Positions 1 to 64,000 of a DNA stretch of 64,000 nucleotides are shown here, piece by piece. The notes beneath the pieces were generated by a model. It was not told the origin of the DNA. It ran no database searches and saw only the letters and a program-made list of their open reading frames with translations. The position numbers and the translations under genes were made by a program. Origin of the DNA: an uncultured Bacteroides sp. Lineage in GTDB: Bacteria; Bacteroidota; Bacteroidia; Bacteroidales; Bacteroidaceae. Within the stretch, counting starts at the first letter, position 1, and every line of letters starts with the position of its first letter. The stretch spans positions 1 through 64,000 of the forward strand of contig USEY01000003.1 of assembly GCA_900553815.1 (NCBI GenBank), read 5' to 3'.

Positions 1-40
1 TCTTGGAACCATATAAACAACTGTACTACAATATTTTAAT

Positions 41-1522
41 TTATAGAACTCCTCTATAGTTAAACTGGCTCTTCCATACCAAATTCTTAATAGGCTGAAT
101 CTTCAAGGTAGCCGACATGTTCAACGCATGGTTTTTCGAGATATTGTTTCCACGGTTGTAAATCATATCGCCCACAGGATTGCCTGCTGAAGAAATGACA
201 CCGAAGATACCGCTTGCCTGCAAGTCGTCGTAATCATAGATTTCACCGGCCTCGTTATATGCAGGAGTAATAGGATTGGCACGCAAACAGTTGGAAATAT
301 CGTTCCAATACTGATTTCCGATACCGATACCAGACTTCGTATTATAGTTATACGTCAGATTTTCAGTAAAGGTAATGATGTCCAAATCGCCTTTCTTCCA
401 AATAACGTGGTCTGAGTTCAAACGAACAGTAGTACGTTCATAATCTGACTGAACAGGCTTTCCGAAGATACCTTCCTGTGATGTATAAGATACACCTAAT
501 GAGAATTTAGAAGTCTCACTACCACCAATCAGGTTGAGCGCATGGTTAGTAATAGGAGCGTTGTCATTATGAATTGTTTCCAGCCAATTGGTTCCTGTAT
601 AGCTTCCATCCATAATGCTGTTATACAAATCTGAATTCAGCACATTAGCCCAATCCAGAGGAGAGCCACCCTGATTGAACAGAATCATATCCTGAACTTC
701 CATATATTGCTTGGCATTCAGCAATTCGGGCATTTTCGGAGAGTTCTGCCAGCCAAAATAGCCATCATAAGTCACCTGCATCTTACCGGCTTTACCTTGC
801 TTGGTAGTAACCAAAATTACACCATTGGCACCACGCGCACCATAGATAGCACAAGAAGCAGCATCCTTCAATACGTCGATAGATTCAATATCAGAAGGGT
901 TCAAGGAGTTGATGTCGCCACCTGTGACACCGTCAATTACATACAACGGAGCATAGCTTCCTACAGTACCCAAACCACGGATATTTACCTTGAAGCCTTC
1001 ACCCGGCTGACCGGAAGACTGGGTAATGTTCACACCCGGAGTCATACTCTGCATTGCACTCAATGCACTGGTCGTATTCAAAGAAGCCAGTTTGTCACCC
1101 TTGACCTGAACAGTGGCACCCGTCACCAATTTTTTCTTCTGTACACCGTAACCTACTACCACAACTTCATCCAGCATTTCGGTATCTTCCTTCAGCTGAA
1201 CATTAATCGTTGTCTGATTACCTACAACTACTTCCTGTGGAGTATAACCGATAAACGAAATCACCAGTGTGGCTCCCGGCTGTACATCCAGCGTAAAGTT
1301 ACCGTCAATATCGGTAATCACACCATTAGTTGTACCTTTTTCAAGAACGTTTGCTCCGATAACCGGACCAAAAGCATCTGTAACTGTACCTGTAACTCTC
1401 TTCACCTGCTGAACTGACTCTACAGCATCAACCGATGCAGCAAAAAGATGTGGAGTATAGCCCAAACCAAAAGCTGAGCACATCCCCATCAGCAGCGCTG
1501 TTCTTCTAAAATTAAAATTCAT
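41..1522 (-). pseudogene. SusC-family TonB-dependent receptor, truncated to its N-terminal half
   Basis: Outer-membrane glycan importers of this family are about 1000 residues; only 493 are readable here. A signal peptide is followed by a carboxypeptidase-regulatory-like domain (about residues 40-115), the segment EMLDEVVVVGYG that precedes the plug, the plug (VNIRGLG, YVIDGV, ILVTTK) and the first barrel strands up to SQFNYR. Reading then stops at TAA (41-43). The last roughly 40 bases of the window are AT-rich and open in another frame, so sequence continuity with SusC is lost near 40-60. This fits an insertion, deletion or frameshift at the window edge. The N-terminus is a close relative of the intact SusC encoded at 5007-8282. 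It has its own promoter at about 1736-1779, so it may have started a second SusC/SusD pair. That it is a SusC is clear; the cause of truncation is not visible. Confidence 0.8.
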
Positions 1523-1735
1523 ACTTGTATTTTTCTTAGTTTAATTAATAAGGCATTGCTTTATAATTCCAAGAATTGGGATTCTATTAAAATCCTAAAA
1601 ACAATACCAGTTTAATAAGGTTAAGCTTACACTTCCAATAACATGTTTGTAGGGATAAAATAATAAGAGCAATGTTTCATAGGCATGTCCTTCAATAAGT
1701 AACGGTTAAACATTATATTAAATACTTTAGTGATG

Positions 1736-1779
1736 CAAAAGTACAGATTCAGCTAAACAGATTCAGACACTATTTTATC
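1736..1779 (-). promoter_or_regulatory. Promoter of truncated susC with shared 13-bp motif
   Basis: On the minus strand a -7 box TACTTTTG lies at 1736-1743. Twenty-three bases upstream is GATAAAATAGTGT (1767-1779), also found upstream of the GH5 and GH3 genes at nearly the same distance. Between them the 10-mer CTGAATCTGT occurs twice, 14 bp apart. No TTTG -33 box is present at the usual place, which fits an activator-dependent promoter. The 301-bp gap 1523-1823 holds nothing else recognised. Confidence 0.55.
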
Positions 1780-1823
1780 ATATCGTTATAATTTTATAAC
1801 ACTATCTTAAAAAAAATGCTTTT

Positions 1824-3221
1824 TTATAATGATAATAGAGTATCAATACTTCGGTAAATTTTTACCGATAAATTATTATAAGATACGGCACGAATATTAT
1901 CAATCTTAAACAGCGGAGTACATTCTGTTCCGCTTATGCCACCCCCCACAACAAAAATAGTCAAGCTAGCAAAATCTTCCGCAGAATCAGGGAAAGCGGT
2001 TGCAGCAGCTCCAACGTAATCATATACAAAATCAGAAAACGGAATAGTAACAGTTAACCACTGATCACCTGTATCATAAGAACCTGTTGTAGTCCACGGA
2101 CGATACAAAGCCCGGCCAAAAGAACCAGCATTGCCACTTTCACCGTTGAAAGCGTATGCATTCGGAGCTGCCACATTGCTATATCCCTCAATCGGATTGC
2201 CTGAATAAGTAACGAGGTCATAACCTTCAAAAGCTATCTGCATGGCTCCTGCTTTCCACGGGTTAGAAGTAGGAATATATAACTCGAATTTCAATGCCAT
2301 GTTTTCATAGTCCGTAAAGTCTACCATATTGAACAATGCAATTCCATCGCCCGAAGTCACATTCTGTGGAGTATCCCAAGAGCCGCACCAATACTCAAAA
2401 GCAAACTGGCTATCGTTCCAGCCTCCATCGGCCGACATGGTAGTAGCGCCATCACCAAGACGCACAAAATTGCCGGTGATAGAAGTCTCATCGGAAAGAA
2501 TATCACGGGCATGCCAACCATGATTACCCAAACCGGTCATCCCATCAAAATCGAACAACATGCCACGTGTATCCAAGTAATGAAAAGAAGAAGTCGTTGT
2601 GCCATAAATAGTAGTCACATCCACAGTACCTTCTTCCACGCATTCTGGCATAATGAAACTGATGGAACTTTGCGAAATATTGGTAAACTCAGTTACCGGA
2701 ACATTTCCCGGGAAGATAACCTCTAACGGAACATTGGGATCATCTACGAAATAGTTGCCTGTAATGGTCACTTCACTACCTATCGGTGCATACTCGCAAG
2801 ACATCCCCGTCACTGTAGGTGCTGGTACTGTCACACTGAAGTCATACTCCACAGTCTGTCCATCACGAGTTTTCATATAGATTTTGTTTGATACCTCGCC
2901 GGGAATGGTTTGCGGAACATCCACCAGCACCGTATTATCGGTCATATAACTGTTATTCAGAATAGCCTGCTGATCATTGAAATAAAGTTCGTAAATGCTG
3001 CGTAGATTCTCACCTACCAAACAAATAGTACTTCCTGTAGTGGCAGCTGTAATCAAAGAATCGGATGATGCCGCATAAGGCGAACGAATGTATCTCACAG
3101 TAGGCACGCCATCGGCCACTTCATATTTGTCAGGTTCATCTTCACAAGCCACCATGACAAAACCTGCCAAGGCAAACAAGCAACAGAAGATACCTTGTTT
3201 CTCAAAAATATGTAATTTCAT
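1824..3221 (-). CDS. Surface glycan-binding lipoprotein with IPT/TIG repeats (SGBP-B-like)
   Basis: A 465-residue lipoprotein: the signal peptide ends in MVAC, with Cys26 as the lipidated residue. Two Ig-like IPT/TIG segments follow (about residues 40-130 and 132-215), then a C-terminal beta-rich region (about 220-450) rich in Trp and Tyr (GWHARD, FEYWCGSW, ALYRPW). This is the layout of surface glycan-binding proteins encoded after SusD in xyloglucan- and mannan-type loci. It starts 19 bp after the SusD stop, so the two are co-transcribed. Its expected role is to hold polysaccharide at the cell surface next to SusCD. The ligand cannot be read from the sequence; mannan is inferred from neighbouring enzymes. 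Confidence 0.85.
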   Translation of the reverse strand: MKLHIFEKQGIFCCLFALAGFVMVACEDEPDKYEVADGVPTVRYIRSPYAASSDSLITAATTGSTICLVGENLRSIYELYFNDQQAILNNSYMTDNTVLVDVPQTIPGEVSNKIYMKTRDGQTVEYDFSVTVPAPTVTGMSCEYAPIGSEVTITGNYFVDDPNVPLEVIFPGNVPVTEFTNISQSSISFIMPECVEEGTVDVTTIYGTTTSSFHYLDTRGMLFDFDGMTGLGNHGWHARDILSDETSITGNFVRLGDGATTMSADGGWNDSQFAFEYWCGSWDTPQNVTSGDGIALFNMVDFTDYENMALKFELYIPTSNPWKAGAMQIAFEGYDLVTYSGNPIEGYSNVAAPNAYAFNGESGNAGSFGRALYRPWTTTGSYDTGDQWLTVTIPFSDFVYDYVGAAATAFPDSAEDFASLTIFVVGGGISGTECTPLFKIDNIRAVSYNNLSVKIYRSIDTLLSL

Positions 3222-3240
3222 ATCTGTCTACATTTAAAAG

Positions 3241-4965
3241 TTAATAACTATATAAACTACGCACATCTTCGTGTATAGGTTCTTCCATCAAGTGAGGATT
3301 AAACACCACATCTTCTGTGGGGAATGGCAGTGTAAAGCTGTCTTCCGTCACATTAGGAGCAGAAACAGAATCATTGTAACGCATATTGTCAGTATCTACT
3401 GACCAGCTTCCTGTATTATAATAAGCCTCATACAAATTGCCAAGACCGAAGAAAGAATTACGTTTTTGTCCAGTAAGTTCGTCAATACAAAATTGCGGAT
3501 TGTAATAAGCTACACGCACATAGTCATACCAACGGTCTCCCTCCATGGCAAGCTCCAGACGACGTTCTTTCCACACATCTTCCCAAGTGATAGAAGTTGG
3601 ACGTACATAAGTAGGAACTGCACGATGACGTACTTTATAAAAAGCATCGATAGCCGAAGCATCGGTAGTCTGACGGGCTGTACCCATCATGGCCTCCGCA
3701 TAAATCAGATACACATCAGAAAGCCGCAATATGTGGGTTGCCAGGCTGTTCTTCATATAAGCTGCCGAATGCCCCGCACCATTTACATGGTCCTGTGCAT
3801 TTCCATACAAGTGTTTTACCGAATTAGAACCGGTAGCGCTCTGCAAAGTTCCGGTTGCCGCAGAATTATAGGTATCATCATAAATAAAACGCAGATAATC
3901 AAAACCGCCTTTATCTGTCCAGAAGTAGCTATACTTACAACCTGGCAACATCATTGTGGCCTGACAGCGTGTATCTGGATTATTAATCCATGAGTCCGGG
4001 TTCTGCTCCAATAATCTTACATTAAAAGCTTCCTGAAGATCGACCGACATGCCAGACCAACCTCCCCAACAATCACCGAACTCGTCGAATCCGTCAATGC
4101 CCAGGTCAGACTGCAAGGTATTCTGTGAAGTCCATACATTACCCTCACACGACCAATGCCAAGCAATCAGGCTTTCTTCACTTTTATTATTGGCCAAACG
4201 AAATACATCACTATAGTTGCTCAACAGACTGCGACCGGAGTTATCTATCACATCCTTCGCATAAGTAGCAGCCTTATTCAGGTCATCAGCATTCAATGTT
4301 CCTGTCACGCCGGCCTTGGTCAAATAGACTTTGGCCAACAGTCCTTCGGCACAATAATAATCAATGCGTCCGGCACCGCTGGAGCGGGGCAACAGTTCCA
4401 AAGCTTTCTCCAAAGTCATGATGATGTATTCGTAAACATCTTCCTTCATCACCCTGTACTTTTCATTGTAAGTACCGTTCACCAGCTCATCCGTATTGTT
4501 GTGAATGATGGGTATATCGCCAAAGCTCCGCACCAAGTAAAAATAAGCCATAGCCTTCCAAGTGAGGCATTCGCCCATACATTGTTTTTTGACCGACTCA
4601 GAAGCCGGACTACCTTTCAAATTATCATATACTGTATTGGCGTGTCCAATGACAGCCCACAAAGAATAAGACATGTTCACCAAATCTTCATCCGTACCAT
4701 TGACAGTAAACGTCAGATATGGACTGCTTCCCCAGTAATAATTCCCGGAAAGCACCTCGCCCACTTTGATGAAGCCACGCTGAAAATCGTACCAAGGAGA
4801 ATTATACAGATAATTCACACCCGCCAAGCACTGATCATCCGTTTGATAATAATTGGCTGTGTTATAATTGTCTTCGGTAGGGCGATTCAGAAAGTCCTCA
4901 CAGGACGACATGCCAAAAGCTAAAGCTGCAACGCATAAGCTATATTTCAGTTTATTGTATTTCAT
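3241..4965 (-). CDS. SusD-family starch/glycan-binding outer-membrane lipoprotein
   Basis: A 574-residue protein with a lipoprotein signal ending MSSC (Cys22) followed by EDFLNRPTED, typical of SusD N-termini. Helical TPR-like segments (AMAYFYLVRSFGDIPII; YCAEGLLAKVYL) and the C-terminal RagB/SusD region with EERRLELAMEG-like residues (WKERRLELAMEGDRWYD) are present. SusD sits as a lid over the SusC barrel and delivers oligosaccharide to it. The gene begins 41 bp after the intact susC stop and 19 bp before the TIG lipoprotein, forming a susC-susD-sgbp operon. Length and motifs are normal for the family. Confidence 0.95.
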   Translation of the reverse strand: MKYNKLKYSLCVAALAFGMSSCEDFLNRPTEDNYNTANYYQTDDQCLAGVNYLYNSPWYDFQRGFIKVGEVLSGNYYWGSSPYLTFTVNGTDEDLVNMSYSLWAVIGHANTVYDNLKGSPASESVKKQCMGECLTWKAMAYFYLVRSFGDIPIIHNNTDELVNGTYNEKYRVMKEDVYEYIIMTLEKALELLPRSSGAGRIDYYCAEGLLAKVYLTKAGVTGTLNADDLNKAATYAKDVIDNSGRSLLSNYSDVFRLANNKSEESLIAWHWSCEGNVWTSQNTLQSDLGIDGFDEFGDCWGGWSGMSVDLQEAFNVRLLEQNPDSWINNPDTRCQATMMLPGCKYSYFWTDKGGFDYLRFIYDDTYNSAATGTLQSATGSNSVKHLYGNAQDHVNGAGHSAAYMKNSLATHILRLSDVYLIYAEAMMGTARQTTDASAIDAFYKVRHRAVPTYVRPTSITWEDVWKERRLELAMEGDRWYDYVRVAYYNPQFCIDELTGQKRNSFFGLGNLYEAYYNTGSWSVDTDNMRYNDSVSAPNVTEDSFTLPFPTEDVVFNPHLMEEPIHEDVRSLYSY

Positions 4966-5006
4966 AATCTAAATTGCTTAATAATTAATAGTCATCCGTT
5001 ATCCCA

Positions 5007-8000
5007 TTAGAAAGTTACATTCAAGCCAAATGAATAGACTGTAGGCGAGGGATATCGTCCGTTGTCCAGCCCCATTACATTGGCACTCGCTGTACTGACA
5101 CCAATCTCGGGGTCGTAACCGCTATAACCGGTAATCGTCAACAGATTTTGAATATTGGCATAAAGACGCAAATTCTCAATGTGCCACTTGTTAGTCAGCT
5201 TCTTCGGGAAAGTATATCCCAAAGTAATGTTCTTCAGACGTACATACGAGCCGTCTTCAATATAGCGGTCACTAACGCGGTCGTTGTCGTTCGGGTCGTT
5301 GATAGAAGCACGAGGAATGGAAGTACCAGGATTGGAAACGCGCACGTTTGTTACATCGTCATACCAATGGTAGACAGTCACACCATTCACTACCACGCCG
5401 CTGGTGTAGTCCTTCGTCGCATCAATGGGCTGCAAGATGGCACGTCCGTTCACCGAGTTCAGCTGGTTAGTCCATGTGGAGTTCATGTGAGTAAGAGACA
5501 TACTCAGATAATTATACACCTTATTGCCCACCGAACCATTGATGAACAGCGAAAGGTCAAAATTCTTATACCTGAAGGTATTAGTCCATCCAAAGGTAAA
5601 TTTGGGCATAGGCGAACCAAGATTTGTGCGGTCGTCTTCATTGATTACACCGTCACCATTCAAATCCTTGTATTTAATATCACCTACCCAAACTGTATTG
5701 TTCTTATTAAAGACGCCGTTGGCAGGATAGCTGTTAGCAGGTTTGGGAGAAGTCTGCAGGTCTTCCAAATCCTCGTACACGCCATCTGTTACGTAACCGT
5801 AAAAGTTATACAGTGATTCGCCCACATTGGTCACACTCACAACATCGGTCCACTGCCCATAGCCCACAATCTGTGCCGCACTAGTACCCGACAAGGCCAA
5901 CAGCTTGTTACGATTCACGGATATCTGGAAATCAGAATCCCATTGGAATGTTCCTGTCAGCGGATGGGTGTTCAACGTCACTTCCACACCGGTATTACGG
6001 ATATGGCCATAGTTTCCCCACGGTGCTGCCAAGGCCGAAGAAGCATTACCACTTGTTCCCATATAAGAAGGCAATTGGAGTTGCATCAACATATCTTTCG
6101 ATTCTTTCCTATACCAATCTACGGTCAAGCCGATACGGTCGTTGAAGAAGCTCAAGTCAAGTCCCACGTTGATTTGTTCCTGCGACTCCCACTTGATACC
6201 GGTGTTAGCGATATTGGCAGGACGATAACTCATGCCCAACCCTGTAGGCATGATGCTGATGGATGAGCCCCAACGGTATCCACCAATATTAGAGTTACCC
6301 GTTTGTCCCCAACCGATACGCAATTTACCATTGCTGATAACATCCCGTAAAGACTCAAAGAATTTTTCATTGGAGAAACGCCACGAAGCTGCAACCGAAT
6401 GGAAGCCTGCCCATCGGTTCTTTGGACCGAAGTTAGATGAGCCGTCGTAACGATAAGTATAAGTAGCCAAATAGCGGTCGGCATAATTATAAGTCAGACG
6501 CGTGAAGAAAGAAGCCATGGCCGCACTGCCGAAACCGCTGCCGATAGAAGGCGTACCATTACCTAAAACCGGGTTGTGTACCTCATCGGAAGGCAAATTA
6601 GTATTGGCCACACTGGTAAAGTTGTAATTCGATTCCCACATTTCCTGGCCCAACATAACAGAATAGCTGTGCTTGTTAAAGTTTCCGTTATAGGTAACAT
6701 AGTTTTTCAACTGCCAGAAAGTAGAACTGTTTTTCTGAATGCTACTCTCATTGTTGTCGCGAATCCACGTTCCCAAATTAACTTTAGGCTCGTAACGTTC
6801 ACCTTTACTGGCACTGACGTCATAGCCCAATTCGGCATGCCATACCAGGTTCTTTATAGGCGTAACCTCTGCAAAAATATTTCCTGTCAGTTTCTGGCGA
6901 CTCAACAATATATCATCCATCAAAGCCAATGCCACCGGATTAGGATTAGTATATCCTTCTTGTGAAATGGATGAATAGCTACCATCCAGATTATATATTG
7001 GTATGCTGGGAATAGTGGTCAATGAATAATTAATCAATCCTGCGCTGCTATCGGCCAGTTTCAGGCTTTCGTCAGTGCTCGAATAGGTAGCACTCAATCC
7101 TAACTTCAACCACTTTTTCAACTGTGCATCAAGATTGGTGCGGACGCTAAAACGGTTAAAATCACTACCGATAATAGTTCCTTCCTGGTCCATATACGAG
7201 CCTGAGATATAATACTGTACCTTATCCGAACCACCCTGCGCACTTACTTGATGCTGGTGCTGCATGGCTGTCCGGAATATGGCATCTTGCCAGTTAGTAC
7301 CTCTACCCAGCAACGAAGGATCAGACAGATAAGCACTTTCTTCAGCTTCGCCCACATCTACAAAGTCATTGTAGAATCCGGCATATTCACGCAAATTCAT
7401 CACATCAAGCCGCTTTGTCTGACGCTGCACGGCAAACATGCCATCGTACGTAAACTTGGCTTCTCCACTTTTACCTCGCTTGGTAGTGATAAGTACGACA
7501 CCGTTGGCGCCCTGCGCTCCATAGATGGCAGTAGCAGAGGCATCCTTCAGGATTTCCATCGAAACAATATCTTGCGGGTTGATGGTAGACAGCGGAGAAA
7601 TCGTCGATACAGAACCATTGCCCAGTGCGTCACCCAAACCATAAGCGGCGCCACTCTGGCCCTGACTCTGCACAATCACACCGTCAATAACGTATAATGG
7701 TTCGGCATCAGCATTGATGGTAGCCAGACCACGTACACGAATTGACGAAGAGGAACCAGGCGCACCCGAAGTAGTAACAGCCGTAACACCGGCAGCACGT
7801 CCTTGCAATGACTGGTCGAGGTTGGTGATGACAGAACCTTTAATGGCATCTTCACTCATAGATACAGAAGCACCTGAAAGATCGCTTCTCTTCATCGTAC
7901 CGTAACCCACCACCACTACTTCATCCAGCATTTCCGAGTCTTCTTTCAGCACAATATCCAAACGTGTCTGGTTGGTTATCTTGATTTCCTGACTGACATA

Positions 8001-8282
8001 ACCGATGAACGACACGACAATGGTGGCTCCCGGGGTCACTGTCAAAGTAAAATTTCCATTCATGTCAGTAATCATACCATTCGAAGTGCCTTTTTCAAGC
8101 ACATTGGCACCAATAATGGGTCCCATGGCATCCGATACTGTACCCGTAATTCTCTTACTTTGCTGTACAGCCTCAACCCCCATGTCCGGAGTTGCCAAGA
8201 CAGGAAGAGGGAATCCCATACTGAAAAAGGAGCATGCACTTACTATAAGCGCTGTTTTCTTAAGGTCTAAATTCATATTCAT
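5007..8282 (-). CDS. SusC-family TonB-dependent glycan transporter
   Basis: A complete 1091-residue SusC. After the signal peptide come a carboxypeptidase-regulatory-like domain (about 40-118), the EMLDEVVVVGYG segment, the plug (IRVRGLATIN, YVIDGVIV, ATAIYGAQGANGVVLITTKRGK) and a long beta-barrel that ends in the aromatic strand YSFGLNVTF, as expected for BAM recognition. It imports oligosaccharides across the outer membrane with TonB energy, in complex with the SusD encoded directly downstream. The N-terminal 130 residues are strongly similar to those of the truncated SusC at 41-1522, whereas the plug and barrel differ. Expression is probably driven from the promoter at about 8381-8388. Confidence 0.97.
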   Translation of the reverse strand: MNMNLDLKKTALIVSACSFFSMGFPLPVLATPDMGVEAVQQSKRITGTVSDAMGPIIGANVLEKGTSNGMITDMNGNFTLTVTPGATIVVSFIGYVSQEIKITNQTRLDIVLKEDSEMLDEVVVVGYGTMKRSDLSGASVSMSEDAIKGSVITNLDQSLQGRAAGVTAVTTSGAPGSSSSIRVRGLATINADAEPLYVIDGVIVQSQGQSGAAYGLGDALGNGSVSTISPLSTINPQDIVSMEILKDASATAIYGAQGANGVVLITTKRGKSGEAKFTYDGMFAVQRQTKRLDVMNLREYAGFYNDFVDVGEAEESAYLSDPSLLGRGTNWQDAIFRTAMQHQHQVSAQGGSDKVQYYISGSYMDQEGTIIGSDFNRFSVRTNLDAQLKKWLKLGLSATYSSTDESLKLADSSAGLINYSLTTIPSIPIYNLDGSYSSISQEGYTNPNPVALALMDDILLSRQKLTGNIFAEVTPIKNLVWHAELGYDVSASKGERYEPKVNLGTWIRDNNESSIQKNSSTFWQLKNYVTYNGNFNKHSYSVMLGQEMWESNYNFTSVANTNLPSDEVHNPVLGNGTPSIGSGFGSAAMASFFTRLTYNYADRYLATYTYRYDGSSNFGPKNRWAGFHSVAASWRFSNEKFFESLRDVISNGKLRIGWGQTGNSNIGGYRWGSSISIMPTGLGMSYRPANIANTGIKWESQEQINVGLDLSFFNDRIGLTVDWYRKESKDMLMQLQLPSYMGTSGNASSALAAPWGNYGHIRNTGVEVTLNTHPLTGTFQWDSDFQISVNRNKLLALSGTSAAQIVGYGQWTDVVSVTNVGESLYNFYGYVTDGVYEDLEDLQTSPKPANSYPANGVFNKNNTVWVGDIKYKDLNGDGVINEDDRTNLGSPMPKFTFGWTNTFRYKNFDLSLFINGSVGNKVYNYLSMSLTHMNSTWTNQLNSVNGRAILQPIDATKDYTSGVVVNGVTVYHWYDDVTNVRVSNPGTSIPRASINDPNDNDRVSDRYIEDGSYVRLKNITLGYTFPKKLTNKWHIENLRLYANIQNLLTITGYSGYDPEIGVSTASANVMGLDNGRYPSPTVYSFGLNVTF

Positions 8283-8380
8283 ATTATTAGATTAATAATT
8301 CGGCATTACACAATGGCAATCACCTATTTAACAGATATTGATTCTGCCAGTCTATACTTAATGGTTTGACTGAACAATTA

Positions 8381-8434
8381 CAAAGGTATTATCAAGCGAC
8401 TCACTTTAGAATCATAATCCAGCACAGTAGAATC
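8381..8434 (-). promoter_or_regulatory. Promoter of the intact susC operon with paired direct repeats
   Basis: A perfect -7 box TACCTTTG lies on the minus strand at 8381-8388, about 100 bp before the susC start. No TTTG -33 box is placed correctly. TAGAATC (plus-strand reading) is repeated at 8407-8413 and 8428-8434, that is 21 bp apart on the same helix face, as AraC-type activators often bind. The remainder of the 489-bp gap 8283-8771 is AT-rich with no gene seen. Confidence 0.5.
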
Positions 8435-8771
8435 TAAATATATCAAGTAACGGACACGCCACTTGCTGTTTTTATGTCGCTTTTTCCAAAACAATAGTTT
8501 CTGATGAATTAAAAGCAGAGTTAATACATTTACTATATATCCATAGGCTTTACGTCATTTAATTAAACATCCTTATCAAATAAAATCTCTAATTGCAATT
8601 CCATAAAAGGCTACAACTCTTCATACCATGGGTAAGGACCTACAACACACAAACATTTTGCATTAGCAGGCAAATAAAACCCACGATTCTGTTTCTAAGC
8701 AATTCTCCACCTACATGGAGAAATGCAGCATAATACCATCAACTTGTTTTTAAACGAAGTAGACTATTGCT

Positions 8772-10061
8772 TCATTTCAACGCAGCCGTTTCTTTCTTTA
8801 TCACCTCTATCGTGCTATCGGTAGCAAATACCGAGTTCAATCCTTGCTGTTCCTGAGCCGGGTCGCCCGTATAGTCGTCGCCGCGCTCCCAGTTTACGTG
8901 TGCCGGAGTGGCGAAACCACCCCATGCCCAGAAGTTACAGCCGGCCAGCAGGCCGCCTTGCGCACGGTCTTGGCCTACGAGGCTGAAAACGTAGCGGTAG
9001 TACTCGTCGCGGGCAGTGGTGGGAGTGTCCTTGGAGAACTGAAAACCGTCGCGCGGGAAGCCGAACTCCTCTATCACAATAGGTTTCTTGTACTTGCGGG
9101 CCACGGCCAGATGCTCGTCAATATAGGCTTTGGTGCGTTCCTTGGCGCCGGGCAACATTTCATTCAGGCTGTCGGCCTTCACCCAACCCCAGTTGTAGGG
9201 CCAGATGTGAATGTTCATGTAGTCGATGTTGGCATCGGCATGCACCTTCTCGAACAAGGCCAGGTCGCCTTCACATCCGTGTTTTCCTTCGCTGCCCGAC
9301 GACACCATGTGATTGGGGTCGAGCGACTTTATCTGGGCTGCCACTTGAGCCATCCAGGCGGCAAAGGGCTCTTTGTTCTCATCAGAGAAAGCGCGAGGCT
9401 CGTTGCCAATCTGCCACGACATAATTGTCGGGTCGTCCACATATTTTATGTTATTATACCTATTGACCCTCTTCACTATAAACTCAACATGCTTGGCAAA
9501 CAGGGCCTTCGCGCTATCAGATTGCTGGTATTGCTTGACATACTCCATATAGGCAGGCCAGCCGTCAACGGCAGGCACCACGGCCTTGCCATGTCCGGCC
9601 CATTGCAGGTAGACGGAGTAACCGCCGCTCCACTCCCAGGAGTTATTCAGGTAGAGCACGGCAGTCATATCGCGCTTCTTCAGTTCGTTCATGAAATAGT
9701 CCAGACCGGCCAGGATGGTGTCGTTGTAGACGCCCGGCGCCTTCTGTAGGGCGGGCTCCACGCGGGTTTTCACTCCGTCCTCGCCATCGGCTCCTACCAG
9801 CACACGCAGGTTGTCTATGCCAATGCTCTTCAGGAAATTGAGTTCGCGGTGCAAGCGGTCGCGGTCGCCTCCCACGCCTTCAGAACCCAGAATGGCACCA
9901 TACCAAAAGTTGGTTCCTACAAAATAATAAGGTTTTCCGTTTCTAATGAACTGCCCGTCGGCATTCACCTTGATAAAAGGGTCGTCAGCTTGCTGGGCCG
10001 GTTTCGAAGTACAAGCTCCCAAACACAAAACGAGGAGCAAGCAATAGAAGATGTTTTTCAT
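8772..10061 (-). CDS. GH5 (subfamily 7-like) endo-1,4-beta-mannanase, lipoprotein
   Basis: The encoded 429-residue protein has a lipoprotein signal LGAC (Cys17), so it probably acts at the cell surface or facing the periplasm. The TIM barrel carries the GH5 acid/base in WQIGNEP (Glu221) and the nucleophile in VIEEFGFP (Glu332), with NFWYGA and HIWPYNWGW typical of plant/fungal-type mannanases. Predicted action: internal cleavage of beta-1,4-mannan or glucomannan. The ATG at 10061 was chosen because it opens the signal peptide; reading nine codons further upstream would need a TTG start. It stands alone after a 683-bp gap, with its own promoter carrying the motif shared with two other genes of the locus. 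Confidence 0.9.
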   Translation of the reverse strand: MKNIFYCLLLVLCLGACTSKPAQQADDPFIKVNADGQFIRNGKPYYFVGTNFWYGAILGSEGVGGDRDRLHRELNFLKSIGIDNLRVLVGADGEDGVKTRVEPALQKAPGVYNDTILAGLDYFMNELKKRDMTAVLYLNNSWEWSGGYSVYLQWAGHGKAVVPAVDGWPAYMEYVKQYQQSDSAKALFAKHVEFIVKRVNRYNNIKYVDDPTIMSWQIGNEPRAFSDENKEPFAAWMAQVAAQIKSLDPNHMVSSGSEGKHGCEGDLALFEKVHADANIDYMNIHIWPYNWGWVKADSLNEMLPGAKERTKAYIDEHLAVARKYKKPIVIEEFGFPRDGFQFSKDTPTTARDEYYRYVFSLVGQDRAQGGLLAGCNFWAWGGFATPAHVNWERGDDYTGDPAQEQQGLNSVFATDSTIEVIKKETAALK

Positions 10062-10085
10062 ACTATATATTATGTTTTTCAAATA

Positions 10086-10150
10086 CAAAAAAAGAAGTTT
10101 TCCGGCAGAATTTCTAACACTATTTTATCCAAAACACCACATTTTGGATA
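10086..10150 (-). promoter_or_regulatory. GH5 promoter region: shared motif plus 9-bp palindrome
   Basis: The minus strand has TTTTTTTG (10086-10093) as a weak -7 box, then 23 bp upstream GATAAAATAGTGT (10117-10129), identical to the motif in front of the truncated susC and GH3. Overlapping it is a perfect dyad TATCCAAAA / TTTTGGATA (10126-10134 and 10142-10150) with a 7-bp centre. Both are candidate regulator sites. Confidence 0.5.
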
Positions 10151-10434
10151 ATATGAAACTGTTGCCACTGCCTTTGTACGGTCACAAGCCGCAGGCTATG
10201 CCAGCCTGCGCCGCCAAACAAAAAGAAAGCAAACAGCACAGATGCCTATACAAAAAAGCCGAGAACCGACATCTTTGCTTACAATGTCTGATGAAGAAAA
10301 AGCAAAAATAGAGAAGCTACCGGGCAGCTTCCTACATATACATGCAAACGATATGCAAGAAGCAGGGGTTCTTCTCTATTTTTATGCAAAAACCATGCAC
10401 TTCAAGCGTCCGGGCAGTCGTTTCGGCAAACGGT

Positions 10435-10517
10435 AGCACCGGACTCCTCGCCGGCAAAGTCTTAACTGCTACCGCGCAAAGTATCCACTGCCCGCGTCCA
10501 AAGTCTTAAGACCTGCC
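10435..10517. repeat. AGT-ACT dyad array, 22-bp period (locus 1)
   Basis: Plus-strand dyads AGTCTTAACT (10458), AGTATCCACT (10480) and AGTCTTAAGACC (10502), with a degenerate unit at about 10436, fall exactly 22 bp apart. On the other strand this reads GCAGTTAAGACTT and GCAGTGGATACT, sharing a 14-mer (AGCAGTTAAGACTT) with the array at 36049. The rest of the gap 10062-10744 has no credible gene. Confidence 0.7.
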
Positions 10518-10744
10518 CCGAAGGACATGAAAAGACGGGAAAAAGGGAGTACTGGCGAGCTATTTTTTTCTGTAAAGATTCTGATAATCGACAATAGAAC
10601 AAGAAGATAGGCCTCACGGCATCGAAAAAACGGCGCGCAGGGCAACTGCTGACGGAAATAAGCGATTCTCAGCAATTGGGAAAAACAAATTGTCAAAACG
10701 TCAGGCACTGCCTTGCGCGCCGTATGTGCGAAATGGGTGTATAT

Positions 10745-12019
10745 TTACAGGCCCAGTTGTTTTCTGAGCCAGTCTTGCCACTCTTCCCACTGCTCCTGAT
10801 ACCAGTAGTGTCCGGTCTCCAGGTAGAGGTGAAGTTCTTTGGGTGCCGTCACCGCGTTGTAGGCGGCATACATGGAAGTGGGAGGACAAACTTCGTCGTT
10901 ATAACCCCAGCTGAACCATCCGGTAGCCTTCAGGCAGCGGGCAAAGTTGGCGGTGTCGTAATAGCGCAGGGCTTTCAGCTCCTTGTCTGTAGGTGCGGCC
11001 TGATAATAATAGTGGGGCCAGCCTCCGGCACGTTTCTTCAGAAAAGCCTCGTGGTCGCACAAGGCCGGATGGACGGCGCCGAAGAAGGTAACGCGCGAAT
11101 CGAGTGCAGCGGTAATCACCGACAACGCTCCGCCCTGGCTGGAGCCGGTCACGCCCAGTGCCTTGCCGTTGAATTGAGGCAGCGAGCAAATGAAGTCTAC
11201 AGCCCGCAGGGCACCCACGATGACACGGTTGTAGTAGTTCTGGTCTCGGTTGTCTCGGCAGAAATTCCAATATCCGTTCAAGGCACCGGCGGCCAGATTG
11301 TCATAGACAGACTGCTGCATGGTGACGGGAATACCGTGTATGCCCACTTCGAGCACAATCACCTTGCCCGGAGCCAGGTAGGTGTCGCCGCTGTAAGGCC
11401 GTACGCCGGCACCGGGCACACGGAGCAGTGCAGGATAAGTGCCCTCAGCCTTGGGTACGCTGAGGATGCCGAACATGCGGCCGCCCCATGCCTTGGTCTG
11501 AAAGCTGACTTCGTAGACGTTGGATGTCTCTGTGCAGCGTTCGGGCAGCAGGGTTATGGTGGGGTTCAGCGGGGTCTGGCGCGCATTGGCCAGTGTGGTT
11601 TCCCAGAATTTCAGGAAGTCGTCGGGCAGTTGGCTCACGGGGCGCAGCTCTTCGGGGGCATAGGCGGCAGTGGCCAGTCCTTCATAAGTCCGTCCGTCTA
11701 CGTGTGCCTTTACCTTGCAGCGCAGGAAGCCAGGCGTTTTCATCGTACCCTTCAGGGTCAGCTTTCCGTCCTTCAGCACCACGCCGGTCTTGGTTTCGGT
11801 GGGATACATCTCGGGGCCCAGTTCATAATCCACCGTCACACCGGACAGCAGATTCTGTGCCTTCAGCACCCTGACGGTGAAAGTACATTTCTCATTCAGA
11901 CCGTATTTCCAGTCTGCACGGTCGGGCGATACCATCACCCTGATTTCATTGCCGCGAATCTGTGCCGACACAAGCAACGTGCACAGCAGGCAAAAGAACA
12001 AAGACAATATCTTCTTCAT
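10745..12019 (-). CDS. CE7-family acetyl esterase (AXE1-like), secreted
   Basis: A 424-residue protein with a cleavable signal peptide (…LLVSAQ), an N-terminal beta-sandwich (about 22-120) and a C-terminal alpha/beta-hydrolase of the AXE1/cephalosporin-C deacetylase type. The catalytic triad is visible: Ser294 in GSSQGG, Asp375 in YNDEVCPP and His404 in ETGHYW. Family members remove O-acetyl groups from xylan- or mannan-derived oligosaccharides; next to the mannanase, deacetylation of mannan is the likely role. The gene starts 50 bp after the AraC gene on the same strand, so the two probably share a transcript. The extra N-terminal domain is common in Bacteroides members of this family. Confidence 0.88.
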   Translation of the reverse strand: MKKILSLFFCLLCTLLVSAQIRGNEIRVMVSPDRADWKYGLNEKCTFTVRVLKAQNLLSGVTVDYELGPEMYPTETKTGVVLKDGKLTLKGTMKTPGFLRCKVKAHVDGRTYEGLATAAYAPEELRPVSQLPDDFLKFWETTLANARQTPLNPTITLLPERCTETSNVYEVSFQTKAWGGRMFGILSVPKAEGTYPALLRVPGAGVRPYSGDTYLAPGKVIVLEVGIHGIPVTMQQSVYDNLAAGALNGYWNFCRDNRDQNYYNRVIVGALRAVDFICSLPQFNGKALGVTGSSQGGALSVITAALDSRVTFFGAVHPALCDHEAFLKKRAGGWPHYYYQAAPTDKELKALRYYDTANFARCLKATGWFSWGYNDEVCPPTSMYAAYNAVTAPKELHLYLETGHYWYQEQWEEWQDWLRKQLGL

Positions 12020-12069
12020 GGCTGATAAAATGTTTTTAGTTTCTCATAGCAATTTCCAAGAAACAGAGG

Positions 12070-12957
12070 TCAGATGACCTGCATCCGCTTGCGGTAACGC
12101 TCCCTGAACTCCTTGGGCGAACAGTTTTTCTTGCGCTTGAACATGCGGTTAAAGTTGGACAGATTGTTGAAACCGCAGTCGTAGCATATCTCGGCAATGG
12201 TGCAGCTGGAGTCAATCAGCAACCTGATGGCGTAGCCAAGCCTGATTTCCACAATGTAGTCGGACAAGGTTTTACCCGTGCGCAGTCTGAAGAAACGGCT
12301 GAAGGAGACGGGAGTCATGCCTACCATGTCGGCCAGCGTGTTCAGCCTGATTTCTTCCCGGTAGTGTTCGTTGATGTAGCGCTGTACTTTCTGTACGCGG
12401 CGGCTCTCCGAATAAACCTCCATCTTGGCAAACGATGAACTGGAGAGCGTGCGGGCGTCCTCACACAACGACAATTCGTAGAGTATGCGCATGAAATCCA
12501 TCACGGCATAGAAACCCTGTTCTTCCGAAGCCAGCTTATCCAGCAGGTTGTACACCTTCATAATGGCATGCACCGGGAAACAGAGACCGCACTGGGCGCG
12601 CTCCAACATACGGTGAATGCTGGCAAACTGGTTCTTCTTAATCCAATCACCGGCGACAAAATCCTGCCCGAACTGTATGGTAATCTCGCGAATGTTGGTA
12701 GAAGCACATTCGTTCTGCTCCCATACGTGCTCCAGGTCTTTACCGGTAATCAACACCAGGTCATAGTCGCCTATGATTTCGGAAGAGTCACCCACTATGC
12801 GCCTTACACCGGCCGCATGTTCCGTGAAGTTCAGCTCACACTCCGCATGACAGTGTATCGGATACGTGAACTCAGCCTTCCGGCGGTCGGCAATATAAAA
12901 GCAATCGCGCTCCGACAACGGAGTTATCTCACGCATAACAGAATTAGAATCTTTCAT
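12070..12957 (-). CDS. AraC-family transcriptional regulator of the glycan locus
   Basis: A 295-residue cytoplasmic regulator. The N-terminal half (about 1-170) is a cupin-like sensor (FTYPIHCHAECELNF, LVLITGKDLEHVW). The C-terminal 100 residues hold the double helix-turn-helix, with INEHYREEIRLNTLADMVGM and IAEICYDCGFNNLSNFNRMFKRK, the second being the typical AraC signature. It lies inside the carbohydrate locus between GH2 and CE7, which makes it the obvious candidate for sensing a released sugar and for binding the paired sites near the susC promoters. Its own promoter is probably at 12989-12996. Confidence 0.93.
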   Translation of the reverse strand: MKDSNSVMREITPLSERDCFYIADRRKAEFTYPIHCHAECELNFTEHAAGVRRIVGDSSEIIGDYDLVLITGKDLEHVWEQNECASTNIREITIQFGQDFVAGDWIKKNQFASIHRMLERAQCGLCFPVHAIMKVYNLLDKLASEEQGFYAVMDFMRILYELSLCEDARTLSSSSFAKMEVYSESRRVQKVQRYINEHYREEIRLNTLADMVGMTPVSFSRFFRLRTGKTLSDYIVEIRLGYAIRLLIDSSCTIAEICYDCGFNNLSNFNRMFKRKKNCSPKEFRERYRKRMQVI

Positions 12958-12988
12958 ATATTAAGAATAGAGTGAAAAAGTAGATAGG

Positions 12989-12996
12989 CAAAAGTA
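12989..12996 (-). promoter_or_regulatory. -7 box of the araC-type gene
   Basis: TACTTTTG on the minus strand, 32 bp before the start codon, fits the Bacteroides -7 consensus TAnnTTTG. A clear -33 box is not seen. Confidence 0.4.
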
Positions 12997-13037
12997 TGGA
13001 TTTTCCCGCCGTTGCAGGGAGAAAATTGAATACTTTT

Positions 13038-13062
13038 GGGGGAATATTCGGTATATTCCCCC
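13038..13062. terminator. Strong hairpin between GH2 and araC genes
   Basis: GGGGGAATA (13038-13046) pairs perfectly with TATTCCCCC (13054-13062) around a 7-base loop and is followed on the plus strand by five T. It lies 16 bp beyond the GH2 stop. The T-run is on the strand opposite to GH2 transcription, so its terminator function is uncertain. Confidence 0.45.
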
Positions 13063-13077
13063 TTTTTATACTGTTAT

Positions 13078-15522
13078 TTAGTCTTCCTTACAGCCGGTGT
13101 TGACCGTTATCGTGGCCGGACGGATGCCGTCGGCCGACTGTACGGTCAGCGTAGCCTGCCCGGCTTCACCGGTACTTTGCAGCAATACCTGGGCCAGTCC
13201 GTTGAAAGCCTTCAGACGGAAGGTACGGGCATTGGCATCAGTCGGACGTTCGGCCGCTTGCCAAGTAGGATTACCGTTGCCCACACCCAGAATGCGTACC
13301 GGACCGTCCACGGTCAGCAGCAACTCATTGCAGGCTGTAGGCACCATGCGCTTCTTCTTGTCTTGCAATTCCACACGAACAATGGCTACGTCGCGGTTAT
13401 CAGCCTTGATGGTGTCACGGTCGGCCGTCAAAGCAATGCGGTCAGTCGGTCCGGTAGTAGGAACTACGGTGGTCATCACCTTCTTGCCGTTCTTGTAGCC
13501 TACGGCCTTCAGCGTGCCGGGCTGGTAGATAGCCGTCCACGACAGATGGCCGTTGACAGGCATCGGCTTGCGCCCCATATCCTTGCCGTTGACATAGAGC
13601 TGCACTTCGTCGCAGTTGCTATAGGCCCAGATGTCTACCGTCTCGCCTTCGTGGCCTTGCAGGTTCCAGTGGGGCAAGAGATGGAGCACGGGCTCGTCGG
13701 TCCACCAGGATTTCAGGTAGTAAGCCTCATCCTTGGGGAATCCGCAGTAGTCGAGCACACCAAACTGCGAACCGGTGGCGGGAAACTTCATCGGATTGGG
13801 CTCGCCACGGTAGTCGAAGCCGGTCCAGTAAAACACACCAGCCAGGTAAGGACGTTCGGCATAGAACTTCCAGCCGCGCTCTATGGCATTCAGCAGGCTG
13901 TCGGGACCATTGGGCTGGCGGTTGAGGGCTTTCATGTAGCCGGCTTCCAGGTCATCATAATAGATGCCGCGCGCACCGCAGCCCGTGGTTTCTTCCGAAC
14001 CGAAAGCCTTGCGGTCGGGATAGTCGCGGCGATGTTTCTCTACCGGGTTCTGAAGGATATAGTTATAGCCGGCCACATCGAGCGGAATCAGGATAGCCGG
14101 TCCGCTGCTCGAAGCGGCGGTCATGGGGCGTGTAGGATCTATGCGATGGCAATACTGGCGCATGGTAGCGGCAATGCGAGTACCGGTTTCTTTCCATTCG
14201 GTTCCCCACTCCTCGTTGCCCACGCTCCAAAGGATGACACTGGGATGGTTGCGGTCGCGCACTATCATGCGTTGCAGCAAGTCAATGTGTTCCCGGTTGA
14301 TACCTGTCAGGCGGTTTTCGGCTACGACAAGAATACCCTCACGGTCGCAAGCGTCCAGCATTTCGGGCGTCATAGGATTGTGCGAGGCGCGGTAGGCATT
14401 GCATCCCATCCATTTCAGTTGCTTCAGGCGATAGAGCTGCAAGGCATCGGGAATGGCCGAACCTACACCGGCATGATCCTGGTGCATGTTGGCGCCTTTC
14501 AGCTTCAGCGGCTGTCCGTTCAGGAAGAAGCCCCGGTCGGCATCGAAGGCTATGTGGCGGATACCGGTGGTAGTAAAATAGGTGTCTACCAATTGCTGCC
14601 CGGCATAGACCTCGGTCTTCACCTTATATAAATAGGGAGAGTCGGTGCTCCACAAATGAGGATTGGACACGTGCATGCGGCCGGTAGTGCAGTGTGGCTT
14701 GCGAGGCAACAGATCACCACCCTCTACCCGGCACTCGGCCACTTCCTGTCCATCGGCATCTATCAGCACATGCTTCAGGCTGTAAGCGGCAGTCTCCAGA
14801 CCAGCATTCTCCACCGTAGTTTCCACCACTACCTCTGCCTCATTGAAGGGTGCCTCCAGCTGGCTGTAGACAAACGTGCCAAACGGAGCCACATGCAGCG
14901 GTGCGGCCTTGCAAAGCCAAACATGGCGGTAGATGCCGGCACCCTCGTAGAACCAGCCTTCTTCCAGCGTGGCGTCTACGCGGACGGTCAGCAGGTTCTG
15001 CCCGCCGTAGTTCAGATAGTCGGATATTTCATATACTTGCGTGGCATAGCCGCTGGGTTCATGGCCCAGGTAGAAACCGTTCAGCCAGACACGGGCATCG
15101 CGGAAGATGCCGTCGAACTGCAGATAGAGGTACTTGCCCAGGTCTTCCTGCGGCACGGTAAAGGTCTTCCGATACCAGCCTACACTGGTCTCGGGATATT
15201 TATAGCCCACCTGCTTGTAGCCATGGCTATGGCTGGCCAGCGAGTCGAAAGGCAGGTCTACCACCCAGTCGTGGGGCAAATCGACACGCTTCCACGACGA
15301 AGCGTCGAACTTATCCGAATAAGGGCCTGCATTGTGAATCGAAGCGGCTTTGGTCAGGTAGTTGAAGTATTCCGTACCACAACCAAAGTCTTTTTCGGGC
15401 GAAGATGCGTTACCGAAGGCAAACCGCCAATCCTCGTCCATCAGAATCCGTTCGCGGAGCGATTGTGCCTGAAAAGGCAAGGCTGCGCCCAAGAACCAAA
15501 GGAGAGCGAAAAGGTATTTCAT
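13078..15522 (-). CDS. GH2 family glycosidase (beta-galactosidase/beta-mannosidase type)
   Basis: An 814-residue exported enzyme. After the signal peptide (…LPFQAQ) come the sugar-binding jelly roll (about 25-205, with PHDW and GIFRDARVWLNG), an Ig-like domain (210-320), the TIM barrel (325-620) and C-terminal Ig/DUF4982-like domains. Acid/base Glu437 lies in WSVGNEEW; the nucleophile is probably Glu510 in AFGSEET. GH2 members of this layout remove terminal beta-linked sugars. Beta-galactosidase is the commonest activity, but beta-mannosidase cannot be excluded and would suit the mannanase context. It is separated from GH3 by 240 bp on the same strand. Confidence 0.9.
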   Translation of the reverse strand: MKYLFALLWFLGAALPFQAQSLRERILMDEDWRFAFGNASSPEKDFGCGTEYFNYLTKAASIHNAGPYSDKFDASSWKRVDLPHDWVVDLPFDSLASHSHGYKQVGYKYPETSVGWYRKTFTVPQEDLGKYLYLQFDGIFRDARVWLNGFYLGHEPSGYATQVYEISDYLNYGGQNLLTVRVDATLEEGWFYEGAGIYRHVWLCKAAPLHVAPFGTFVYSQLEAPFNEAEVVVETTVENAGLETAAYSLKHVLIDADGQEVAECRVEGGDLLPRKPHCTTGRMHVSNPHLWSTDSPYLYKVKTEVYAGQQLVDTYFTTTGIRHIAFDADRGFFLNGQPLKLKGANMHQDHAGVGSAIPDALQLYRLKQLKWMGCNAYRASHNPMTPEMLDACDREGILVVAENRLTGINREHIDLLQRMIVRDRNHPSVILWSVGNEEWGTEWKETGTRIAATMRQYCHRIDPTRPMTAASSSGPAILIPLDVAGYNYILQNPVEKHRRDYPDRKAFGSEETTGCGARGIYYDDLEAGYMKALNRQPNGPDSLLNAIERGWKFYAERPYLAGVFYWTGFDYRGEPNPMKFPATGSQFGVLDYCGFPKDEAYYLKSWWTDEPVLHLLPHWNLQGHEGETVDIWAYSNCDEVQLYVNGKDMGRKPMPVNGHLSWTAIYQPGTLKAVGYKNGKKVMTTVVPTTGPTDRIALTADRDTIKADNRDVAIVRVELQDKKKRMVPTACNELLLTVDGPVRILGVGNGNPTWQAAERPTDANARTFRLKAFNGLAQVLLQSTGEAGQATLTVQSADGIRPATITVNTGCKED

Positions 15523-15690
15523 AAATCCGGTATAAAGGTTTCTATGGATTGATATAATATTATCCGTCTACATGACAAGAGACGAAAGAAAAGTTGTCAG
15601 ACTATACCCCACATTAGTGCGATATGAACAAGACAGTTAACACGATACGAACAGATACGTATCATGCCACACACTCAAGGAAACATCGCT

Positions 15691-15732
15691 ACAGGGAATA
15701 CGCCTCCCTGTTCCGGTCTTTTCAGACCGGAA
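15691..15732. repeat. Two adjacent hairpins downstream of GH3
   Basis: ACAGGGA/TCCCTGT (15691-15711) is followed at once by TTCCGGTC/GACCGGAA (15711-15732), 30 bp beyond the GH3 stop. No T-run follows on the minus strand. They may slow transcription or protect the 3' end, but the role is not shown. Confidence 0.45.
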
Positions 15733-15761
15733 TCAGGAAGCGTTCCGATGGGTTCCATCGC

Positions 15762-18062
15762 CTATTTTACTTGGAAAGAATCTTTCAGCAAGTCCTTGTC
15801 GGCCGATGACGAACCGACCATGACAATGAACTCGCCAGGCTCCACAATCTTGTTCATCTTGATGTCATAGAAGGCAAGCTTGTCGGGCGTAATCTTGAAG
15901 GAAACAACCTTGCTCTCACCGGCTTTCAGAGGCACACGGGCAAAATCCTTCAGTTCCTTCACCGGACGCGTCACGCAGCTGAAGCGGTCACGGATGTAAA
16001 GCTGAACGATTTCAACACCGTCGCGATTGCCGGTATTGGTCACCTTCACGCTGACGTCCACCGTACCGTCCTTGCCGATTTCCTTCTGAGCCAAAGTCAG
16101 GTCTTCATACTTATAAGTCGTATAAGACAGACCGTAGCCGAAGGGGAAGAGCGGTGTGCTGGGCTTGTTGTCTACATAGGGGTGGAAATATTGTGATGGT
16201 TTGTGGTTGTAAATCATTTGCAGCTGACCTACGCTGTGGGGAATGGTGACAGCCAGCTTGGCCGACGGATTGACCTTGCCATACAGGATTTCGGCCACGG
16301 CCTGGCCGCCATACATACCCGGAGCCCAAGCCTCAACAATGGCAGGCAGGTGTTCGGCAGCCCACTCTACGCCCAACGGACGTCCACTGACCAGTACCAG
16401 AATGGTCGGCTTGCCCGAGGCGGCTACTTTCTCTATCAGTTCGTTTTGCAGGCCTACGAGGTTGATGTCCGAACGGTCGGTATCCTCACCATCAGTGCGG
16501 TCGGTCCAGCGGAAACGCATCATGTATTCACCGGCCACCACAATGTTCAGGTCGGCCGTACGGGCCTTGGCAGCAGCTTCGGCCACCTTCTTGGGGTCCA
16601 TATTGCGGGGGTCCCAGCCCTGGTCAACGAAGTCGAACTTAGTGTCGGGAGCCACCATCTTCAAGCCCTCCAGTATGGTAATCACGTCGTCCGGGTCACC
16701 GGGTGCGCTCCAGTCGCCCAGTATGTTATGGTCGTCGGCATTGATACCGGTCACCATCACCCGTTTGTACTTGGAGGCGTCGAGCGGCAGCAGGTTTTCA
16801 TTCTTCAGCAATACGATGCCGTTGCGTGCGGCTTCCAGAGCCGTGGCACGATGTTCGGCGCAGAGGCGGACGTTGTTGGTAGAATCTTCGTCGGCATAGG
16901 GATGCTCAAACAGTCCCAGACGGAACTTGACATCCAGGATGCGGCGCACCGACTCATCAATGCGCGACTCCGGTATGCGGCCTTCCTTCACCAGTTCCAC
17001 CACCATTTCGTTCCAATGCAACCCGTGCATGTGCATGTCCATACCGGCCATGATGGATTGGTAGAAAGCTTCCTTCAGGTTCTCGGCCGTAGCGTGCAGG
17101 TCGTGTATGTGTTCAATATCCATCCAGTCACTCACAATAAAACCGGGGAAGTTCCACTCCTTGCGCAGCACATCGGTCATCAGCCATTCGTTGCTGTGGC
17201 AGGGCACGCCGTTCAGCTCGTTGTGGGCCGTCATCAACGACAGTGCACCGGCCTTCACACCTGCCTCAAAAGGCGGGAAGAAGACTTCGCGCAACGTGCG
17301 CTCCGACAGGTCTGCCGGAGAACCGTTGGTTCCATTGATAGGTTCACTTCCACCAACAAAGTGCTTGATACAAGCAAGTACGTCATCCGTTCCATTCAAA
17401 TCACCTTGGTAGCCCTTAACCGTCTGTACCCCCAACAATGAAACCAGATACGGGTCCTCGCCATAGGTTTCGCCTACACGGCCCCAGCGCGGATCGCGGG
17501 CTACCTCCAGATTAGGATTAAATGCCCAGTGCATGTTCATGGCACGCATTTCCTTAGCCGTCTGGCGAGCTATGTTGTAGGCCATGAGCGTATCAAACGA
17601 ACAGGCCAGGTTGATATTCGTAGGATAGATTGTATTTCCGGGTGCGTAAGCATTGCCGTGTATGGCATCGATGCCAAAGAGGATAGGAATCTGCAAGCGG
17701 CTCTTCATGGCCAGCGATTGCAGGTAGTTGGCTTCCTTCTGTGTCATGACATGCAAGAAAGAACCTATCACGCCCTGCTCAGCCCACTGAGCCACCTCCT
17801 TGTCTGTGATGCCGGGATAGAAAGCATTGGCCGTATTGTTTTTCAGGTCTTCTACGGTCATCACGGCACTGTTGGCCTTGATATGTTCCAGGCCGACGAA
17901 CTGATTCATCTGCCCCACTTTTTCTTCCAAGGTCATCCGTCCCAACAAGTCTTCCACGCGTTCAGCTACAGGAGCTGTCGGGTCCTTGTACACTTCCTTT
18001 TTATTGTCTCCACAAGAGAACAAACATGTTGCCATAGCCATAATGATTAATTTGCCTTTCAT
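15762..18062 (-). CDS. GH3 family beta-glucosidase-like lipoprotein
   Basis: A 766-residue, BglX-like enzyme with a lipoprotein signal LFSC (Cys17). The N-terminal GH3 TIM barrel contains the substrate-binding KHFVGG and the nucleophile Asp312 in GFIVSDWMD. The alpha/beta sandwich (about 390-610) and a C-terminal fibronectin-III-like domain (about 660-750) follow. It should release terminal beta-glucose from oligosaccharides, for example the glucose of glucomannan. It has its own promoter with the shared GATAAAATAGTGT motif, linking it to the same regulon as GH5 and the truncated susC. Confidence 0.93.
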   Translation of the reverse strand: MKGKLIIMAMATCLFSCGDNKKEVYKDPTAPVAERVEDLLGRMTLEEKVGQMNQFVGLEHIKANSAVMTVEDLKNNTANAFYPGITDKEVAQWAEQGVIGSFLHVMTQKEANYLQSLAMKSRLQIPILFGIDAIHGNAYAPGNTIYPTNINLACSFDTLMAYNIARQTAKEMRAMNMHWAFNPNLEVARDPRWGRVGETYGEDPYLVSLLGVQTVKGYQGDLNGTDDVLACIKHFVGGSEPINGTNGSPADLSERTLREVFFPPFEAGVKAGALSLMTAHNELNGVPCHSNEWLMTDVLRKEWNFPGFIVSDWMDIEHIHDLHATAENLKEAFYQSIMAGMDMHMHGLHWNEMVVELVKEGRIPESRIDESVRRILDVKFRLGLFEHPYADEDSTNNVRLCAEHRATALEAARNGIVLLKNENLLPLDASKYKRVMVTGINADDHNILGDWSAPGDPDDVITILEGLKMVAPDTKFDFVDQGWDPRNMDPKKVAEAAAKARTADLNIVVAGEYMMRFRWTDRTDGEDTDRSDINLVGLQNELIEKVAASGKPTILVLVSGRPLGVEWAAEHLPAIVEAWAPGMYGGQAVAEILYGKVNPSAKLAVTIPHSVGQLQMIYNHKPSQYFHPYVDNKPSTPLFPFGYGLSYTTYKYEDLTLAQKEIGKDGTVDVSVKVTNTGNRDGVEIVQLYIRDRFSCVTRPVKELKDFARVPLKAGESKVVSFKITPDKLAFYDIKMNKIVEPGEFIVMVGSSSADKDLLKDSFQVK

Positions 18063-18146
18063 AGCGAAGTATTTAAATTATATATTAAAAAGGTATGCCC
18101 GAAGTTTTTTAGCCTGCTATACAAACCTGCTAAAACTTTTCTGTTG

Positions 18147-18191
18147 CAAAGATAAGTCAAATTGGCTAGGCTGCCTTTACACTATTTTATC
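18147..18191 (-). promoter_or_regulatory. GH3 promoter with shared 13-bp motif
   Basis: Minus-strand -7 box TATCTTTG (18147-18154) lies 85 bp before the GH3 start. GATAAAATAGTGT (18179-18191) lies 24 bp further upstream, almost the same arrangement as at 1736 and 10086. A plus-strand -7-like TACTTTTG (18242-18249) may serve the divergent aldo/keto reductase. Confidence 0.55.
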
Positions 18192-18322
18192 TTTTTACTG
18201 TATAAAATGTTATGAAGAAGTATCACTTTCGTTTTATTTGTTACTTTTGCAACATTCCGACCACTTGACAGGAACGGAATAGACTACTTTTACGCAATTC
18301 TAAACTAATACTATATACTAAT

Positions 18323-19330
18323 ATGATTAATCCTATCTATTCTCCCGACCCTCAACGCTACAACGAGCGTATGCAATATCGCCGCTGTGGAAAGAGCGGA
18401 ATCCTGCTGCCAGCCATCTCGTTGGGACTATGGCACAACTTTGGTGACGTCAACCCGCTGGCCAACTCCATGGCCATGGCGCATTATGCCTTCGACCAGG
18501 GCATCACCCACTTCGACCTGGCCAACAACTACGGTCCTTCCTACGGCTCGGCCGAGGAGACCTTCGGGCAAATCATGAAGAAGTCGTTCATGCCCTACCG
18601 CGACGAGCTGTTCATCTCCACCAAGGCCGGATACGACATGTGGCCCGGCCCCTACGGCAACTGGGGCTCGCGCAAGTACCTGATGAGCAGTCTGGACCAA
18701 AGCCTCAAGCGCATGAACCTGGACTACGTGGACATCTTCTACACGCACCGCCCTGACCCGCAGACACCCATCGAAGAAACCCTGCAAGCACTAGTCGACA
18801 TTGTCAAGCAAGGCAAAGCCCTCTACGTAGGCCTGTCACGCTATTCCAAGAAGGATACCGAATTTGCCTACCGCTATCTGGAAGAGCGCGACGTGCACTG
18901 CCTGCTCTACCAAGGCAAGTACAACCTCTTCAACCGCGAACCCGAAAAAGAAGGCATCCTGAAACAGGCACGGAAGAACGGCACCGGCTTCATCGCCTTC
19001 TCGCCCCTGGCACAAGGACTACTGACCAACCGTTACCTGAACGGCATACCTGCCGACTCGCGCATGGCCCGTGGCGCCTCGCTCAAGGAATCGGCACTGA
19101 CACCCCAGACACTGGCGCAGATAAAAGCCCTGAACGAGCTGGCCCAGCAACGCGGGCAGACACTGGCTGAAATGGCCATAGCCTGGGCACTGAAAGACGA
19201 GCTGGTGACTTCCGTCATCATCGGCGCCAGCTCGGTGGACCAACTGAAAGACAACCTTCAGGCCCTGCACCACATCGACTTCACAAAAGAAGAACTGGAG
19301 CAGATAGACGCCATACTGCAAGGAAACTGA
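18323..19330 (+). CDS. Aldo/keto reductase, YghZ (glyceraldehyde-3-phosphate reductase) type
   Basis: A 335-residue cytosolic NADPH-dependent reductase. The catalytic tetrad is visible as Asp and Tyr in FDLANNYG, Lys in ISTKAGYD and His in FYTHRPD. The N-terminal YRRCGKSGILLPAISLGLWHNFG and the MWPGPYGNWGSRKYL insert are typical of the YghZ/Kv-beta-like group. Family enzymes reduce L-glyceraldehyde 3-phosphate and other reactive aldehydes. It is divergent from GH3 and 42 bp before GH97, forming a two-gene unit. Its role in sugar use is not clear from sequence. Confidence 0.9.
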   Translation: MINPIYSPDPQRYNERMQYRRCGKSGILLPAISLGLWHNFGDVNPLANSMAMAHYAFDQGITHFDLANNYGPSYGSAEETFGQIMKKSFMPYRDELFISTKAGYDMWPGPYGNWGSRKYLMSSLDQSLKRMNLDYVDIFYTHRPDPQTPIEETLQALVDIVKQGKALYVGLSRYSKKDTEFAYRYLEERDVHCLLYQGKYNLFNREPEKEGILKQARKNGTGFIAFSPLAQGLLTNRYLNGIPADSRMARGASLKESALTPQTLAQIKALNELAQQRGQTLAEMAIAWALKDELVTSVIIGASSVDQLKDNLQALHHIDFTKEELEQIDAILQGN

Positions 19331-19372
19331 TGCACATCAATATCACACAACATTAATAAAACCCTATACATT

Positions 19373-21403
19373 ATGAGACATTCATTATCAAGAAAAACAC
19401 AAGCCCTCGGCCTTGCCTTCTGCCTGCTGGCAGGCAACCTCTGGGCACAAGACTACCGGCTGACCTCGCCCGACGGACGGCTGAACATCAGCATCGACAC
19501 CCGCGAAGCCCTGACCTGGAGCATCGAGCAGGGAGGCGCTACCGTCATCCAGCCCTCGGCCATCGCCTTGAAAGCACGCGAAGACCGCAAGAACGCCAAG
19601 GAAATCACCCTGGGCAACCCTGTCAAGGTGAGCAAGGCCACCCGCCGCGAGGTGAACACCTCCTTCGCCACACCCATCTACAAGCGGGCCCAAGTAGAGG
19701 ACCACTACAACCAGCTCCTGCTGAAGTGCAAGGGCGGATACAGCGTGGAGTTCAGAGCCTACAACGACGGCGCCGCCTACCGCTTCATCCTGGAACAGCG
19801 CAAACCGCTGCTCATCGAGGCTGAGACTGCCGAGTTCAACTTCGCTCAGGACTACCCCGCCTTCATCCCTTACGTGAACGACAACCGCGGCGGCGAACGC
19901 TACTGCTACTCCTTCGAGTCCTACTACGACGAGTGCCGTCTCTCACAGATGGCCCAGGACTCGCTGGCCATCACCCCGCTGATGGTAGACCTGGGCAACG
20001 GACGCAAGGCCGTGCTGATGGACGCCGGCGTGGAGAACTACCCGGGCATGTTCCTGCTGCGCAACAACGACCGCCCCAACGCGCTGACCGCCACCTTCGC
20101 CCCCTACCCGCTGGAAGAAGTCATTGGCGGATATAACCGGCTGAACCTCGTGCCCACCCGCCGCGCCGACTACATAGCCCGCACCGACGTCCGCCAGACA
20201 CTGCCCTGGAGAGCCGTCGTAGTGACCGAGAAGGACACCCAGCTGGCCGACAACGACATGGCACAGCGACTGGCTCCCGCCTGCCGCATCGACGACACCT
20301 CGTGGATTGTGCCCGGCAAGGTGGCTTGGGACTGGTGGAACACCTGCAACCTGACCGGCGTGGACTTCAAGGCCGGCATGAACACGCCCACCTACAAGGC
20401 CTACATCGACTTTGCCGCCGAGAACCGGCTGGAATACATCATCATCGACGAAGGCTGGAGCAGCCCCGAAAGCCTGATGGAAGTCAGCCCGCAAATCAAC
20501 CTGGAAGAGCTGACCGCCTATGCCAAGCAGAAAGGCGTGGGTATCATCCTCTGGTCGAGCTGGCGCAATGCCCTGAAGGACACCGACAAGACATTCGCCC
20601 ACTACAGCCAGCTGGGCATCAAGGGCTTCAAGGTAGACTTCTTCGACCGCGACGACCAGCCCGTCATCCGCTCCATGTACGAGCTGGCACAACTGGCCGC
20701 CAACCATCACCTCGTGCTCGACTACCATGGCATCAAGCCCGCCGGTATCCAGCGCGCCTACCCCAACATCCTCAACTTCGAAGGCGTGAAAGGCCTGGAG
20801 AATGCCAAGTGGGAACCCATTGTAGGCGGCAACCCCCTGCACGACTTCCCGCGCTACGACGTCAGCGCACCCTACCTGCGCATGCTCACCGGCCCCATGG
20901 ACTACACCCCCGGCGCCACCATCAACGCCACGCGCAGCACCTTCCGCGCCATCAACGACCACCCCATGAGCCAGGGCACCCGCGTACACCAGATGGCCAT
21001 GTACACCCTCTTCGAATCGCCCCTGCAGATGCTGGCCGACAGCCCCAGCAAGTACCGCAAGGAGCAGGAATGCACCAGCTTCATGGCCAAGGTGCCCACG
21101 GTGTTCGACGAGACCGTAGCCCTCGACGGCCAGGTAGGCGAATACATCAGCCTGGCCCGCTGCAAGGACGGCGTGTGGTACGTGGCCGCCATGACCAACT
21201 GGACGCCCCGCCGCTGCACCATCGACCTCTCCTTCCTGGGCGAAGGCGAGTTCGAGGCTGAAATCTTTGCCGACGGCGTCAATGCCGACCGCGAAGCCAC
21301 CGACTACCGCCGCGAGGTGCGCACCCTGAAGGCCACCGACAAGCTGGACATCCAGATGGCTCCCGGCGGAGGATGGACGGCACGGCTGACACCCAAGAAG
21401 TAG
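19373..21403 (+). CDS. GH97 family glycosidase, probably a retaining alpha-galactosidase
   Basis: A 676-residue exported enzyme (signal to about NLWAQ). It has the GH97 N-terminal beta-sandwich, the TIM barrel (IIIDEGWS, VAWDWWNTCN) and a short C-terminal domain. In the barrel GFKVDFFDRDDQ places an Asp (422) where retaining GH97 alpha-galactosidases carry their nucleophile, with Glu470 in NFEGVKG as acid/base. Inverting SusB-type alpha-glucosidases instead use glutamates as general base. Removal of alpha-1,6-galactose from galactomannan would suit this locus. The assignment between galactosidase and glucosidase rests on this one motif. Codon use is notably GC-rich. Confidence 0.85.
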   Translation: MRHSLSRKTQALGLAFCLLAGNLWAQDYRLTSPDGRLNISIDTREALTWSIEQGGATVIQPSAIALKAREDRKNAKEITLGNPVKVSKATRREVNTSFATPIYKRAQVEDHYNQLLLKCKGGYSVEFRAYNDGAAYRFILEQRKPLLIEAETAEFNFAQDYPAFIPYVNDNRGGERYCYSFESYYDECRLSQMAQDSLAITPLMVDLGNGRKAVLMDAGVENYPGMFLLRNNDRPNALTATFAPYPLEEVIGGYNRLNLVPTRRADYIARTDVRQTLPWRAVVVTEKDTQLADNDMAQRLAPACRIDDTSWIVPGKVAWDWWNTCNLTGVDFKAGMNTPTYKAYIDFAAENRLEYIIIDEGWSSPESLMEVSPQINLEELTAYAKQKGVGIILWSSWRNALKDTDKTFAHYSQLGIKGFKVDFFDRDDQPVIRSMYELAQLAANHHLVLDYHGIKPAGIQRAYPNILNFEGVKGLENAKWEPIVGGNPLHDFPRYDVSAPYLRMLTGPMDYTPGATINATRSTFRAINDHPMSQGTRVHQMAMYTLFESPLQMLADSPSKYRKEQECTSFMAKVPTVFDETVALDGQVGEYISLARCKDGVWYVAAMTNWTPRRCTIDLSFLGEGEFEAEIFADGVNADREATDYRREVRTLKATDKLDIQMAPGGGWTARLTPKK

Positions 21404-21900
21404 AGCCATGCGGACGAGGAGGGCGGAAGCAGTGGCCGCTGAATAACGTACCCCTCAGCCCTGCGGGCAGCTCCCCTATCCCAGGGGAGCAGAGCCATGC
21501 GGGCGGGGGCGAAGACAGGGCAGCCGACTGCACTTGATGCGGGGCCTAAAAAGGCACGCTACATATAGCGAAAGCCCAAGATATAAAGCCAAGTCCTCTT
21601 CCCCTGACATAGGGGAAGTACCCCGAAGGGGGGATGGGGTACAAAGAAGAGCCTCTCCCCCATCCCCTCTCCCGAAGCAGAGGGGATGACAGACAGCGCA
21701 GCCACGACTCCTATGCCGTGGCTGCGCTGTCTGTCATTATCTGTGGTCATCCGTCCCATCAGTGTCATCTGTGTACCATCCTCTTTAGGCCCCGCATCAA
21801 GTGCGGGGTGACGGCCTTGTGGCCGTCGGCTGCGCTGTCTTCGCCCGCATGGCCTCCCCCCTCTCCTTCGGGAGAGGGGAGAGGCTGCCGGGGTGAGGCT
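21404..21900. repeat. Cluster of REP-like palindromes and a long inverted repeat
   Basis: This gap holds no gene. It contains hairpins at 21470-21490 (GCTCCCC/GGGGAGC), 21598-21618 (CTTCCCC/GGGGAAG) and about 21687-21736 (TGACAGACAGCGCAGCCACG and its exact complement around a 10-base loop), and CCCCGCA/TGCGGGG at about 21791. In addition, 21490-21552 reappears inverted at 21784-21853 with a roughly 20-base insertion in the right arm. AGAGCCATGCGG occurs twice (about 21403 and 21490). Confidence 0.8.
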
Positions 21901-22698
21901 TTACCCCATACTTCCTCCCCCGCCTTCTTCTTCACCGCCGCCCGAAGGCACATCGGGCGCCACGCCCACATAGACGGGCCACTCCACCGAGCGCGGCTCC
22001 TTCAGCAAGGCGCTGCCGCCGCGGCTGAACTGCGTCGTGACGCGCAGCGTGTACGTACCGTCGGCCAGTCCGGCGGGAATGGTGAAGCTGAGCTTCTTGG
22101 GCTCGTTCACCGCCCAGTAGTCTTCGGTGACGCGCGTCTCCTGTCCTTCGCTGTCCACCAGGAAGATGCCCACCTCCGGGTCGGTGCCCGCCACCTTCAG
22201 GTAGTTGCCCGTCACGGTGAACGGACGTCCGGCCGTAGCCTCGCCCGCGGTGCCGCGCGTAGCGGCGTCCTGCGTGCCGGCAATGTACATCACCTCCGCC
22301 TTCGGCCCCAGCACGTTGATGTTCGTATTTCGTATGGCCTCGCGCCAGTCGGCTCCCTGGGCTATGGTGATGTCGAGGGTGTTGACCGCGGGGTCCCATG
22401 CGCTGCCGCCCCGTCCTTTGGGCGAGGCCACGGCCGAGAAGAGTCCGTTGCTGACGCGCATGCCGTTCAGCGTCAGCCGCTTGATGACCCTATGTTCGAA
22501 GCGGATGACGGCCTCCACCGTCTCGCGCTCCAGGCCGGGGTTCAGCGCCATGATTTCCGATACTACGCGGTCGAAGTCGGCCGTGCCGTTGCTCACCAGC
22601 ACGAAGCGGGTGTCCTTGGGGTCTTCGGTCAGCGGATTGTCTACGGTCTGTACATTCAGTGTGTACTTGATGTCATCGTTTGCCATAAATACTTTCAT
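21901..22698 (-). CDS. HU-HIG DNA-binding protein with Ig-like DUF4469 domain and Gly-rich tail
   Basis: A 265-residue protein. Residues about 8-120 match the HU-related fold of Bacteroidetes 'HU-HIG' proteins (HU fused to wHTH, Ig or glycine-rich motif). Residues about 125-245 resemble the Ig-like DUF4469 (RPFTVTGNYLKV, GIFLVDSEG, LADGTYTLRVTTQFS). It ends in a Pro/Glu/Gly stretch and GGGGSMG. The second HU-like protein of the window (56548-57048) ends in the same seven residues. Function is unknown; DNA binding is inferred from the fold. Start may be Met1 or Met5. The gene is preceded by a 175-bp tandem array that appears to lie in its mRNA leader. Confidence 0.8.
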   Translation of the reverse strand: MKVFMANDDIKYTLNVQTVDNPLTEDPKDTRFVLVSNGTADFDRVVSEIMALNPGLERETVEAVIRFEHRVIKRLTLNGMRVSNGLFSAVASPKGRGGSAWDPAVNTLDITIAQGADWREAIRNTNINVLGPKAEVMYIAGTQDAATRGTAGEATAGRPFTVTGNYLKVAGTDPEVGIFLVDSEGQETRVTEDYWAVNEPKKLSFTIPAGLADGTYTLRVTTQFSRGGSALLKEPRSVEWPVYVGVAPDVPSGGGEEEGGGGSMG

Positions 22699-22725
22699 TT
22701 AAAGGTTATACATATTGTTTATTCG

Positions 22726-22900
22726 CGTGCGTGACGCGCACCTTACCACGTGCGTGACGCGCACCTTACCGCGTGCGTGGCGCGCACCTTACCACGTGCG
22801 TGACGCGCACCTTACCACGTGCGTGACGCGCACCTTACCGAGTGCGTGATGCGCACCTTACCGCGTGCGTGGCGCGCACCTTACCGCGTGCGTGGCGCGC
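22726..22900. repeat. Tandem array of a 23-bp hairpin-forming unit in the leader of the HU-HIG gene
   Basis: Eight units (the last partial) start at 22726, 22749, 22772, 22795, 22818, 22841, 22864 and 22887, each 23 bp. Every unit keeps the dyad GTGCG/CGCAC around a 5-base loop whose bases vary (TGACG, TGGCG, TGATG), followed by a CTTACC linker. There are no spacers, so this is not CRISPR. The array ends 27 bp from the start codon of the HU-HIG gene. Confidence 0.95.
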
Positions 22901-22907
22901 TATGAGG

Positions 22908-22915
22908 CAAAGATA
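22908..22915 (-). promoter_or_regulatory. -7 box of the HU-HIG gene, directly before the tandem array
   Basis: TATCTTTG on the minus strand matches the Bacteroides -7 consensus exactly. Transcription would begin at about 22900, the first base of the array, giving a leader of about 200 nt made mostly of repeated hairpins. No convincing -33 box is seen. Confidence 0.5.
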
Positions 22916-22973
22916 AAAATAATAGTGGAAAAGCCAGCGGTTTTGTGAAAAAAAATGCAGATGATATAACTTC

Positions 22974-23040
22974 TTAGACGCAGATAGAGCGGATTGGACG
23001 GATATATAAATCCGCACCATCCGCTCTATCCGTATCTAAG
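22974..23040. repeat. TTAGACGC…GCGGAT long inverted repeat (copy 1), possible terminator
   Basis: TTAGACGCAGATAGAGCGGAT pairs imperfectly with ATCCGCTCTATCCGTATCTAAG around a 24-base loop that itself contains GGAT/ATCC. It lies 33 bp beyond the hutH stop codon. A second member of the family follows dnaE at 42618-42691. On the minus strand a T8 run follows some 20 bases later. Confidence 0.75.
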
Positions 23041-23073
23041 CGATAGCCAGTCAGTTCGCAGACCGCCGGGGTA

Positions 23074-24570
23074 TCAATAGTCAAACTTCGTCCGGTTGAG
23101 GAAAGCCACGGTCTTGTGTATTTCCTTGTACATCACGATGTCGTCTTTTACGAAAGGGACTTCCTTGCGGTAGTCGTGCAGGAAGCGTTCGAGCAGGGGC
23201 GACGTCTTGAGCGGGCGGCGGAAGTCGATGCCCTGGGCGGCGTTCATCAGCTCGATGGCCAGGATGTGGTCCAGGTTGTCCATGATGCGGAAGAGTTTGG
23301 TGGCGGCGTTGGCGCCCATGCTGACGTGGTCTTCCTGTCCGTTGCTCGACACGATGGAGTCGCAGCTGGCGGGATAGCTGTACATCTTGTTCTGGCTCAC
23401 CATGGAGGCGGCGGCATACTGGGGTATCATGAAGCCGGAGTTCAGGCCGGGATTGGCCACGAGGAACTCGGGCAGGCCGCGCAGGCCCATGATGAGCTGC
23501 GCCACGCGGCGTTCGCTGATATTGCCCAACTCGGCCAGGGCAATGCCCAGGAAGTCGTAGGAGATGGCCAGCGGCTGACCGTGGAAGTTTCCGCCGGAGA
23601 TGATGAGGTCCTCATCAGGGAAGATGGTGGGGTTGTCGGTCACGGAGTTGATTTCGGTCAGCAGCACGGAGGACACGTAGCGTATGGCGTCCTTCGTGGC
23701 ACCGTGCACCTGCGGAATGCAGCGGAAGGAATAGGGGTCTTGCACGTGCTTCTTGGGACGGGCAATGAGTTCGCTGCCCTCCAGCAGTTTGCGGAAGTGC
23801 TCGCCGGTCTCTATCTGTCCGCGGTGGGGCCTGATTTGCTGGATGCAGTCCATGAAGGGGTCGATGCGGCCGTCGAAAGCTTCCAGGCTGAGGGCGGCAA
23901 TGAGGTCGGCCCGCTTGCTCAGCCGCTGTGCCTTGAGGATGGCAAACACGCCGTTGGCGCTCATGAACTGGGTGCCGTTCAGCAGGGCCAGGCCTTCCTT
24001 GCTCATCAGCTTCACCGGTTCCCAGCCAAACTCGTCGAGCACACTGATGGCCTCGCGTTTCTTTCCTTTATAATAGACGTCGCCCACGCCGATAAGCGGC
24101 AGGAAGAGGTTGGCCAGCGGAGCCAGGTCGCCCGAGGCACCCAGCGAGCCACGGTCGTAGACGATGGGCATGACGTCGTTGTTGAAGAAGTCCAGTATGC
24201 GCTGCACGGTGATGACCTGCACGCCGCTGTGTCCCAGCGAGAGGGCGTGAGCCTTGAGCAGCATCATCAGCTTCACCACCACCGGGCGTATCTCCTCGCC
24301 TACGCTGCAGGCGTGGCTCTTGATGAGGTTCTCCTGCAAGGTGCCCAGTTCGTCGGGCGAAATGTTCTTGTTGCACAGCGAGCCGAAGCCCGTGGTGATG
24401 CCGTAAAGGGGTTCGGACGACTCGGCAATCTTCTTGTCCAGGTAGTCGCGGCAACGCTGTATGCGCTCCTTGGCCTCGGGAGAGAGTTCCAGTTTCAGGT
24501 TCTCGTTGATGATGCGCTCGATGAGCTCAAAGGTGAGCTCGCCGGAGCCTATGTAATACACGTTTTTCAT
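23074..24570 (-). CDS. hutH: Histidine ammonia-lyase
   Basis: First step of histidine breakdown: L-histidine to urocanate and ammonia. The 498-residue protein has the Ala145-Ser146-Gly147 triad in GSLGASGDLAPL, which cyclises to the MIO prosthetic group, with the N-terminal GITTGFG and the QDPYSFRC-like segment (VQDPYSFRCIPQVHGA) typical of the family. Length is standard. Its ATG overlaps the stop of the upstream cyclodeaminase gene (ATGA), so the two are translationally coupled. It is the last gene of the operon. Confidence 0.97.
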   Translation of the reverse strand: MKNVYYIGSGELTFELIERIINENLKLELSPEAKERIQRCRDYLDKKIAESSEPLYGITTGFGSLCNKNISPDELGTLQENLIKSHACSVGEEIRPVVVKLMMLLKAHALSLGHSGVQVITVQRILDFFNNDVMPIVYDRGSLGASGDLAPLANLFLPLIGVGDVYYKGKKREAISVLDEFGWEPVKLMSKEGLALLNGTQFMSANGVFAILKAQRLSKRADLIAALSLEAFDGRIDPFMDCIQQIRPHRGQIETGEHFRKLLEGSELIARPKKHVQDPYSFRCIPQVHGATKDAIRYVSSVLLTEINSVTDNPTIFPDEDLIISGGNFHGQPLAISYDFLGIALAELGNISERRVAQLIMGLRGLPEFLVANPGLNSGFMIPQYAAASMVSQNKMYSYPASCDSIVSSNGQEDHVSMGANAATKLFRIMDNLDHILAIELMNAAQGIDFRRPLKTSPLLERFLHDYRKEVPFVKDDIVMYKEIHKTVAFLNRTKFDY

Positions 24571-25196
24571 ACTCGCAACGTACGGTTAATTTCGTCCAAC
24601 AATTCCTTTTCCTTAGCCAGCGCCTGCTGCTCCAGTCCGTCGGCCTCAGCCTGCATGGCCAGGGCAAACTCCTTGTCCTTCAATGAACCGAGGTTGATGC
24701 GCACGTTCATCAATGCGGCCAGCACGGCCGAGCGGGCAGCCATCATGGCCACGCAGGCATCGGTCACGGCATTCTGGTTGCCCTTCCGGGCTACCTGGGC
24801 AATGGTATCCATCAGCCCGTAGGCTCGCCGGGCCACTTCCATAGGTACTTGTGCTGCAAACTTGGTGGCTTCCTGTATGGCAGCACTGCGGGCAGCCTTC
24901 TCCTCATCGGTTGCCTTGGGCATCTTGAAGCAGGCAAACACACGGTCGTAGGCTTCGGAGTCGCGGTCCACATCGGCCACAAACTCTTCCTTCAGCCCTG
25001 CGGCACGTTCGGCTATCTGCTTCATCAGTTCCTCACAGTCGGCATAGTTTTTCTTTCCTATGGTCAGGTTGGCCACCATGGCCGCCAAAGCCGAGGCAAT
25101 GGCTCCGTTGAGAGCGGCGATACTGCCACCGCCGGGCACGGGGTCGCTGCCGGCCACTTTGTTCAAGAAATCTTTTACAGTCAATTCAGTCAACAT
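24567..25196 (-). CDS. fchA: Formimidoyltetrahydrofolate cyclodeaminase
   Basis: A 209-residue all-helical protein of the FTCD_C family, with the signature SDPVPGGGSIAALNGA near the N-terminus. It converts 5-formimino-tetrahydrofolate to 5,10-methenyl-tetrahydrofolate and ammonia. In animals this domain is fused to the formiminotransferase; here the two activities are separate genes of the same operon. It lies 54 bp after hutI and overlaps the hutH start by 4 bp. Confidence 0.93.
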   Translation of the reverse strand: MLTELTVKDFLNKVAGSDPVPGGGSIAALNGAIASALAAMVANLTIGKKNYADCEELMKQIAERAAGLKEEFVADVDRDSEAYDRVFACFKMPKATDEEKAARSAAIQEATKFAAQVPMEVARRAYGLMDTIAQVARKGNQNAVTDACVAMMAARSAVLAALMNVRINLGSLKDKEFALAMQAEADGLEQQALAKEKELLDEINRTLRV

Positions 25197-25250
25197 GGTA
25201 TTAGTTTTTTATGGGTTATAGTTTCTTATTTATTCTCTGGAGGTCGAAGT

Positions 25251-26504
25251 TTAACCTGCCGGATAGAGCACTCCTTCCTTCACCGTGGTCTGCACGCAGT
25301 TCATGCCTATATAGTAAGGAAGGAAATGATAGTTCGGCGTATTGAGCAAGGCAAAGTCACCCTTCTTGCCTACCTCGATGCTGCCTATGCGGTCGGCACG
25401 GTTCAGGGCTGCCGCCCCGTTCAGCGTCAGGGCAGTAATGGCCTCCTCGATACTCATCTTCATGTAGATGCAGGCCAGGGCAAACGTAAGCGGAATGGAA
25501 CCGGAGAAGCAGCTGCCGGGATTGAGGTCGGTGGCCAAAGCCACGGCACAGCCGGCGTCTATCATTTCCCGTCCACGGGCGTACGGTTCTTTCAGGGCAA
25601 AAGCGGTAAGCGGCAGCAGCGTAGCCACCACTCCATGCTCGGCCATGGCACGGATGTCGGCATCGGAAGCATGCAGCAGGTGGTCGGCCGATACGGCATC
25701 CAGCTCCGCAGCCAGTCCGGCACCGCCCAGCGGCACAATCTCATCGGCATGCAGCTTCAGAGCCAGTCCCATCTGCCGGGCAGCCAACAGCAGGCGGCGC
25801 GACTGCTCGATGGAAAAGACTCCCTGCTCGCAGAAGACGTCGCAAAACTCGGCCAGTCCGTTCTTCACCACGCAAGGCATCACCTCGCGTATCAGATAGT
25901 CCACGTACTCGTCCGTCCGCCCCGCATACTCAGCCGGCACGGCATGCGCGCCAAGGAAGGTGGGCACGACGTCCACCCGGCGGCGTTCGTCGTTGGCCAG
26001 GCTGTGCATCACGCGTAGTTGCATCAGCTCCGTTTCCTTGTCCAGTCCGTAGCCGCTCTTTCCTTCAACGGTGGTTACCCCCATGAGGCTCATGCGCTTC
26101 AGGAAAGTCTCGGCATTATTGCGTAACTGTATGAAGTTGCAGGCACGCGTAGCACCGACCGTGCTGACGATGCCTCCTCCACGCTGCATGATGGACATGT
26201 AGCTCTCGCCCTTCAGCCGCCACGAAAACTCCTCGGCACGCTCGCCGCCAAACACGAAGTGCGTGTGCGAGTCGACAAAACCGGGCAGCAAGCAGCGGCC
26301 GCGTGCGTTGTAGTGCCAGTAGCGGCGATAGTAACCGTCACGCTCCTCGCCACGACTGGGGCCGACGTAGGTGATGAGCCCGTCGGTCACCTCCACCGTA
26401 GCATTGTCCATCACCATCAGTTCGGCCATCTCCTTGCCCTTCCGGGCGGTAGTCCCCAACGGAGTGACAAGGCGGGCATTGAATAATATCAGGTTTTCTG
26501 CCAT
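25251..26504 (-). CDS. hutI: Imidazolonepropionase
   Basis: A 417-residue amidohydrolase that opens 4-imidazolone-5-propionate to N-formimino-L-glutamate. The metal-binding HTH is in LPGFVDSHTHFVFGGERAEEF, further ligands are in LKLHADEIVPLGG, and ATDLNPGS near residue 320 carries the catalytic Asp. Length and motifs are complete. Third enzyme of the pathway, between ftcD (50 bp upstream) and fchA (54 bp downstream). Confidence 0.97.
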   Translation of the reverse strand: MAENLILFNARLVTPLGTTARKGKEMAELMVMDNATVEVTDGLITYVGPSRGEERDGYYRRYWHYNARGRCLLPGFVDSHTHFVFGGERAEEFSWRLKGESYMSIMQRGGGIVSTVGATRACNFIQLRNNAETFLKRMSLMGVTTVEGKSGYGLDKETELMQLRVMHSLANDERRRVDVVPTFLGAHAVPAEYAGRTDEYVDYLIREVMPCVVKNGLAEFCDVFCEQGVFSIEQSRRLLLAARQMGLALKLHADEIVPLGGAGLAAELDAVSADHLLHASDADIRAMAEHGVVATLLPLTAFALKEPYARGREMIDAGCAVALATDLNPGSCFSGSIPLTFALACIYMKMSIEEAITALTLNGAAALNRADRIGSIEVGKKGDFALLNTPNYHFLPYYIGMNCVQTTVKEGVLYPAG

Positions 26505-26554
26505 AATCTATCTATTAACCGGGTACAGGACAGGTGTCCATACCCCACACATTC

Positions 26555-27460
26555 TTATTCTTCCATAATACGCGCTTCGAGTACCTGCCGCATGGAGAAG
26601 TTCTCCAGTCCCAGGTAATAAGAAGCCGTATCTATCAGTGCTTCCATCGGCACCAGGCCAATGATTTCGCTACCCACGATGCTGACGCCGTAGCGACGCG
26701 CCTCGATGCGTACCAGCTCAAAGGCACGGTAGAGGGCAGTACGGGTATAGTCGGTCATGTTGATGGAGACTTGCGTGATGCCCCGCTCTTTCAGTTCCAC
26801 GCCCATGGCCTTGCAATAGCGCAGGCCGCCACCAATAAAGCGAATCTTCTTGGCTATGTCGTGGGCTATCTCCAGACTGGGCGTAGAGAGGTTGATGTTA
26901 TAGGCCACTAGCGGCATGCGGGCACCAATGGCTACCGTGCCAGCAGTAGGATGACGCTCGGCCGGGCCAAAGTCGGGTTGCCATTCGGGCAGCTTTATTT
27001 TCTCGGCCATGCCTTCAAACTCACCCTTGCGGATGGCAGCCAGGTTCTCGCGATGGGGAGCCGTGGCTGACTTCTCATAGAGGAAAACGGGCAGATTATA
27101 ACGGCTGGCAACCTCTGCTCCCACTTCCTTGGACAGGGCGATGGCTTCCTCCATCGTCACGCCGCGGATAGGAATGAATGGCACTACGTCTACCGCACCC
27201 ATGCGGGGATGCTGCCCCTGATGATGGTTGAGGTCGATGAGCTTCACGGCCACACCAATGGCTTCGAGCACCGCCTCGCGCAGTGCCTCGGGTTCGCCAA
27301 CTACGGTCACCACCAGGCGGTTGTGGTCTTCGTCGTTGCTATAGTCCAGCAACTTCACGTTCTGTCTGGCTCTGAAGGGAGCTACTATCTGGTCTATCTT
27401 CTGCAAGTCGCGTCCTTCGCTGAAATTGGGGACGCATTCCATGATTCTGTTCATATACAT
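26555..27460 (-). CDS. ftcD: Glutamate formimidoyltransferase
   Basis: A 301-residue monofunctional enzyme that moves the formimino group from formiminoglutamate to tetrahydrofolate, yielding glutamate. The signature ECVPNFSEGRD is at the N-terminus, followed by DYSNDEDHNRLVVT and HPRMGAVDVVPFIPI. It lacks the cyclodeaminase half, which is supplied by fchA two genes on. Translation could start at Met1 or at Met3; the conserved region begins at Met3-Asn-Arg-Ile-Met. Confidence 0.95.
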   Translation of the reverse strand: MYMNRIMECVPNFSEGRDLQKIDQIVAPFRARQNVKLLDYSNDEDHNRLVVTVVGEPEALREAVLEAIGVAVKLIDLNHHQGQHPRMGAVDVVPFIPIRGVTMEEAIALSKEVGAEVASRYNLPVFLYEKSATAPHRENLAAIRKGEFEGMAEKIKLPEWQPDFGPAERHPTAGTVAIGARMPLVAYNINLSTPSLEIAHDIAKKIRFIGGGLRYCKAMGVELKERGITQVSINMTDYTRTALYRAFELVRIEARRYGVSIVGSEIIGLVPMEALIDTASYYLGLENFSMRQVLEARIMEE

Positions 27461-27550
27461 TATATATTATATGCCTCAGCCCTGCCCCTTCTTCCAACGA
27501 AAGAGGCTGAATGGGCGAAGGCGAATTAGTATTCTGATTGAAGAAAAGGA

Positions 27551-29554
27551 TTACTCTCTTTCGTCGGAAGAAGGAGTGGAAGTGAGGTTCCTAATCAACT
27601 CCTCATCCGCCAGATAAGGCATCGTGATATGATAGCCCTCAGCATGCGTACGGTTGAATTCTCCGGCCGTCTCCATGGCATGACTGTTGCGTGCCCACGA
27701 ACGGCGGGCCACACCGCCCATCACATCCCAGAGCATGGCCGAACGCAAGATGCGGTCGACACGTTCGGAGCCGTCGCACACCATGCCAAAGCCACCGTTG
27801 ATGGCCTTTCCTATGCCTACGCCGCCACCGTTGTGCAACGCCACGAGGCTCATACCCCGTGCACAGTTGCCGGCAAAGCACTGCACGGCCATGTCGGCCA
27901 TCATGTTGCTGCCGTCCTTTATGTTGGCCGTCTCGCGGAAAGGAGAGTCAGTACCGCTGACATCGTGGTGGTCGCGTCCCAGCATGATGGGGCCAACCTC
28001 GCCGCGGCGCACCATTTCATTGAAGCGCAGGGCAATCTTCAGACGTCCTTCGGCATCCTGATAGAGGATACGTGCCTGAGTACCTACCACGAGGTTGTTC
28101 TTCTCGGCGTCGCGAATCCAGTTGTAGTTGTCCAGGTCCTGTCCGCGACGTGTGGGGTCGATGCACTCCATGGCGGCATGGTCGGTCTTCACCAGGTCCT
28201 CGTGCTTGCCGCTGAGGCACACCCAGCGGAAGGGACCGTAGCCGTAGTCGAAGAGTTCGGGCCCCATGATGTCTTCCACGTAGCTGGGGAAGATGAAACC
28301 GTTCTTGTCGCTGCCGCCGCGTGCTATCTCCTTGACGCCGGCATCGTAGACGGCCTTCATGAAGGAATTGCCATAATCAAAGAAGTAAGTACCCCACTCG
28401 ACAAGCTGCTTGATAGCCCGGTAGTGACGCTCAAGCGATGCGTCGACCAGCTGACGGAAACGCGGAGCATCTTCATGAAGCAGCCGGGTGCGCTCTTCAA
28501 AGGTAAGGCCTGCGGGGCAATAACCGCCGTCGTAGGCAGCATGGCAGGAAGTTTGGTCGGAAAGCAGGTCGGGACGGATGCCTTCGCGCACGGCATACTC
28601 CAGCAAGTCAACAATGTTACCATGGTAGGCCACTGACAACGGTTCTCCATGCTTCATGGCCTTCTGTGCCCAGGCAAAGGCTTCGGGGATGGAGTCGGTG
28701 ACTTTCTGCACCCAGCCCTGACTGTGGCGGGTCTCAATGCGCGAGGCATCGACCTCGGCAATGATAGCTGCCGCGCCTGCCATTACGGCTGCCTTGGGCT
28801 GTGCGCCACTCATGCCGCCCAGGCCGGAAGAGACAAACAGACGCCCCGCCAGGTCGCCATCCTGCGGAATGCCCAGCTTCAGGCGTCCGGCATTGAGCAG
28901 GGTGTTGAACGTGCCGTGCACGATGCCCTGCGGACCGATGTACATCCAGCCTCCGGCCGTCATCTGCCCGTAGTTGGCCACACCCAGCTGCATGGCCGTA
29001 TGCCAGTCTTCCTGATTATCGTATATGCCCACCATCAAGGCGTTGGTAATGATGACGCGCGGCGCCTCGGGGTGAGATTTGAAGAGTCCCAGCGGATGGC
29101 CGCTCTCCACCACCAGTGTCTGGTCTTGCGTCAGCTCTTCCAGATACATCTTGATAAGGCGATATTGCATCCAGTTCTGGCACACCTGTCCGGTTTCACC
29201 ATAAGTCACCAGTTCGTACGGATAGAGAGCCACGTCGAAAGACAGGTTGTTGTCAATCATCACCTGGAAGGCCTTTCCCTCCACGCATTTGCCCCGATAT
29301 TCATCGATGGGCTTTGCCTTGAGGTCGCCCTGCGGCCGGTAGCGATAGCCGTAGATGCGGCCGCGGGTACGGAGTTCTTCCAGAAATTCGGGTGCAAGTT
29401 GCTCGTGCAGTTCACGGGGAATGTAGCGCAGGGCATTCTTCAGCGCCGTAGCCGTCTGTGCTTCGTCAAGCGTGTAGCCACGGTCGGGAGCCCGCCTGAT
29501 GCCCTCTACAAAGGTGGGATAAGGGGGCAGTGTTTTGCTTAAAGTTATCTCCAT
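27551..29554 (-). CDS. hutU: Urocanate hydratase
   Basis: A 667-residue, NAD-dependent enzyme that hydrates urocanate to imidazolonepropionate. Conserved segments include VESGHPLGLFKSHPEAPR, GGMSGAQPKAAVMAG and LHNGGGVGIGKAINGGFG. Bacteroides members are longer than the roughly 555-residue proteobacterial form. The ATG at 29554 (MEITLSK) is chosen because conservation begins there; the 29 codons upstream are probably leader. As first gene it heads the operon hutU-ftcD-hutI-fchA-hutH. Confidence 0.95.
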   Translation of the reverse strand: MEITLSKTLPPYPTFVEGIRRAPDRGYTLDEAQTATALKNALRYIPRELHEQLAPEFLEELRTRGRIYGYRYRPQGDLKAKPIDEYRGKCVEGKAFQVMIDNNLSFDVALYPYELVTYGETGQVCQNWMQYRLIKMYLEELTQDQTLVVESGHPLGLFKSHPEAPRVIITNALMVGIYDNQEDWHTAMQLGVANYGQMTAGGWMYIGPQGIVHGTFNTLLNAGRLKLGIPQDGDLAGRLFVSSGLGGMSGAQPKAAVMAGAAAIIAEVDASRIETRHSQGWVQKVTDSIPEAFAWAQKAMKHGEPLSVAYHGNIVDLLEYAVREGIRPDLLSDQTSCHAAYDGGYCPAGLTFEERTRLLHEDAPRFRQLVDASLERHYRAIKQLVEWGTYFFDYGNSFMKAVYDAGVKEIARGGSDKNGFIFPSYVEDIMGPELFDYGYGPFRWVCLSGKHEDLVKTDHAAMECIDPTRRGQDLDNYNWIRDAEKNNLVVGTQARILYQDAEGRLKIALRFNEMVRRGEVGPIMLGRDHHDVSGTDSPFRETANIKDGSNMMADMAVQCFAGNCARGMSLVALHNGGGVGIGKAINGGFGMVCDGSERVDRILRSAMLWDVMGGVARRSWARNSHAMETAGEFNRTHAEGYHITMPYLADEELIRNLTSTPSSDERE

Positions 29555-29860
29555 GGTATTTTCGGATAAGAAGGTTACAATTTGCCAGCCAAAGGCCGTC
29601 AAACATTGCCGCAATATAGAAAATATTCCTGATATTCGCAATATTAAGCGGGTTTATTTATCAAAAAGAAAGATTCGTCCCTTTCGTCCCACAACCGGCA
29701 CCCACCCAGGAAGCCGCTGTACATGCCTGCCCGATTCAGCACTCACAGACAGGAAAGAACCAACCACCCGCCATGTCCACACAAACCCGCCCTGCCATCC
29801 CCGTCCAAGCCCATTGCCCCAAGTACCTGCCGCTAACGCCTGACCGGTGGAGCATTGCCC

Positions 29861-29949
29861 GTTTCCACTGGACAGGAACAGGAGTTTCAGTCCGAAGAAA
29901 CTTTTGTTCCCAACCGGAGAAACTGTAGTTTCAGTGGACTGAAACAAAA
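29861..29949. repeat. GTTTC-GAAAC dyad array, 22-23-bp period
   Basis: Four units start at 29861, 29884, 29906 and 29928 (spacing 23, 22, 22). Each is a dyad of the form GTTnC…GnAAC: GTTTCCACTGGACAGGAAC, GTTTCAGTCCGAAGAAAC, GTTCCCAACCGGAGAAAC and the perfect GTTTCAGTGGACTGAAAC. It sits in the 503-bp gap between hutU and the PepSY-like gene, which otherwise holds a terminator and no gene. Confidence 0.75.
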
Positions 29950-30010
29950 AAAAGACTCCGAACGCAAACGCTTTCCTCCAAAGAGGTGGATCGTTCACGG
30001 TCGGAGTTTT
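29946..30010 (-). terminator. Terminator of the PepSY-like gene
   Basis: ACTCCGA (29955-29961) pairs with TCGGAGT (30001-30007). On the minus strand the stem is followed by an eight-T run, and on the plus strand by TTTTTATT, so it could work in both directions. It lies about 50 bp beyond the stop at 30058. Confidence 0.7.
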
Positions 30011-30057
30011 TATTCGGAATATCACCGGTCTTTACTGCCGGTCAAAAGAGGCGAAAC

Positions 30058-30498
30058 TTAATCGTCGCTGTCCATGTCTATCACATTGAACTTCTTGTCA
30101 AACTTGATTTCCCAGAAGTTGGAAAGTTTCACTTCGTAAGAATCACGGTCGCGCTCTATGCTGAGAAACTTGGCATCGGGATAGTTAGAAGAAACGAACT
30201 GCTTGATTTGTGCCGGAACTACGGCTTCGGGCACAGACTGATGTTTACAGTTGATTTCGGTCCACTCGCCCTGCTTGTCAAACTCCAGCTGGTCACCATT
30301 GATGAACACTACGTCGTACGTACTGCCAAACAGCTTGCTCTCCATTTTGCTGAAGGCTACCTTCGCGTTGGGGAAGTACTTGGTGACAAACTGCTGAGCT
30401 GCTGCGGGCAACTGGTTGAATGCAATGGGCTTGTCGTTATCGGCCATCATCGACTGCATCGTAAACACACACACTAACAAAAGGAATAACTTCTTCAT
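30058..30498 (-). CDS. PepSY-like (DUF2874) exported protein
   Basis: A 146-residue protein with a signal peptide (…SMMA) and two successive beta-lactamase-inhibitor-like/PepSY-like repeats: about residues 28-80 (LPAAAQQFVTKYFPNAKVAF…YDVVFINGDQLEFDKQGEW) and 90-143 (VPAQIKQFVSSNYPDAKFLS…YEVKLSNFWEIKFDKKFNV). Such periplasmic proteins are common in Bacteroides; their role is unknown. Single-gene transcription unit with its own terminator. Confidence 0.85.
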   Translation of the reverse strand: MKKLFLLLVCVFTMQSMMADNDKPIAFNQLPAAAQQFVTKYFPNAKVAFSKMESKLFGSTYDVVFINGDQLEFDKQGEWTEINCKHQSVPEAVVPAQIKQFVSSNYPDAKFLSIERDRDSYEVKLSNFWEIKFDKKFNVIDMDSDD

Positions 30499-30618
30499 AA
30501 GGCTTGATTTTTTTAATGAATATTTGTTCTTGAATTTTCGTTTTGATAGTGCAAAGTAAAAGAGCGATTCGGGAAAGAATTGGGAAAAACGACAAATCTG
30601 AAAAAAATTTTTTCCTTT

Positions 30619-31605
30619 CTATTTCTGCAACTTCAGGCTATAGTTTGCCTTGGGGCTGATAGGCTCCAGGTTCTTGCCCATCAGGACGAGGGTTTGCTCG
30701 TTTTCTCTGAAGAAATTGAAAAGGAACTTGCCGTCGTCGCAAAGCATCTGCCACACCACGCGTTCACGGCCATTGATATTGTTGCGCAATACCCGGCGGC
30801 GTCCCTGGTAGGTAGTCACTACGTCGTCGGCACCGTCCTTGCCTGGACAAGTCAGGGTCAGTATGAAGCCGCCATCGTCTGTGGCGTGTTCAAAAGTACG
30901 CACCTCAAGCCTGTAGAGACGGTCCTGACATACATCGTCCGAAATAACACCCTCAAACACCTGCTTCTGCAAGATGCCCGACGTCATGCCACGGAGATAA
31001 GGCTCCATCACCTCGGCCGATTCGCTGTTCTCTGCCTTCAGCTTCTCCTGCAATTCAGGATAACCGTCCAGCAGCTCCATCATGCGGTCTTTGCCAATAA
31101 ACTCGGCACGCCCAGTCTGCAAGTCCAGATCATAATAGACACGTGCGCTCACCAGTGCCGAGGCGGCAATGGCATCGCCCACTTCGCCTCCCAGCTTGGT
31201 GGCATCGGCAGGCGTGGCCGTGCTGGCGGCTACCTGTCCCAACGGCTGTGCACGGAAATAATAGCGGTCGCCCACCCGCAAGACGGGAGCATACCAGTTG
31301 CCGAAACGATAACGCTTGTAGCGCATCTTCCGGCAATTGACATAAAGGTCCGAGTCTACCTGCACAGCATAGCACCGCTTGCGCAAGTAGCGCGACAATC
31401 CGGGATTTTCGATTGCTTCAATGCGATAGTCGGCACCGCCCATCAGCAGGATTTGGTTCTTAGAGCGCTTCTCCACCCGCAGGATGCTGACGGTATCGCC
31501 CCGCCCTTCCTGCAAATCGCGCAGATTGGAGTACATGATTTGCTGTGCGGCACACGGCAAGGCTGCCAGCAGAACCGCAATTCCCAAAAGCCAGACTTTC
31601 TTCAT
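30619..31605 (-). CDS. Exported protein of unknown function with C-terminal NlpE-like domain
   Basis: Starting at the ATG at 31605, which opens a clear signal peptide (MKKVWLLGIAVLLAALPCAA), the protein has 328 residues. The middle part resembles Bacteroides proteins of unknown function (possibly DUF6563; from memory). The last roughly 100 residues (GGFILTLTCPGKDG, VWQMLCDDGKFLFNFF, LEPISPKANYSLKL) look like a lipocalin/NlpE-type barrel as in envelope-stress sensors. No catalytic motif is seen. Upstream lies a well-formed promoter (31631-31663). Confidence 0.65.
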   Translation of the reverse strand: MKKVWLLGIAVLLAALPCAAQQIMYSNLRDLQEGRGDTVSILRVEKRSKNQILLMGGADYRIEAIENPGLSRYLRKRCYAVQVDSDLYVNCRKMRYKRYRFGNWYAPVLRVGDRYYFRAQPLGQVAASTATPADATKLGGEVGDAIAASALVSARVYYDLDLQTGRAEFIGKDRMMELLDGYPELQEKLKAENSESAEVMEPYLRGMTSGILQKQVFEGVISDDVCQDRLYRLEVRTFEHATDDGGFILTLTCPGKDGADDVVTTYQGRRRVLRNNINGRERVVWQMLCDDGKFLFNFFRENEQTLVLMGKNLEPISPKANYSLKLQK

Positions 31606-31630
31606 AATCGACTGTTCGTTTTTTAGAGTG

Positions 31631-31663
31631 CGAAAGGTACAGTTTTTATCCTTAACAGGCAAA
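31631..31663 (-). promoter_or_regulatory. Promoter of the NlpE-like gene
   Basis: Minus-strand TTTG (31660-31663), a 20-bp spacer, then TACCTTTCG (31631-31639) match the Bacteroides -33/-7 arrangement, 26 bp before the start codon at 31605. Confidence 0.65.
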
Positions 31664-31681
31664 CATCATGTAGAGAAATTG

Positions 31682-31689
31682 TATATTTG
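31682..31689 (+). promoter_or_regulatory. -7 box of the MutS-like gene
   Basis: TATATTTG, a perfect -7 box, lies 41 bp before the start at 31731. A matching -33 TTTG is not found at 19-21 bp. Confidence 0.45.
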
Positions 31690-31730
31690 TCCGACAAAAC
31701 AAGGGAAAAACAAACAACCGTATTTCAATA

Positions 31731-33569
31731 ATGAACAATATAGACGACATCAGAAACAACTACCTGCGCCTGATTGACGAGGCAACGGCCAAGCTGAACA
31801 AAGTACAGCAACAAATCTACCGTACCAGCATGCTCAGGCTGCTGCTGTTTGTGGCAGGCGTGGCAGGGCTCATCTATTTCAGAGCCGAGAGCTGGGCAGT
31901 GCTTATGGGCATTGTGCTGGTCACGCTGCTGCCCTTCCTGTTGCTTGTCAAATACCATAACCGCCTGTTCGGCCGGAAAGACTATATAGAGAAGAAGATG
32001 GAAATCAACCGTCAGGAAGCCGACGCCATAGACTATCGCTTTGACAAGTTCGACGACGGTGCCAAGTTCGCTGACCCGAGCCACCTGTATTCCTACGACC
32101 TGGATGTCTTTGGCCCGCACTCGCTCTTCCAATATATCAACCGCACCTGCACGCAACCCGGCCGGGCCAAGCTGGCAGCCTGGCTCGATCAGCACCTGAA
32201 AGACAAAGAAAGCATCAAGCAACGGCAAGAAGCGGTAAAGGAGCTGTCAGCCGAACTGGACTTCCGGCAACACTTCCGCATCACAGGCCTGCTGCACAAG
32301 GGCAAAGCCGCCGATGAGGCCGAACTGCGTGCCTGGACAGAGAGTCCCAGCGTATTCCGCCGCTACCGCCTGCTGCGCGTGTTGCCCCCTGTAGTGACGG
32401 GCATCAATGCGCTGTGCCTGATACTGGTGGCATGTGGTGTCATGCCGGGCACCCTTTGGGGACTACTTTGGGTATGCTTTGTCAGTGCCGGCTTCTGCTT
32501 CACCGGTAAGGTGAGCAAGATGCAGGCCCTCTACGGCAAGAAGCTGCAAATACTGGGTACATACGCCCGCCTGCTCCACGTCATGGAAGAACAACCCATG
32601 AAGAGCAACCTGCTGCAGCAAATCAAAAACAACATAGGAGGCGACAAGCAACAGAAAGCGTCGCTTGCCATCAGACGACTCAGCCAGCTCATGAACGAGC
32701 TGGACCAGCGCAACAACATGTTCATGTACGTAGTGCTGAACGGACTGTTTTTCTGGGAGCTGCGCCAGATGATGCGCATCGAGGCCTGGAAGGAAGAATA
32801 CGCCTCCAACCTGCCGCAATGGCTCAAAGCCATCGCCGAGATGGACGCCCTGAACTCTCTGGCCACCTTTGCCTACAACTACCCGGACTACACCTATCCC
32901 ACCCTGCTCAGCCGTGCCGACATCGGCAAAGACGACTTCAGGCTACAGGCCCGGGCACTGGGACATCCGCTGATGGAGCGCGACCGCTGTGTAAGGAACG
33001 ACATCGACATGACCGGCCGTCCGGCCTTCACCATCATCACTGGCGCCAACATGGCCGGCAAGAGCACCTACCTGCGCACCATCGGCGTCAACTACCTGCT
33101 GGCATGCGTAGGCGCACCGGTATGTGCCACATCCATGCAGCTCTATCCCGCACAGCTCATCACCAGCCTGCGCACCACCGACTCGCTGACCGACAACGAA
33201 TCATACTTCTTTGCCGAGCTGAAGCGTCTGAAACTCATCATCGACAAGCTGCAAGCCGGCGAGGAACTGTTCATCATCCTCGACGAGATACTGAAAGGCA
33301 CCAACTCCATGGACAAGCAGAAAGGTTCGCTGGCACTCGTCAAGCAGTTCATGAAGCTGAAAGCCAACGGCATCATAGCCACCCACGACCTGATGCTGGG
33401 CTCGCTGCGCCAGCAGTTCCCCGACCACATACGCAACTACTGCTTCGAAGCCGACATCACCAACAACCACCTGACTTTCTCCTACCACATGCGTGAAGGG
33501 GTGGCTCAGAACATGAATGCCTGCTTCCTGATGAAACAGATGGGGATAGCGATGGCTGAGGAAGATTAA
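31731..33569 (+). CDS. Membrane-anchored MutS-family ATPase
   Basis: A 612-residue protein with two N-terminal transmembrane helices (about 33-50 and 55-73), a further hydrophobic pair (about 222-255), a helical core, and a C-terminal MutS ATPase. Walker A is GANMAGKST (438-446), Walker B FIILDEI (514-520), with the MutS signature TDSLTDNESYFFAELKRLK between them and an ATHD motif after. It lacks the mismatch-recognition domain of MutS1 and the Smr domain of MutS2, so it belongs to the poorly known membrane MutS-like subfamilies. The role is unknown. Its stop overlaps the birA stop by 3 bases (convergent). Confidence 0.88.
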   Translation: MNNIDDIRNNYLRLIDEATAKLNKVQQQIYRTSMLRLLLFVAGVAGLIYFRAESWAVLMGIVLVTLLPFLLLVKYHNRLFGRKDYIEKKMEINRQEADAIDYRFDKFDDGAKFADPSHLYSYDLDVFGPHSLFQYINRTCTQPGRAKLAAWLDQHLKDKESIKQRQEAVKELSAELDFRQHFRITGLLHKGKAADEAELRAWTESPSVFRRYRLLRVLPPVVTGINALCLILVACGVMPGTLWGLLWVCFVSAGFCFTGKVSKMQALYGKKLQILGTYARLLHVMEEQPMKSNLLQQIKNNIGGDKQQKASLAIRRLSQLMNELDQRNNMFMYVVLNGLFFWELRQMMRIEAWKEEYASNLPQWLKAIAEMDALNSLATFAYNYPDYTYPTLLSRADIGKDDFRLQARALGHPLMERDRCVRNDIDMTGRPAFTIITGANMAGKSTYLRTIGVNYLLACVGAPVCATSMQLYPAQLITSLRTTDSLTDNESYFFAELKRLKLIIDKLQAGEELFIILDEILKGTNSMDKQKGSLALVKQFMKLKANGIIATHDLMLGSLRQQFPDHIRNYCFEADITNNHLTFSYHMREGVAQNMNACFLMKQMGIAMAEED

Positions 33570-34348
33570 CCCTCTATCAGATACTCCACCTCCTTGAACA
33601 AGTACGAGCGCATTCGTCCCTCTTCATCGGCCAGCACAAAGCGGCCATCGGGTTCCACCTTTACCAGGCGGGCCATGAAGCGGCCACCGGCATCGCGATA
33701 AGGATAAAAGCCGTCGCGACGATAGAGAGCCTGTGCATAGCAGCGAGCTATCTCGTCGGCAGCCTCCTGTCCGCCGTCGCGCAAGCGGCGGTAATAACCG
33801 TCGGCAATGCGAAGGACGTCGAGCAGAAGAGCAGCACGGTCATGCTCCTGACCTGTTATCTGCTTCAGCGAAACGGGGTTGGGCGCGTCGCTGCGAAAAA
33901 CTTCCTGATTGACGTTGATGCCGATGCCCGGAATGCAACGGCCGATGAAATGCCCCTGCAAGTCGTTTTCTATCAGCATGCCGCATATCTTCTTGTCGTG
34001 CCAGTACACGTCGTTGGGCCACTTGATGCTGATGCCGTCCACCAACTTGTCGAGGGCCTCCTTTACGGCCAGCGAAGCTATCTGCGAAAGCAGGAACTGA
34101 CGGCGTGCTTCCAGAAAGAGCGGGTGCAGCACGTAGCTGAACAGCAGGTTCTTGCCGTCCTCGGCCTCCCAATGGTTGCCACGCTGTCCCTTGCCTGCCG
34201 ACTGAAATTCGGAGACAACGGTCAGAAACTCGGGCACCTGGTCGGCACGTTCCTCACAATACTGTATAATGTAGCGGTTGGTAGAATCCGTTTCGTCAAG
34301 CACAATCAACGGATAGGGAAAATCTTCAGGGTATGGCTTCATATTCAT
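33566..34348 (-). CDS. birA: Biotin-[acetyl-CoA-carboxylase] ligase
   Basis: A 260-residue class I biotin protein ligase without an N-terminal DNA-binding domain. It adenylates biotin and attaches it to the carrier protein of carboxylases. The biotinyl-AMP loop GKGQRG (52-57) is followed by W and KNLLFSYVL; SIKWPNDVYW and KICGMLIEN are the other conserved segments. It overlaps the upstream yjbR-like gene by 23 bp. Confidence 0.95.
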   Translation of the reverse strand: MNMKPYPEDFPYPLIVLDETDSTNRYIIQYCEERADQVPEFLTVVSEFQSAGKGQRGNHWEAEDGKNLLFSYVLHPLFLEARRQFLLSQIASLAVKEALDKLVDGISIKWPNDVYWHDKKICGMLIENDLQGHFIGRCIPGIGINVNQEVFRSDAPNPVSLKQITGQEHDRAALLLDVLRIADGYYRRLRDGGQEAADEIARCYAQALYRRDGFYPYRDAGGRFMARLVKVEPDGRFVLADEEGRMRSYLFKEVEYLIEG

Positions 34349-34682
34349 TACGCATTTTACGGGTGAACTTCTTCAGCACTTCGTCGTAGGAGTGATCTAT
34401 CAAACTGTATATCAGCTTGTCGTCGACATCGCCGTCGAAAGCCACCTGGTTCCAGTATTTCTTGTTGAAATGCCACGCTCCGTCTATGGCCTCATAGCGT
34501 TCGCGTAAATCGAGTGCACGCTCCGGGTCGCACTTCAGCACAATGTGGTTGGCACTCTCCAAATCTATCACGGCAAACATCTTACCCATGACTTTCATCA
34601 CGAGCGAATATTCGTCGAAGGGCAAACACTCCGTAGCCGCCTTCTTGCTCAGGCAATATTCGCGCGCAGCTTCAACATTCAT
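34326..34682 (-). CDS. MmcQ/YjbR family DNA-binding-like protein
   Basis: A 118-residue protein of the CyaY-like YjbR fold: AREYCLSKKAATECLPFDEYSLVMKVMGKMFAVIDL at the front, then LKCDPERALDLRERYEAI and HFNKKYWNQVAFDGDV. Members are small cytosolic proteins with proposed DNA binding; no firm function is known. It is upstream of and overlaps birA. Confidence 0.88.
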   Translation of the reverse strand: MNVEAAREYCLSKKAATECLPFDEYSLVMKVMGKMFAVIDLESANHIVLKCDPERALDLRERYEAIDGAWHFNKKYWNQVAFDGDVDDKLIYSLIDHSYDEVLKKFTRKMRNEYEAIP

Positions 34683-34746
34683 AATTCTATCGTTATCAAA
34701 AAAAAAATTTCACACAATCAAAGAATCGGCACACTCAGCCCTCCGT

Positions 34747-35112
34747 TCAGAACAGCGGCGGATAAAAGGCATCCTCGATGTGCTCCACACGGAAATTTCC
34801 CTCCTCGCCCACGGCAGTGATGATGTCGAAACGTACATCGCCCTCCACCTCGCAAGTCTTCAGGTAAGCATCGGCAGCACGTACGATGTGGCGTATTTTC
34901 TTCTCGTCCACGGCATCCTGCGGCTCGTTGTAGTCCGTATTGTGCCGCGTCTTCACCTCCACCACCACTATCACGCCGTCCTTGAAGGCCACGATGTCAA
35001 GCTCCAGCTTGTTGCGCCGCCAGTTGCGCTCCAATATGGTGTATCCCTTGGCAGCCAGGCACTCTACAGCCGCGTCCTCGCCGGCCTTCCCCAGTTCATT
35101 GTGTGCAGACAT
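34747..35112 (-). CDS. YraN/UPF0102 family endonuclease-like protein
   Basis: A 121-residue protein with the restriction-endonuclease-like core of the family: NELGKAGEDAAVECLAAKGYTILERNWR, then ELDIVAFKDGVIVVVEVKTRHN (the D-…-EVK active-site pattern). YraN proteins are thought to act on DNA or Holliday-type structures, mostly by fold. It begins the minus-strand cluster yraN-yjbR-birA. Confidence 0.92.
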   Translation of the reverse strand: MSAHNELGKAGEDAAVECLAAKGYTILERNWRRNKLELDIVAFKDGVIVVVEVKTRHNTDYNEPQDAVDEKKIRHIVRAADAYLKTCEVEGDVRFDIITAVGEEGNFRVEHIEDAFYPPLF

Positions 35113-35239
35113 ATTCTTGCAATGTTGTTATTGGTCAGTCTTGGTCCATGCTTACAAGCGCTTTTTGCGCTCGCAACAGACAAAAATACAGTTTTTATTG
35201 TTTGAATTTAACGAAGTAAGACTATTTTTGCAGAAGATT

Positions 35240-35473
35240 ATGCGAAAGAGAGATAAAACGTGTGTGAAAGACACCCCACAGATGCCCAAGCGCAAGCAAC
35301 GGATTGTTTGCCTGATGAGCGAGGAGGAGATGCGGATTGTTGACCGATACTTGAGCAAATACAAGATTAGCAACAAATCGCGCTGGCTGAGGGAGACTGT
35401 GCTCATGTTTATCCACCAGAAGATGGCCGACGACTATCCTACCCTGTTTGGCGAACACGACATGCGCCGCTGA
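35240..35473 (+). CDS. Small basic protein, possibly ribbon-helix-helix
   Basis: A 77-residue protein starting at ATG 35240. Very basic N-terminus (RKRD, PKRKQR), then a pattern like MobC/CopG-type proteins: IVCLMSEEEMRIVDRYLSKYKISNKSRWLRETVL, which would give a strand followed by two helices. Related small proteins are common in Bacteroides and are presumed DNA-binding. It lies 110 bp before tadA on the same strand. No plasmid or transposon genes are nearby. Confidence 0.6.
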   Translation: MRKRDKTCVKDTPQMPKRKQRIVCLMSEEEMRIVDRYLSKYKISNKSRWLRETVLMFIHQKMADDYPTLFGEHDMRR

Positions 35474-35583
35474 ATGGCGGTTGCCAGTCCAGGAAATGAG
35501 CAGGAGCATTCAGGAGAACGCACATACAACTTCCGCACAACCCTACTAAACCTTCCCCTACCAACAGATAAAAAGAAACGACC

Positions 35584-36024
35584 GTGGACGACAGTTATTT
35601 CATGAAACAAGCATTGCAGGAAGCCCAAAAGGCCGCCGACAGCGGCGAGGTGCCCGTAGGAGCCGTAGTAGTATGCAAGGACCGCATCATTGCCCGTGCC
35701 CACAACCTGACAGAAACGCTGAACGACGTCACCGCCCACGCCGAAATGCAGGCCATCACGGCCGCAGCCAACCACATCGAAGCCAAATATCTGAATGAAT
35801 GCACGCTGTATGTCACGGTAGAGCCGTGCGTGATGTGTGCCGGGGCCATTGCCTGGGCGCAGACCAAGCGACTGGTGTTTGGTGCACGCGACGAGAAGAG
35901 GGGCTACCAGCGCTATGCCCCCAACGCACTGCATCCCAAGACGGAAGTGACCGACGGCATCATGGCCGACGAATGCGCCACGCTGATGAAGACCTTTTTT
36001 GCCAAGCGCAGGCACTCCTGCTGA
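35584..36024 (+). CDS. tadA: tRNA-specific adenosine deaminase
   Basis: A 146-residue zinc deaminase that converts A34 to inosine in tRNA-Arg. The zinc site is visible: HAE (His52, catalytic Glu54) and PCVMC (Cys82, Cys85). A GTG at 35584 is the likely start, since MDDSYFMKQAL matches the usual N-terminus; the next ATG (codon 7) would cut into the first helix. Complete and of normal length. Confidence 0.95.
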   Translation: MDDSYFMKQALQEAQKAADSGEVPVGAVVVCKDRIIARAHNLTETLNDVTAHAEMQAITAAANHIEAKYLNECTLYVTVEPCVMCAGAIAWAQTKRLVFGARDEKRGYQRYAPNALHPKTEVTDGIMADECATLMKTFFAKRRHSC

Positions 36025-36048
36025 CCACAGTCTATTTCCATCGGATTA

Positions 36049-36130
36049 GCAGTTAAGACTTATCGTGCTGGCAGTGGACTACTATCGCGCTGCGAGTACA
36101 CTGCTTGGTCGATAGCAGTTAACTGCTATC
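36049..36130. repeat. AGT-ACT dyad array, 22-bp period (locus 2)
   Basis: AGTTAAGACT (36051), AGTGGACT (36073), AGTACACT (36095) and AGTTAACT (36117) are spaced exactly 22 bp. It begins 25 bp after the tadA stop. Same family as the arrays at 10435 and 62959. Confidence 0.8.
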
Positions 36131-36317
36131 AAGACAAATTCCTACACCCATATTCGATTCACAAGTATCCTTGTCTTTATCTGCCTGCCATAACGCACTC
36201 AGGCAAGATAATATCCATCTTTACGATTACCAAGTACCTCTTTAGCCGGCTCAAATCCATCTTTAAGAACGCAAACCAGGTATCTGTCTCCTGCAAAATT
36301 TCTTTTTCCGTGATGAA

Positions 36318-36730
36318 GTTTCACCCTTTCACATTGACTGACAGATGGCTAATATTGAACATATTACGGTGAAACTTCACGGTTGGAAGCAGTTTCACAG
36401 TCCTTGCGTTCTGCTTTTTTTCTGACAGCATACTTGTACGGCTTCAATTTTCACCGCATCGGTATCTTTCACTGTAAAAGCATGTTCATCAGATTTTTAC
36501 GATATCCATAAGGAATAAGAAGCGGCACGACAGGTACCTACTGAGTTCCCGCATCAGGTGCGGGATGACACCATCCGGGCGCATACACGCAATACGGATG
36601 CAAAACGCAGCCGTGAAACTTATCAAGAGAGGGAATGTTTCACCATTTTCCTTTGATAAACAAGCCGTTATCTCTGGTTGTGAAAGCGTGAAACTTCCAA
36701 CAGGAGAAACCTCCATAGTGATGGTGAAAC
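36318..36730. repeat. Cluster of GTGAAAC/GTTTCAC words and one REP-like palindrome
   Basis: GTTTCAC or GTGAAAC occurs at 36318, 36369, 36392, 36613, 36637, 36688 and 36724, often as converging pairs 23-24 bp apart (36369/36392, 36613/36637). A REP-like hairpin CCCGCATCAGGTGCGGGATGAC is at about 36548. The 779-bp gap 36025-36803 has no credible gene. Confidence 0.65.
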
Positions 36731-36803
36731 TAAAACAGGCAAGTGGAAAAGATTCTTGCCTGCCAATCTAAGATGAAAAGACGTTTCAAATCCAAAGACT
36801 GGC

Positions 36804-37085
36804 TCAGTCCTTGACTTCCTCAAAATCGACGTACTCGCCTTCGTCGTCCGAGAACACTTTCTTCCGTTTGTTGCCACCGTCCGGTTCATGCAGTTTACCG
36901 GTTGAGGAAGATTGTGCCGACTGTCCGCTGCCGGCATTCGATTGTCGGCCGGTGGTATATACCCTCCAGCCGGAGCCATGCTTGCTACCGCCAAACAGAC
37001 GGCTGATGAAACCGGCTATCAACGACAGTCCTATCAACAATATGGCAAGGACAAGAATAAAAATGAAACCTATGAAATGTAACAT
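36804..37085 (-). CDS. DUF4834 family membrane protein
   Basis: A 93-residue protein with one long N-terminal transmembrane helix (about 4-30), then a Gly/Ser-rich linker and an acidic end (DDEGEYVDFEEVKD). This is the DUF4834 layout of Bacteroidetes. It is last in the psd-pssA operon, 48 bp after pssA; a role connected with membranes is plausible but unproven. Confidence 0.8.
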   Translation of the reverse strand: MLHFIGFIFILVLAILLIGLSLIAGFISRLFGGSKHGSGWRVYTTGRQSNAGSGQSAQSSSTGKLHEPDGGNKRKKVFSDDEGEYVDFEEVKD

Positions 37086-37133
37086 GTAGTTTTCTATTAA
37101 AAAAAAATACGACGCCCACTGGCAACCGCAGAT

Positions 37134-37832
37134 TTACTTTCTCTTGCCGGTGAGCAATGAAATCAAGATATACCATACGATGGCTGCGGCAATACCCGGT
37201 ATGTGCAAAATGGCCAGCAACGGGATGCACACAAGCAGGAAGATGAAGCTCACCTTGTTGTCTTTCCACGAAAGGTTCTTGAACTTCAGCGAGAACATGG
37301 GAATCTCAGACACCAGCAACCATGACGACAGGCAAACCAGTACCAACAACAGCAGTGGATGTACACTGGATACCAAATAATCGTGCAGGCCGACTACCAG
37401 TGAAGCCCAAAACAAAGCGTTGGCAGGAACGGGCAGCCCGATGAAAGAAGTGGTCTGACGGGTATCATTGTTGAACTTGGCCAGGCGCAGCCCTGAAAAG
37501 ACTGCTATCAGAAACGCCAAATAGGGCAGATAAGCCATTATACCGCTTTCCCCAGCCCACATCTCGGACAATAGTGAGAAGACAACTGCCGACGGTGCCA
37601 CGCCGAAACTGATATCATCGGCCAGCGAATCCAAATCCTTGCCAATGACCGAATGTGCCCCCAACGCACGGGCAGCCAAGCCGTCGAAGAAATCAAACGC
37701 CGCACTTATAACAATAAACAAGAGTGCCAGGCTGTAGTTTGCTTCAAAGGCCATGACAGTGGCAATACAGCCCGAAAACAAGTTCAGGCATGTCAGTGTG
37801 TTGGGAATATGGCGGGTAATGCAGTTTGCCAT
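37134..37832 (-). CDS. pssA: CDP-diacylglycerol-serine O-phosphatidyltransferase
   Basis: A 232-residue integral membrane enzyme that makes phosphatidylserine. The CDP-alcohol phosphotransferase motif is complete: DGLAARALGAHSVIGKDLDS then LAD, fitting D-G-x2-A-R-x8-G-x3-D-x3-D. About seven hydrophobic segments follow the usual topology. It lies 10 bp after psd, so the two steps to phosphatidylethanolamine are one transcript. Confidence 0.95.
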   Translation of the reverse strand: MANCITRHIPNTLTCLNLFSGCIATVMAFEANYSLALLFIVISAAFDFFDGLAARALGAHSVIGKDLDSLADDISFGVAPSAVVFSLLSEMWAGESGIMAYLPYLAFLIAVFSGLRLAKFNNDTRQTTSFIGLPVPANALFWASLVVGLHDYLVSSVHPLLLLVLVCLSSWLLVSEIPMFSLKFKNLSWKDNKVSFIFLLVCIPLLAILHIPGIAAAIVWYILISLLTGKRK

Positions 37833-37842
37833 AATGATTCAA

Positions 37843-38529
37843 TTATTTTAATTTGGCTATCACGGTCTGATTGCCGGTAGTCTGTTGTCCCAGTTTTACG
37901 AGCACTTCCGTACCCAGTGGCAAGAAGACATCCACACGCGAACCAAACTTAATGAAGCCCATGTGCTCGTCTATGTAGCATTCTTCGCCCGGCTCGGCAT
38001 AAGTCACAATCCGTCGCGCCATGGCTCCGGCTATCTGGCGGGCCATGATTTCCACTCCTTCGGGAGTTTCTATCACGACAGTAGAGCGTTCGTTGTCCGT
38101 ACTGGCCTTGGGCAGCCAGGCTTTCATGAATTTACCATTCTGATGGCTCACGCTCTTCACGGTTCCGTCCACCGGATACCAGTTGGCATGCACATTCACC
38201 AGACTCATGAAGATAGATACCATGATGCGGCGTTCGTGGAAATATTCGTTTTCCTCCACTTCCTCCACCACTACAATCTTTCCATCGGCAGGTGCTACAA
38301 CCACCTTCTCCGTGTCCTTGCCAAACAAGCGTATAGGGCAACGGAAGAAATTGACCATTATGCCGTAGACCACCAGACTGATGACAGCTACAACATAAAA
38401 CGGAATCTTACACTCTACGGCAAAATAGAGCGGCAAATTAATGGCCAGCAACAGCAGGAAGCCCCATATCAGCGTATGAGTACCCTCGCGATGCAATCGT
38501 ATCTTCTTTATCTTTTTTAAACGGTTCAT
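37843..38529 (-). CDS. psd: Phosphatidylserine decarboxylase (short form) proenzyme
   Basis: A 228-residue PSD of the type-A short class, with N-terminal hydrophobic helices (about 20-60) and the core [15 protein letters not shown]. The self-cleavage site is in [11 protein letters not shown]: Gly196-Ser197, with Ser197 becoming the pyruvoyl cofactor. It makes phosphatidylethanolamine from the pssA product. First gene of the operon and divergent from dnaE across 238 bp. Confidence 0.95.
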
Positions 38530-38710
38530 GTATCGTAATATATTAGCGACTGCCGGATAATCCAGAAACGCAGATTACTACCTTCGCAAGCCCTTTAGCA
38601 AATCCTGACAGACGCCTGAATAAAATATCTGCAAAAATAGAGTTATTTTAAAAAGCAAACAAGAATTTATAAGAGAAAAGCGGTCTTAAGCAACTTTTTA
38701 GTGATTATTT

Positions 38711-38741
38711 TTTGCCAAATACTGCATTGGTTGTACTTTTA
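38711..38741 (+). promoter_or_regulatory. Promoter of dnaE
   Basis: TTTG (38711-38714), a 19-bp spacer and TACTTTTA (38734-38741) fit the Bacteroides promoter pattern, 26 bp before the start codon. Confidence 0.55.
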
Positions 38742-38767
38742 TCCACTCTTTTACTAATAATAATTCT

Positions 38768-41700
38768 ATGCACGATTTTGTTCATTTGCACGTACACACC
38801 CAGTACTCTTTGCTCGACGGACAGGCCAGCATCAGCAAGCTGGTGGACAAAGCCATGAAAGACGGAATGAAGGGTATTGCCATCACCGACCATGGCAACA
38901 TGTTTGGCATCAAGGAATTCACCAACTACGTCAACAAAAAGAACAGTGGTCCGAAAGGTGAAATCAAAGACCTGAAGAAAGCACTGGCCGCACTGGAAGA
39001 CGAAAGCAACACCGAAGAGGGCAAGGAAGCCAAGATTGCGGAATGCAAAGCCAAAATAGCAGAGGCGGAAGCCAAGCTTTTCAAGCCAATCATCGGTTGC
39101 GAAATGTATGTGGCACGCCGCAGCATGGACAAGAAAGAGGGCAAATCCGACCAGAGCGGCTGGCACCTTATTGTATTGGCAAAGAACGAAAAAGGATACC
39201 ATAACCTCATCAAGCTCGTATCGCATGCCTGGACCGAAGGCTACTACATGCGTCCGCGTACCGACCGCAGCGAACTGGAGAAGTATCATGAGGGACTTAT
39301 AGTCTGCTCGGCCTGCATCGGTGGCGAGGTTCCCAAAAAGATTATCAACGACCAGCTGGAAGAAGCCGAGGAAGCCGTGCGCTGGTACAAGAATCTCTTT
39401 GGCGAGGACTACTACCTGGAGTTGCAACGCCATAAAGCCACCGTGCCGCGTGCCAACCACGAAGCCTACCCCATGCAACAAAAAGCCAACGCCTATATTC
39501 TGGAGCTGGCCAAGAAATACAATATCAAGGTAATATGTACCAACGACGTCCACTTTGTAGACGAAGAGAACGCCGAGGCACACGACCGTCTGATTTGCCT
39601 CAGCACCGGCAAAGACCTGGACGACCCCAAGCGCATGCTTTATACCAAACAGGAATGGATGAAGACAAAAGCCGAAATGAACCAGTTGTTTGCCGACATT
39701 CCCGAAGCACTGACCAACACACTGGAAGTACTGGACAAGGTGGAATACTATTCCATCGACCATGCGCCCATCATGCCTACCTTTGCCATTCCCGAAGAGT
39801 TTGGTACAGAAGCCGAATATCGCCAACGCCTGACCGAAAAAGACCTCTTCGACGAGTTTACACAGGACGAAAACGGTAACGTAGTGCTCGATGAAGAAGC
39901 CGCCAAAGCCAAAATCAAGCGTCTGGGCGGATATGACAAGCTCTACCGTATCAAACTGGAAGCCGACTATCTGGCCAAACTGACCTTCGACGGTGCCAAA
40001 CGACTTTACGGCGACCCGCTCAGTGAAGAAGTGCAGGAACGACTCAAGTTCGAGCTCTACATCATGAAGACCATGGGTTTCCCGGGCTACTTTCTCATCG
40101 TGCAGGACTTCATCAATGCCGCCCGCTCCAAACTGGGCGTATGGGTAGGCCCCGGACGTGGTTCGGCCGCCGGTTCTGCCGTTGCCTACTGCCTGGGCAT
40201 TACCAAGATTGACCCCATTCAGTACGACCTGCTGTTCGAGCGTTTCCTGAACCCCGACCGTATCTCTCTCCCCGATATCGATGTGGACTTCGATGATGAT
40301 GGCCGCGGAGAGGTGTTGCGCTGGGTAACCGAGAAATACGGACAGGAGAAAGTGGCACACATCATTACCTACGGTACAATGGCCACCAAATTGGTTATCA
40401 AGGACGTGGCCCGTGTGGAAAAGCTGCCGCTTGCCGAAGCCGACCGTCTGGCCAAGCTCGTACCCGACAAGATACCCGACAAAAAGCTCAACCTGCCCAA
40501 CGCCATAGAATACGTGCCCGAGCTGCAAGCCGCTGAAGCCTCGCCCGACCCGCTGGTGCGCGACACGCTGAAGTATGCCAAGATGCTCGAAGGCAACGTA
40601 CGCGGTACGGGTGTACATGCCTGCGGTACCATTATCTGCCGCGACGACATTACCGACTGGGTACCCGTGAGCACCGCCGACGATAAGGAGACAGGTGAGA
40701 AGATGCTCGTCACCCAGTATGAAGGTTCGGTCATCGAAGACACGGGACTTATCAAGATGGACTTCCTGGGACTGAAGACACTGTCCATCCTCAAGGAAGC
40801 CGTGGAGAACATACGCCAACACCGAGGACTTGACCTCGACATCGACAAGATTTCCATCAGCGACCCTGCCACTTATAAACTCTACTGCGACGGACGTACC
40901 ATTGGAACCTTCCAGTTTGAATCGGCCGGTATGCAGAAGTACCTGCGCGAGTTGCAACCCAGCACTTTCGAGGACCTGATTGCCATGAACGCCCTCTACC
41001 GACCGGGACCTATGGACTACATCCCCGACTTCATCGACCGTAAGCAGGGACGCAAGCCCATCGAGTACGATATACCCATCATGGAAAAGTACCTGAAGGA
41101 TACGTACGGCATCACCGTCTACCAGGAGCAGGTCATGCTTCTGTCGCGTCTGCTGGCCGACTTTACCCGAGGCGAATCGGATGCCTTGCGTAAGGCCATG
41201 GGTAAGAAGCTGCGCGACAAGCTGGACCACATGAAACCCAAATTCATCTCCGGCGGACAAAAGAACGGACACGACCCCAAGGTACTGGAAAAGATATGGG
41301 CCGATTGGGAGAAGTTTGCTTCCTACGCCTTCAACAAGTCGCACGCCACCTGCTATTCGTGGGTTGCCTACCAGACGGCCTACCTCAAGGCCAACTATCC
41401 TGCCGAGTACATGGCAGCCGTCATGAGCCGAAGCTTGTCGAACATCACCGACATCACCAAGCTCATGGACGAATGCAAAGCCATGGGCATTAAGGTATTG
41501 GGACCGGATGTCAACGAGAGTAACCTGAAGTTCACCGTCAACCAGGAAGGAAACGTACGCTTCGGCCTGGGTGCGGTCAAGGGTGTGGGCGAAGGAGCTG
41601 TGCTGTCCATCATCAACGAGCGCCAGAAGAACGGTCCGTTCAAGGGCATATTCGACTTTGTGCAACGTGTCAACCTGGCCGCCTGCAATCGCAAGAACAT

Positions 41701-42565
41701 TGAATGCCTGGCACTGGCCGGAGCACTCGACGCCTTCCCTGAACTGAAGCGCGAACAGTACTTCGCCGTCAACAACAAGAACGAGACGTTCATCGAAACC
41801 CTCGTGCGCTATGGCTACCGCTACCAGGCCGACCAGGCCGCAGCCGCCAACTCGCTCTTCGGCGGCGACAACGTGGTGGAGATTGCTACACCCGAGATAC
41901 TGCCGGCCGAACGCTGGTCGGACCTCGACCGTCTGAACCGCGAACGCGAGCTGGTAGGCATCTACCTTTCCGCTCATCCGCTGGATGAGTATGCCGTAGT
42001 GCTGGAACATGTCTGCAACACCCACATGTCCGAGCTGGACGATAAAGCCGCACTCGTGGGACGCGAAATCACCATGGGCGGTATAGTCACCGCCGTACGC
42101 CGCGGCATCAGCAAGAACGGTAACCCCTACGGCATAGCCAAGATTGAGGACTATTCGGGTTCGGCCGAACTGCCGTTCTTCGGCAACGACTGGGTGACCT
42201 ATCAAGGCTATCTGGGCGAACGTACCTTCCTCTTCATCAAGGCGCGTTGTCAGCCCAAGCAATGGAAGCCCAACGAGCTGGAGCTGAAAATCACCTCCAT
42301 GGAGCTGTTGCCCGATGTAAAGGAAAAGCTCGTCGAGAAGATTACCATTGCCATCCCGCTGAGCGTGCTTAGCCTCAACCTCATCAACGAGCTGGAGGAA
42401 AAGACCAAAGAAAGTCCGGGCAACACCGAACTCTACTTCAAGGTGACCGACAACGAGAGCAAATCAAGCCTCGACTTCGTATCGCGACCGGTCAAACTGT
42501 CTGTCGGCCGCGACCTGATAAACTATCTGAAAGAGCGGCCCGAACTCAGTTTCCGAATAAACTGA
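38768..42565 (+). CDS. dnaE: DNA polymerase III alpha subunit
   Basis: The 1265-residue replicative polymerase. It opens with the PHP domain (FVHLHVHTQYSLLDG, ITDHGNMFG). The palm carries the catalytic aspartates in PDIDVDFDDDGR (about 502-513), after GRGSAAGSAVAYCLGIT. Finger motifs (ALYRPGPMDYIPDFI, FNKSHATCYSWVAYQTAYLKANYPAEYMA), a helix-hairpin-helix region and an OB-fold domain (GREITMGGIVTAVRRG) follow. An insertion rich in Lys/Glu/Ala (about residues 58-110), typical of Bacteroidetes, interrupts the PHP domain. Complete and apparently a single-gene unit. Confidence 0.98.
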   Translation: MHDFVHLHVHTQYSLLDGQASISKLVDKAMKDGMKGIAITDHGNMFGIKEFTNYVNKKNSGPKGEIKDLKKALAALEDESNTEEGKEAKIAECKAKIAEAEAKLFKPIIGCEMYVARRSMDKKEGKSDQSGWHLIVLAKNEKGYHNLIKLVSHAWTEGYYMRPRTDRSELEKYHEGLIVCSACIGGEVPKKIINDQLEEAEEAVRWYKNLFGEDYYLELQRHKATVPRANHEAYPMQQKANAYILELAKKYNIKVICTNDVHFVDEENAEAHDRLICLSTGKDLDDPKRMLYTKQEWMKTKAEMNQLFADIPEALTNTLEVLDKVEYYSIDHAPIMPTFAIPEEFGTEAEYRQRLTEKDLFDEFTQDENGNVVLDEEAAKAKIKRLGGYDKLYRIKLEADYLAKLTFDGAKRLYGDPLSEEVQERLKFELYIMKTMGFPGYFLIVQDFINAARSKLGVWVGPGRGSAAGSAVAYCLGITKIDPIQYDLLFERFLNPDRISLPDIDVDFDDDGRGEVLRWVTEKYGQEKVAHIITYGTMATKLVIKDVARVEKLPLAEADRLAKLVPDKIPDKKLNLPNAIEYVPELQAAEASPDPLVRDTLKYAKMLEGNVRGTGVHACGTIICRDDITDWVPVSTADDKETGEKMLVTQYEGSVIEDTGLIKMDFLGLKTLSILKEAVENIRQHRGLDLDIDKISISDPATYKLYCDGRTIGTFQFESAGMQKYLRELQPSTFEDLIAMNALYRPGPMDYIPDFIDRKQGRKPIEYDIPIMEKYLKDTYGITVYQEQVMLLSRLLADFTRGESDALRKAMGKKLRDKLDHMKPKFISGGQKNGHDPKVLEKIWADWEKFASYAFNKSHATCYSWVAYQTAYLKANYPAEYMAAVMSRSLSNITDITKLMDECKAMGIKVLGPDVNESNLKFTVNQEGNVRFGLGAVKGVGEGAVLSIINERQKNGPFKGIFDFVQRVNLAACNRKNIECLALAGALDAFPELKREQYFAVNNKNETFIETLVRYGYRYQADQAAAANSLFGGDNVVEIATPEILPAERWSDLDRLNRERELVGIYLSAHPLDEYAVVLEHVCNTHMSELDDKAALVGREITMGGIVTAVRRGISKNGNPYGIAKIEDYSGSAELPFFGNDWVTYQGYLGERTFLFIKARCQPKQWKPNELELKITSMELLPDVKEKLVEKITIAIPLSVLSLNLINELEEKTKESPGNTELYFKVTDNESKSSLDFVSRPVKLSVGRDLINYLKERPELSFRIN

Positions 42566-42617
42566 CCCTCTTTCCACCCAACTACCAAGGAGGGTGTATC
42601 AAAACTAAACCTATTTT

Positions 42618-42691
42618 TTAGACGCGGATTGTGCGGATTAAGCGGATTTCTTTATTGCCTAACCCTCATAATCCGCTTTATCCGCGTCTAA
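42618..42691. repeat. TTAGACGC…GCGGAT long inverted repeat (copy 2), possible terminator of dnaE
   Basis: The left arm TTAGACGCGGAT (42618-42629), followed by two more GCGGATT words, pairs with ATCCGCTTTATCCGCGTCTAA (42671-42691). It lies 53 bp after the dnaE stop, as the copy at 22974 lies just after hutH. Confidence 0.75.
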
Positions 42692-42929
42692 AAGATAAGG
42701 ATAGTTCGTTTTGACCCTCTTTGTTTTATCCACACTGCCATACAGCCCAGTCATTGCAAACTACACTTCGGTCATCGATATCCACACCCCGGAAACAAAA
42801 CCATTGTATCACCATTCCCCCTCATCTACCTTTGTAGCGGCAAAGAGCAAGGAGCCGAGGCTTAGGGATAAGCTTCGACACGTGTGCTGCCCAAATAAAT
42901 CTCTTCATCTTTAATTTTTAAGTGTTAAA

Positions 42930-43059
42930 TGACAGGCATCGGCCATTCCTCTTATGGCCAATGTCAGAGTCCGGAGAGAACCGGGCAGGTAGTGGGGATA
43001 CCGTTTACAGAGTATACCCTTTTTCAAGCCTTAACTATCAGCGCCCCACTACTGCCTGG
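42930..43059. repeat. Two stem-loops upstream of the efflux genes
   Basis: TGACAGGCATCGGCCAT (42930-42946) pairs with ATGGCCAATGTCA (42954-42966). CCGGGCAGGTAGTGGGG (42981-42997) pairs with CCCCACTACTGCCTGG (43044-43059), with one bulged base and one mismatch. No protein gene is credible in the 690-bp gap 42566-43255. Confidence 0.55.
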
Positions 43060-43255
43060 TTTCCTCCATTCTTTTGCCAACACCGGATGAACAGAAAGAA
43101 CAGTCGGAGCAAACAACGAGCGGGCGAAACAACAACCATGCCCCCCAAGGACAAGGTAAACCCAAGAAGAGAGAAAAACAAAAGACGGAGAGCAAGCATA
43201 AAAAGACATATTAATACATCATATATAATAGGTATAAAGGAAACATAAGGAAACG

Positions 43256-44305
43256 ATGGAAAAAAGATTATTACTGGCAAGTACAACACTGCTGCTGCTC
43301 GCCTCCTGCGGACAGCAAGCCGAAGAGGGCAAGGAATTGCCTCTAGTCAACACAGTAACAGCTGAACAAGTCTCAGCCCCCACCCAGCGGAGCTACACCT
43401 TCATATCCGAACCCTACCGGCAGGTTGACCTGTCCTTCCGGGTTGGCGGACCGGTGAAGACCTTCGACGTGCAAAGCGGACAGCACTTCAGCAAGGGCCA
43501 ACTGATAGCCGCTATCGACGAACGCGACTTCCTCATCCGCAAAGAGCGCGCCGAAGCCCTCTACCGGCAGGCCGAAGCCGACTACCGCCGCGTGGCCAAC
43601 CTCTATGAGAAGAACAACATATCGGGAACCAGCTACGAAAAGGCACGTGCCGACTATGCCCAGGCCAAGGCCGAAGCCGAATCGGCCACCAACGCCTGGC
43701 AGGACACCCGTCTGACAGCTCCCTTCGACGGCTACGTGCAGCAAGTCTGCATCGAACGCTATCAGGACGTCAAGGCTTCCATGCCGGTGGTGAGCTTCAT
43801 CGACCTGTCGCGCATCAAGATACAAGTCTACGTGCCCGAAGACCTGGCCTCCTCCCTGCGTACGGCAGAAGCCTTGCGTTCGGCCTGCCGCATTACCTTC
43901 GACGCCCTGCCCGGACAAGTATTCACACCCTCGGAGGCCTATCTGACCCGGACAGCCACCTCCAACAACATTTCATTCCAACTGACAGCACTTATAGACA
44001 ATCCCTCCAACAGCTTGCCTGGAAGAATGGCCGGAAGCCTTTCGTTGTCCCTTCCTTTAACTTCTACCCCTTCCGTGCTCATTCCCCAGGCAGCTGTATG
44101 TCATAACGCCGAAAAAGGCAGCTACGTATGGACCGTAGGCGCCGACAACCGTGTCAGTGCGCAACCCGTCAGGCTGGGACGCCTCATGGACAACAACCGT
44201 GTGGAAGTGACCGACGGCCTCGACCACGGCCAGCGCATTGCCGCCAGCCGGCTGACATTCCTGCAAGACGGACAAGAAATAGCAACACAAGACAACCAAC
44301 AATAA
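43256..44305 (+). CDS. RND efflux periplasmic adaptor (membrane fusion lipoprotein)
   Basis: A 349-residue lipoprotein (LLASC, Cys18). Adaptor architecture is complete: barrel-sandwich halves (VDLSFRVGGPVKTFDVQSGQHFSKGQLIAAID and TAPFDGYVQQVCI) flank a coiled-coil hairpin (about 95-165), followed by beta-barrel and membrane-proximal domains. It would link an inner-membrane RND pump to a TolC channel. The pump gene 21 bp downstream and the TolC gene after it are broken, so this intact gene probably has no partner at this locus. Confidence 0.9.
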   Translation: MEKRLLLASTTLLLLASCGQQAEEGKELPLVNTVTAEQVSAPTQRSYTFISEPYRQVDLSFRVGGPVKTFDVQSGQHFSKGQLIAAIDERDFLIRKERAEALYRQAEADYRRVANLYEKNNISGTSYEKARADYAQAKAEAESATNAWQDTRLTAPFDGYVQQVCIERYQDVKASMPVVSFIDLSRIKIQVYVPEDLASSLRTAEALRSACRITFDALPGQVFTPSEAYLTRTATSNNISFQLTALIDNPSNSLPGRMAGSLSLSLPLTSTPSVLIPQAAVCHNAEKGSYVWTVGADNRVSAQPVRLGRLMDNNRVEVTDGLDHGQRIAASRLTFLQDGQEIATQDNQQ

Positions 44306-44326
44306 AGGATAAGGAGACAGAAGACA

Positions 44327-45819
44327 ATGAAAGACATTGCCAAATTCTTTCTGAAGAACAAGGCCCTGAGCTGGTTGCTGCTGGGCCTCATACTCATAGG
44401 CGGCGTGGTGGCCTACAACGGCATGGGCAAGCTGGAAGACGCCCCCTTCACCATCAAGCAGGCCGTGGTGACCACCACCTACCCCGGCGCATCGCCACTG
44501 GAAGTGCAACAGCAGGTCACCGACGTGCTCGAAGAGTCCATACAGTCGCTGGGCGAACTCTACTACCTGAAGACCGACAACCGGGCCGGCCTGTCGAAGA
44601 TTACCGTCTACGTGAAAAAGGAAATACGCGCCGACACCATGCAGCAGCTGTGGGACAAGCTGCGCCGCAAGGTAAGCGACGTGCAGAGCAAGCTGCCGGC
44701 CGGTGCCGAACCGTCGGTGGTGAACGATGACTTCGGCGACGTGCTGGGTGTGTTCTACAGCCTCAGCAGCGACACACGCACCTACCGCGAACTGGAAGAC
44801 CAGGCCAAGCGCATCAAGAACGAACTGCTGGGCATGAAGGACGTGGCCAAGGTGGAACTCTTCGGCATCCAGAACCGTACGATAGAAGTCAACGTCAACC
44901 AGGCACTCATGTCACAAAGCGGAATCAGCATGGCCGACATTGCCGCCGCCTTCGACCGCCAGAACCGGGTAGTTGACGCAGGCGGACTGGAGACCGGCTC
45001 CAACCGCCTCCGCATAGAGGCCACCGGCAGCTTCAGCAACCCGCCGAAAGCTGGGACCAGTATACGCTGGAAGACCTGCCCGTGTGGAACGGACGAAACT
45101 CGGCACCGCTGGCACAAGTGGCCGACAGCATTGGGCCGGGCTGGGAATGGCCGCTGGTCAGGACCTACAACCGACAGCTGTCCATGGCAGCCCAGTGCGA
45201 CGTGCAACCCGGACACACCATGAAGGAAGTGCACAGCGAAATCAGGCAGGCCATCGAGCAGATACAACTGCCGCCGGGCTACACCTTCTTCTGGGACTCG
45301 CAATACAAGGACCAGCGCGAGGCCATGCAGGCACTCACCAAGTTCTTCCCCCTGGCACAGGTGTTCCTGGTGCTCATTCTGGTGGCGCTCTTTGGCAACT
45401 TCCGCCAGCCGCTCATCATCTTCCTCATCCTGCCGCTTTCGGTCATCGGAGTCGTCATCGGGCTGCTGCTCACCGGTTTCCAGTTCGGCTTCTTCTGCAT
45501 AGCCGGCTGGCTGGGACTGCTGGGCATGATTATCAAGAATGTCATCGTGCTGATTGACGAAGTGAACGCGCAGCGCCGTGCCGGTGTGAAGGCCGACGAA
45601 GCCATTGTCGAAGCCACCGTGTCGCGCACGCGCCCCGTGCTCATGGCAGCCATCACTACCATCATGGGCAGCATACCGCTGTTGTTCGACGTCGTATTTG
45701 GCGGCATGGCGGCCACCATCGTCTTCGGACTGACGTTTGCCACCCTGCTCACGCTCTTCATCACGCCCGCCCTCTATGCCGTGTTCTATCCCGAAGCGGC
45801 GGGCAAGAGTATGTGCTGA
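44327..45819 (+). pseudogene. RND efflux pump, internally deleted and frameshifted
   Basis: Reading from 44327 gives the first 238 residues of an AcrB-type pump (TM1, then YPGASPLEVQQQVTDVLEESIQ and IEVNVNQALMSQSGIS) up to about 45040. There the match ends and the frame runs on as nonsense to 45223. From about 45044, in another frame, the last 258 residues of such a pump are found (LPPGYTFFWDSQY, the C-terminal membrane helices with GLLGMIIKNVIVLIDE, and SRTRPVLMAAITTI). About 500 residues, including TM2-TM6 and much of the periplasmic part, are missing. A sequencing error could explain the frameshift but not the missing 1.5 kb. Confidence 0.9.
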
Positions 45820-45838
45820 CCAGCTGCTTCACTGAAAG

Positions 45839-45864
45839 ACCAGGGCTGACAGATGCCCTGGTCA
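45839..45864. terminator. Hairpin after the broken RND gene
   Basis: GACCAGGGC/GCCCTGGTC forms a 9-bp perfect stem around an 8-base loop, 20 bp after the stop. It lacks a T-run, so terminator function is uncertain. Confidence 0.4.
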
Positions 45865-45910
45865 CAGGAAAAGTCAGGCTCTGATAGAGTAAAAGCACCA
45901 ATACATCCGG

Positions 45911-46080
45911 GCTAAAGTGCCACCTCAATATAGCTAAGGTGCCACCCTTGCATAGCTAAAGTACGGCTTTTCTCCATATTATAAGCCTTATATCCAATTG
46001 TTAAAAGCCTTATAGTATATGTCTATAAGCCTTTTAATACTACGTTAAAAGCCTTATATATTTTATGAATAAGCCTTTTA
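45911..46080. repeat. Two successive 22-bp-period arrays
   Basis: GCTAA[A/G]GTGCCACC-type units start at 45911, 45933 and 45955 (22 bp apart). They are followed by AAGCCTT units with the G at 45985, 46007, 46029, 46051 and 46073, again exactly 22 bp apart. The flanks alternate between TTAAAAGCCTTAT and TATAAGCCTTTTA. The array lies between two pseudogenes. Confidence 0.75.
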
Positions 46081-46202
46081 TTATAAGCTAAGATACGACT
46101 TTAGGAGCCCTAAGGTGGGGAGATAGCCTGCATCATCCGGCACTTCAGGTAAGAACAACCGCCGATAAAGCCCTAAAAAACATAGAATAAATCTGTAAAG
46201 AC

Positions 46203-46590
46203 ATGAAACAGAAACATATCCTACTGCTGGCCTATACCATGGCCGCAACCAGCCTCGGGCTGCACGCATAAGACAGCCCGCTGCTCAACGACTATCGCAC
46301 TTTGGTAGAAACCTACAGCCCCGATCTGCGGGCAGCCCAGCATGCCGCCGGTGCCGGCCAGGAAGCACGCCAGTCGGCACACGCCGACTTCCTGCCCAAG
46401 CTATCGGGTGGTGCCAACTTCAACTATACCGGCAATCCGCTCCGGCTCGATGTCAACCTGCCCGGCACCGACGCTGCCTACACCTTTGAAAGTCGCGACA
46501 CGAAATACGGTGCCTCGCTCAACCTGTCGCAACCCCTCTATACCGGCGGAGCACTGCGTGCCGGATATGACAAGGCACGCGCCGAGGAGG
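46203..46590 (+). pseudogene. TolC-type outer-membrane efflux protein, N-terminal remnant
   Basis: From ATG 46203 a signal peptide is read (MKQKHILLLAYTMAATSLGLHA), then TAA (46269-46271) where CAA is expected. Past the stop the frame continues as the first roughly 110 residues of a TolC protein (LVETYSPDLRAAQHAAGAGQEARQ, FLPKLSGGANFNYTG, LNLSQPLYTGGALRAGYDKAR). It then passes in frame into a response-regulator sequence near 46575-46600. The remaining three quarters of TolC are gone. Confidence 0.88.
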
Positions 46591-47249
46591 CCATGCAATG
46601 GTTTGCCGGGCATCCGCACCCCGACATCCTGTTTCTCGACATACAGCTCACCGACGGTCTGTCGTTCTACTTCATCGAGCAGGCCCGGCCCGAGAGCATG
46701 ATTGTCTTTACCACGGCCTACGACGAGTATGCCGTCCGTGCCTTCAGGGTGAACAGCATCGACTACCTGCTGAAACCCATCCACCGCGAACGGCTGGCCG
46801 ACGCCATACAGAAGTTTGAACGGCTGACGGCTCCCCGCATACACGAACTGAACAGCCGGCTCGACATGCAGGAACTGATTCAGGCACTTGCCGACCGCAA
46901 CACGCGCCGCTACCGCACGCGCTTCCTCATCAGCGGCCCGCGCAGCCTCTATACGCTGAACGTGGACGAGGTGTGCTACTTCTATTCGGAAGAAAAGATA
47001 ACCTTTGCCGTGACGACCGACCGCCGTACGCACATCATCGACCTCCCGTTGGCCAAGCTCGAAGAACAGCTTGACCCGTAGCAGTTCTTCCGCGTCAACA
47101 GGCAGTACATCCTCTCGGCGCCCTGCATACGCGACATTGAGCCCTACTTCAACGGCAAGGTCGTTGTACACGTAGTTCCCGCAACCGACAGCCCCATACA
47201 GGTGAGCCGCGAAAAGGCGGCCGCACTGAAAATGTGGCTGAATTACTGA
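46591..47249 (+). pseudogene. LytTR-type response regulator, N-terminally deleted, joined to TolC remnant
   Basis: Starting at about EEAMQWFAGHPHPD the sequence is a receiver domain lacking its first roughly 40 residues, including the acidic pair. It keeps the phospho-acceptor region ILFLDIQLTDG, then TTAYDEYAVRAFRVNSIDYLLKPI and a LytTR DNA-binding domain (RTRFLISG…YTLNVDEVCYFYSEEKITF). A TAG at 47079-47081 interrupts LEEQLDP*QFFRVNRQYIL, where CAG would be expected. It ends MWLNY at 47249. The usual partner, a membrane histidine kinase, is missing. Confidence 0.88.
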
Positions 47250-47420
47250 CAACAGCGAAAACGGCCGGAACGCACAAGACACCCAAAAGCGACTGAATTA
47301 CTGAAAACAGAGTGAAAAGAAACACATCTTCTGTCACAGCCCCGACATGCCGGTAAACGGAGATTGTAAAATGTAGTTATTTTGTTTGGTACGAATGAAC
47401 CAAATCTGATTTGTTATCGT

Positions 47421-47428
47421 TATCTTTG
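47421..47428 (+). promoter_or_regulatory. -7 box of trxA
   Basis: TATCTTTG, exact -7 consensus followed by C, lies 125 bp before the thioredoxin start. It implies a leader of about 120 nt. The 304-bp gap 47250-47553 holds nothing else recognised. Confidence 0.5.
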
Positions 47429-47553
47429 CTCGGTCATTCGGTTCGGGCAAAGCGCAACCTGCTACCTATGGTTCAGGCCCTCCCTCGGAAGAACGACACG
47501 AAAGAGAGCAAGAATAATCAAAACATAATTTATAACTTAATCACTTAGAAGAG

Positions 47554-47871
47554 ATGGCTTTAGAAATTACTGACAACAATTACAAAGAGATTCTGGCAGA
47601 AGGCAAGCCGGTAGTTATTGACTTCTGGGCACCCTGGTGCGGTCCCTGCAAGATGGTAGGCCCCATCATTGAAGAACTGGCAGCCGAATACGAAGGTAAG
47701 GTTGCAATCGGCAAATGCGACGTAGACGACAACAACGACGTTGCCACCGAGTTCGGCATCCGCAGTATCCCCACTGTGCTTTTCTTCAAGAACGGCCAGC
47801 TGGTAGACAAGCAAATCGGTTCTTCTCCCAAACCGAAATATGTGGAGAAGATTGAAGCACTGCTCAAGTAA
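47554..47871 (+). CDS. trxA: Thioredoxin
   Basis: A 105-residue cytosolic thioredoxin with the redox-active WCGPC (Cys29, Cys32) in VVIDFWAPWCGPCKMVGP and the cis-proline in SIPTVLFF. It reduces protein disulfides and ribonucleotide reductase. Complete and of normal length, with a hairpin terminator directly after it. Confidence 0.97.
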   Translation: MALEITDNNYKEILAEGKPVVIDFWAPWCGPCKMVGPIIEELAAEYEGKVAIGKCDVDDNNDVATEFGIRSIPTVLFFKNGQLVDKQIGSSPKPKYVEKIEALLK

Positions 47872-47892
47872 GAATACATTGCGAAACCAAAA

Positions 47893-47923
47893 GGGGCGTG
47901 CAACTCCATGCACGCCACGCCCC
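47893..47923 (+). terminator. Hairpin after trxA
   Basis: GGGGCGTG (47893-47900) pairs with CACGCCCC (47916-47923) with an inner GTGCA/TGCAC-like extension. It lies 21 bp after the trxA stop. There is no long T-run. Confidence 0.55.
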
Positions 47924-47960
47924 TCCGACAAACTGAATTAATATTAATACCAAAAGAATT

Positions 47961-48296
47961 ATGGGACTGGAAGACGATTTCTTGAAGGACGATGTGGACG
48001 ATGAAAAGACCATCGCGTACATCAAAAACTATTTGCCGCAGGATTTGAAGGAGAAATTCTCCGACGATGAGTTCTACTACTTCCTCGACTTGCTCGACGA
48101 ATACTATGCCGAAAGCGGTATACTCGACGCTCAACCCGATGAGGACGGATATATTGATATTGATTTGGAAAAGATTGTGGACTACATCGTGAAGGAAGCC
48201 CGCAAGGACGGTATGGGCGAATATGAACCGGACGACATTCTGTTCGTCGTACAGGGCGAAATGGAATATACCGATTCGCTGGGCGAAGAAGAATAA
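47961..48296 (+). CDS. Conserved acidic hypothetical protein
   Basis: A 111-residue strongly acidic protein (about one third Asp/Glu), for example LEDDFLKDDVDDEKT and LDEYYAESGILDAQPDEDGYIDIDLEKIVDYIV. No signal or membrane segment and no known motif. Similar proteins seem widespread in Bacteroides, from memory. It lies 89 bp after trxA with the trxA hairpin between, and ends at a strong terminator. Confidence 0.75.
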   Translation: MGLEDDFLKDDVDDEKTIAYIKNYLPQDLKEKFSDDEFYYFLDLLDEYYAESGILDAQPDEDGYIDIDLEKIVDYIVKEARKDGMGEYEPDDILFVVQGEMEYTDSLGEEE

Positions 48297-48314
48297 ACGG
48301 ACGGAGTACCGAAT

Positions 48315-48377
48315 AAAAAAGACGGGCTGCAAGCCAGGGAAGAGATAATCCCTACGGTTTGCAGCCCGTTCTTTTTT
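48315..48377. terminator. Bidirectional terminator
   Basis: GACGGGCTGCAA (48321-48332) pairs with TTGCAGCCCGTTC (48359-48371). An A6 run precedes it and a T-run follows, so it works for both convergent genes (stops at 48296 and 48404). Confidence 0.85.
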
Positions 48378-48403
48378 CCGGTCACGGCCCATGCCGGCAA
48401 GCG

Positions 48404-48619
48404 CTAAGCAACCGGCGTATTCAGGTAGAAGAATACGGCCGTGCAGATGAGGATAAAGCCCAGCACGCCGTAGAACCAGCGTGCCTGCCGGCGACCCACG
48501 TTCTGCACGATGAACTGCGTGTTGCGTGCCGTGAAGAACCAGTTCCAGTCCATCAGCGCGGCCAGCAGCGCAATGATGCCGGCCAGGGCAAAGATTCCTT
48601 GAATGATGTATTGACTCAT
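48404..48619 (-). CDS. Immunity-17-like two-helix membrane protein
   Basis: A 71-residue protein with two transmembrane helices (about 5-24 and 47-66) and the linker NWFFTARNTQFIVQNVGRRQARWFYG, as in the Imm17 family, from memory. Imm17 was named for its presence in polymorphic toxin loci. No toxin or secretion gene lies here; the neighbours are tsaE and porX on the same strand. An immunity role is therefore unsupported at this site. Confidence 0.7.
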   Translation of the reverse strand: MSQYIIQGIFALAGIIALLAALMDWNWFFTARNTQFIVQNVGRRQARWFYGVLGFILICTAVFFYLNTPVA

Positions 48620-48647
48620 GCAGTGTCTTCCTTTAGGTGTTCACAGG

Positions 48648-49073
48648 TCAGTTGGCCTCTTCCATCGTCACCTTGCGCGCACCGCCGTCCACTTCCTCAA
48701 TGGTCACGTTGACAGCATTGCCGGGCAGCAGGTCTTCTATCAGTTCGGGCCACTCAATGAAGCACACGGCACCGCTGTAGAAGTAGTCTTCGTAACCCAT
48801 GTCGTAAACTTCATCCAACTTCTTGATGCGATAGAAGTCGAAGTGGTAAATCAGTTCGGCAGTCTCTTCCGAACGGTACTCGTTGACAATGGCAAAGGTA
48901 GGTGAAGTAATGACATCCTTTACTCCCAGTTCCTCACAGATGGCCTTGATAAAAGTAGTTTTTCCAGCTCCCATCTTGCCATAGAAGGCAAAAACGGTGT
49001 TGTCGCCCATGTTCTGTACAAATTGCTTGGCAGCTTCGTGTATCTGCTCCAGCGATTGAATGTTTATTTCCAT
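48648..49073 (-). CDS. tsaE: tRNA threonylcarbamoyladenosine biosynthesis ATPase
   Basis: A 141-residue P-loop protein needed, with TsaB/TsaD, for t6A37 modification of tRNA. Walker A is GKMGAGKTT (32-40), followed by [11 protein letters not shown] and YHFDFYRI, and the conserved CFIEWPE near residue 106. Complete. It lies 65 bp after porX on the same strand. Confidence 0.95.
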
Positions 49074-49138
49074 GTTCTTTCAGTTTATTATTATGTTCAA
49101 ATTCTTGTTTCACAGTCAGTAATTTCCGGCAGGGGGGG

Positions 49139-50716
49139 CTATTCGGGCCTGTTCAGCAGAATGAGCGGAACAAGCATCTCTTCCATCGATATGCCTCCGT
49201 GCTGGAAAGTGTCGGCGTAGTAGCCGGCATGGTAATTATAGTTGTTAGGATAGACAAAGAAGTCTTTTCCCGTGGCAAAGATGTAGCGCGAACTCAGGCT
49301 GGGAGCCGGCAGGTGGGCTTCGGCCGGACGCGATACTTCAAATACCTGCTTCGGATTGTAGGTCATGTTGCGCGACAGCTTGTAGCGCAGGTTGGTATTG
49401 ATTTCGTTCATCGAACTTTGCACCTTGACCGGATTGTTCACGCGGATGCTGCCATGGTCAGTGGTCAGGATAATCTTATAGTTGCGGCCGGAGAGTGCCT
49501 TGAACAGGTCGCGCAAGGGCGAATGGCGGAACCAGGACAGCGTAATGCTGCGGTAGGCGGCCTCGGTAGAAGCCAGCTCGCGTATCATTTTGTTCTCCGT
49601 GCGGCTGTGGCTCAGCATGTCTATGAAGTTGAAGACGGCAATGTTCAGGTCGTTCTTGTCCAGCGAAGGCAGTTGGGCGATGAGTTTCTCGGCGGCCGCG
49701 GCATCGTTTATCTTGTGGTAAGAGAAGGTATGCTGACGGCGGTAGCGGTCGAAGAGGGTCTGTATCAGCGGAGCCTCGTTCAAGTTCTTGCTTTCCGCTT
49801 CGTTCTCGTCAATCCACAGGTCGGGAAACAGGCGGACTATCTGGTCGGGCATCAGTCCCGAAAAGAGTGCGTTGCGGGCATACTGGGTAGTGGTGGGCAG
49901 GATGCTGTAGTAGAGTTGTTCTTCAACGTTAAACAAGTCAGCAATCTCGGCTGCCAGCACACGCCACTGGTCGTAACGGAAGTTGTCGAGCACAATAAAG
50001 AAGACCTTCTCACCACGGTCGAGCAACGGCAGCAGGAAGTGCTTGAAGATGTCAGGGCTCATCAGCGGACGTGCGTCGCGTGCCTGCTGCGGTGCCTTGG
50101 GGTCCATGGCTGCCATCCAGCCCATGTACTCGTGCTTCACAAAGCGGGCAAAGGCGGCGTTGGCCTCGTTCTTCTGCATGGCCAGCATCTCGCCCATGGG
50201 GCTGTCGCTGCTTTCCAGTTCCAGTTCCCAGTAGACCAGCTTCTTGTAAAGCTCTATCCACTCCGTGGCCGACAGTCTGTCGTTGATTTGCATGCCTATA
50301 CGGCCAAAATCCTGCTGATAGGTGGTTTGGGTCACCTCGCTCACGATATCCTTGCGGTGGAGGTTCTTTTTCAGCGAAAGCAATATCTGGTTGGGGTTGA
50401 CAGGTTTTATCAGGTAGTCGGCAATCTTTTGCCCGATGGCCATGTCCATGATGTTCTCTTCCTCGCTCTTGGTCACCATGACAACCGGAACGGTGGGACA
50501 AATGTCCTTTATCATCGACAGCGTCTGCAGGCCGCTCAGTCCGGGCATGTTCTCGTCCAGCAGAATCAGGTCGTAGGTAGTGGCACGACAACAGTCCAAC
50601 GCGTCCTGCCCGTTGGTCACGGTGTCTACCTCATAGCCTTTTCCTTCCAGAAACATGATGTGCGGCCGCAGCATGCTTATCTCGTCGTCTACCCACAGCA
50701 ACTTGTCTTTTCTCAT
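49139..50716 (-). CDS. porX: PorX-type response regulator with PglZ alkaline-phosphatase domain
   Basis: A 525-residue cytoplasmic protein. The receiver domain (1-120) has the phospho-acceptor Asp54 (LILLDENMPG) and acidic Asp10-Asp11. A helical linker follows, then the PglZ domain (about 200-515) with metal-site segments VLDNFRYDQWR, TTQYARNALFSG, LTTDHGSIRV and FQHGGISMEEM. In Porphyromonas and Flavobacterium PorX governs type IX secretion and its PglZ domain hydrolyses oligonucleotides. No type IX core gene is in this window. It lies 24 bp after porW. Confidence 0.92.
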   Translation of the reverse strand: MRKDKLLWVDDEISMLRPHIMFLEGKGYEVDTVTNGQDALDCCRATTYDLILLDENMPGLSGLQTLSMIKDICPTVPVVMVTKSEEENIMDMAIGQKIADYLIKPVNPNQILLSLKKNLHRKDIVSEVTQTTYQQDFGRIGMQINDRLSATEWIELYKKLVYWELELESSDSPMGEMLAMQKNEANAAFARFVKHEYMGWMAAMDPKAPQQARDARPLMSPDIFKHFLLPLLDRGEKVFFIVLDNFRYDQWRVLAAEIADLFNVEEQLYYSILPTTTQYARNALFSGLMPDQIVRLFPDLWIDENEAESKNLNEAPLIQTLFDRYRRQHTFSYHKINDAAAAEKLIAQLPSLDKNDLNIAVFNFIDMLSHSRTENKMIRELASTEAAYRSITLSWFRHSPLRDLFKALSGRNYKIILTTDHGSIRVNNPVKVQSSMNEINTNLRYKLSRNMTYNPKQVFEVSRPAEAHLPAPSLSSRYIFATGKDFFVYPNNYNYHAGYYADTFQHGGISMEEMLVPLILLNRPE

Positions 50717-50740
50717 CTTTTCCCCTTTCCTTATTACTAT

Positions 50741-53700
50741 TTACTCCTCAAAAATAATCAAATCTTCCTCATCCTCACCAGCTTCTCCCTGATTATTTTC
50801 ATCCTCTTCCTCTTCGGACTTCTCTTCCGGCAGGTTCTGCAAGGGTTCATCCAGCGTGTAACCCTTCAGTTCCGGCTCGGGAATGGTGGCGAAATAGCGA
50901 CGGAAGAAGCCGTCGTAGTCGTCAAAGCTGTAGTCTTTCAGCATCAAGGCATAGTTGTCTTCGGATATCAGGATGGCACGTATGCCGCTCAACCGTTCGG
51001 CCAATTGCGGATTCTCGTACAGACGGCGAAAATACTGGTAGGCCTCGTCATAGTTGGCAAACGGCCGCACCTGCAACATGCCTATACCCCGCTCGTGGGC
51101 AAAGCTCAAGTCGAAATTCTTCACCAGGAAGGTGCTGAAGTTGTAGCGTGCCACCTCATAGAGCAACTGGTTTTCGTTCAGACTACCTTCCTCGTAGGCC
51201 AGCATGAAGAGGAAAGGTACGTCACGCCGACGACTGAAAGCGCTGTCGGGCAACACTACATCGGCACGCGTACTGTCGGCCATCAGATTGCCCGCCTCAG
51301 CCAGTGCCGCGCTGCGCCGCTTCCAGATGCTGCCAAAGCCGGTACTTTCACGAGCCAGCAGTCTGCCTTCCTGCACGCCACGCAGGATGTGGGCGGCCAG
51401 GTCGGTTATTTCGTTTTCAGGATAATTCTGCACTACCTGTTTCAATCCTTCCAAGAACTCTTTCTGCTTGTCGGTCATCAGCTGTGAGGCAGCCTCCAGA
51501 AACAGGAATTTAGGCCGGTGAGCACCCAGCGGATACAGTTCGCCCGACTTGCGGGCTGCTTCGGCTACAGCCTCGTAGCGTCCCGCCTCGTAGTCGGCAT
51601 ACGCCCGGGCATAGAGCGAATCTTCCCGATGGCGGCCATAGCGGGCATTATCCACAAAGTCGGGGTCGGCCAGGATACGTGTGAAACGACTGTCGGGGAA
51701 GCGTGCGAGCAACGAATCGCGGAAAGCCTCGGCCCGTTGCAGAGCCAATCCGTTTCCACCGCCCCGGTAATTGCGTTCCATTTCCAACAGGAACAACTGG
51801 TACAGGGCCTCATCCGCCCGTTCAAATTCCGGGAACCGCTCCACCAACCGGGTCAGCGACCGTTCGGCCTGCACCAGGTTGTGCATGCGCTCCCTGAAGA
51901 GGACGCCCGCCTGAAACAGGGCTTCCATCAGCTGCTGGTTGGAAGCCTGCATGGCTTCCTCGGTCAGCGGTATCTGCGCCAGGTAATAGGCCGGATTGTG
52001 CAGTTCATTCCCCGTAGTGTCGGCCACCGCCGGCTGTCCACCGCTAGCCGGTGCCTGCAGGGAGTCGGCTGACAAGCCATCGGCAGCAACATCCGCTTGC
52101 AGGCCGGTGCTGTCTTCGGGCTCGCTGTAGTCCACTTCCTCAAAGTCGTCCAGTGCCACCACCGTCTTGTTGCTCCGCCGCCAGTTATCTTCCAGCTTAC
52201 GCTTGCCCCAGGTGCGCAAGAACTCTGTCCGGCCCCTCTCCACCGCCTGCTGGTTGTAGAAGTACCACTCCTGGCTGGACGTGCCTCCCATGGAAACTTC
52301 CGGCATGGCCACTGCCGGTTGCCTGCCTATCGCTCCCTGCAACTGTGCCACTTGCATCTTCTGTTCCTCCAGTTCGGCATCTTCGGCAGCCTGGCGTTCG
52401 GCCTCCTCGCGTGCCTTCACTTCGGCAATGATGCGTTCCACCACCGCCATCCGTTCTTCCTCGCTCAGACTGGCCAGATGCTGCAAACTGTCCTGCAACT
52501 GGATGGTGCTGACATGAGGCACCAGTTCATCCAGAATCTCGGACCGGCGCACCGTCTCCTTATAAGCCTTATGCTCCTGGCCCAACAGGGCTATGGCATC
52601 GGTATAAGCCCGGGCCGCCTCGGCATAACGTTCCTGCGCCCAAAAGATATTTCCAAGCGACAACTGCAAGACGCCTTTCTCCACACCACCGCCCGTACTT
52701 TTCTCCACTCCGGTCTGATAGGCCTTCACAGCCTTTGCCGTGTCCTGACGCGCCAGATATACATTACCCAGCCCATAATAAATTCGTTCCTGATAATCCT
52801 TGTTCTTACCGTCGCGAGCCAGCTTCAGCAGCCGTTGCGCCGCCTTGTCGGCCTCCTTCGGCGGCACCACTTCCGACTGAGCAATGCGTGCGCTCAGCGA
52901 CAGCTGATAAGGCGGATTCAGCCTGATAGCCTTGCTGTATGCCTGATAGGCGGCTGCCGGTTGCTGGGTCAGCTGGCAGACCTGTCCCAACAGATAGTAT
53001 CCGCGTGCCCGCTGCCACCGGCTCCGCTCGCCCTCCACCGCCTGCCGCAAGTAGGGCACCGCCTCTTTCAGTCGTCCGGCCCGCAGCAGCATGTCGGCCC
53101 GAGCCGAGGAGTAGGCCGTGTGCAGCGAGGCAGGCAGGCTGTCGTTGTTGGCACGGTTCAGGGCGTCTTCAGCATCGTAGTTCCAGCCCAGTGCCGCATA
53201 GCACTGCGCCTGCCTTATCAGTGCCTCGCCCGTAACGGCAGGCTGCCCCTTATAAAGGCGGGCTATGTAACTGAACGTAACGGCGGCTTCCTCAAAAGCT
53301 CCCTTCTGAAACTGCGCCTTGCCCAGCAGCATCCAGGCATTGTGCAGGAAGGGGTTGAACTCCCGCCGCGCCAGCCACTTCCTGTATTCGGGTGTATAGG
53401 CCCGGCCCGGCGTACGCACCGGACGGCGCTTGATGGAGTGCCGTCCGATGGCCTTCTGCGCCTTCTCGATGGCACGGTCGAACTCGGCCGTGCCAAGGGC
53501 GGCCGTGGCCTTGTTGCCCACGGGATAGAGCGGAATCATTTCCAGATAATTGTCCTGATTGCCTTCCTGCTGTGCCAGCAGTCCGGCCTTGTAAGCCTCA
53601 TTGCCGTTGAAGTAAACGTTGTAACGGGTGGTCAGTGCATGATAAAAGCGGCTGCCTGCCGTATTCTTGCGCGTAGAACAGCCTGCGAACAGGGCAAGTA

Positions 53701-53752
53701 GCAGCGTCAGCACGCCGACCGCCTTTGTACAACTGCTTTTACGGCCTTGCAT
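50741..53752 (-). CDS. porW: PorW/SprE-type TPR lipoprotein
   Basis: A 1003-residue lipoprotein (LFAGC after MQGRKSSCTKAVGV). The N-terminal conserved part NTAGSRFYHALTTRYNVYFNGNEAYKAG is typical of PorW/SprE. It is followed by many TPR-like repeats (about 130-400, again 560-760) and a C-terminal region ending in an acidic tail. PorW/SprE proteins are needed for type IX secretion and gliding elsewhere. The ATG at 53752 is chosen as it opens the lipoprotein signal. It overlaps the end of the ABC permease gene by 46 bp, which suggests coupling. Confidence 0.88.
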   Translation of the reverse strand: MQGRKSSCTKAVGVLTLLLALFAGCSTRKNTAGSRFYHALTTRYNVYFNGNEAYKAGLLAQQEGNQDNYLEMIPLYPVGNKATAALGTAEFDRAIEKAQKAIGRHSIKRRPVRTPGRAYTPEYRKWLARREFNPFLHNAWMLLGKAQFQKGAFEEAAVTFSYIARLYKGQPAVTGEALIRQAQCYAALGWNYDAEDALNRANNDSLPASLHTAYSSARADMLLRAGRLKEAVPYLRQAVEGERSRWQRARGYYLLGQVCQLTQQPAAAYQAYSKAIRLNPPYQLSLSARIAQSEVVPPKEADKAAQRLLKLARDGKNKDYQERIYYGLGNVYLARQDTAKAVKAYQTGVEKSTGGGVEKGVLQLSLGNIFWAQERYAEAARAYTDAIALLGQEHKAYKETVRRSEILDELVPHVSTIQLQDSLQHLASLSEEERMAVVERIIAEVKAREEAERQAAEDAELEEQKMQVAQLQGAIGRQPAVAMPEVSMGGTSSQEWYFYNQQAVERGRTEFLRTWGKRKLEDNWRRSNKTVVALDDFEEVDYSEPEDSTGLQADVAADGLSADSLQAPASGGQPAVADTTGNELHNPAYYLAQIPLTEEAMQASNQQLMEALFQAGVLFRERMHNLVQAERSLTRLVERFPEFERADEALYQLFLLEMERNYRGGGNGLALQRAEAFRDSLLARFPDSRFTRILADPDFVDNARYGRHREDSLYARAYADYEAGRYEAVAEAARKSGELYPLGAHRPKFLFLEAASQLMTDKQKEFLEGLKQVVQNYPENEITDLAAHILRGVQEGRLLARESTGFGSIWKRRSAALAEAGNLMADSTRADVVLPDSAFSRRRDVPFLFMLAYEEGSLNENQLLYEVARYNFSTFLVKNFDLSFAHERGIGMLQVRPFANYDEAYQYFRRLYENPQLAERLSGIRAILISEDNYALMLKDYSFDDYDGFFRRYFATIPEPELKGYTLDEPLQNLPEEKSEEEEDENNQGEAGEDEEDLIIFEE

Positions 53753-54522
53753 GCGAAATAGATTAGGATGGAAACAAATATGATGGAGGCTCCCGAAGGA
53801 ATGTTCCAGTAGAAGGACAGCAACAGGCCGCCCAGACAACCCACGCAACCCACCACAATGGACAACAGGATGATGCGCTTGAAGCTGGCCGTAAACAGGT
53901 TGGCCGTCATCTGCGGTATGGTGAGCAGCGAAATGACCAGCACAATGCCTACCATGCGCAGGCACGACACAATGGCCAGGGCTATGAACAGCATCATGAC
54001 ATACTCCAGCGTACGCACCGGCAAGCCCTGTGAACGGGCAAACTCACGGTCGAAGGCTATGCAGACAATGGTATTGACCTGCAGAAAGAAGAATACAGCC
54101 AGCACTACTGCCAGCGCGGCCAGCAGCAAGAGGTCGGACACGTCGATGGTCAGGATATTGCCAAACAGATAGGCCGACAGGTCGGGCGCAAACCCCGGCG
54201 AAAGATAGGAAAAGATGACGCCCAGCGCCATGCCCAACGCCCAGAACACGGCAATGGCCGAGTCCTCGCGCATATCGGTGCGCTTGCTCAACCATTCCAC
54301 GCCGAAAGCCGACAGCACGGCAAACACCGTGGCCGAGAGCAGGGGCGAAATGCCGGTGTACAGTCCCAGCCCGATGCCTCCGAACGAGGCATGCGTCAGC
54401 CCGCCGCTGATGAACACCAGCCGACGGCAGACAATGTAAGTGCCCACAATGCCACAGACGATGCTGGCAAGCAGGCTACCCAGCAAGGCGTGTTGAAAGA
54501 ATGTATATTGCAGTAAATCCAT
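53707..54522 (-). CDS. Zinc/manganese-type ABC transporter permease
   Basis: A 271-residue membrane protein of the ABC-3 family (ZnuB/TroC-like), with about eight transmembrane helices and the conserved start FQHALLGSLLASIVCGIVGTYIVCRRLVFISGGLTHASFGGIG. It imports a divalent metal, probably zinc or manganese. The ATPase and binding protein are not adjacent, so they must be encoded elsewhere. It overlaps porW and lies 71 bp after the next upstream gene. Confidence 0.93.
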   Translation of the reverse strand: MDLLQYTFFQHALLGSLLASIVCGIVGTYIVCRRLVFISGGLTHASFGGIGLGLYTGISPLLSATVFAVLSAFGVEWLSKRTDMREDSAIAVFWALGMALGVIFSYLSPGFAPDLSAYLFGNILTIDVSDLLLLAALAVVLAVFFFLQVNTIVCIAFDREFARSQGLPVRTLEYVMMLFIALAIVSCLRMVGIVLVISLLTIPQMTANLFTASFKRIILLSIVVGCVGCLGGLLLSFYWNIPSGASIIFVSILIYFACKAVKAVVQRRSAC

Positions 54523-54593
54523 GTTGTTCAGCGGTTAGTGGTAAGTGGTTAGTGGTTAGCGGTCAGTAAGTAGAACTATTAATCCTCCCCTTA

Positions 54594-55013
54594 TTATATC
54601 CCCCTCCGTTCGCGCACAATCAGCAGCACCTCGTCCTTGATGCCCTCGGGCAGGGCAATGCCGCGCAACTGGAGGCTGCGCACCCAGCCCGCCACATCCT
54701 CGGACTGCATGGTGTAGAACACATCGCGAAATTCTTCCTCCTGTTCGGGCGTATAGGCATCGGGACTGACACCGATGTAGCGGTCCAGTTCCTCGTCGTC
54801 GTAGTACTCTATCTTCTTGCTGACGGCGGCCAGCAGGCTCTCCTTTTCGCACACTTCGTGCTGCCCGCAACATTCCTGGTCCACTTCCTTTACCTCGGGC
54901 ATGGCATCAAGTTCGCCACTTTCCACTTTTTTCTGCAGCCGGCGGTTCCGTATCGTTCCGGCCACGGCGGCCACCACGGCCAAGGCTATCAAGCTAATAA
55001 TGAGTATCCACAT
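54594..55013 (-). CDS. Conserved Bacteroidetes protein with one N-terminal membrane helix
   Basis: A 139-residue protein with a transmembrane helix (residues 2-20), a basic stretch (RNRRLQKK), a short linker with CCGQHEVC, then a helical cytosolic domain (DDEELDRYIGVSPDAYTPEQEEEFRDVFYTMQ…VAGWVRSLQLRGIALPEGIKDEVLLIV). Its function is unknown. It heads the minus-strand run that continues with the metal permease, porW and porX. Confidence 0.75.
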   Translation of the reverse strand: MWILIISLIALAVVAAVAGTIRNRRLQKKVESGELDAMPEVKEVDQECCGQHEVCEKESLLAAVSKKIEYYDDEELDRYIGVSPDAYTPEQEEEFRDVFYTMQSEDVAGWVRSLQLRGIALPEGIKDEVLLIVRERRGI

Positions 55014-55056
55014 GACTTTACGTTACTTGCAAACTCTCCCCAACAGTAGGGAGGTA

Positions 55057-55064
55057 CAAAGATA
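55057..55064 (-). promoter_or_regulatory. -7 box of the 54594-55013 gene
   Basis: TATCTTTG on the minus strand, exact -7 consensus, 44 bp before the start at 55013. It probably also drives the metal permease, porW and porX. Confidence 0.5.
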
Positions 55065-55106
55065 GGTATTCCTAATGAAAAAAGCGGAATATTGCGAAGA
55101 GTTCTT

Positions 55107-55114
55107 TACTTTTG
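55107..55114 (+). promoter_or_regulatory. -7 box of the MATE gene
   Basis: TACTTTTG followed by C, 32 bp before the start at 55146, fits the -7 consensus. Together with the box at 55057 it forms a divergent promoter region. Confidence 0.45.
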
Positions 55115-55145
55115 CAGGCCAAAACCACAGTAATATCAGTAATAT

Positions 55146-56477
55146 ATGAATCAGACCGACCGCCAAATACTCCGCATAGCCTTGCCCTCCATCGTGTCGA
55201 ACATCACCGTACCCCTGCTGGGGCTGGTGGACGTGGCCATCGTGGGCCACCTGGGTGCACCTGCCTACATCGGCGCCATAGCCGTGGGCGGACTGATGTT
55301 CAACATCATCTACTGGGTGTTCGCCTTCCTGCGCATGGGCACCAGTGGTATGACCTCTCAAGCCTACGGACGGCGCGACCTGCCCGAGGTGATGCGCCTG
55401 CTGCTGCGCTCCGTCGGAGTGGCCATGGCCGTGGCACTGTGCTTCATAGTGCTGCAAACGCCTGTCAGGCAAGCTGCCTTCCTGCTGATTCAGCCCGGCG
55501 GCGAGGTAGCCCGGCTGGCTGCCACCTACTTCCACATCTGCATTTGGGGCGCACCTGCCATGCTGGGGCTGTATGCGCTGACGGGCTGGTACATAGGTAT
55601 GCAGAACTCGCGCACGCCCATGCTGATAGCCATAGTCCAGAACGTGGTGAACATAGCGGCCAGCCTGGCATTGGTCTACGGCTGCGGTCTGAAGGTGGAA
55701 GGCGTGGCACTGGGCACACTGATAGCCCAATGGGCCGGACTGATGACCGGACTCTTCCTGTGGGTACGCCACTACCGCCAGCTATGGAAATACCTGCGCG
55801 GCTGCGGGCACAGCCTGTGGCAAGCCGATGCCCTGCGCCGCTTCTTCGGGGTCAACCGCGATATCTTCCTTCGCACCCTCTGCCTGGTGGCCGTCACCCT
55901 CTACTTCACCTCGGCCGGAGCCTCGCAGGGTGAAATCATCCTGGCGGTCAACACCCTGCTCATGCAGCTCTTCACCCTCTTCTCCTACGTCATGGACGGC
56001 TTTGCCTTTGCAGGCGAGGCACTGAGCGGACGCCACATAGGGGCGCAAAACCGACAGGCTTACCGCACCACCGTGCGCCGACTCTTCGGCTGGGGCGGGG
56101 CCATGGCGGTGCTGTTCACCCTGGTCTATGCCCTGGGCGGCAATGCCTTCTTGGGCCTGCTGACCGACGATACACAAGTGATAGCCGCCGCTGCCGACTA
56201 CTTCCCTTGGGCTGTGGCCATACCCGCGGCAGGCATCGCCGCCTTCATCTGGGACGGCGTGTTCATAGGCGCCACCGCCACGCGCCCCATGCTGCTGTCC
56301 ATGGCGGTAGCTGCCACCTGCTTCTTTGCCGTCTACTTCGGCCTGCGTCCCATAATGGGCAACCATGCCCTGTGGCTTGCCTTCCTGCTCTACCTGCTGA
56401 TGCGCGGATTGGTGCAGACATGGCTGGGCAGAAGTGTGGAGCTGAAAAAGTTTGGCCTCTCCGGCAGACAGAGATAA
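55146..56477 (+). CDS. MATE family efflux transporter
   Basis: A 443-residue inner-membrane protein with 12 hydrophobic helices in two MatE halves. It begins DRQILRIALPSIVSNITVPLLGLVDVAIVGHLG, which marks the DinF-like branch. Such carriers export organic cations or oxidants using a Na+ or H+ gradient. Substrate is not predictable. Complete, with its own promoter and a terminator hairpin after it. Confidence 0.93.
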   Translation: MNQTDRQILRIALPSIVSNITVPLLGLVDVAIVGHLGAPAYIGAIAVGGLMFNIIYWVFAFLRMGTSGMTSQAYGRRDLPEVMRLLLRSVGVAMAVALCFIVLQTPVRQAAFLLIQPGGEVARLAATYFHICIWGAPAMLGLYALTGWYIGMQNSRTPMLIAIVQNVVNIAASLALVYGCGLKVEGVALGTLIAQWAGLMTGLFLWVRHYRQLWKYLRGCGHSLWQADALRRFFGVNRDIFLRTLCLVAVTLYFTSAGASQGEIILAVNTLLMQLFTLFSYVMDGFAFAGEALSGRHIGAQNRQAYRTTVRRLFGWGGAMAVLFTLVYALGGNAFLGLLTDDTQVIAAAADYFPWAVAIPAAGIAAFIWDGVFIGATATRPMLLSMAVAATCFFAVYFGLRPIMGNHALWLAFLLYLLMRGLVQTWLGRSVELKKFGLSGRQR

Positions 56478-56480
56478 GAA

Positions 56481-56510
56481 AAGGGAAATGCTACAGGCAG
56501 CATCTCCCTT
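56481..56510. terminator. Hairpin between convergent MATE and HU-like genes
   Basis: AAGGGA plus ATGCT (56481-56492) pairs with AGCAT plus TCCCTT (56499-56510) around a short loop, with one or two unpaired bases. It lies in the 70-bp gap between the two stops. Confidence 0.6.
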
Positions 56511-56547
56511 CCTTAAGCCGTATGTCATCATCAGGGTGTCAAAAGGC

Positions 56548-57048
56548 TCATCCCATCGAGCCACCGCCACCCGGTTCTTCGGGTTCGGTAGTGGTGCCGC
56601 CGGTGATGCCTTTGGCGCGCTTATAGTCGGCCAGCGAGGCGTAATTGACGTTGCCGTCCAGAACGCCGCCATTCTCAAATTGCAGGTTGTTAATCACTGC
56701 CTCGCGAAACTCCTTGCTCGGTGTAAAGAGGATGCGGGCACCCTTAATCATGGTCTGCGGATTGTACTGAGTGATGTCCTCCACGCCCTCGCTCTGTATG
56801 GTGATGCGCAGTGTACCCAAGTCGCCCACCTTTACCGAATGTCCTTGCAGCAACTGCTGGCGGGCATAGTTGCCCAGCAGTTCCAAGGCAGCTTCCAGTT
56901 CCTTGGGCGCTAAGGTCGTATTCTCCGTGGCAACGCGGGTCATGACTTTAACAGATTGCGGGGATGCACTCAGTGGAGTGGCATACCATTTTTTCGGAGC
57001 ATCGGGATTGCCGGGATGCTTCCGTTTTACTAATTTATATTTGTACAT
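56548..57048 (-). CDS. HU-HIG DNA-binding protein with glycine-rich tail
   Basis: A 166-residue histone-like protein: the HU-related fold spans about residues 1-120 (KLVKRKHPGNPDAPKKWYATP, ELEAALELLGNYARQQLLQGHSVKVGDLGTLRITI, YNPQTMIKGARILFTPSKEFREAV), followed by a linker and GGTTTEPEEPGGGGSMG. This is the common single-domain Bacteroides type. The terminal GGGGSMG is identical to that of the Ig-domain paralogue at 21901-22698. About 190 bp upstream of its start begins a 23-bp tandem array. DNA binding is inferred; targets are unknown. Confidence 0.9.
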   Translation of the reverse strand: MYKYKLVKRKHPGNPDAPKKWYATPLSASPQSVKVMTRVATENTTLAPKELEAALELLGNYARQQLLQGHSVKVGDLGTLRITIQSEGVEDITQYNPQTMIKGARILFTPSKEFREAVINNLQFENGGVLDGNVNYASLADYKRAKGITGGTTTEPEEPGGGGSMG

Positions 57049-57185
57049 AGTTTTTCATTTTTTTAGAGTTTAACAATAAAGGTAATATAATGTTACATAC
57101 GGCCTTTTCAGTCAAGCAGCAGCCTAAAGTAGGTCAGCAGAAATCAAGCTACATCAGACAGACAAACGGGCAGAAGCAGCAGAGC

Positions 57186-57196
57186 GGGAGCAAACG
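57186..57196. repeat. GGGAGCAAACG word, copy 1
   Basis: The 11-mer occurs here and as an inverted pair at 58721-58731 and 58765-58775, around the promoter of the second outer-membrane paralogue. Three copies within 1.6 kb are unlikely by chance; the role is unknown. Confidence 0.5.
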
Positions 57197-57240
57197 TACT
57201 CAAAATCAGAAACTAATCCTGAAAAGCAAGGCTATAAAAC

Positions 57241-57378
57241 TGACATTGAGATAAGGGCTGAAATGACTTCCCAATGTCACCCCCGATGACTTCCCAATGT
57301 CACCCTCGATGACTTCCCAATGTCATGGCCGATGACTTCCCAATGTCAGTGCAGGTGACTTCCCGATGTCATTTCGGG
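57241..57378. repeat. TGACTTCCCAATGTCA tandem array, exact 23-bp period
   Basis: Units begin with TGAC at 57241 (degenerate), 57264, 57287, 57310, 57333 and 57356, each 23 bp apart. The dyad TGAC…GTCA encloses TTCCCAAT; the 7-base linkers differ between units. It lies in the 760-bp gap 57049-57808, which has no other gene, and upstream of the HU-like gene. Confidence 0.92.
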
Positions 57379-57747
57379 CCTCTTCACGATGCTGCTGATG
57401 CTGGCTTTAGGTGATAAAAAATTCATAGTCCGAAATGTCTGAAAAGAGAATCTTCCTATATATATAATGTATAGTATCAGAAATAAGTAACAGTGATTAC
57501 GAATCAAAGGCAATATACAGTATAGGAAATCAAACAGCTAAAATCAGTGGAAGAAACAGCGCAGACTCTCTCTAATCATCCATGCCAAAAGTAAGAAATT
57601 AAATCCATAAATACAATATTCAGCTGTTTATTTTTTTAGGTATCCGGACAACGGCTGCCGTGTGTAAGAAATGGTGCAGATTGAGGTATCAATCTGAAAG
57701 AAAGAAAGAAAAAACAGGAAGAAAGAGAAAGAAATAAAAGGGAAGGT

Positions 57748-57778
57748 TTTGAAACTTCATGAACACCCTATATATTTG
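57748..57778 (+). promoter_or_regulatory. Promoter of the first outer-membrane paralogue
   Basis: TTTG (57748-57751), exactly 19 bp, then TATATTTG (57771-57778). This is a perfect Bacteroides promoter and it excludes in-frame starts before about 57785. Confidence 0.8.
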
Positions 57779-57808
57779 CAGGAAATGAAAAATCAATATA
57801 GACAGATT

Positions 57809-58675
57809 ATGAAAAATACGCTGATTTGTTTGCTGTTAGGCTTATGTAGTGTCGTGCAGGCGATACAGGCTAAGGATGTGAGGGGGAAAGTGATTGCCCA
57901 ATCGGACAAACAACCGATAGTGGGAGCCGAGGTCAAGGTGAAGGGAACAGAAATTACGACACTGACCGATGTGGATGGACAGTTCGTATTGACCGATGTG
58001 CCCGACGATGCCAAGAAAATCCAGATACACTTTATGGGTATGGAGTGGCGTACGGTAAGCATTTCTAAGGAGGGTGAAATCTTTGTAGAGCTACAACCGG
58101 AGGAACGCCGGACTACTCTCTTCATAACGGCAGGAATCACCTGTGCCAACCCGAAGAGCACCGATGAAGGCTTTGCCAAAGCCAGTGGCGAGATAGGCTA
58201 TCAGGCCGGTTTTGGAGTCAGTATCGCCTTGTCGCGCCTGATTTCGCTGTCGCCCTCCATTAATCTGAGCCGACAAAACGCCACGTGGAAAGCACGCGAT
58301 GAGAACGGTGAATATGTGGAGATGAAAATGACACCTACTTACCTGACTATCCCGGTAATGGTGGACTTCAAGTTATGGGGCAGCAACAACTTCAAGACGA
58401 TGATGAGGGTAGGACCATACGTAGGAGTGGGCCTGCAAGGAAAGTGTAAGACAGATGATATGGAAGTGGACCTCTTCAAAAAGATAGAAGGTGCCGATAA
58501 GAGCCTATATAAGAAAGTAGATGCCGGACTGATACTGGGCGTAGGCTTTGTTTACAAGCATCTGTTCCTTGGAGCAGACCTGCAATGGGCGGCCACACCG
58601 TTCTATACGGATGAGCAGCGTGATGTCGACCTTAACAATCTTGCGACCGTCATTTCGCTAGGCTATTATTTCTAA
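57809..58675 (+). CDS. Outer-membrane beta-barrel protein with carboxypeptidase-regulatory-like domain (paralogue 1)
   Basis: From ATG 57809, which opens a signal peptide (MKNTLICLLLGLCSVVQAIQA), the protein has 288 residues. An N-terminal carboxypeptidase-regulatory-like fold (GKVIAQSDKQPIVGAEVKVKGTEITTLTDVDGQFVL) precedes an eight- to ten-strand porin-type barrel ending in ATVISLGYYF. No TonB box or plug is present, so it is not a SusC. An in-frame ATG at 57785 is possible. The next gene is a clear paralogue. Function is unknown; such proteins may be adhesins or surface anchors. Confidence 0.8.
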   Translation: MKNTLICLLLGLCSVVQAIQAKDVRGKVIAQSDKQPIVGAEVKVKGTEITTLTDVDGQFVLTDVPDDAKKIQIHFMGMEWRTVSISKEGEIFVELQPEERRTTLFITAGITCANPKSTDEGFAKASGEIGYQAGFGVSIALSRLISLSPSINLSRQNATWKARDENGEYVEMKMTPTYLTIPVMVDFKLWGSNNFKTMMRVGPYVGVGLQGKCKTDDMEVDLFKKIEGADKSLYKKVDAGLILGVGFVYKHLFLGADLQWAATPFYTDEQRDVDLNNLATVISLGYYF

Positions 58676-58754
58676 AAGGCTGATAATGGCCTTACCTGGC
58701 AAAATTCTGTACACAAAGGTGGGAGCAAACGTAGAAAAAAATGAATACACAGGC

Positions 58755-58785
58755 TTTGATTCTTCGTTTGCTCCCGCTATATTTG
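58755..58785 (+). promoter_or_regulatory. Promoter of the second outer-membrane paralogue
   Basis: TTTG (58755-58758), 19 bp, then TATATTTG (58778-58785), the same boxes and spacing as at 57748. GGGAGCAAACG (58721-58731) and its inverse (58765-58775) bracket the -33 box. Confidence 0.8.
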
Positions 58786-58817
58786 TAGCAATTTACACCT
58801 TAAAAAAGAAGAAAGAC

Positions 58818-59699
58818 ATGAGAAGATGGTTTATTTTGCTGGCAGCATCCTTATTATTCACTAACCTGACGATGCTGGCCAAAGACGTGAAAGGAACAGT
58901 GATTGCCCAGAAAGACGGTCAGCCCGTCATGGGAGCTGAAGTGATTGTGAAAGGAACGGAAATCAGTACGGTGACCGACGTGGACGGCCGATTCATACTG
59001 GAGGATGTGCCCGACGATGCCAAGAAGATACAAATCATCTCCATCGGCCTGCAAAGCCGCACTGAAAGGATTCCCGAAGAGGGCGAACTGCTGGTGAAGA
59101 TGAAACGGGAGGAAAAGGTGGTGACACCGTTTGTCAAAGCGGGCGTGGCCTTCACGAGAGCGCAAGGCGGCGAGAGCAGTGCCACCAAAACTTGTGTGGG
59201 ATATACCGCCGGAGTAGGTGTCAGCTTTGTACTGTCGCACTTCATATCCATCACACCGTCGGTCACGCTGAGCCAGAAGCCGTCGGAATGGAACGAGCAG
59301 GGCTACTTCCCCGGCACCAACGAACCTATCTATGGCGAAGAAATGAACGTCCGCACCGAACCGCTCTACCTGACCGTACCAGTCATGTTCGACCTGAAGC
59401 TCTGGACTAAAAACAGCAACAAGGTAATCATCAGCGCAGGCCCGTATGTGGGCTTCGGTCTGGGCGGCCAGTGGAAGGTCAACGACGAGGAAGGCGGCGA
59501 CCTCTTTACCGGAAATGACGGTGAAGAAGCGCCGTTCAAGAAATTCGACGCCGGCCTGCAACTGGGAATAGGCGGCATCATCAGACACTTCTACATAGGC
59601 GTGAACAGCATAATGGGATTGACTCCAATCAGCGATGTCGGCCTGCTGGACGATTACCGTAACTTCAGCGTGGAGATGTGCGTTGGCTACTACTTCTAA
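58818..59699 (+). CDS. Outer-membrane beta-barrel protein with carboxypeptidase-regulatory-like domain (paralogue 2)
   Basis: The ATG at 58818 gives 293 residues with a signal peptide (MRRWFILLAASLLFTNLTMLA). It parallels its neighbour along the whole length: GTVIAQKDGQPVMGAEVIVKGTEISTVTDVDGRFIL, DVPDDAKKIQI, a barrel, and the last strand VEMCVGYYF. The pair probably arose by tandem duplication, each keeping its own promoter. It ends 17 bp before the AraC-type regulator, so read-through into the copper genes is possible. Confidence 0.8.
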   Translation: MRRWFILLAASLLFTNLTMLAKDVKGTVIAQKDGQPVMGAEVIVKGTEISTVTDVDGRFILEDVPDDAKKIQIISIGLQSRTERIPEEGELLVKMKREEKVVTPFVKAGVAFTRAQGGESSATKTCVGYTAGVGVSFVLSHFISITPSVTLSQKPSEWNEQGYFPGTNEPIYGEEMNVRTEPLYLTVPVMFDLKLWTKNSNKVIISAGPYVGFGLGGQWKVNDEEGGDLFTGNDGEEAPFKKFDAGLQLGIGGIIRHFYIGVNSIMGLTPISDVGLLDDYRNFSVEMCVGYYF

Positions 59700-59716
59700 G
59701 TAAACGCAGACAAGAC

Positions 59717-60289
59717 ATGAAGCCCTCGCAAATACTCTACATCAAAAACATGGTGTGCAACCGCTGCATCATGGTAGTCAGGGCCCAGCTCTTGGCGCTG
59801 GGCCTGCACCCGCTGTCGGTAGAACTGGGACGCGTGGAACTGGCCGAGGCGGTGGACGACTCGCTGATGCAGTCCATACGCCAGACGCTTGAGCCGCTGG
59901 GCTTCGAACTGATTGACGACCGCCGCTCGCTCCTGACCGAGCAAATCAAGGCGGCGGTCATCGAACTGGTGCACTACAGCGACCAGCAGCCCAAGACCAA
60001 CCTGTCCGACTACCTGGCCACACGCCTCAACCATGACTACAGTGCCCTGAGCAAACTCTTCTCGGAGACCACGGGCACCACCATCGAGAAATACCTCATT
60101 GCCCAAAAGACGGAGCGCGCCAAAGAACTGCTGATTTACGGCGAGCTGTCCATCGGCCAGATAGCCGACCTGCTGAACTACTCCAGCACCGCCTACTTCA
60201 GCTCGCAGTTCAAGAGCCAGACCGGACTGACGCCCGGCCAGTTCCGCCAGTTGCGTGAGAACCGGCGCAAGCCACTGGACCAAGTCTGA
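59717..60289 (+). CDS. AraC-type regulator with HMA-like metal-binding N-terminus
   Basis: A 191-residue protein starting at ATG 59717. The C-terminal 100 residues are an AraC helix-turn-helix (NLSDYLATRLNHDYSALSKLFSE; LSIGQIADLLNYSSTAYFSSQFKSQTGLTPGQFR). The N-terminal roughly 75 residues look like a heavy-metal-associated fold: MVCNRC (Cys14, Cys17) in the place of MxCxxC, then the beta-alpha-beta-beta-alpha-beta pattern to GFELIDD. The usual cupin sensor is absent. It lies 97 bp before the copper ATPase gene on the same strand, so it probably senses the metal and controls that gene. The HMA reading is from pattern only. Confidence 0.78.
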   Translation: MKPSQILYIKNMVCNRCIMVVRAQLLALGLHPLSVELGRVELAEAVDDSLMQSIRQTLEPLGFELIDDRRSLLTEQIKAAVIELVHYSDQQPKTNLSDYLATRLNHDYSALSKLFSETTGTTIEKYLIAQKTERAKELLIYGELSIGQIADLLNYSSTAYFSSQFKSQTGLTPGQFRQLRENRRKPLDQV

Positions 60290-60342
60290 AATCTTGTAAA
60301 TACTATCCATAATTCCATAATCCCGTAACCGGTCGGCCTGCC

Positions 60343-60350
60343 TATCTTTG
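60343..60350 (+). promoter_or_regulatory. -7 box of the copper ATPase gene
   Basis: TATCTTTG followed by CCC, exact -7 consensus, 36 bp before the ATG at 60387. This separates the ATPase from the regulator transcript and gives the regulator a target site in 60290-60342. Confidence 0.55.
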
Positions 60351-60386
60351 CCCGCAGAAAGGAATAATCAAAAGCGAACTAAAGAT

Positions 60387-62933
60387 ATGGCAAACAAACA
60401 ACTGACCCAAGAAACCTTTCCTGTGACGGGAATGAGCTGTGCAGCCTGCGCCGCACACGTGGATAAGACGCTGAACCGACAGGAGGGCGTGGCCCACGCC
60501 GCCGTCAACTATGCCGCAGCCACCGCCACCATCGAATACGACCGGAGCCTTTGCTCTCCCCAGTCGCTGCGCCAGGCCGTGCAGGACGCCGGCTACGACC
60601 TCATCATCACCCACACCGGACACGAAAGCGAAGAAGTGGAGGAAACTCACCGCCGCACGTACCGCGCACTGCGTTTCCGCACCACGTGGGCCATTGTGCT
60701 GTCGCTGCCGGTAATGGTGACGGGCATGTTCTTCATGCACCAGCCCTGGGCCAATCCGCTGATGTTTCTGCTGTCTACCCCGGTGGTGTTCTGGCTGGGG
60801 CGCGGCTTCTTCATCAACGCCTGGAAGCAGCTGAAGCACCGCTCGGCCAACATGGATACGCTGGTGGCAGGCAGTACGGGCATAGCCTGGCTGTTCAGTG
60901 TCTTCAACATGGCGTTTCCCGACTTCTGGCTGGAGCGGGGCATCGAGCCGCATGTCTACTTCGAGGCTGCCAGCGTCATCATTGCCTTCATCCTGCTGGG
61001 ACGACTGCTGGAGGAGCGCGCCAAGGGACGCACGTCAAACGCCATCAGGAAGCTGATGGGACTTCAGCCCAAGACCGTGACCCTTGTGATCGGCGATGAA
61101 CAGCGCACAGTGCCGGTGGAACACGTCAGCCCGGGCGACCTGCTGCTGGTAAAGCCCGGCGAACGGATTGCCGTAGACGGTACCGTGGTGCAAGGCACCT
61201 CCTACGTGGACGAAAGCAGCCTGAGCGGCGAGCCCGTGCCCGTGGCCAAAGAACCTGATGCCCAAGTCTATGCCGGCACCATCAACCAGAAAGGAAGTTT
61301 CCTGTTTCGTGCCGACAAGGTAGGTACGGACACCCTGCTGGCGCGCATCATACGCATGGTGCAAGACGCGCAAGGCACGAAAGCGCCTGTCCAACAGCTG
61401 GTAGACAGGATTGCCGCCGTCTTCGTGCCGACCATCATGGGCATTGCCGTGCTGGCGTTCATTGCCTGGATGATACTTGATGCCGAGAATGGATTCACCC
61501 ACGGGCTGCTGGCACTGGTGACGGTGCTCATCATTGCCTGCCCGTGTGCTTTGGGACTGGCCACGCCCACTGCCATCATGGTGGGCATAGGCAAAGGAGC
61601 CGAACTGGGCATCCTGATTAAAGACGCCGACAGCCTGGAAACGGCGCGCAAGGTAGACACCGTGGTGCTGGACAAGACCGGCACCGTGACCGAAGGCCGT
61701 CCGGTAGTGACGCACCTGATATGGGAAGACCCGTCCGCACTGTTGCCCGGCATCTTCCTCGGTCTGGAAAGTCTGTCCGAGCATCCTCTGGCCGAAGCCA
61801 TAACGCAACACCTGAAGGGAACGCAACCGGCCTCTGTGGAGGGCTTCGAAAGCATCACCGGACAAGGGGTGAAGGGCACCGTGCAGGGACGCACCTACTA
61901 TGCCGGCAACCGCCGCCTGCTAGAAGAACGCCACATCGCCCTGTCGCCCAGGCTGGAGGCAGAAGCCGCCCGTCTGGCCGGCGAAGCACAGACCGTCATC
62001 TGGCTGGCCGACGACAGCCGTGCCCTGGCACTGGCCGCACTGGCCGACCGGGTGAAACCCACTTCGGCAGCAGCCATCCGTAACTTGCGCCAGCAGGGCA
62101 TCGACGTGTGGCTGCTGACCGGCGACAATGAAGATACCGCCCGGCAGATAGCCAGACAAGGAGGCATCGACCACTTCCGCGCCGGCGTGCTGCCACAGGA
62201 CAAGGCAAGCTTCATAAAATCGCTCCAGCAGCAGGGACACATCGTGGCTATGGCGGGCGACGGCATCAACGACAGTGCCGCCCTGGCACAGGCCGACCTG
62301 AGCATAGCCATGGGAAGCGGCAGCGACATAGCCATGGACGTGGCCAACATAACCCTCATGGCATCCGACCTGAACAAAATTCCCGAAGCCCTGCGCCTCT
62401 CGCACCTCACCGTACGCACCATCCGCCAGAACCTGTTCTGGGCATTCATATACAACCTGATAGGCGTGCCCGTAGCAGCCGGCGTCCTCTACCCCGTGTG
62501 GGGCTTCCTGCTCAACCCCATGATTGGCGGGGCAGCGATGGCATTCAGCAGCGTCAGCGTGGTGACAAACAGTTTACGACTGGCGAGTAAAAAAATTCGA
62601 TTGACAGCGGACAAGGGAGAAGAAACGACAAATGGAGAATTGACAACTGTTGACGAAAAACCAGCTACAATAGAAGAAACACCCATAACAACCCTTAACG
62701 ATAAACAAGAAATGAAGAATGAAATGAAACTGACAGTCAGCGGCATGATGTGCAACCACTGCCGCACACGAGTAGAAAAAGCACTAAACATGCTGGATGG
62801 CGTGCAGGCCAGCGTAAGCCTCAACCCGCCCCTGGCCGTGATAACCTTTACAGGCGAAAAAGACTACAGTCTGGAAGAACTACAGACACAAGTGAACGAA
62901 GTAGCGGGCGAGTATACCCTACAGGAAGCATAA
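60387..62933 (+). CDS. copA: Copper-exporting P-type ATPase with N- and C-terminal HMA domains
   Basis: An 848-residue P1B ATPase. N-terminal HMA domain with GMSCAAC (Cys18, Cys21); membrane helices; TGES-type actuator (SSLSGEPVPV); CPC in IACPCALG (Cys385, Cys387), which is the copper-type site; phosphorylated Asp429 in DKTGT; GDGINDS near the end of the soluble part. After the last helices a Thr/Glu-rich linker (about 745-775) leads to a second HMA domain (MKLTVSGMMCNHC, from about residue 780), as in CopZ chaperones. ATG 60387 is chosen; an upstream TTG overlaps the -7 box. Confidence 0.93.
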   Translation: MANKQLTQETFPVTGMSCAACAAHVDKTLNRQEGVAHAAVNYAAATATIEYDRSLCSPQSLRQAVQDAGYDLIITHTGHESEEVEETHRRTYRALRFRTTWAIVLSLPVMVTGMFFMHQPWANPLMFLLSTPVVFWLGRGFFINAWKQLKHRSANMDTLVAGSTGIAWLFSVFNMAFPDFWLERGIEPHVYFEAASVIIAFILLGRLLEERAKGRTSNAIRKLMGLQPKTVTLVIGDEQRTVPVEHVSPGDLLLVKPGERIAVDGTVVQGTSYVDESSLSGEPVPVAKEPDAQVYAGTINQKGSFLFRADKVGTDTLLARIIRMVQDAQGTKAPVQQLVDRIAAVFVPTIMGIAVLAFIAWMILDAENGFTHGLLALVTVLIIACPCALGLATPTAIMVGIGKGAELGILIKDADSLETARKVDTVVLDKTGTVTEGRPVVTHLIWEDPSALLPGIFLGLESLSEHPLAEAITQHLKGTQPASVEGFESITGQGVKGTVQGRTYYAGNRRLLEERHIALSPRLEAEAARLAGEAQTVIWLADDSRALALAALADRVKPTSAAAIRNLRQQGIDVWLLTGDNEDTARQIARQGGIDHFRAGVLPQDKASFIKSLQQQGHIVAMAGDGINDSAALAQADLSIAMGSGSDIAMDVANITLMASDLNKIPEALRLSHLTVRTIRQNLFWAFIYNLIGVPVAAGVLYPVWGFLLNPMIGGAAMAFSSVSVVTNSLRLASKKIRLTADKGEETTNGELTTVDEKPATIEETPITTLNDKQEMKNEMKLTVSGMMCNHCRTRVEKALNMLDGVQASVSLNPPLAVITFTGEKDYSLEELQTQVNEVAGEYTLQEA

Positions 62934-62958
62934 GGAAGCAAAACGCACCTTATTGATA

Positions 62959-63068
62959 GCAGTGGACTCCCCGCATGCTGGCAGTTAACTCCCAGCACGG
63001 TAGCAGTTAACTCCTTGGTCGGTAGCAGTCCACTGCCAGCACGACAGGAGTTAACTCTTTCCGCACTC
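62959..63068. repeat. AGT-ACT dyad array, 22-bp period (locus 3)
   Basis: Five units GCAGTGGACT, GCAGTTAACT, GCAGTTAACT, GCAGTCCACT and GGAGTTAACT start at 62959, 62981, 63003, 63025 and 63047, exactly 22 bp apart. The array begins 25 bp after the copA stop. The rest of the 304-bp gap carries only the pyrH promoter. Confidence 0.9.
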
Positions 63069-63188
63069 CTGCCACAGTCCGCCCGGATTCGCCGCCGAAG
63101 CCCCTGCCCAAACCGGACATTGTCCCTCCCTCTCAGGCAAATACACAAAATCCTGACAGAATCATGCCCGGATTCGCAACGAAAACCC

Positions 63189-63196
63189 TATCTTTG
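63189..63196 (+). promoter_or_regulatory. -7 box of pyrH
   Basis: TATCTTTG followed by CC, 41 bp before the start codon. No clear -33 box. Confidence 0.5.
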
Positions 63197-63237
63197 CCAA
63201 AAACAGGAAATAACCATTCAAAAAAAGGATACAGATT

Positions 63238-63951
63238 ATGGCAACAACTTACAAAAGAATTTTACTGAAGCTCAGCGGCGAGAGCCTGATGGGCGAAAAG
63301 CAGTATGGCATTGACGAGAAACGCCTGGCGCAGTATGCCGAGCAAATCAAGGAAATACACGAGATGGGCGTGCAGATAGGCATCGTCATCGGTGGCGGCA
63401 ACATCTTCCGCGGACTGAGCGGGGCTTCGAAAGGCTTCGACCGCGTGAAGGGCGACCAGATGGGCATGTTGGCAACGGTCATCAACAGCCTGGCGCTGAG
63501 CTCGGCACTGGTGGCTGCCGGAGTGAAGGCACGTGTGCTGACAGCCGTACGCATGGAACCCATCGGCGAGTTCTACAGCAAGTGGAAAGCCATTGAGTGC
63601 ATGGAGGCAGGCGAAGTGGTCATCATGTCGGCAGGCACGGGCAACCCGTTCTTCACCACCGACACCGGCTCCTCGCTGCGCGGCATCGAGATTGAGGCCG
63701 ACGTCATGCTGAAGGGTACCCGCGTGGACGGCATCTACACCGCCGACCCGGAGAAAGACCCTACGGCTACGAAGTTCCACGACATCACCTACGACGAGGT
63801 GCTGCGCCGCGGCCTGAAGGTGATGGACCTGACCGCCACCTGCATGTGCAAGGAGAACAACCTGCCCATCATCGTCTTTGACATGGACACCGTGGGCAAC
63901 CTCAGGAAAGTGATTGCAGGCGAAGAGATTGGCACCCTGGTGCACAACTAA
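63238..63951 (+). CDS. pyrH: UMP kinase
   Basis: A 237-residue amino-acid-kinase-fold enzyme that phosphorylates UMP to UDP. Typical segments are KRILLKLSGESLMG, GIVIGGGNIFRG, GDQMGMLATVIN, GTGNPFFTTDT and DGIYTADPEKDP. Complete and of normal length. Confidence 0.97.
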   Translation: MATTYKRILLKLSGESLMGEKQYGIDEKRLAQYAEQIKEIHEMGVQIGIVIGGGNIFRGLSGASKGFDRVKGDQMGMLATVINSLALSSALVAAGVKARVLTAVRMEPIGEFYSKWKAIECMEAGEVVIMSAGTGNPFFTTDTGSSLRGIEIEADVMLKGTRVDGIYTADPEKDPTATKFHDITYDEVLRRGLKVMDLTATCMCKENNLPIIVFDMDTVGNLRKVIAGEEIGTLVHN

Positions 63952-63953
63952 TG

Positions 63954-64000
63954 CTAGCCGAGGCCGAAGCAAAAGTTCACACCCAGACTGATGTTCAGTT
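63954..64000 (-). CDS. C-terminal end of an unidentified, possibly outer-membrane, protein
   Basis: On the minus strand the last 14 codons of a reading frame enter from the window edge, LNISLGVNFCFGLG, then TAG at 63954-63956. The alternating hydrophobic pattern and terminal aromatic residues resemble the last strand of an outer-membrane barrel. It would converge on pyrH with 2 bp between the stops. Too short for identification. Confidence 0.35.
   Translation of the reverse strand, partial: LNISLGVNFCFGLG

Follow-up and report, generated by a model that had tools for sequence, protein, structure and literature searches.

Rows of short, imperfect inverted repeats recur every 22-23 bp in the intergenic DNA of the stretch analysed here (64,000 nucleotides of contig USEY01000003.1 of an uncultured Bacteroides sp., hereafter the window), and their arms belong to several unrelated sequences. 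The question raised by this locus is what could read a single format written in so many sequences. The window is chromosomal, Bacteroides/Phocaeicola-like DNA; among the 201 genomes scored out of 399 searched, the closest is G155, with 81% identity across 3.9 kb of a 5.4-kb query. An earlier note had placed the rows at seven intergenic positions (10.4, 22.7, 29.9, 36.1, 45.9, 57.2 and 63.0 kb), and scanning the window for self-identity at lags 12-40 (27 or more matches per 45 bp) bore this out: six peaks were obtained at lag 22 and five at lag 23, coinciding with exactly those seven places, and the other 27 lags gave nine in total, scattered. In the 30 intergenic blocks of at least 60 bp (9,487 bp together), 14 matches at lags 22/23 were found, in seven of the blocks, and none at lags 15-21 and 24-30. 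Two hundred dinucleotide shuffles of the blocks produced a mean of 0.02 matches and a maximum of 1, and the 54 kb of genic sequence gave no match at lag 22 and one at lag 23.

Table 1. Arrays, promoter-like box and HU-type genes in the window (dyad p from permutation of unit columns)
Feature	Position	Strand	Period (bp)	Units	Description	Dyad p
Array	10447..10520		22	~3	AAAGTCTTAACTGC type, core near AGTNNACT; lag-22 peak	0.09
HU-superfamily gene	21901..22698	-			HU-DNA_bdg + DUF4469 (Ig-like), Pfam; directly downstream of array B	
Array B	22724..22900		23	7.7	arms GTGCG...CGCAC	0.36
TATCTTTG box	22908..22915	-			ends 7 bp before array B	
Array	29864..29951		22	~4	around TTTCAGT/ACTGAAA	0.001
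Array	36048..36133		22	~4	GCAGTNNACTGC type	0.0005
Array (45.9a)	45899..45965		22	~3	GCTAAAGTGCCACC type	0.12
Array (46.0 kb)	45979..46100		22	5.5	TTAAAAGCCTTATA palindrome + ~8 variable bases	0.03
HU-HIG gene	56548..57048	-			Pfam PF18291, HU/IHF fold; array F ends 214 bp before its start	
Array F	57263..57377		23	5	TGACTTCCCAATGTCA + variable linker; unit written out, ATGACTTCCCAATGTCA + six linker bases; upstream of HU-HIG gene	0.04
Array	62957..63068		22	5	GCAG(TTAA/TGGA/TCCA)CT + variable linker; gap before pyrH	0.001

Some details of the original description had to be adjusted (Table 1). The step of 22-23 bp holds overall, with period 23 at 22.7 and 57.2 kb only and period 22 at all other arrays. 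One of the seven places, that at 45.9 kb, holds two side-by-side arrays of differing sequence. The arrays at 10.4, 36.1 and 63.0 kb are alike by eye, with a common core close to AGTNNACT, so that about six unrelated arm types can be distinguished. The claim that every unit is a dyad stood at p<0.05 in five of the eight arrays tested singly, but not in those at 10.4 and 22.7 kb nor in 45.9a; the unit at 22.7 kb is GC-rich, and its arms are legible by eye despite the p value. Array B sits between the start of the HU-type gene and the promoter-like TATCTTTG, which we take to be a Bacteroides-type -7 box. Beside the 46.0-kb array an outer-membrane efflux frame (46203-47081) looks interrupted near its start, and the ORF downstream of it also matches response-regulator and LytTR domains; this region may therefore be rearranged or frameshifted.

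The same lags stand out in relatives, sampled over 200-400 kb each (segment score of at least 12, segments of period 11 or less dropped). Intergenic lag-22 segments numbered 25 in G155, 11 in G014, 6 in G183, 5 in G453 (Parabacteroides gordonii) and 3 in G416 (Bacteroides fragilis S82), and the other lags from 13 to 40 gave 0-2 segments in these five array-rich samples. Inside called genes the lag-22 counts were 5, 1, 0, 0 and 0 for G155, G014, G183, G453 and G416, and at least one of the five genic segments of G155 reflects a miscalled ORF, the array directly upstream of its HU-HIG gene having been counted as genic. No lag-22 segment was found in Proteiniphilum, strain F22 and E. coli, and one each in Dysgonomonas and Labilibaculum; the samples from Bacteroides, Phocaeicola-like bacteria and Parabacteroides thus show a clear excess, which is weak or absent in these last five. 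Among 80 Bacteroidales pyrH loci (1.3 Mb) there were 26 intergenic segments at lag 22, 11 at lag 21 and 0-3 at each other lag. Lags 14, 21 and 28 are swollen by 7-bp tandem repeats, and as lag 21 is partly affected the counts given here are restricted to lags 22-23 unless stated. These 7-bp repeats (AATGAAG, ATTAACC and others) form a separate class in or near intergenic DNA, seen at L097, L100 (G155 sample) and L228-L231. The array class is real and lineage-specific. Both the autocorrelation excess at lags 22-23 and its intergenic bias, on which the earlier note had staked its case, are present in the window and in the samples of relatives, and there is good support for the general class that it proposed, in which dyad units at a fixed spacing have unrelated arms.

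Symmetry of the units follows the period. In the array-rich samples the dyad test gave p<0.05 in 41 of 68 intergenic arrays at lag 22, 6 of 8 at lag 23 and 5 of 12 at lag 21, and in 2 of 14 at other lags. Conservation along the dyad axis, averaged over 39 arrays of about three or more units each (several from one family and hence not all independent), was 0.65 at the axis, rose to 0.82-0.90 at the third to fifth pair out, with its peak of 0.90 at the fifth, and fell to 0.51 in the linker; permuting the columns left a near-flat profile, from 0.76 to 0.68. Two half-sites about one turn apart are thus kept, the axis and the linker are freer, and the period is fixed. Such a two-fold symmetric footprint fits a dimer and marks the units as predicted binding sites. 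The suggestion that all dyads lie on nearly the same face of the DNA is right only approximately: with 10.5 bp per turn, a step of 22 bp rotates the next unit by 34 degrees and one of 23 bp by 69 degrees, and with 11 bp per turn the rotation is 0 and 33 degrees, respectively.

Placement of the arrays was analysed for 54 of them lying between called genes, one further array, inside a gene or cut off, being excluded. Codirectional gaps held 28, divergent gaps 12 and convergent gaps 14, the last representing 11% of the intergenic room. In a hand count, 23 of the 28 codirectional arrays were nearer to the 3' end of the upstream gene than to the downstream start. Many arrays adjoin unrelated genes, such as those of TonB receptors, RRF, MscS and SurE/ParA. 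The gap upstream of pyrH holds arrays of unrelated sequence in L001, L014, L024, L046 and the window, and no positional conservation is claimed; at L231:2225-2298 a lag-22 array of near identical units (GTTAACACGGTTCACGAACGGA, with a GTTC/GAAC dyad) lies just after the pyrH match. Turnover can be followed in few species pairs, of which L007/L008 and L123/L125 were inspected. Bacteroides clarus (L008) carries an array some 118 bp long at a place where B. propionicigenes (L007), at about 85% identity, has little over one unit, so that related species can differ through growth or loss of an array. One sequence pattern of G155 is present there in 213 exact copies and absent from seven other genomes. 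The CGCGAG family is unevenly spread on contig C1 of G155, with two loci below 0.9 Mb and the others at 0.9-2.2 Mb among the places listed.

A candidate reader was suggested by the genes adjacent to the arrays. Both period-23 arrays of the window lie directly upstream of HU-superfamily genes, and the protein encoded at 56548-57048 belongs to the HU fold. The other gene, with its HU-DNA_bdg and DUF4469 domains, is rare; among 251 genomes of the family, one has a match at E<=1e-40. No close relative of the two proteins was found among viral contigs, the seven HU-HIG matches in phage records were all weak and partial, and the HU-HIG profile matched no solved structure by sequence. In the G155, G453 and G416 samples, two of four HU-HIG genes had an upstream array (one at about 500 bp) and two had none. 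As these adjacencies had prompted the idea, the association was tested on genes that had not. In this first clean set (60 loci of six genomes; arrays at lag 22/23, score 12) an array was present in the upstream gap of 20 of 62 HU-HIG genes, compared with 18 of 247 others from the same loci. With P. gordonii and the prompting genes added, and an array counted if 20-350 bp upstream, the figures were 30/108 HU-type (107 HU-HIG plus the HU-DNA_bdg gene of the window) versus 29/365 other genes (Fisher 4e-7; 2e-6 without the window). Two HU-type genes contained in the 365-gene control set were taken out for a later comparison stratified by genome, which gave 30/108 versus 45/541 (p 1e-8), and a gap-matched comparison gave 19/50 versus 41/460. 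The HU-HIG rate was higher in each of the seven genomes, from 8/42 in G453 to 5/12 in G155, and no clear enrichment was observed upstream of HU genes at lags 18-21 and 24-27. The array/HU-HIG association is solid, and HU-HIG, the partner family first guessed, proved to be statistically associated with the arrays. The HU genes were taken among the matches listed in the seven genomes, above 45 bits and stop-free, with three left out (one each in G183, G014 and G453), and genes were called with a simple codon-usage caller whose starts may be off.

At this threshold 78 of the 108 HU-type genes lack an array; arrays precede 14 of 28 genes for HU-HIG proteins of at least 175 aa and 16 of 80 for shorter ones, and some of the long proteins have a C-terminal extension, taken for the putative winged helix of the family name. 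The distance from array end to gene start is 27-214 bp, with a median of 88 (32 arrays). Of 30 HU genes, 13 have a TAnnTTTG box that ends no more than 30 bp ahead of the array, whereas 10% of randomly anchored 70-bp windows contain such a box; some arrays fall between promoter and start codon. Units are related where their HU-HIG proteins are (30 genes, r 0.32, Mantel p 0.0002), although common descent alone may account for this relatedness and for the palindromes shared by orthologs. The number of HU-HIG genes per genome is 8-54 in the five array-rich samples and 2-5 in four array-poor ones, a difference confounded by clade. G459 (Prevotellaceae) has 14 HU-HIG genes, its arrays having been sampled in one 20-kb locus only.

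A prediction was then made for 15 HU-HIG places of four taxa that had not contributed to the HU sample: Phocaeicola massiliensis, Bacteroides finegoldii, Parabacteroides distasonis and Bacteroides sp. CACC 737. Before any locus was opened, a rate of 30-50% was predicted, compared with about 8%. Annotated starts were used where given. A lag-22 array was found at 8 of the 15 HU-HIG genes versus 2 of 20 neighbouring genes (p 0.008); these two genes are divergent from a HU gene and have their upstream gap in common with it. By taxon, 5 of 7 genes were positive in B. finegoldii, 2 of 5 in P. massiliensis, 1 of 2 in P. distasonis and 0 of 1 in CACC 737; four further HU genes of the 15 carry period-21 arrays, for example TTGCCGACGGTGTCGGCAGTA. 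Several 'plasmid' records of B. finegoldii and P. distasonis (L341, L342, L344, L346) look like misfiled chromosome fragments, carrying topA and argS, rpsU and raiA, recA and clpB, or topoisomerase IV and coaD.

Arrays dispersed elsewhere in the genome share their palindrome with a HU-HIG promoter in some cases. The AACATCCGGATGTT palindrome occurs at four loci in B. fragilis S82 and at four in G183, each set including a HU-HIG promoter; it is also found in G197, G038, G169, G061 and G295 (1-14 copies) and is absent from 13 of 20 genomes. At L160:2023-2526, in B. fragilis S82, a AACATCCGGATGTT array lies between divergent genes for SurE and a ParA-family ATPase. The GGGCYCATGRGCCC palindrome occupies eight loci in G416, among them another HU-HIG promoter, and one in G197, and is absent from the other 18 of 20 genomes. 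For one period-21 array of G155, a single HU promoter of that genome gave a score of 39 and none of the 107 other HU promoters exceeded 13; G014 and G183 offer one clear pair each of a dispersed array and a HU-HIG promoter. When 41 arrays were compared with 123 HU upstream regions, two proved to be HU promoters themselves and five others exceeded their shuffles by at least 16: L002 (B. fragilis) with a HU promoter of the same genome, L005 with B. fragilis and G183, L022 (P. faecalis) with P. massiliensis, L061 with P. gordonii, and the 46.0-kb array of the window, which resembles arrays at HU-HIG promoters of G431 and G005.

For most arrays, however, this link is missing. A HU promoter of the same genome outscored all those of other genomes by at least 5 for only 5 of 74 non-HU arrays, and the reverse occurred for 12 of the 74 (3 by at least 8), at low scores and with many more other-genome promoters compared. 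Four of the eight window arrays matched no sampled HU promoter, and the 63.0-kb array was barely above its own shuffles. For the two largest dispersed families seen (CGCGAG in G155, AAACAATATTGTTT in G014), no copy was found in the 600 bp upstream of the HU-HIG genes examined (12 in G155, 4 in G014); in G014 a HU-HIG gene has one array at 642 bp upstream. Dispersed arrays also lie near 3' ends, unlike operators. Either the unlinked families belong to a HU-HIG gene whose own promoter has no array, or to one outside the sample, or another protein reads them.

The best-supported reading is that the arrays are probably rows of sites for dimeric HU-HIG-type proteins, of which Bacteroidales have many paralogs; each paralog would have a palindrome of its own. 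One unit would be one dyad, its half-sites about one helical turn apart, and with units placed every two turns (21-23 bp) neighbouring dimers would lie on roughly the same side of the DNA and could act together. We infer that a paralog binds the palindrome beside its own promoter and thereby controls itself, and that further copies scattered in intergenic DNA may shape the nucleoid or insulate transcription units. More tentatively, and with somewhat less than even confidence, the whole could be a many-language, sequence-addressed chromosome system, in which tens of HU-HIG paralogs per genome, as bending dimers, would address private palindromes, control themselves through promoter arrays and mark intergenic arrays, the palindromes turning over between species while the format stays fixed.

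The footprint would serve equally well for some other dimeric protein, an as yet undescribed nucleoid protein or several regulators, of which HU-HIG promoters are merely a frequent target. The large dispersed families lacking a HU-HIG promoter copy in the sample and the many arrays beside unrelated genes are consistent with such a protein. We nevertheless regard it as unlikely, since the HU-HIG paralogs of one genome differ in palindrome while related proteins have related ones, and since the sole DNA-binding regulator in the scanned 20 of 29 array-preceded control genes (one of them without a Pfam match) was itself a HU-HIG gene.

Two further explanations are less likely still. Units forming hairpins could expand by slippage or ride MITE-like elements and be tolerated between genes only, as selfish or neutral minisatellites, a history that suits the gain and growth seen between L007 and L008, the species-specific families such as that with 213 copies in G155, and the repeats of P. 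gingivalis considered below. Slippage leaves unexplained, however, why half-sites are kept while linker and axis vary, why the period is 22 and why HU-HIG promoters are enriched, and this explanation appears quite improbable. Alternatively, the arrays might act in transcripts as rows of small hairpins (3' stabilisers, terminators or 5' leader elements), to which the 3' bias of the dispersed arrays and the position of some between promoter and start codon would correspond. Against this, arrays lie in divergent gaps too, no Rfam family reached its gathering score in the window, and arm mismatches on the sense strand were G.T versus A.C in 23 versus 24 cases in codirectional and 18 versus 24 in convergent gaps, with few compensatory stem cells (4 in codirectional gaps). 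Given the lack of wobble bias and the few compensatory changes on that strand, the symmetry seems to reside in double-stranded DNA and not in RNA; the RNA hairpin element was rejected as a candidate, and any RNA role seems very improbable.

If the HU-HIG reading is true, it would provide a large orphan HU-HIG expansion of dominant gut bacteria with a DNA ligand and a sequence-based way of finding its targets, and natural protein/site pairs would become available for working out a recognition rule. A conspicuous share of the intergenic DNA of Bacteroides would also be explained, of which no account was found in the literature searched (partial coverage, few subscription papers).

Several known systems share traits with the arrays. 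A CRISPR array has repeats of 23-47 nt, spacers of similar length and cas genes; this assignment was rejected, as the whole unit here is 21-23 bp and its variable part about 6-10 bp. Iterons typically lie at a single origin, as direct repeats that serve one Rep protein. Iteron and operator arrays resemble the present ones in having repeated sites about two helical turns apart, a cooperatively binding protein (binding being predicted here) and the protein's own gene as a target; they were rejected because 213 copies of one family lie at many places of G155, beside unrelated genes, and many dyad families extend over the chromosome. The REP/BIME elements of enterobacteria are intergenic, palindromic, species-specific families of many copies, biased to the 3' sides of genes, and the arrays share all these traits; they differ in being single tandem dyads at 21-23 bp, in the several unrelated families per genome and in their enrichment at HU-HIG promoters. 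A REP/RAYT origin was rejected on one genome, G155, whose two Y1_Tnp (RAYT-like) genes are not flanked by its units.

Closer in lineage is the BrickBuilt MITE of P. gingivalis, which the available text describes as containing intergenic 23-nt tandem repeats, mentioning also 22-nt repeats of strain W83, and as one element with leader, tail and IS5-type terminal inverted repeats, found in P. gingivalis and P. gulae (PMC4596501). The arrays resemble it, as far as that text goes, as intergenic tandem repeats of similar length in a Bacteroidales species, but no conserved leader or tail is apparent around them when the flanks are viewed by eye.

The preferred reading finally invites comparison with HU/IHF, as proteins of the HU fold act on DNA architecture. 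HU is usually regarded as packaging DNA in general, with weak specificity, and a survey of its superfamily from 2017 reportedly treats the Bacteroidetes expansions; no HU-HIG protein with private palindromic arrays was found in the literature searched. In P. gingivalis the HU protein PG0121, highly similar to that of E. coli, affects a capsule locus with a 77-bp inverted repeat, its binding being called 'non-discriminatory' in a section heading of the available text (PMC3969353). Unlike PG0121 as characterised in that heading, the HU-HIG proteins considered here would each recognise a predicted palindromic array of their own.
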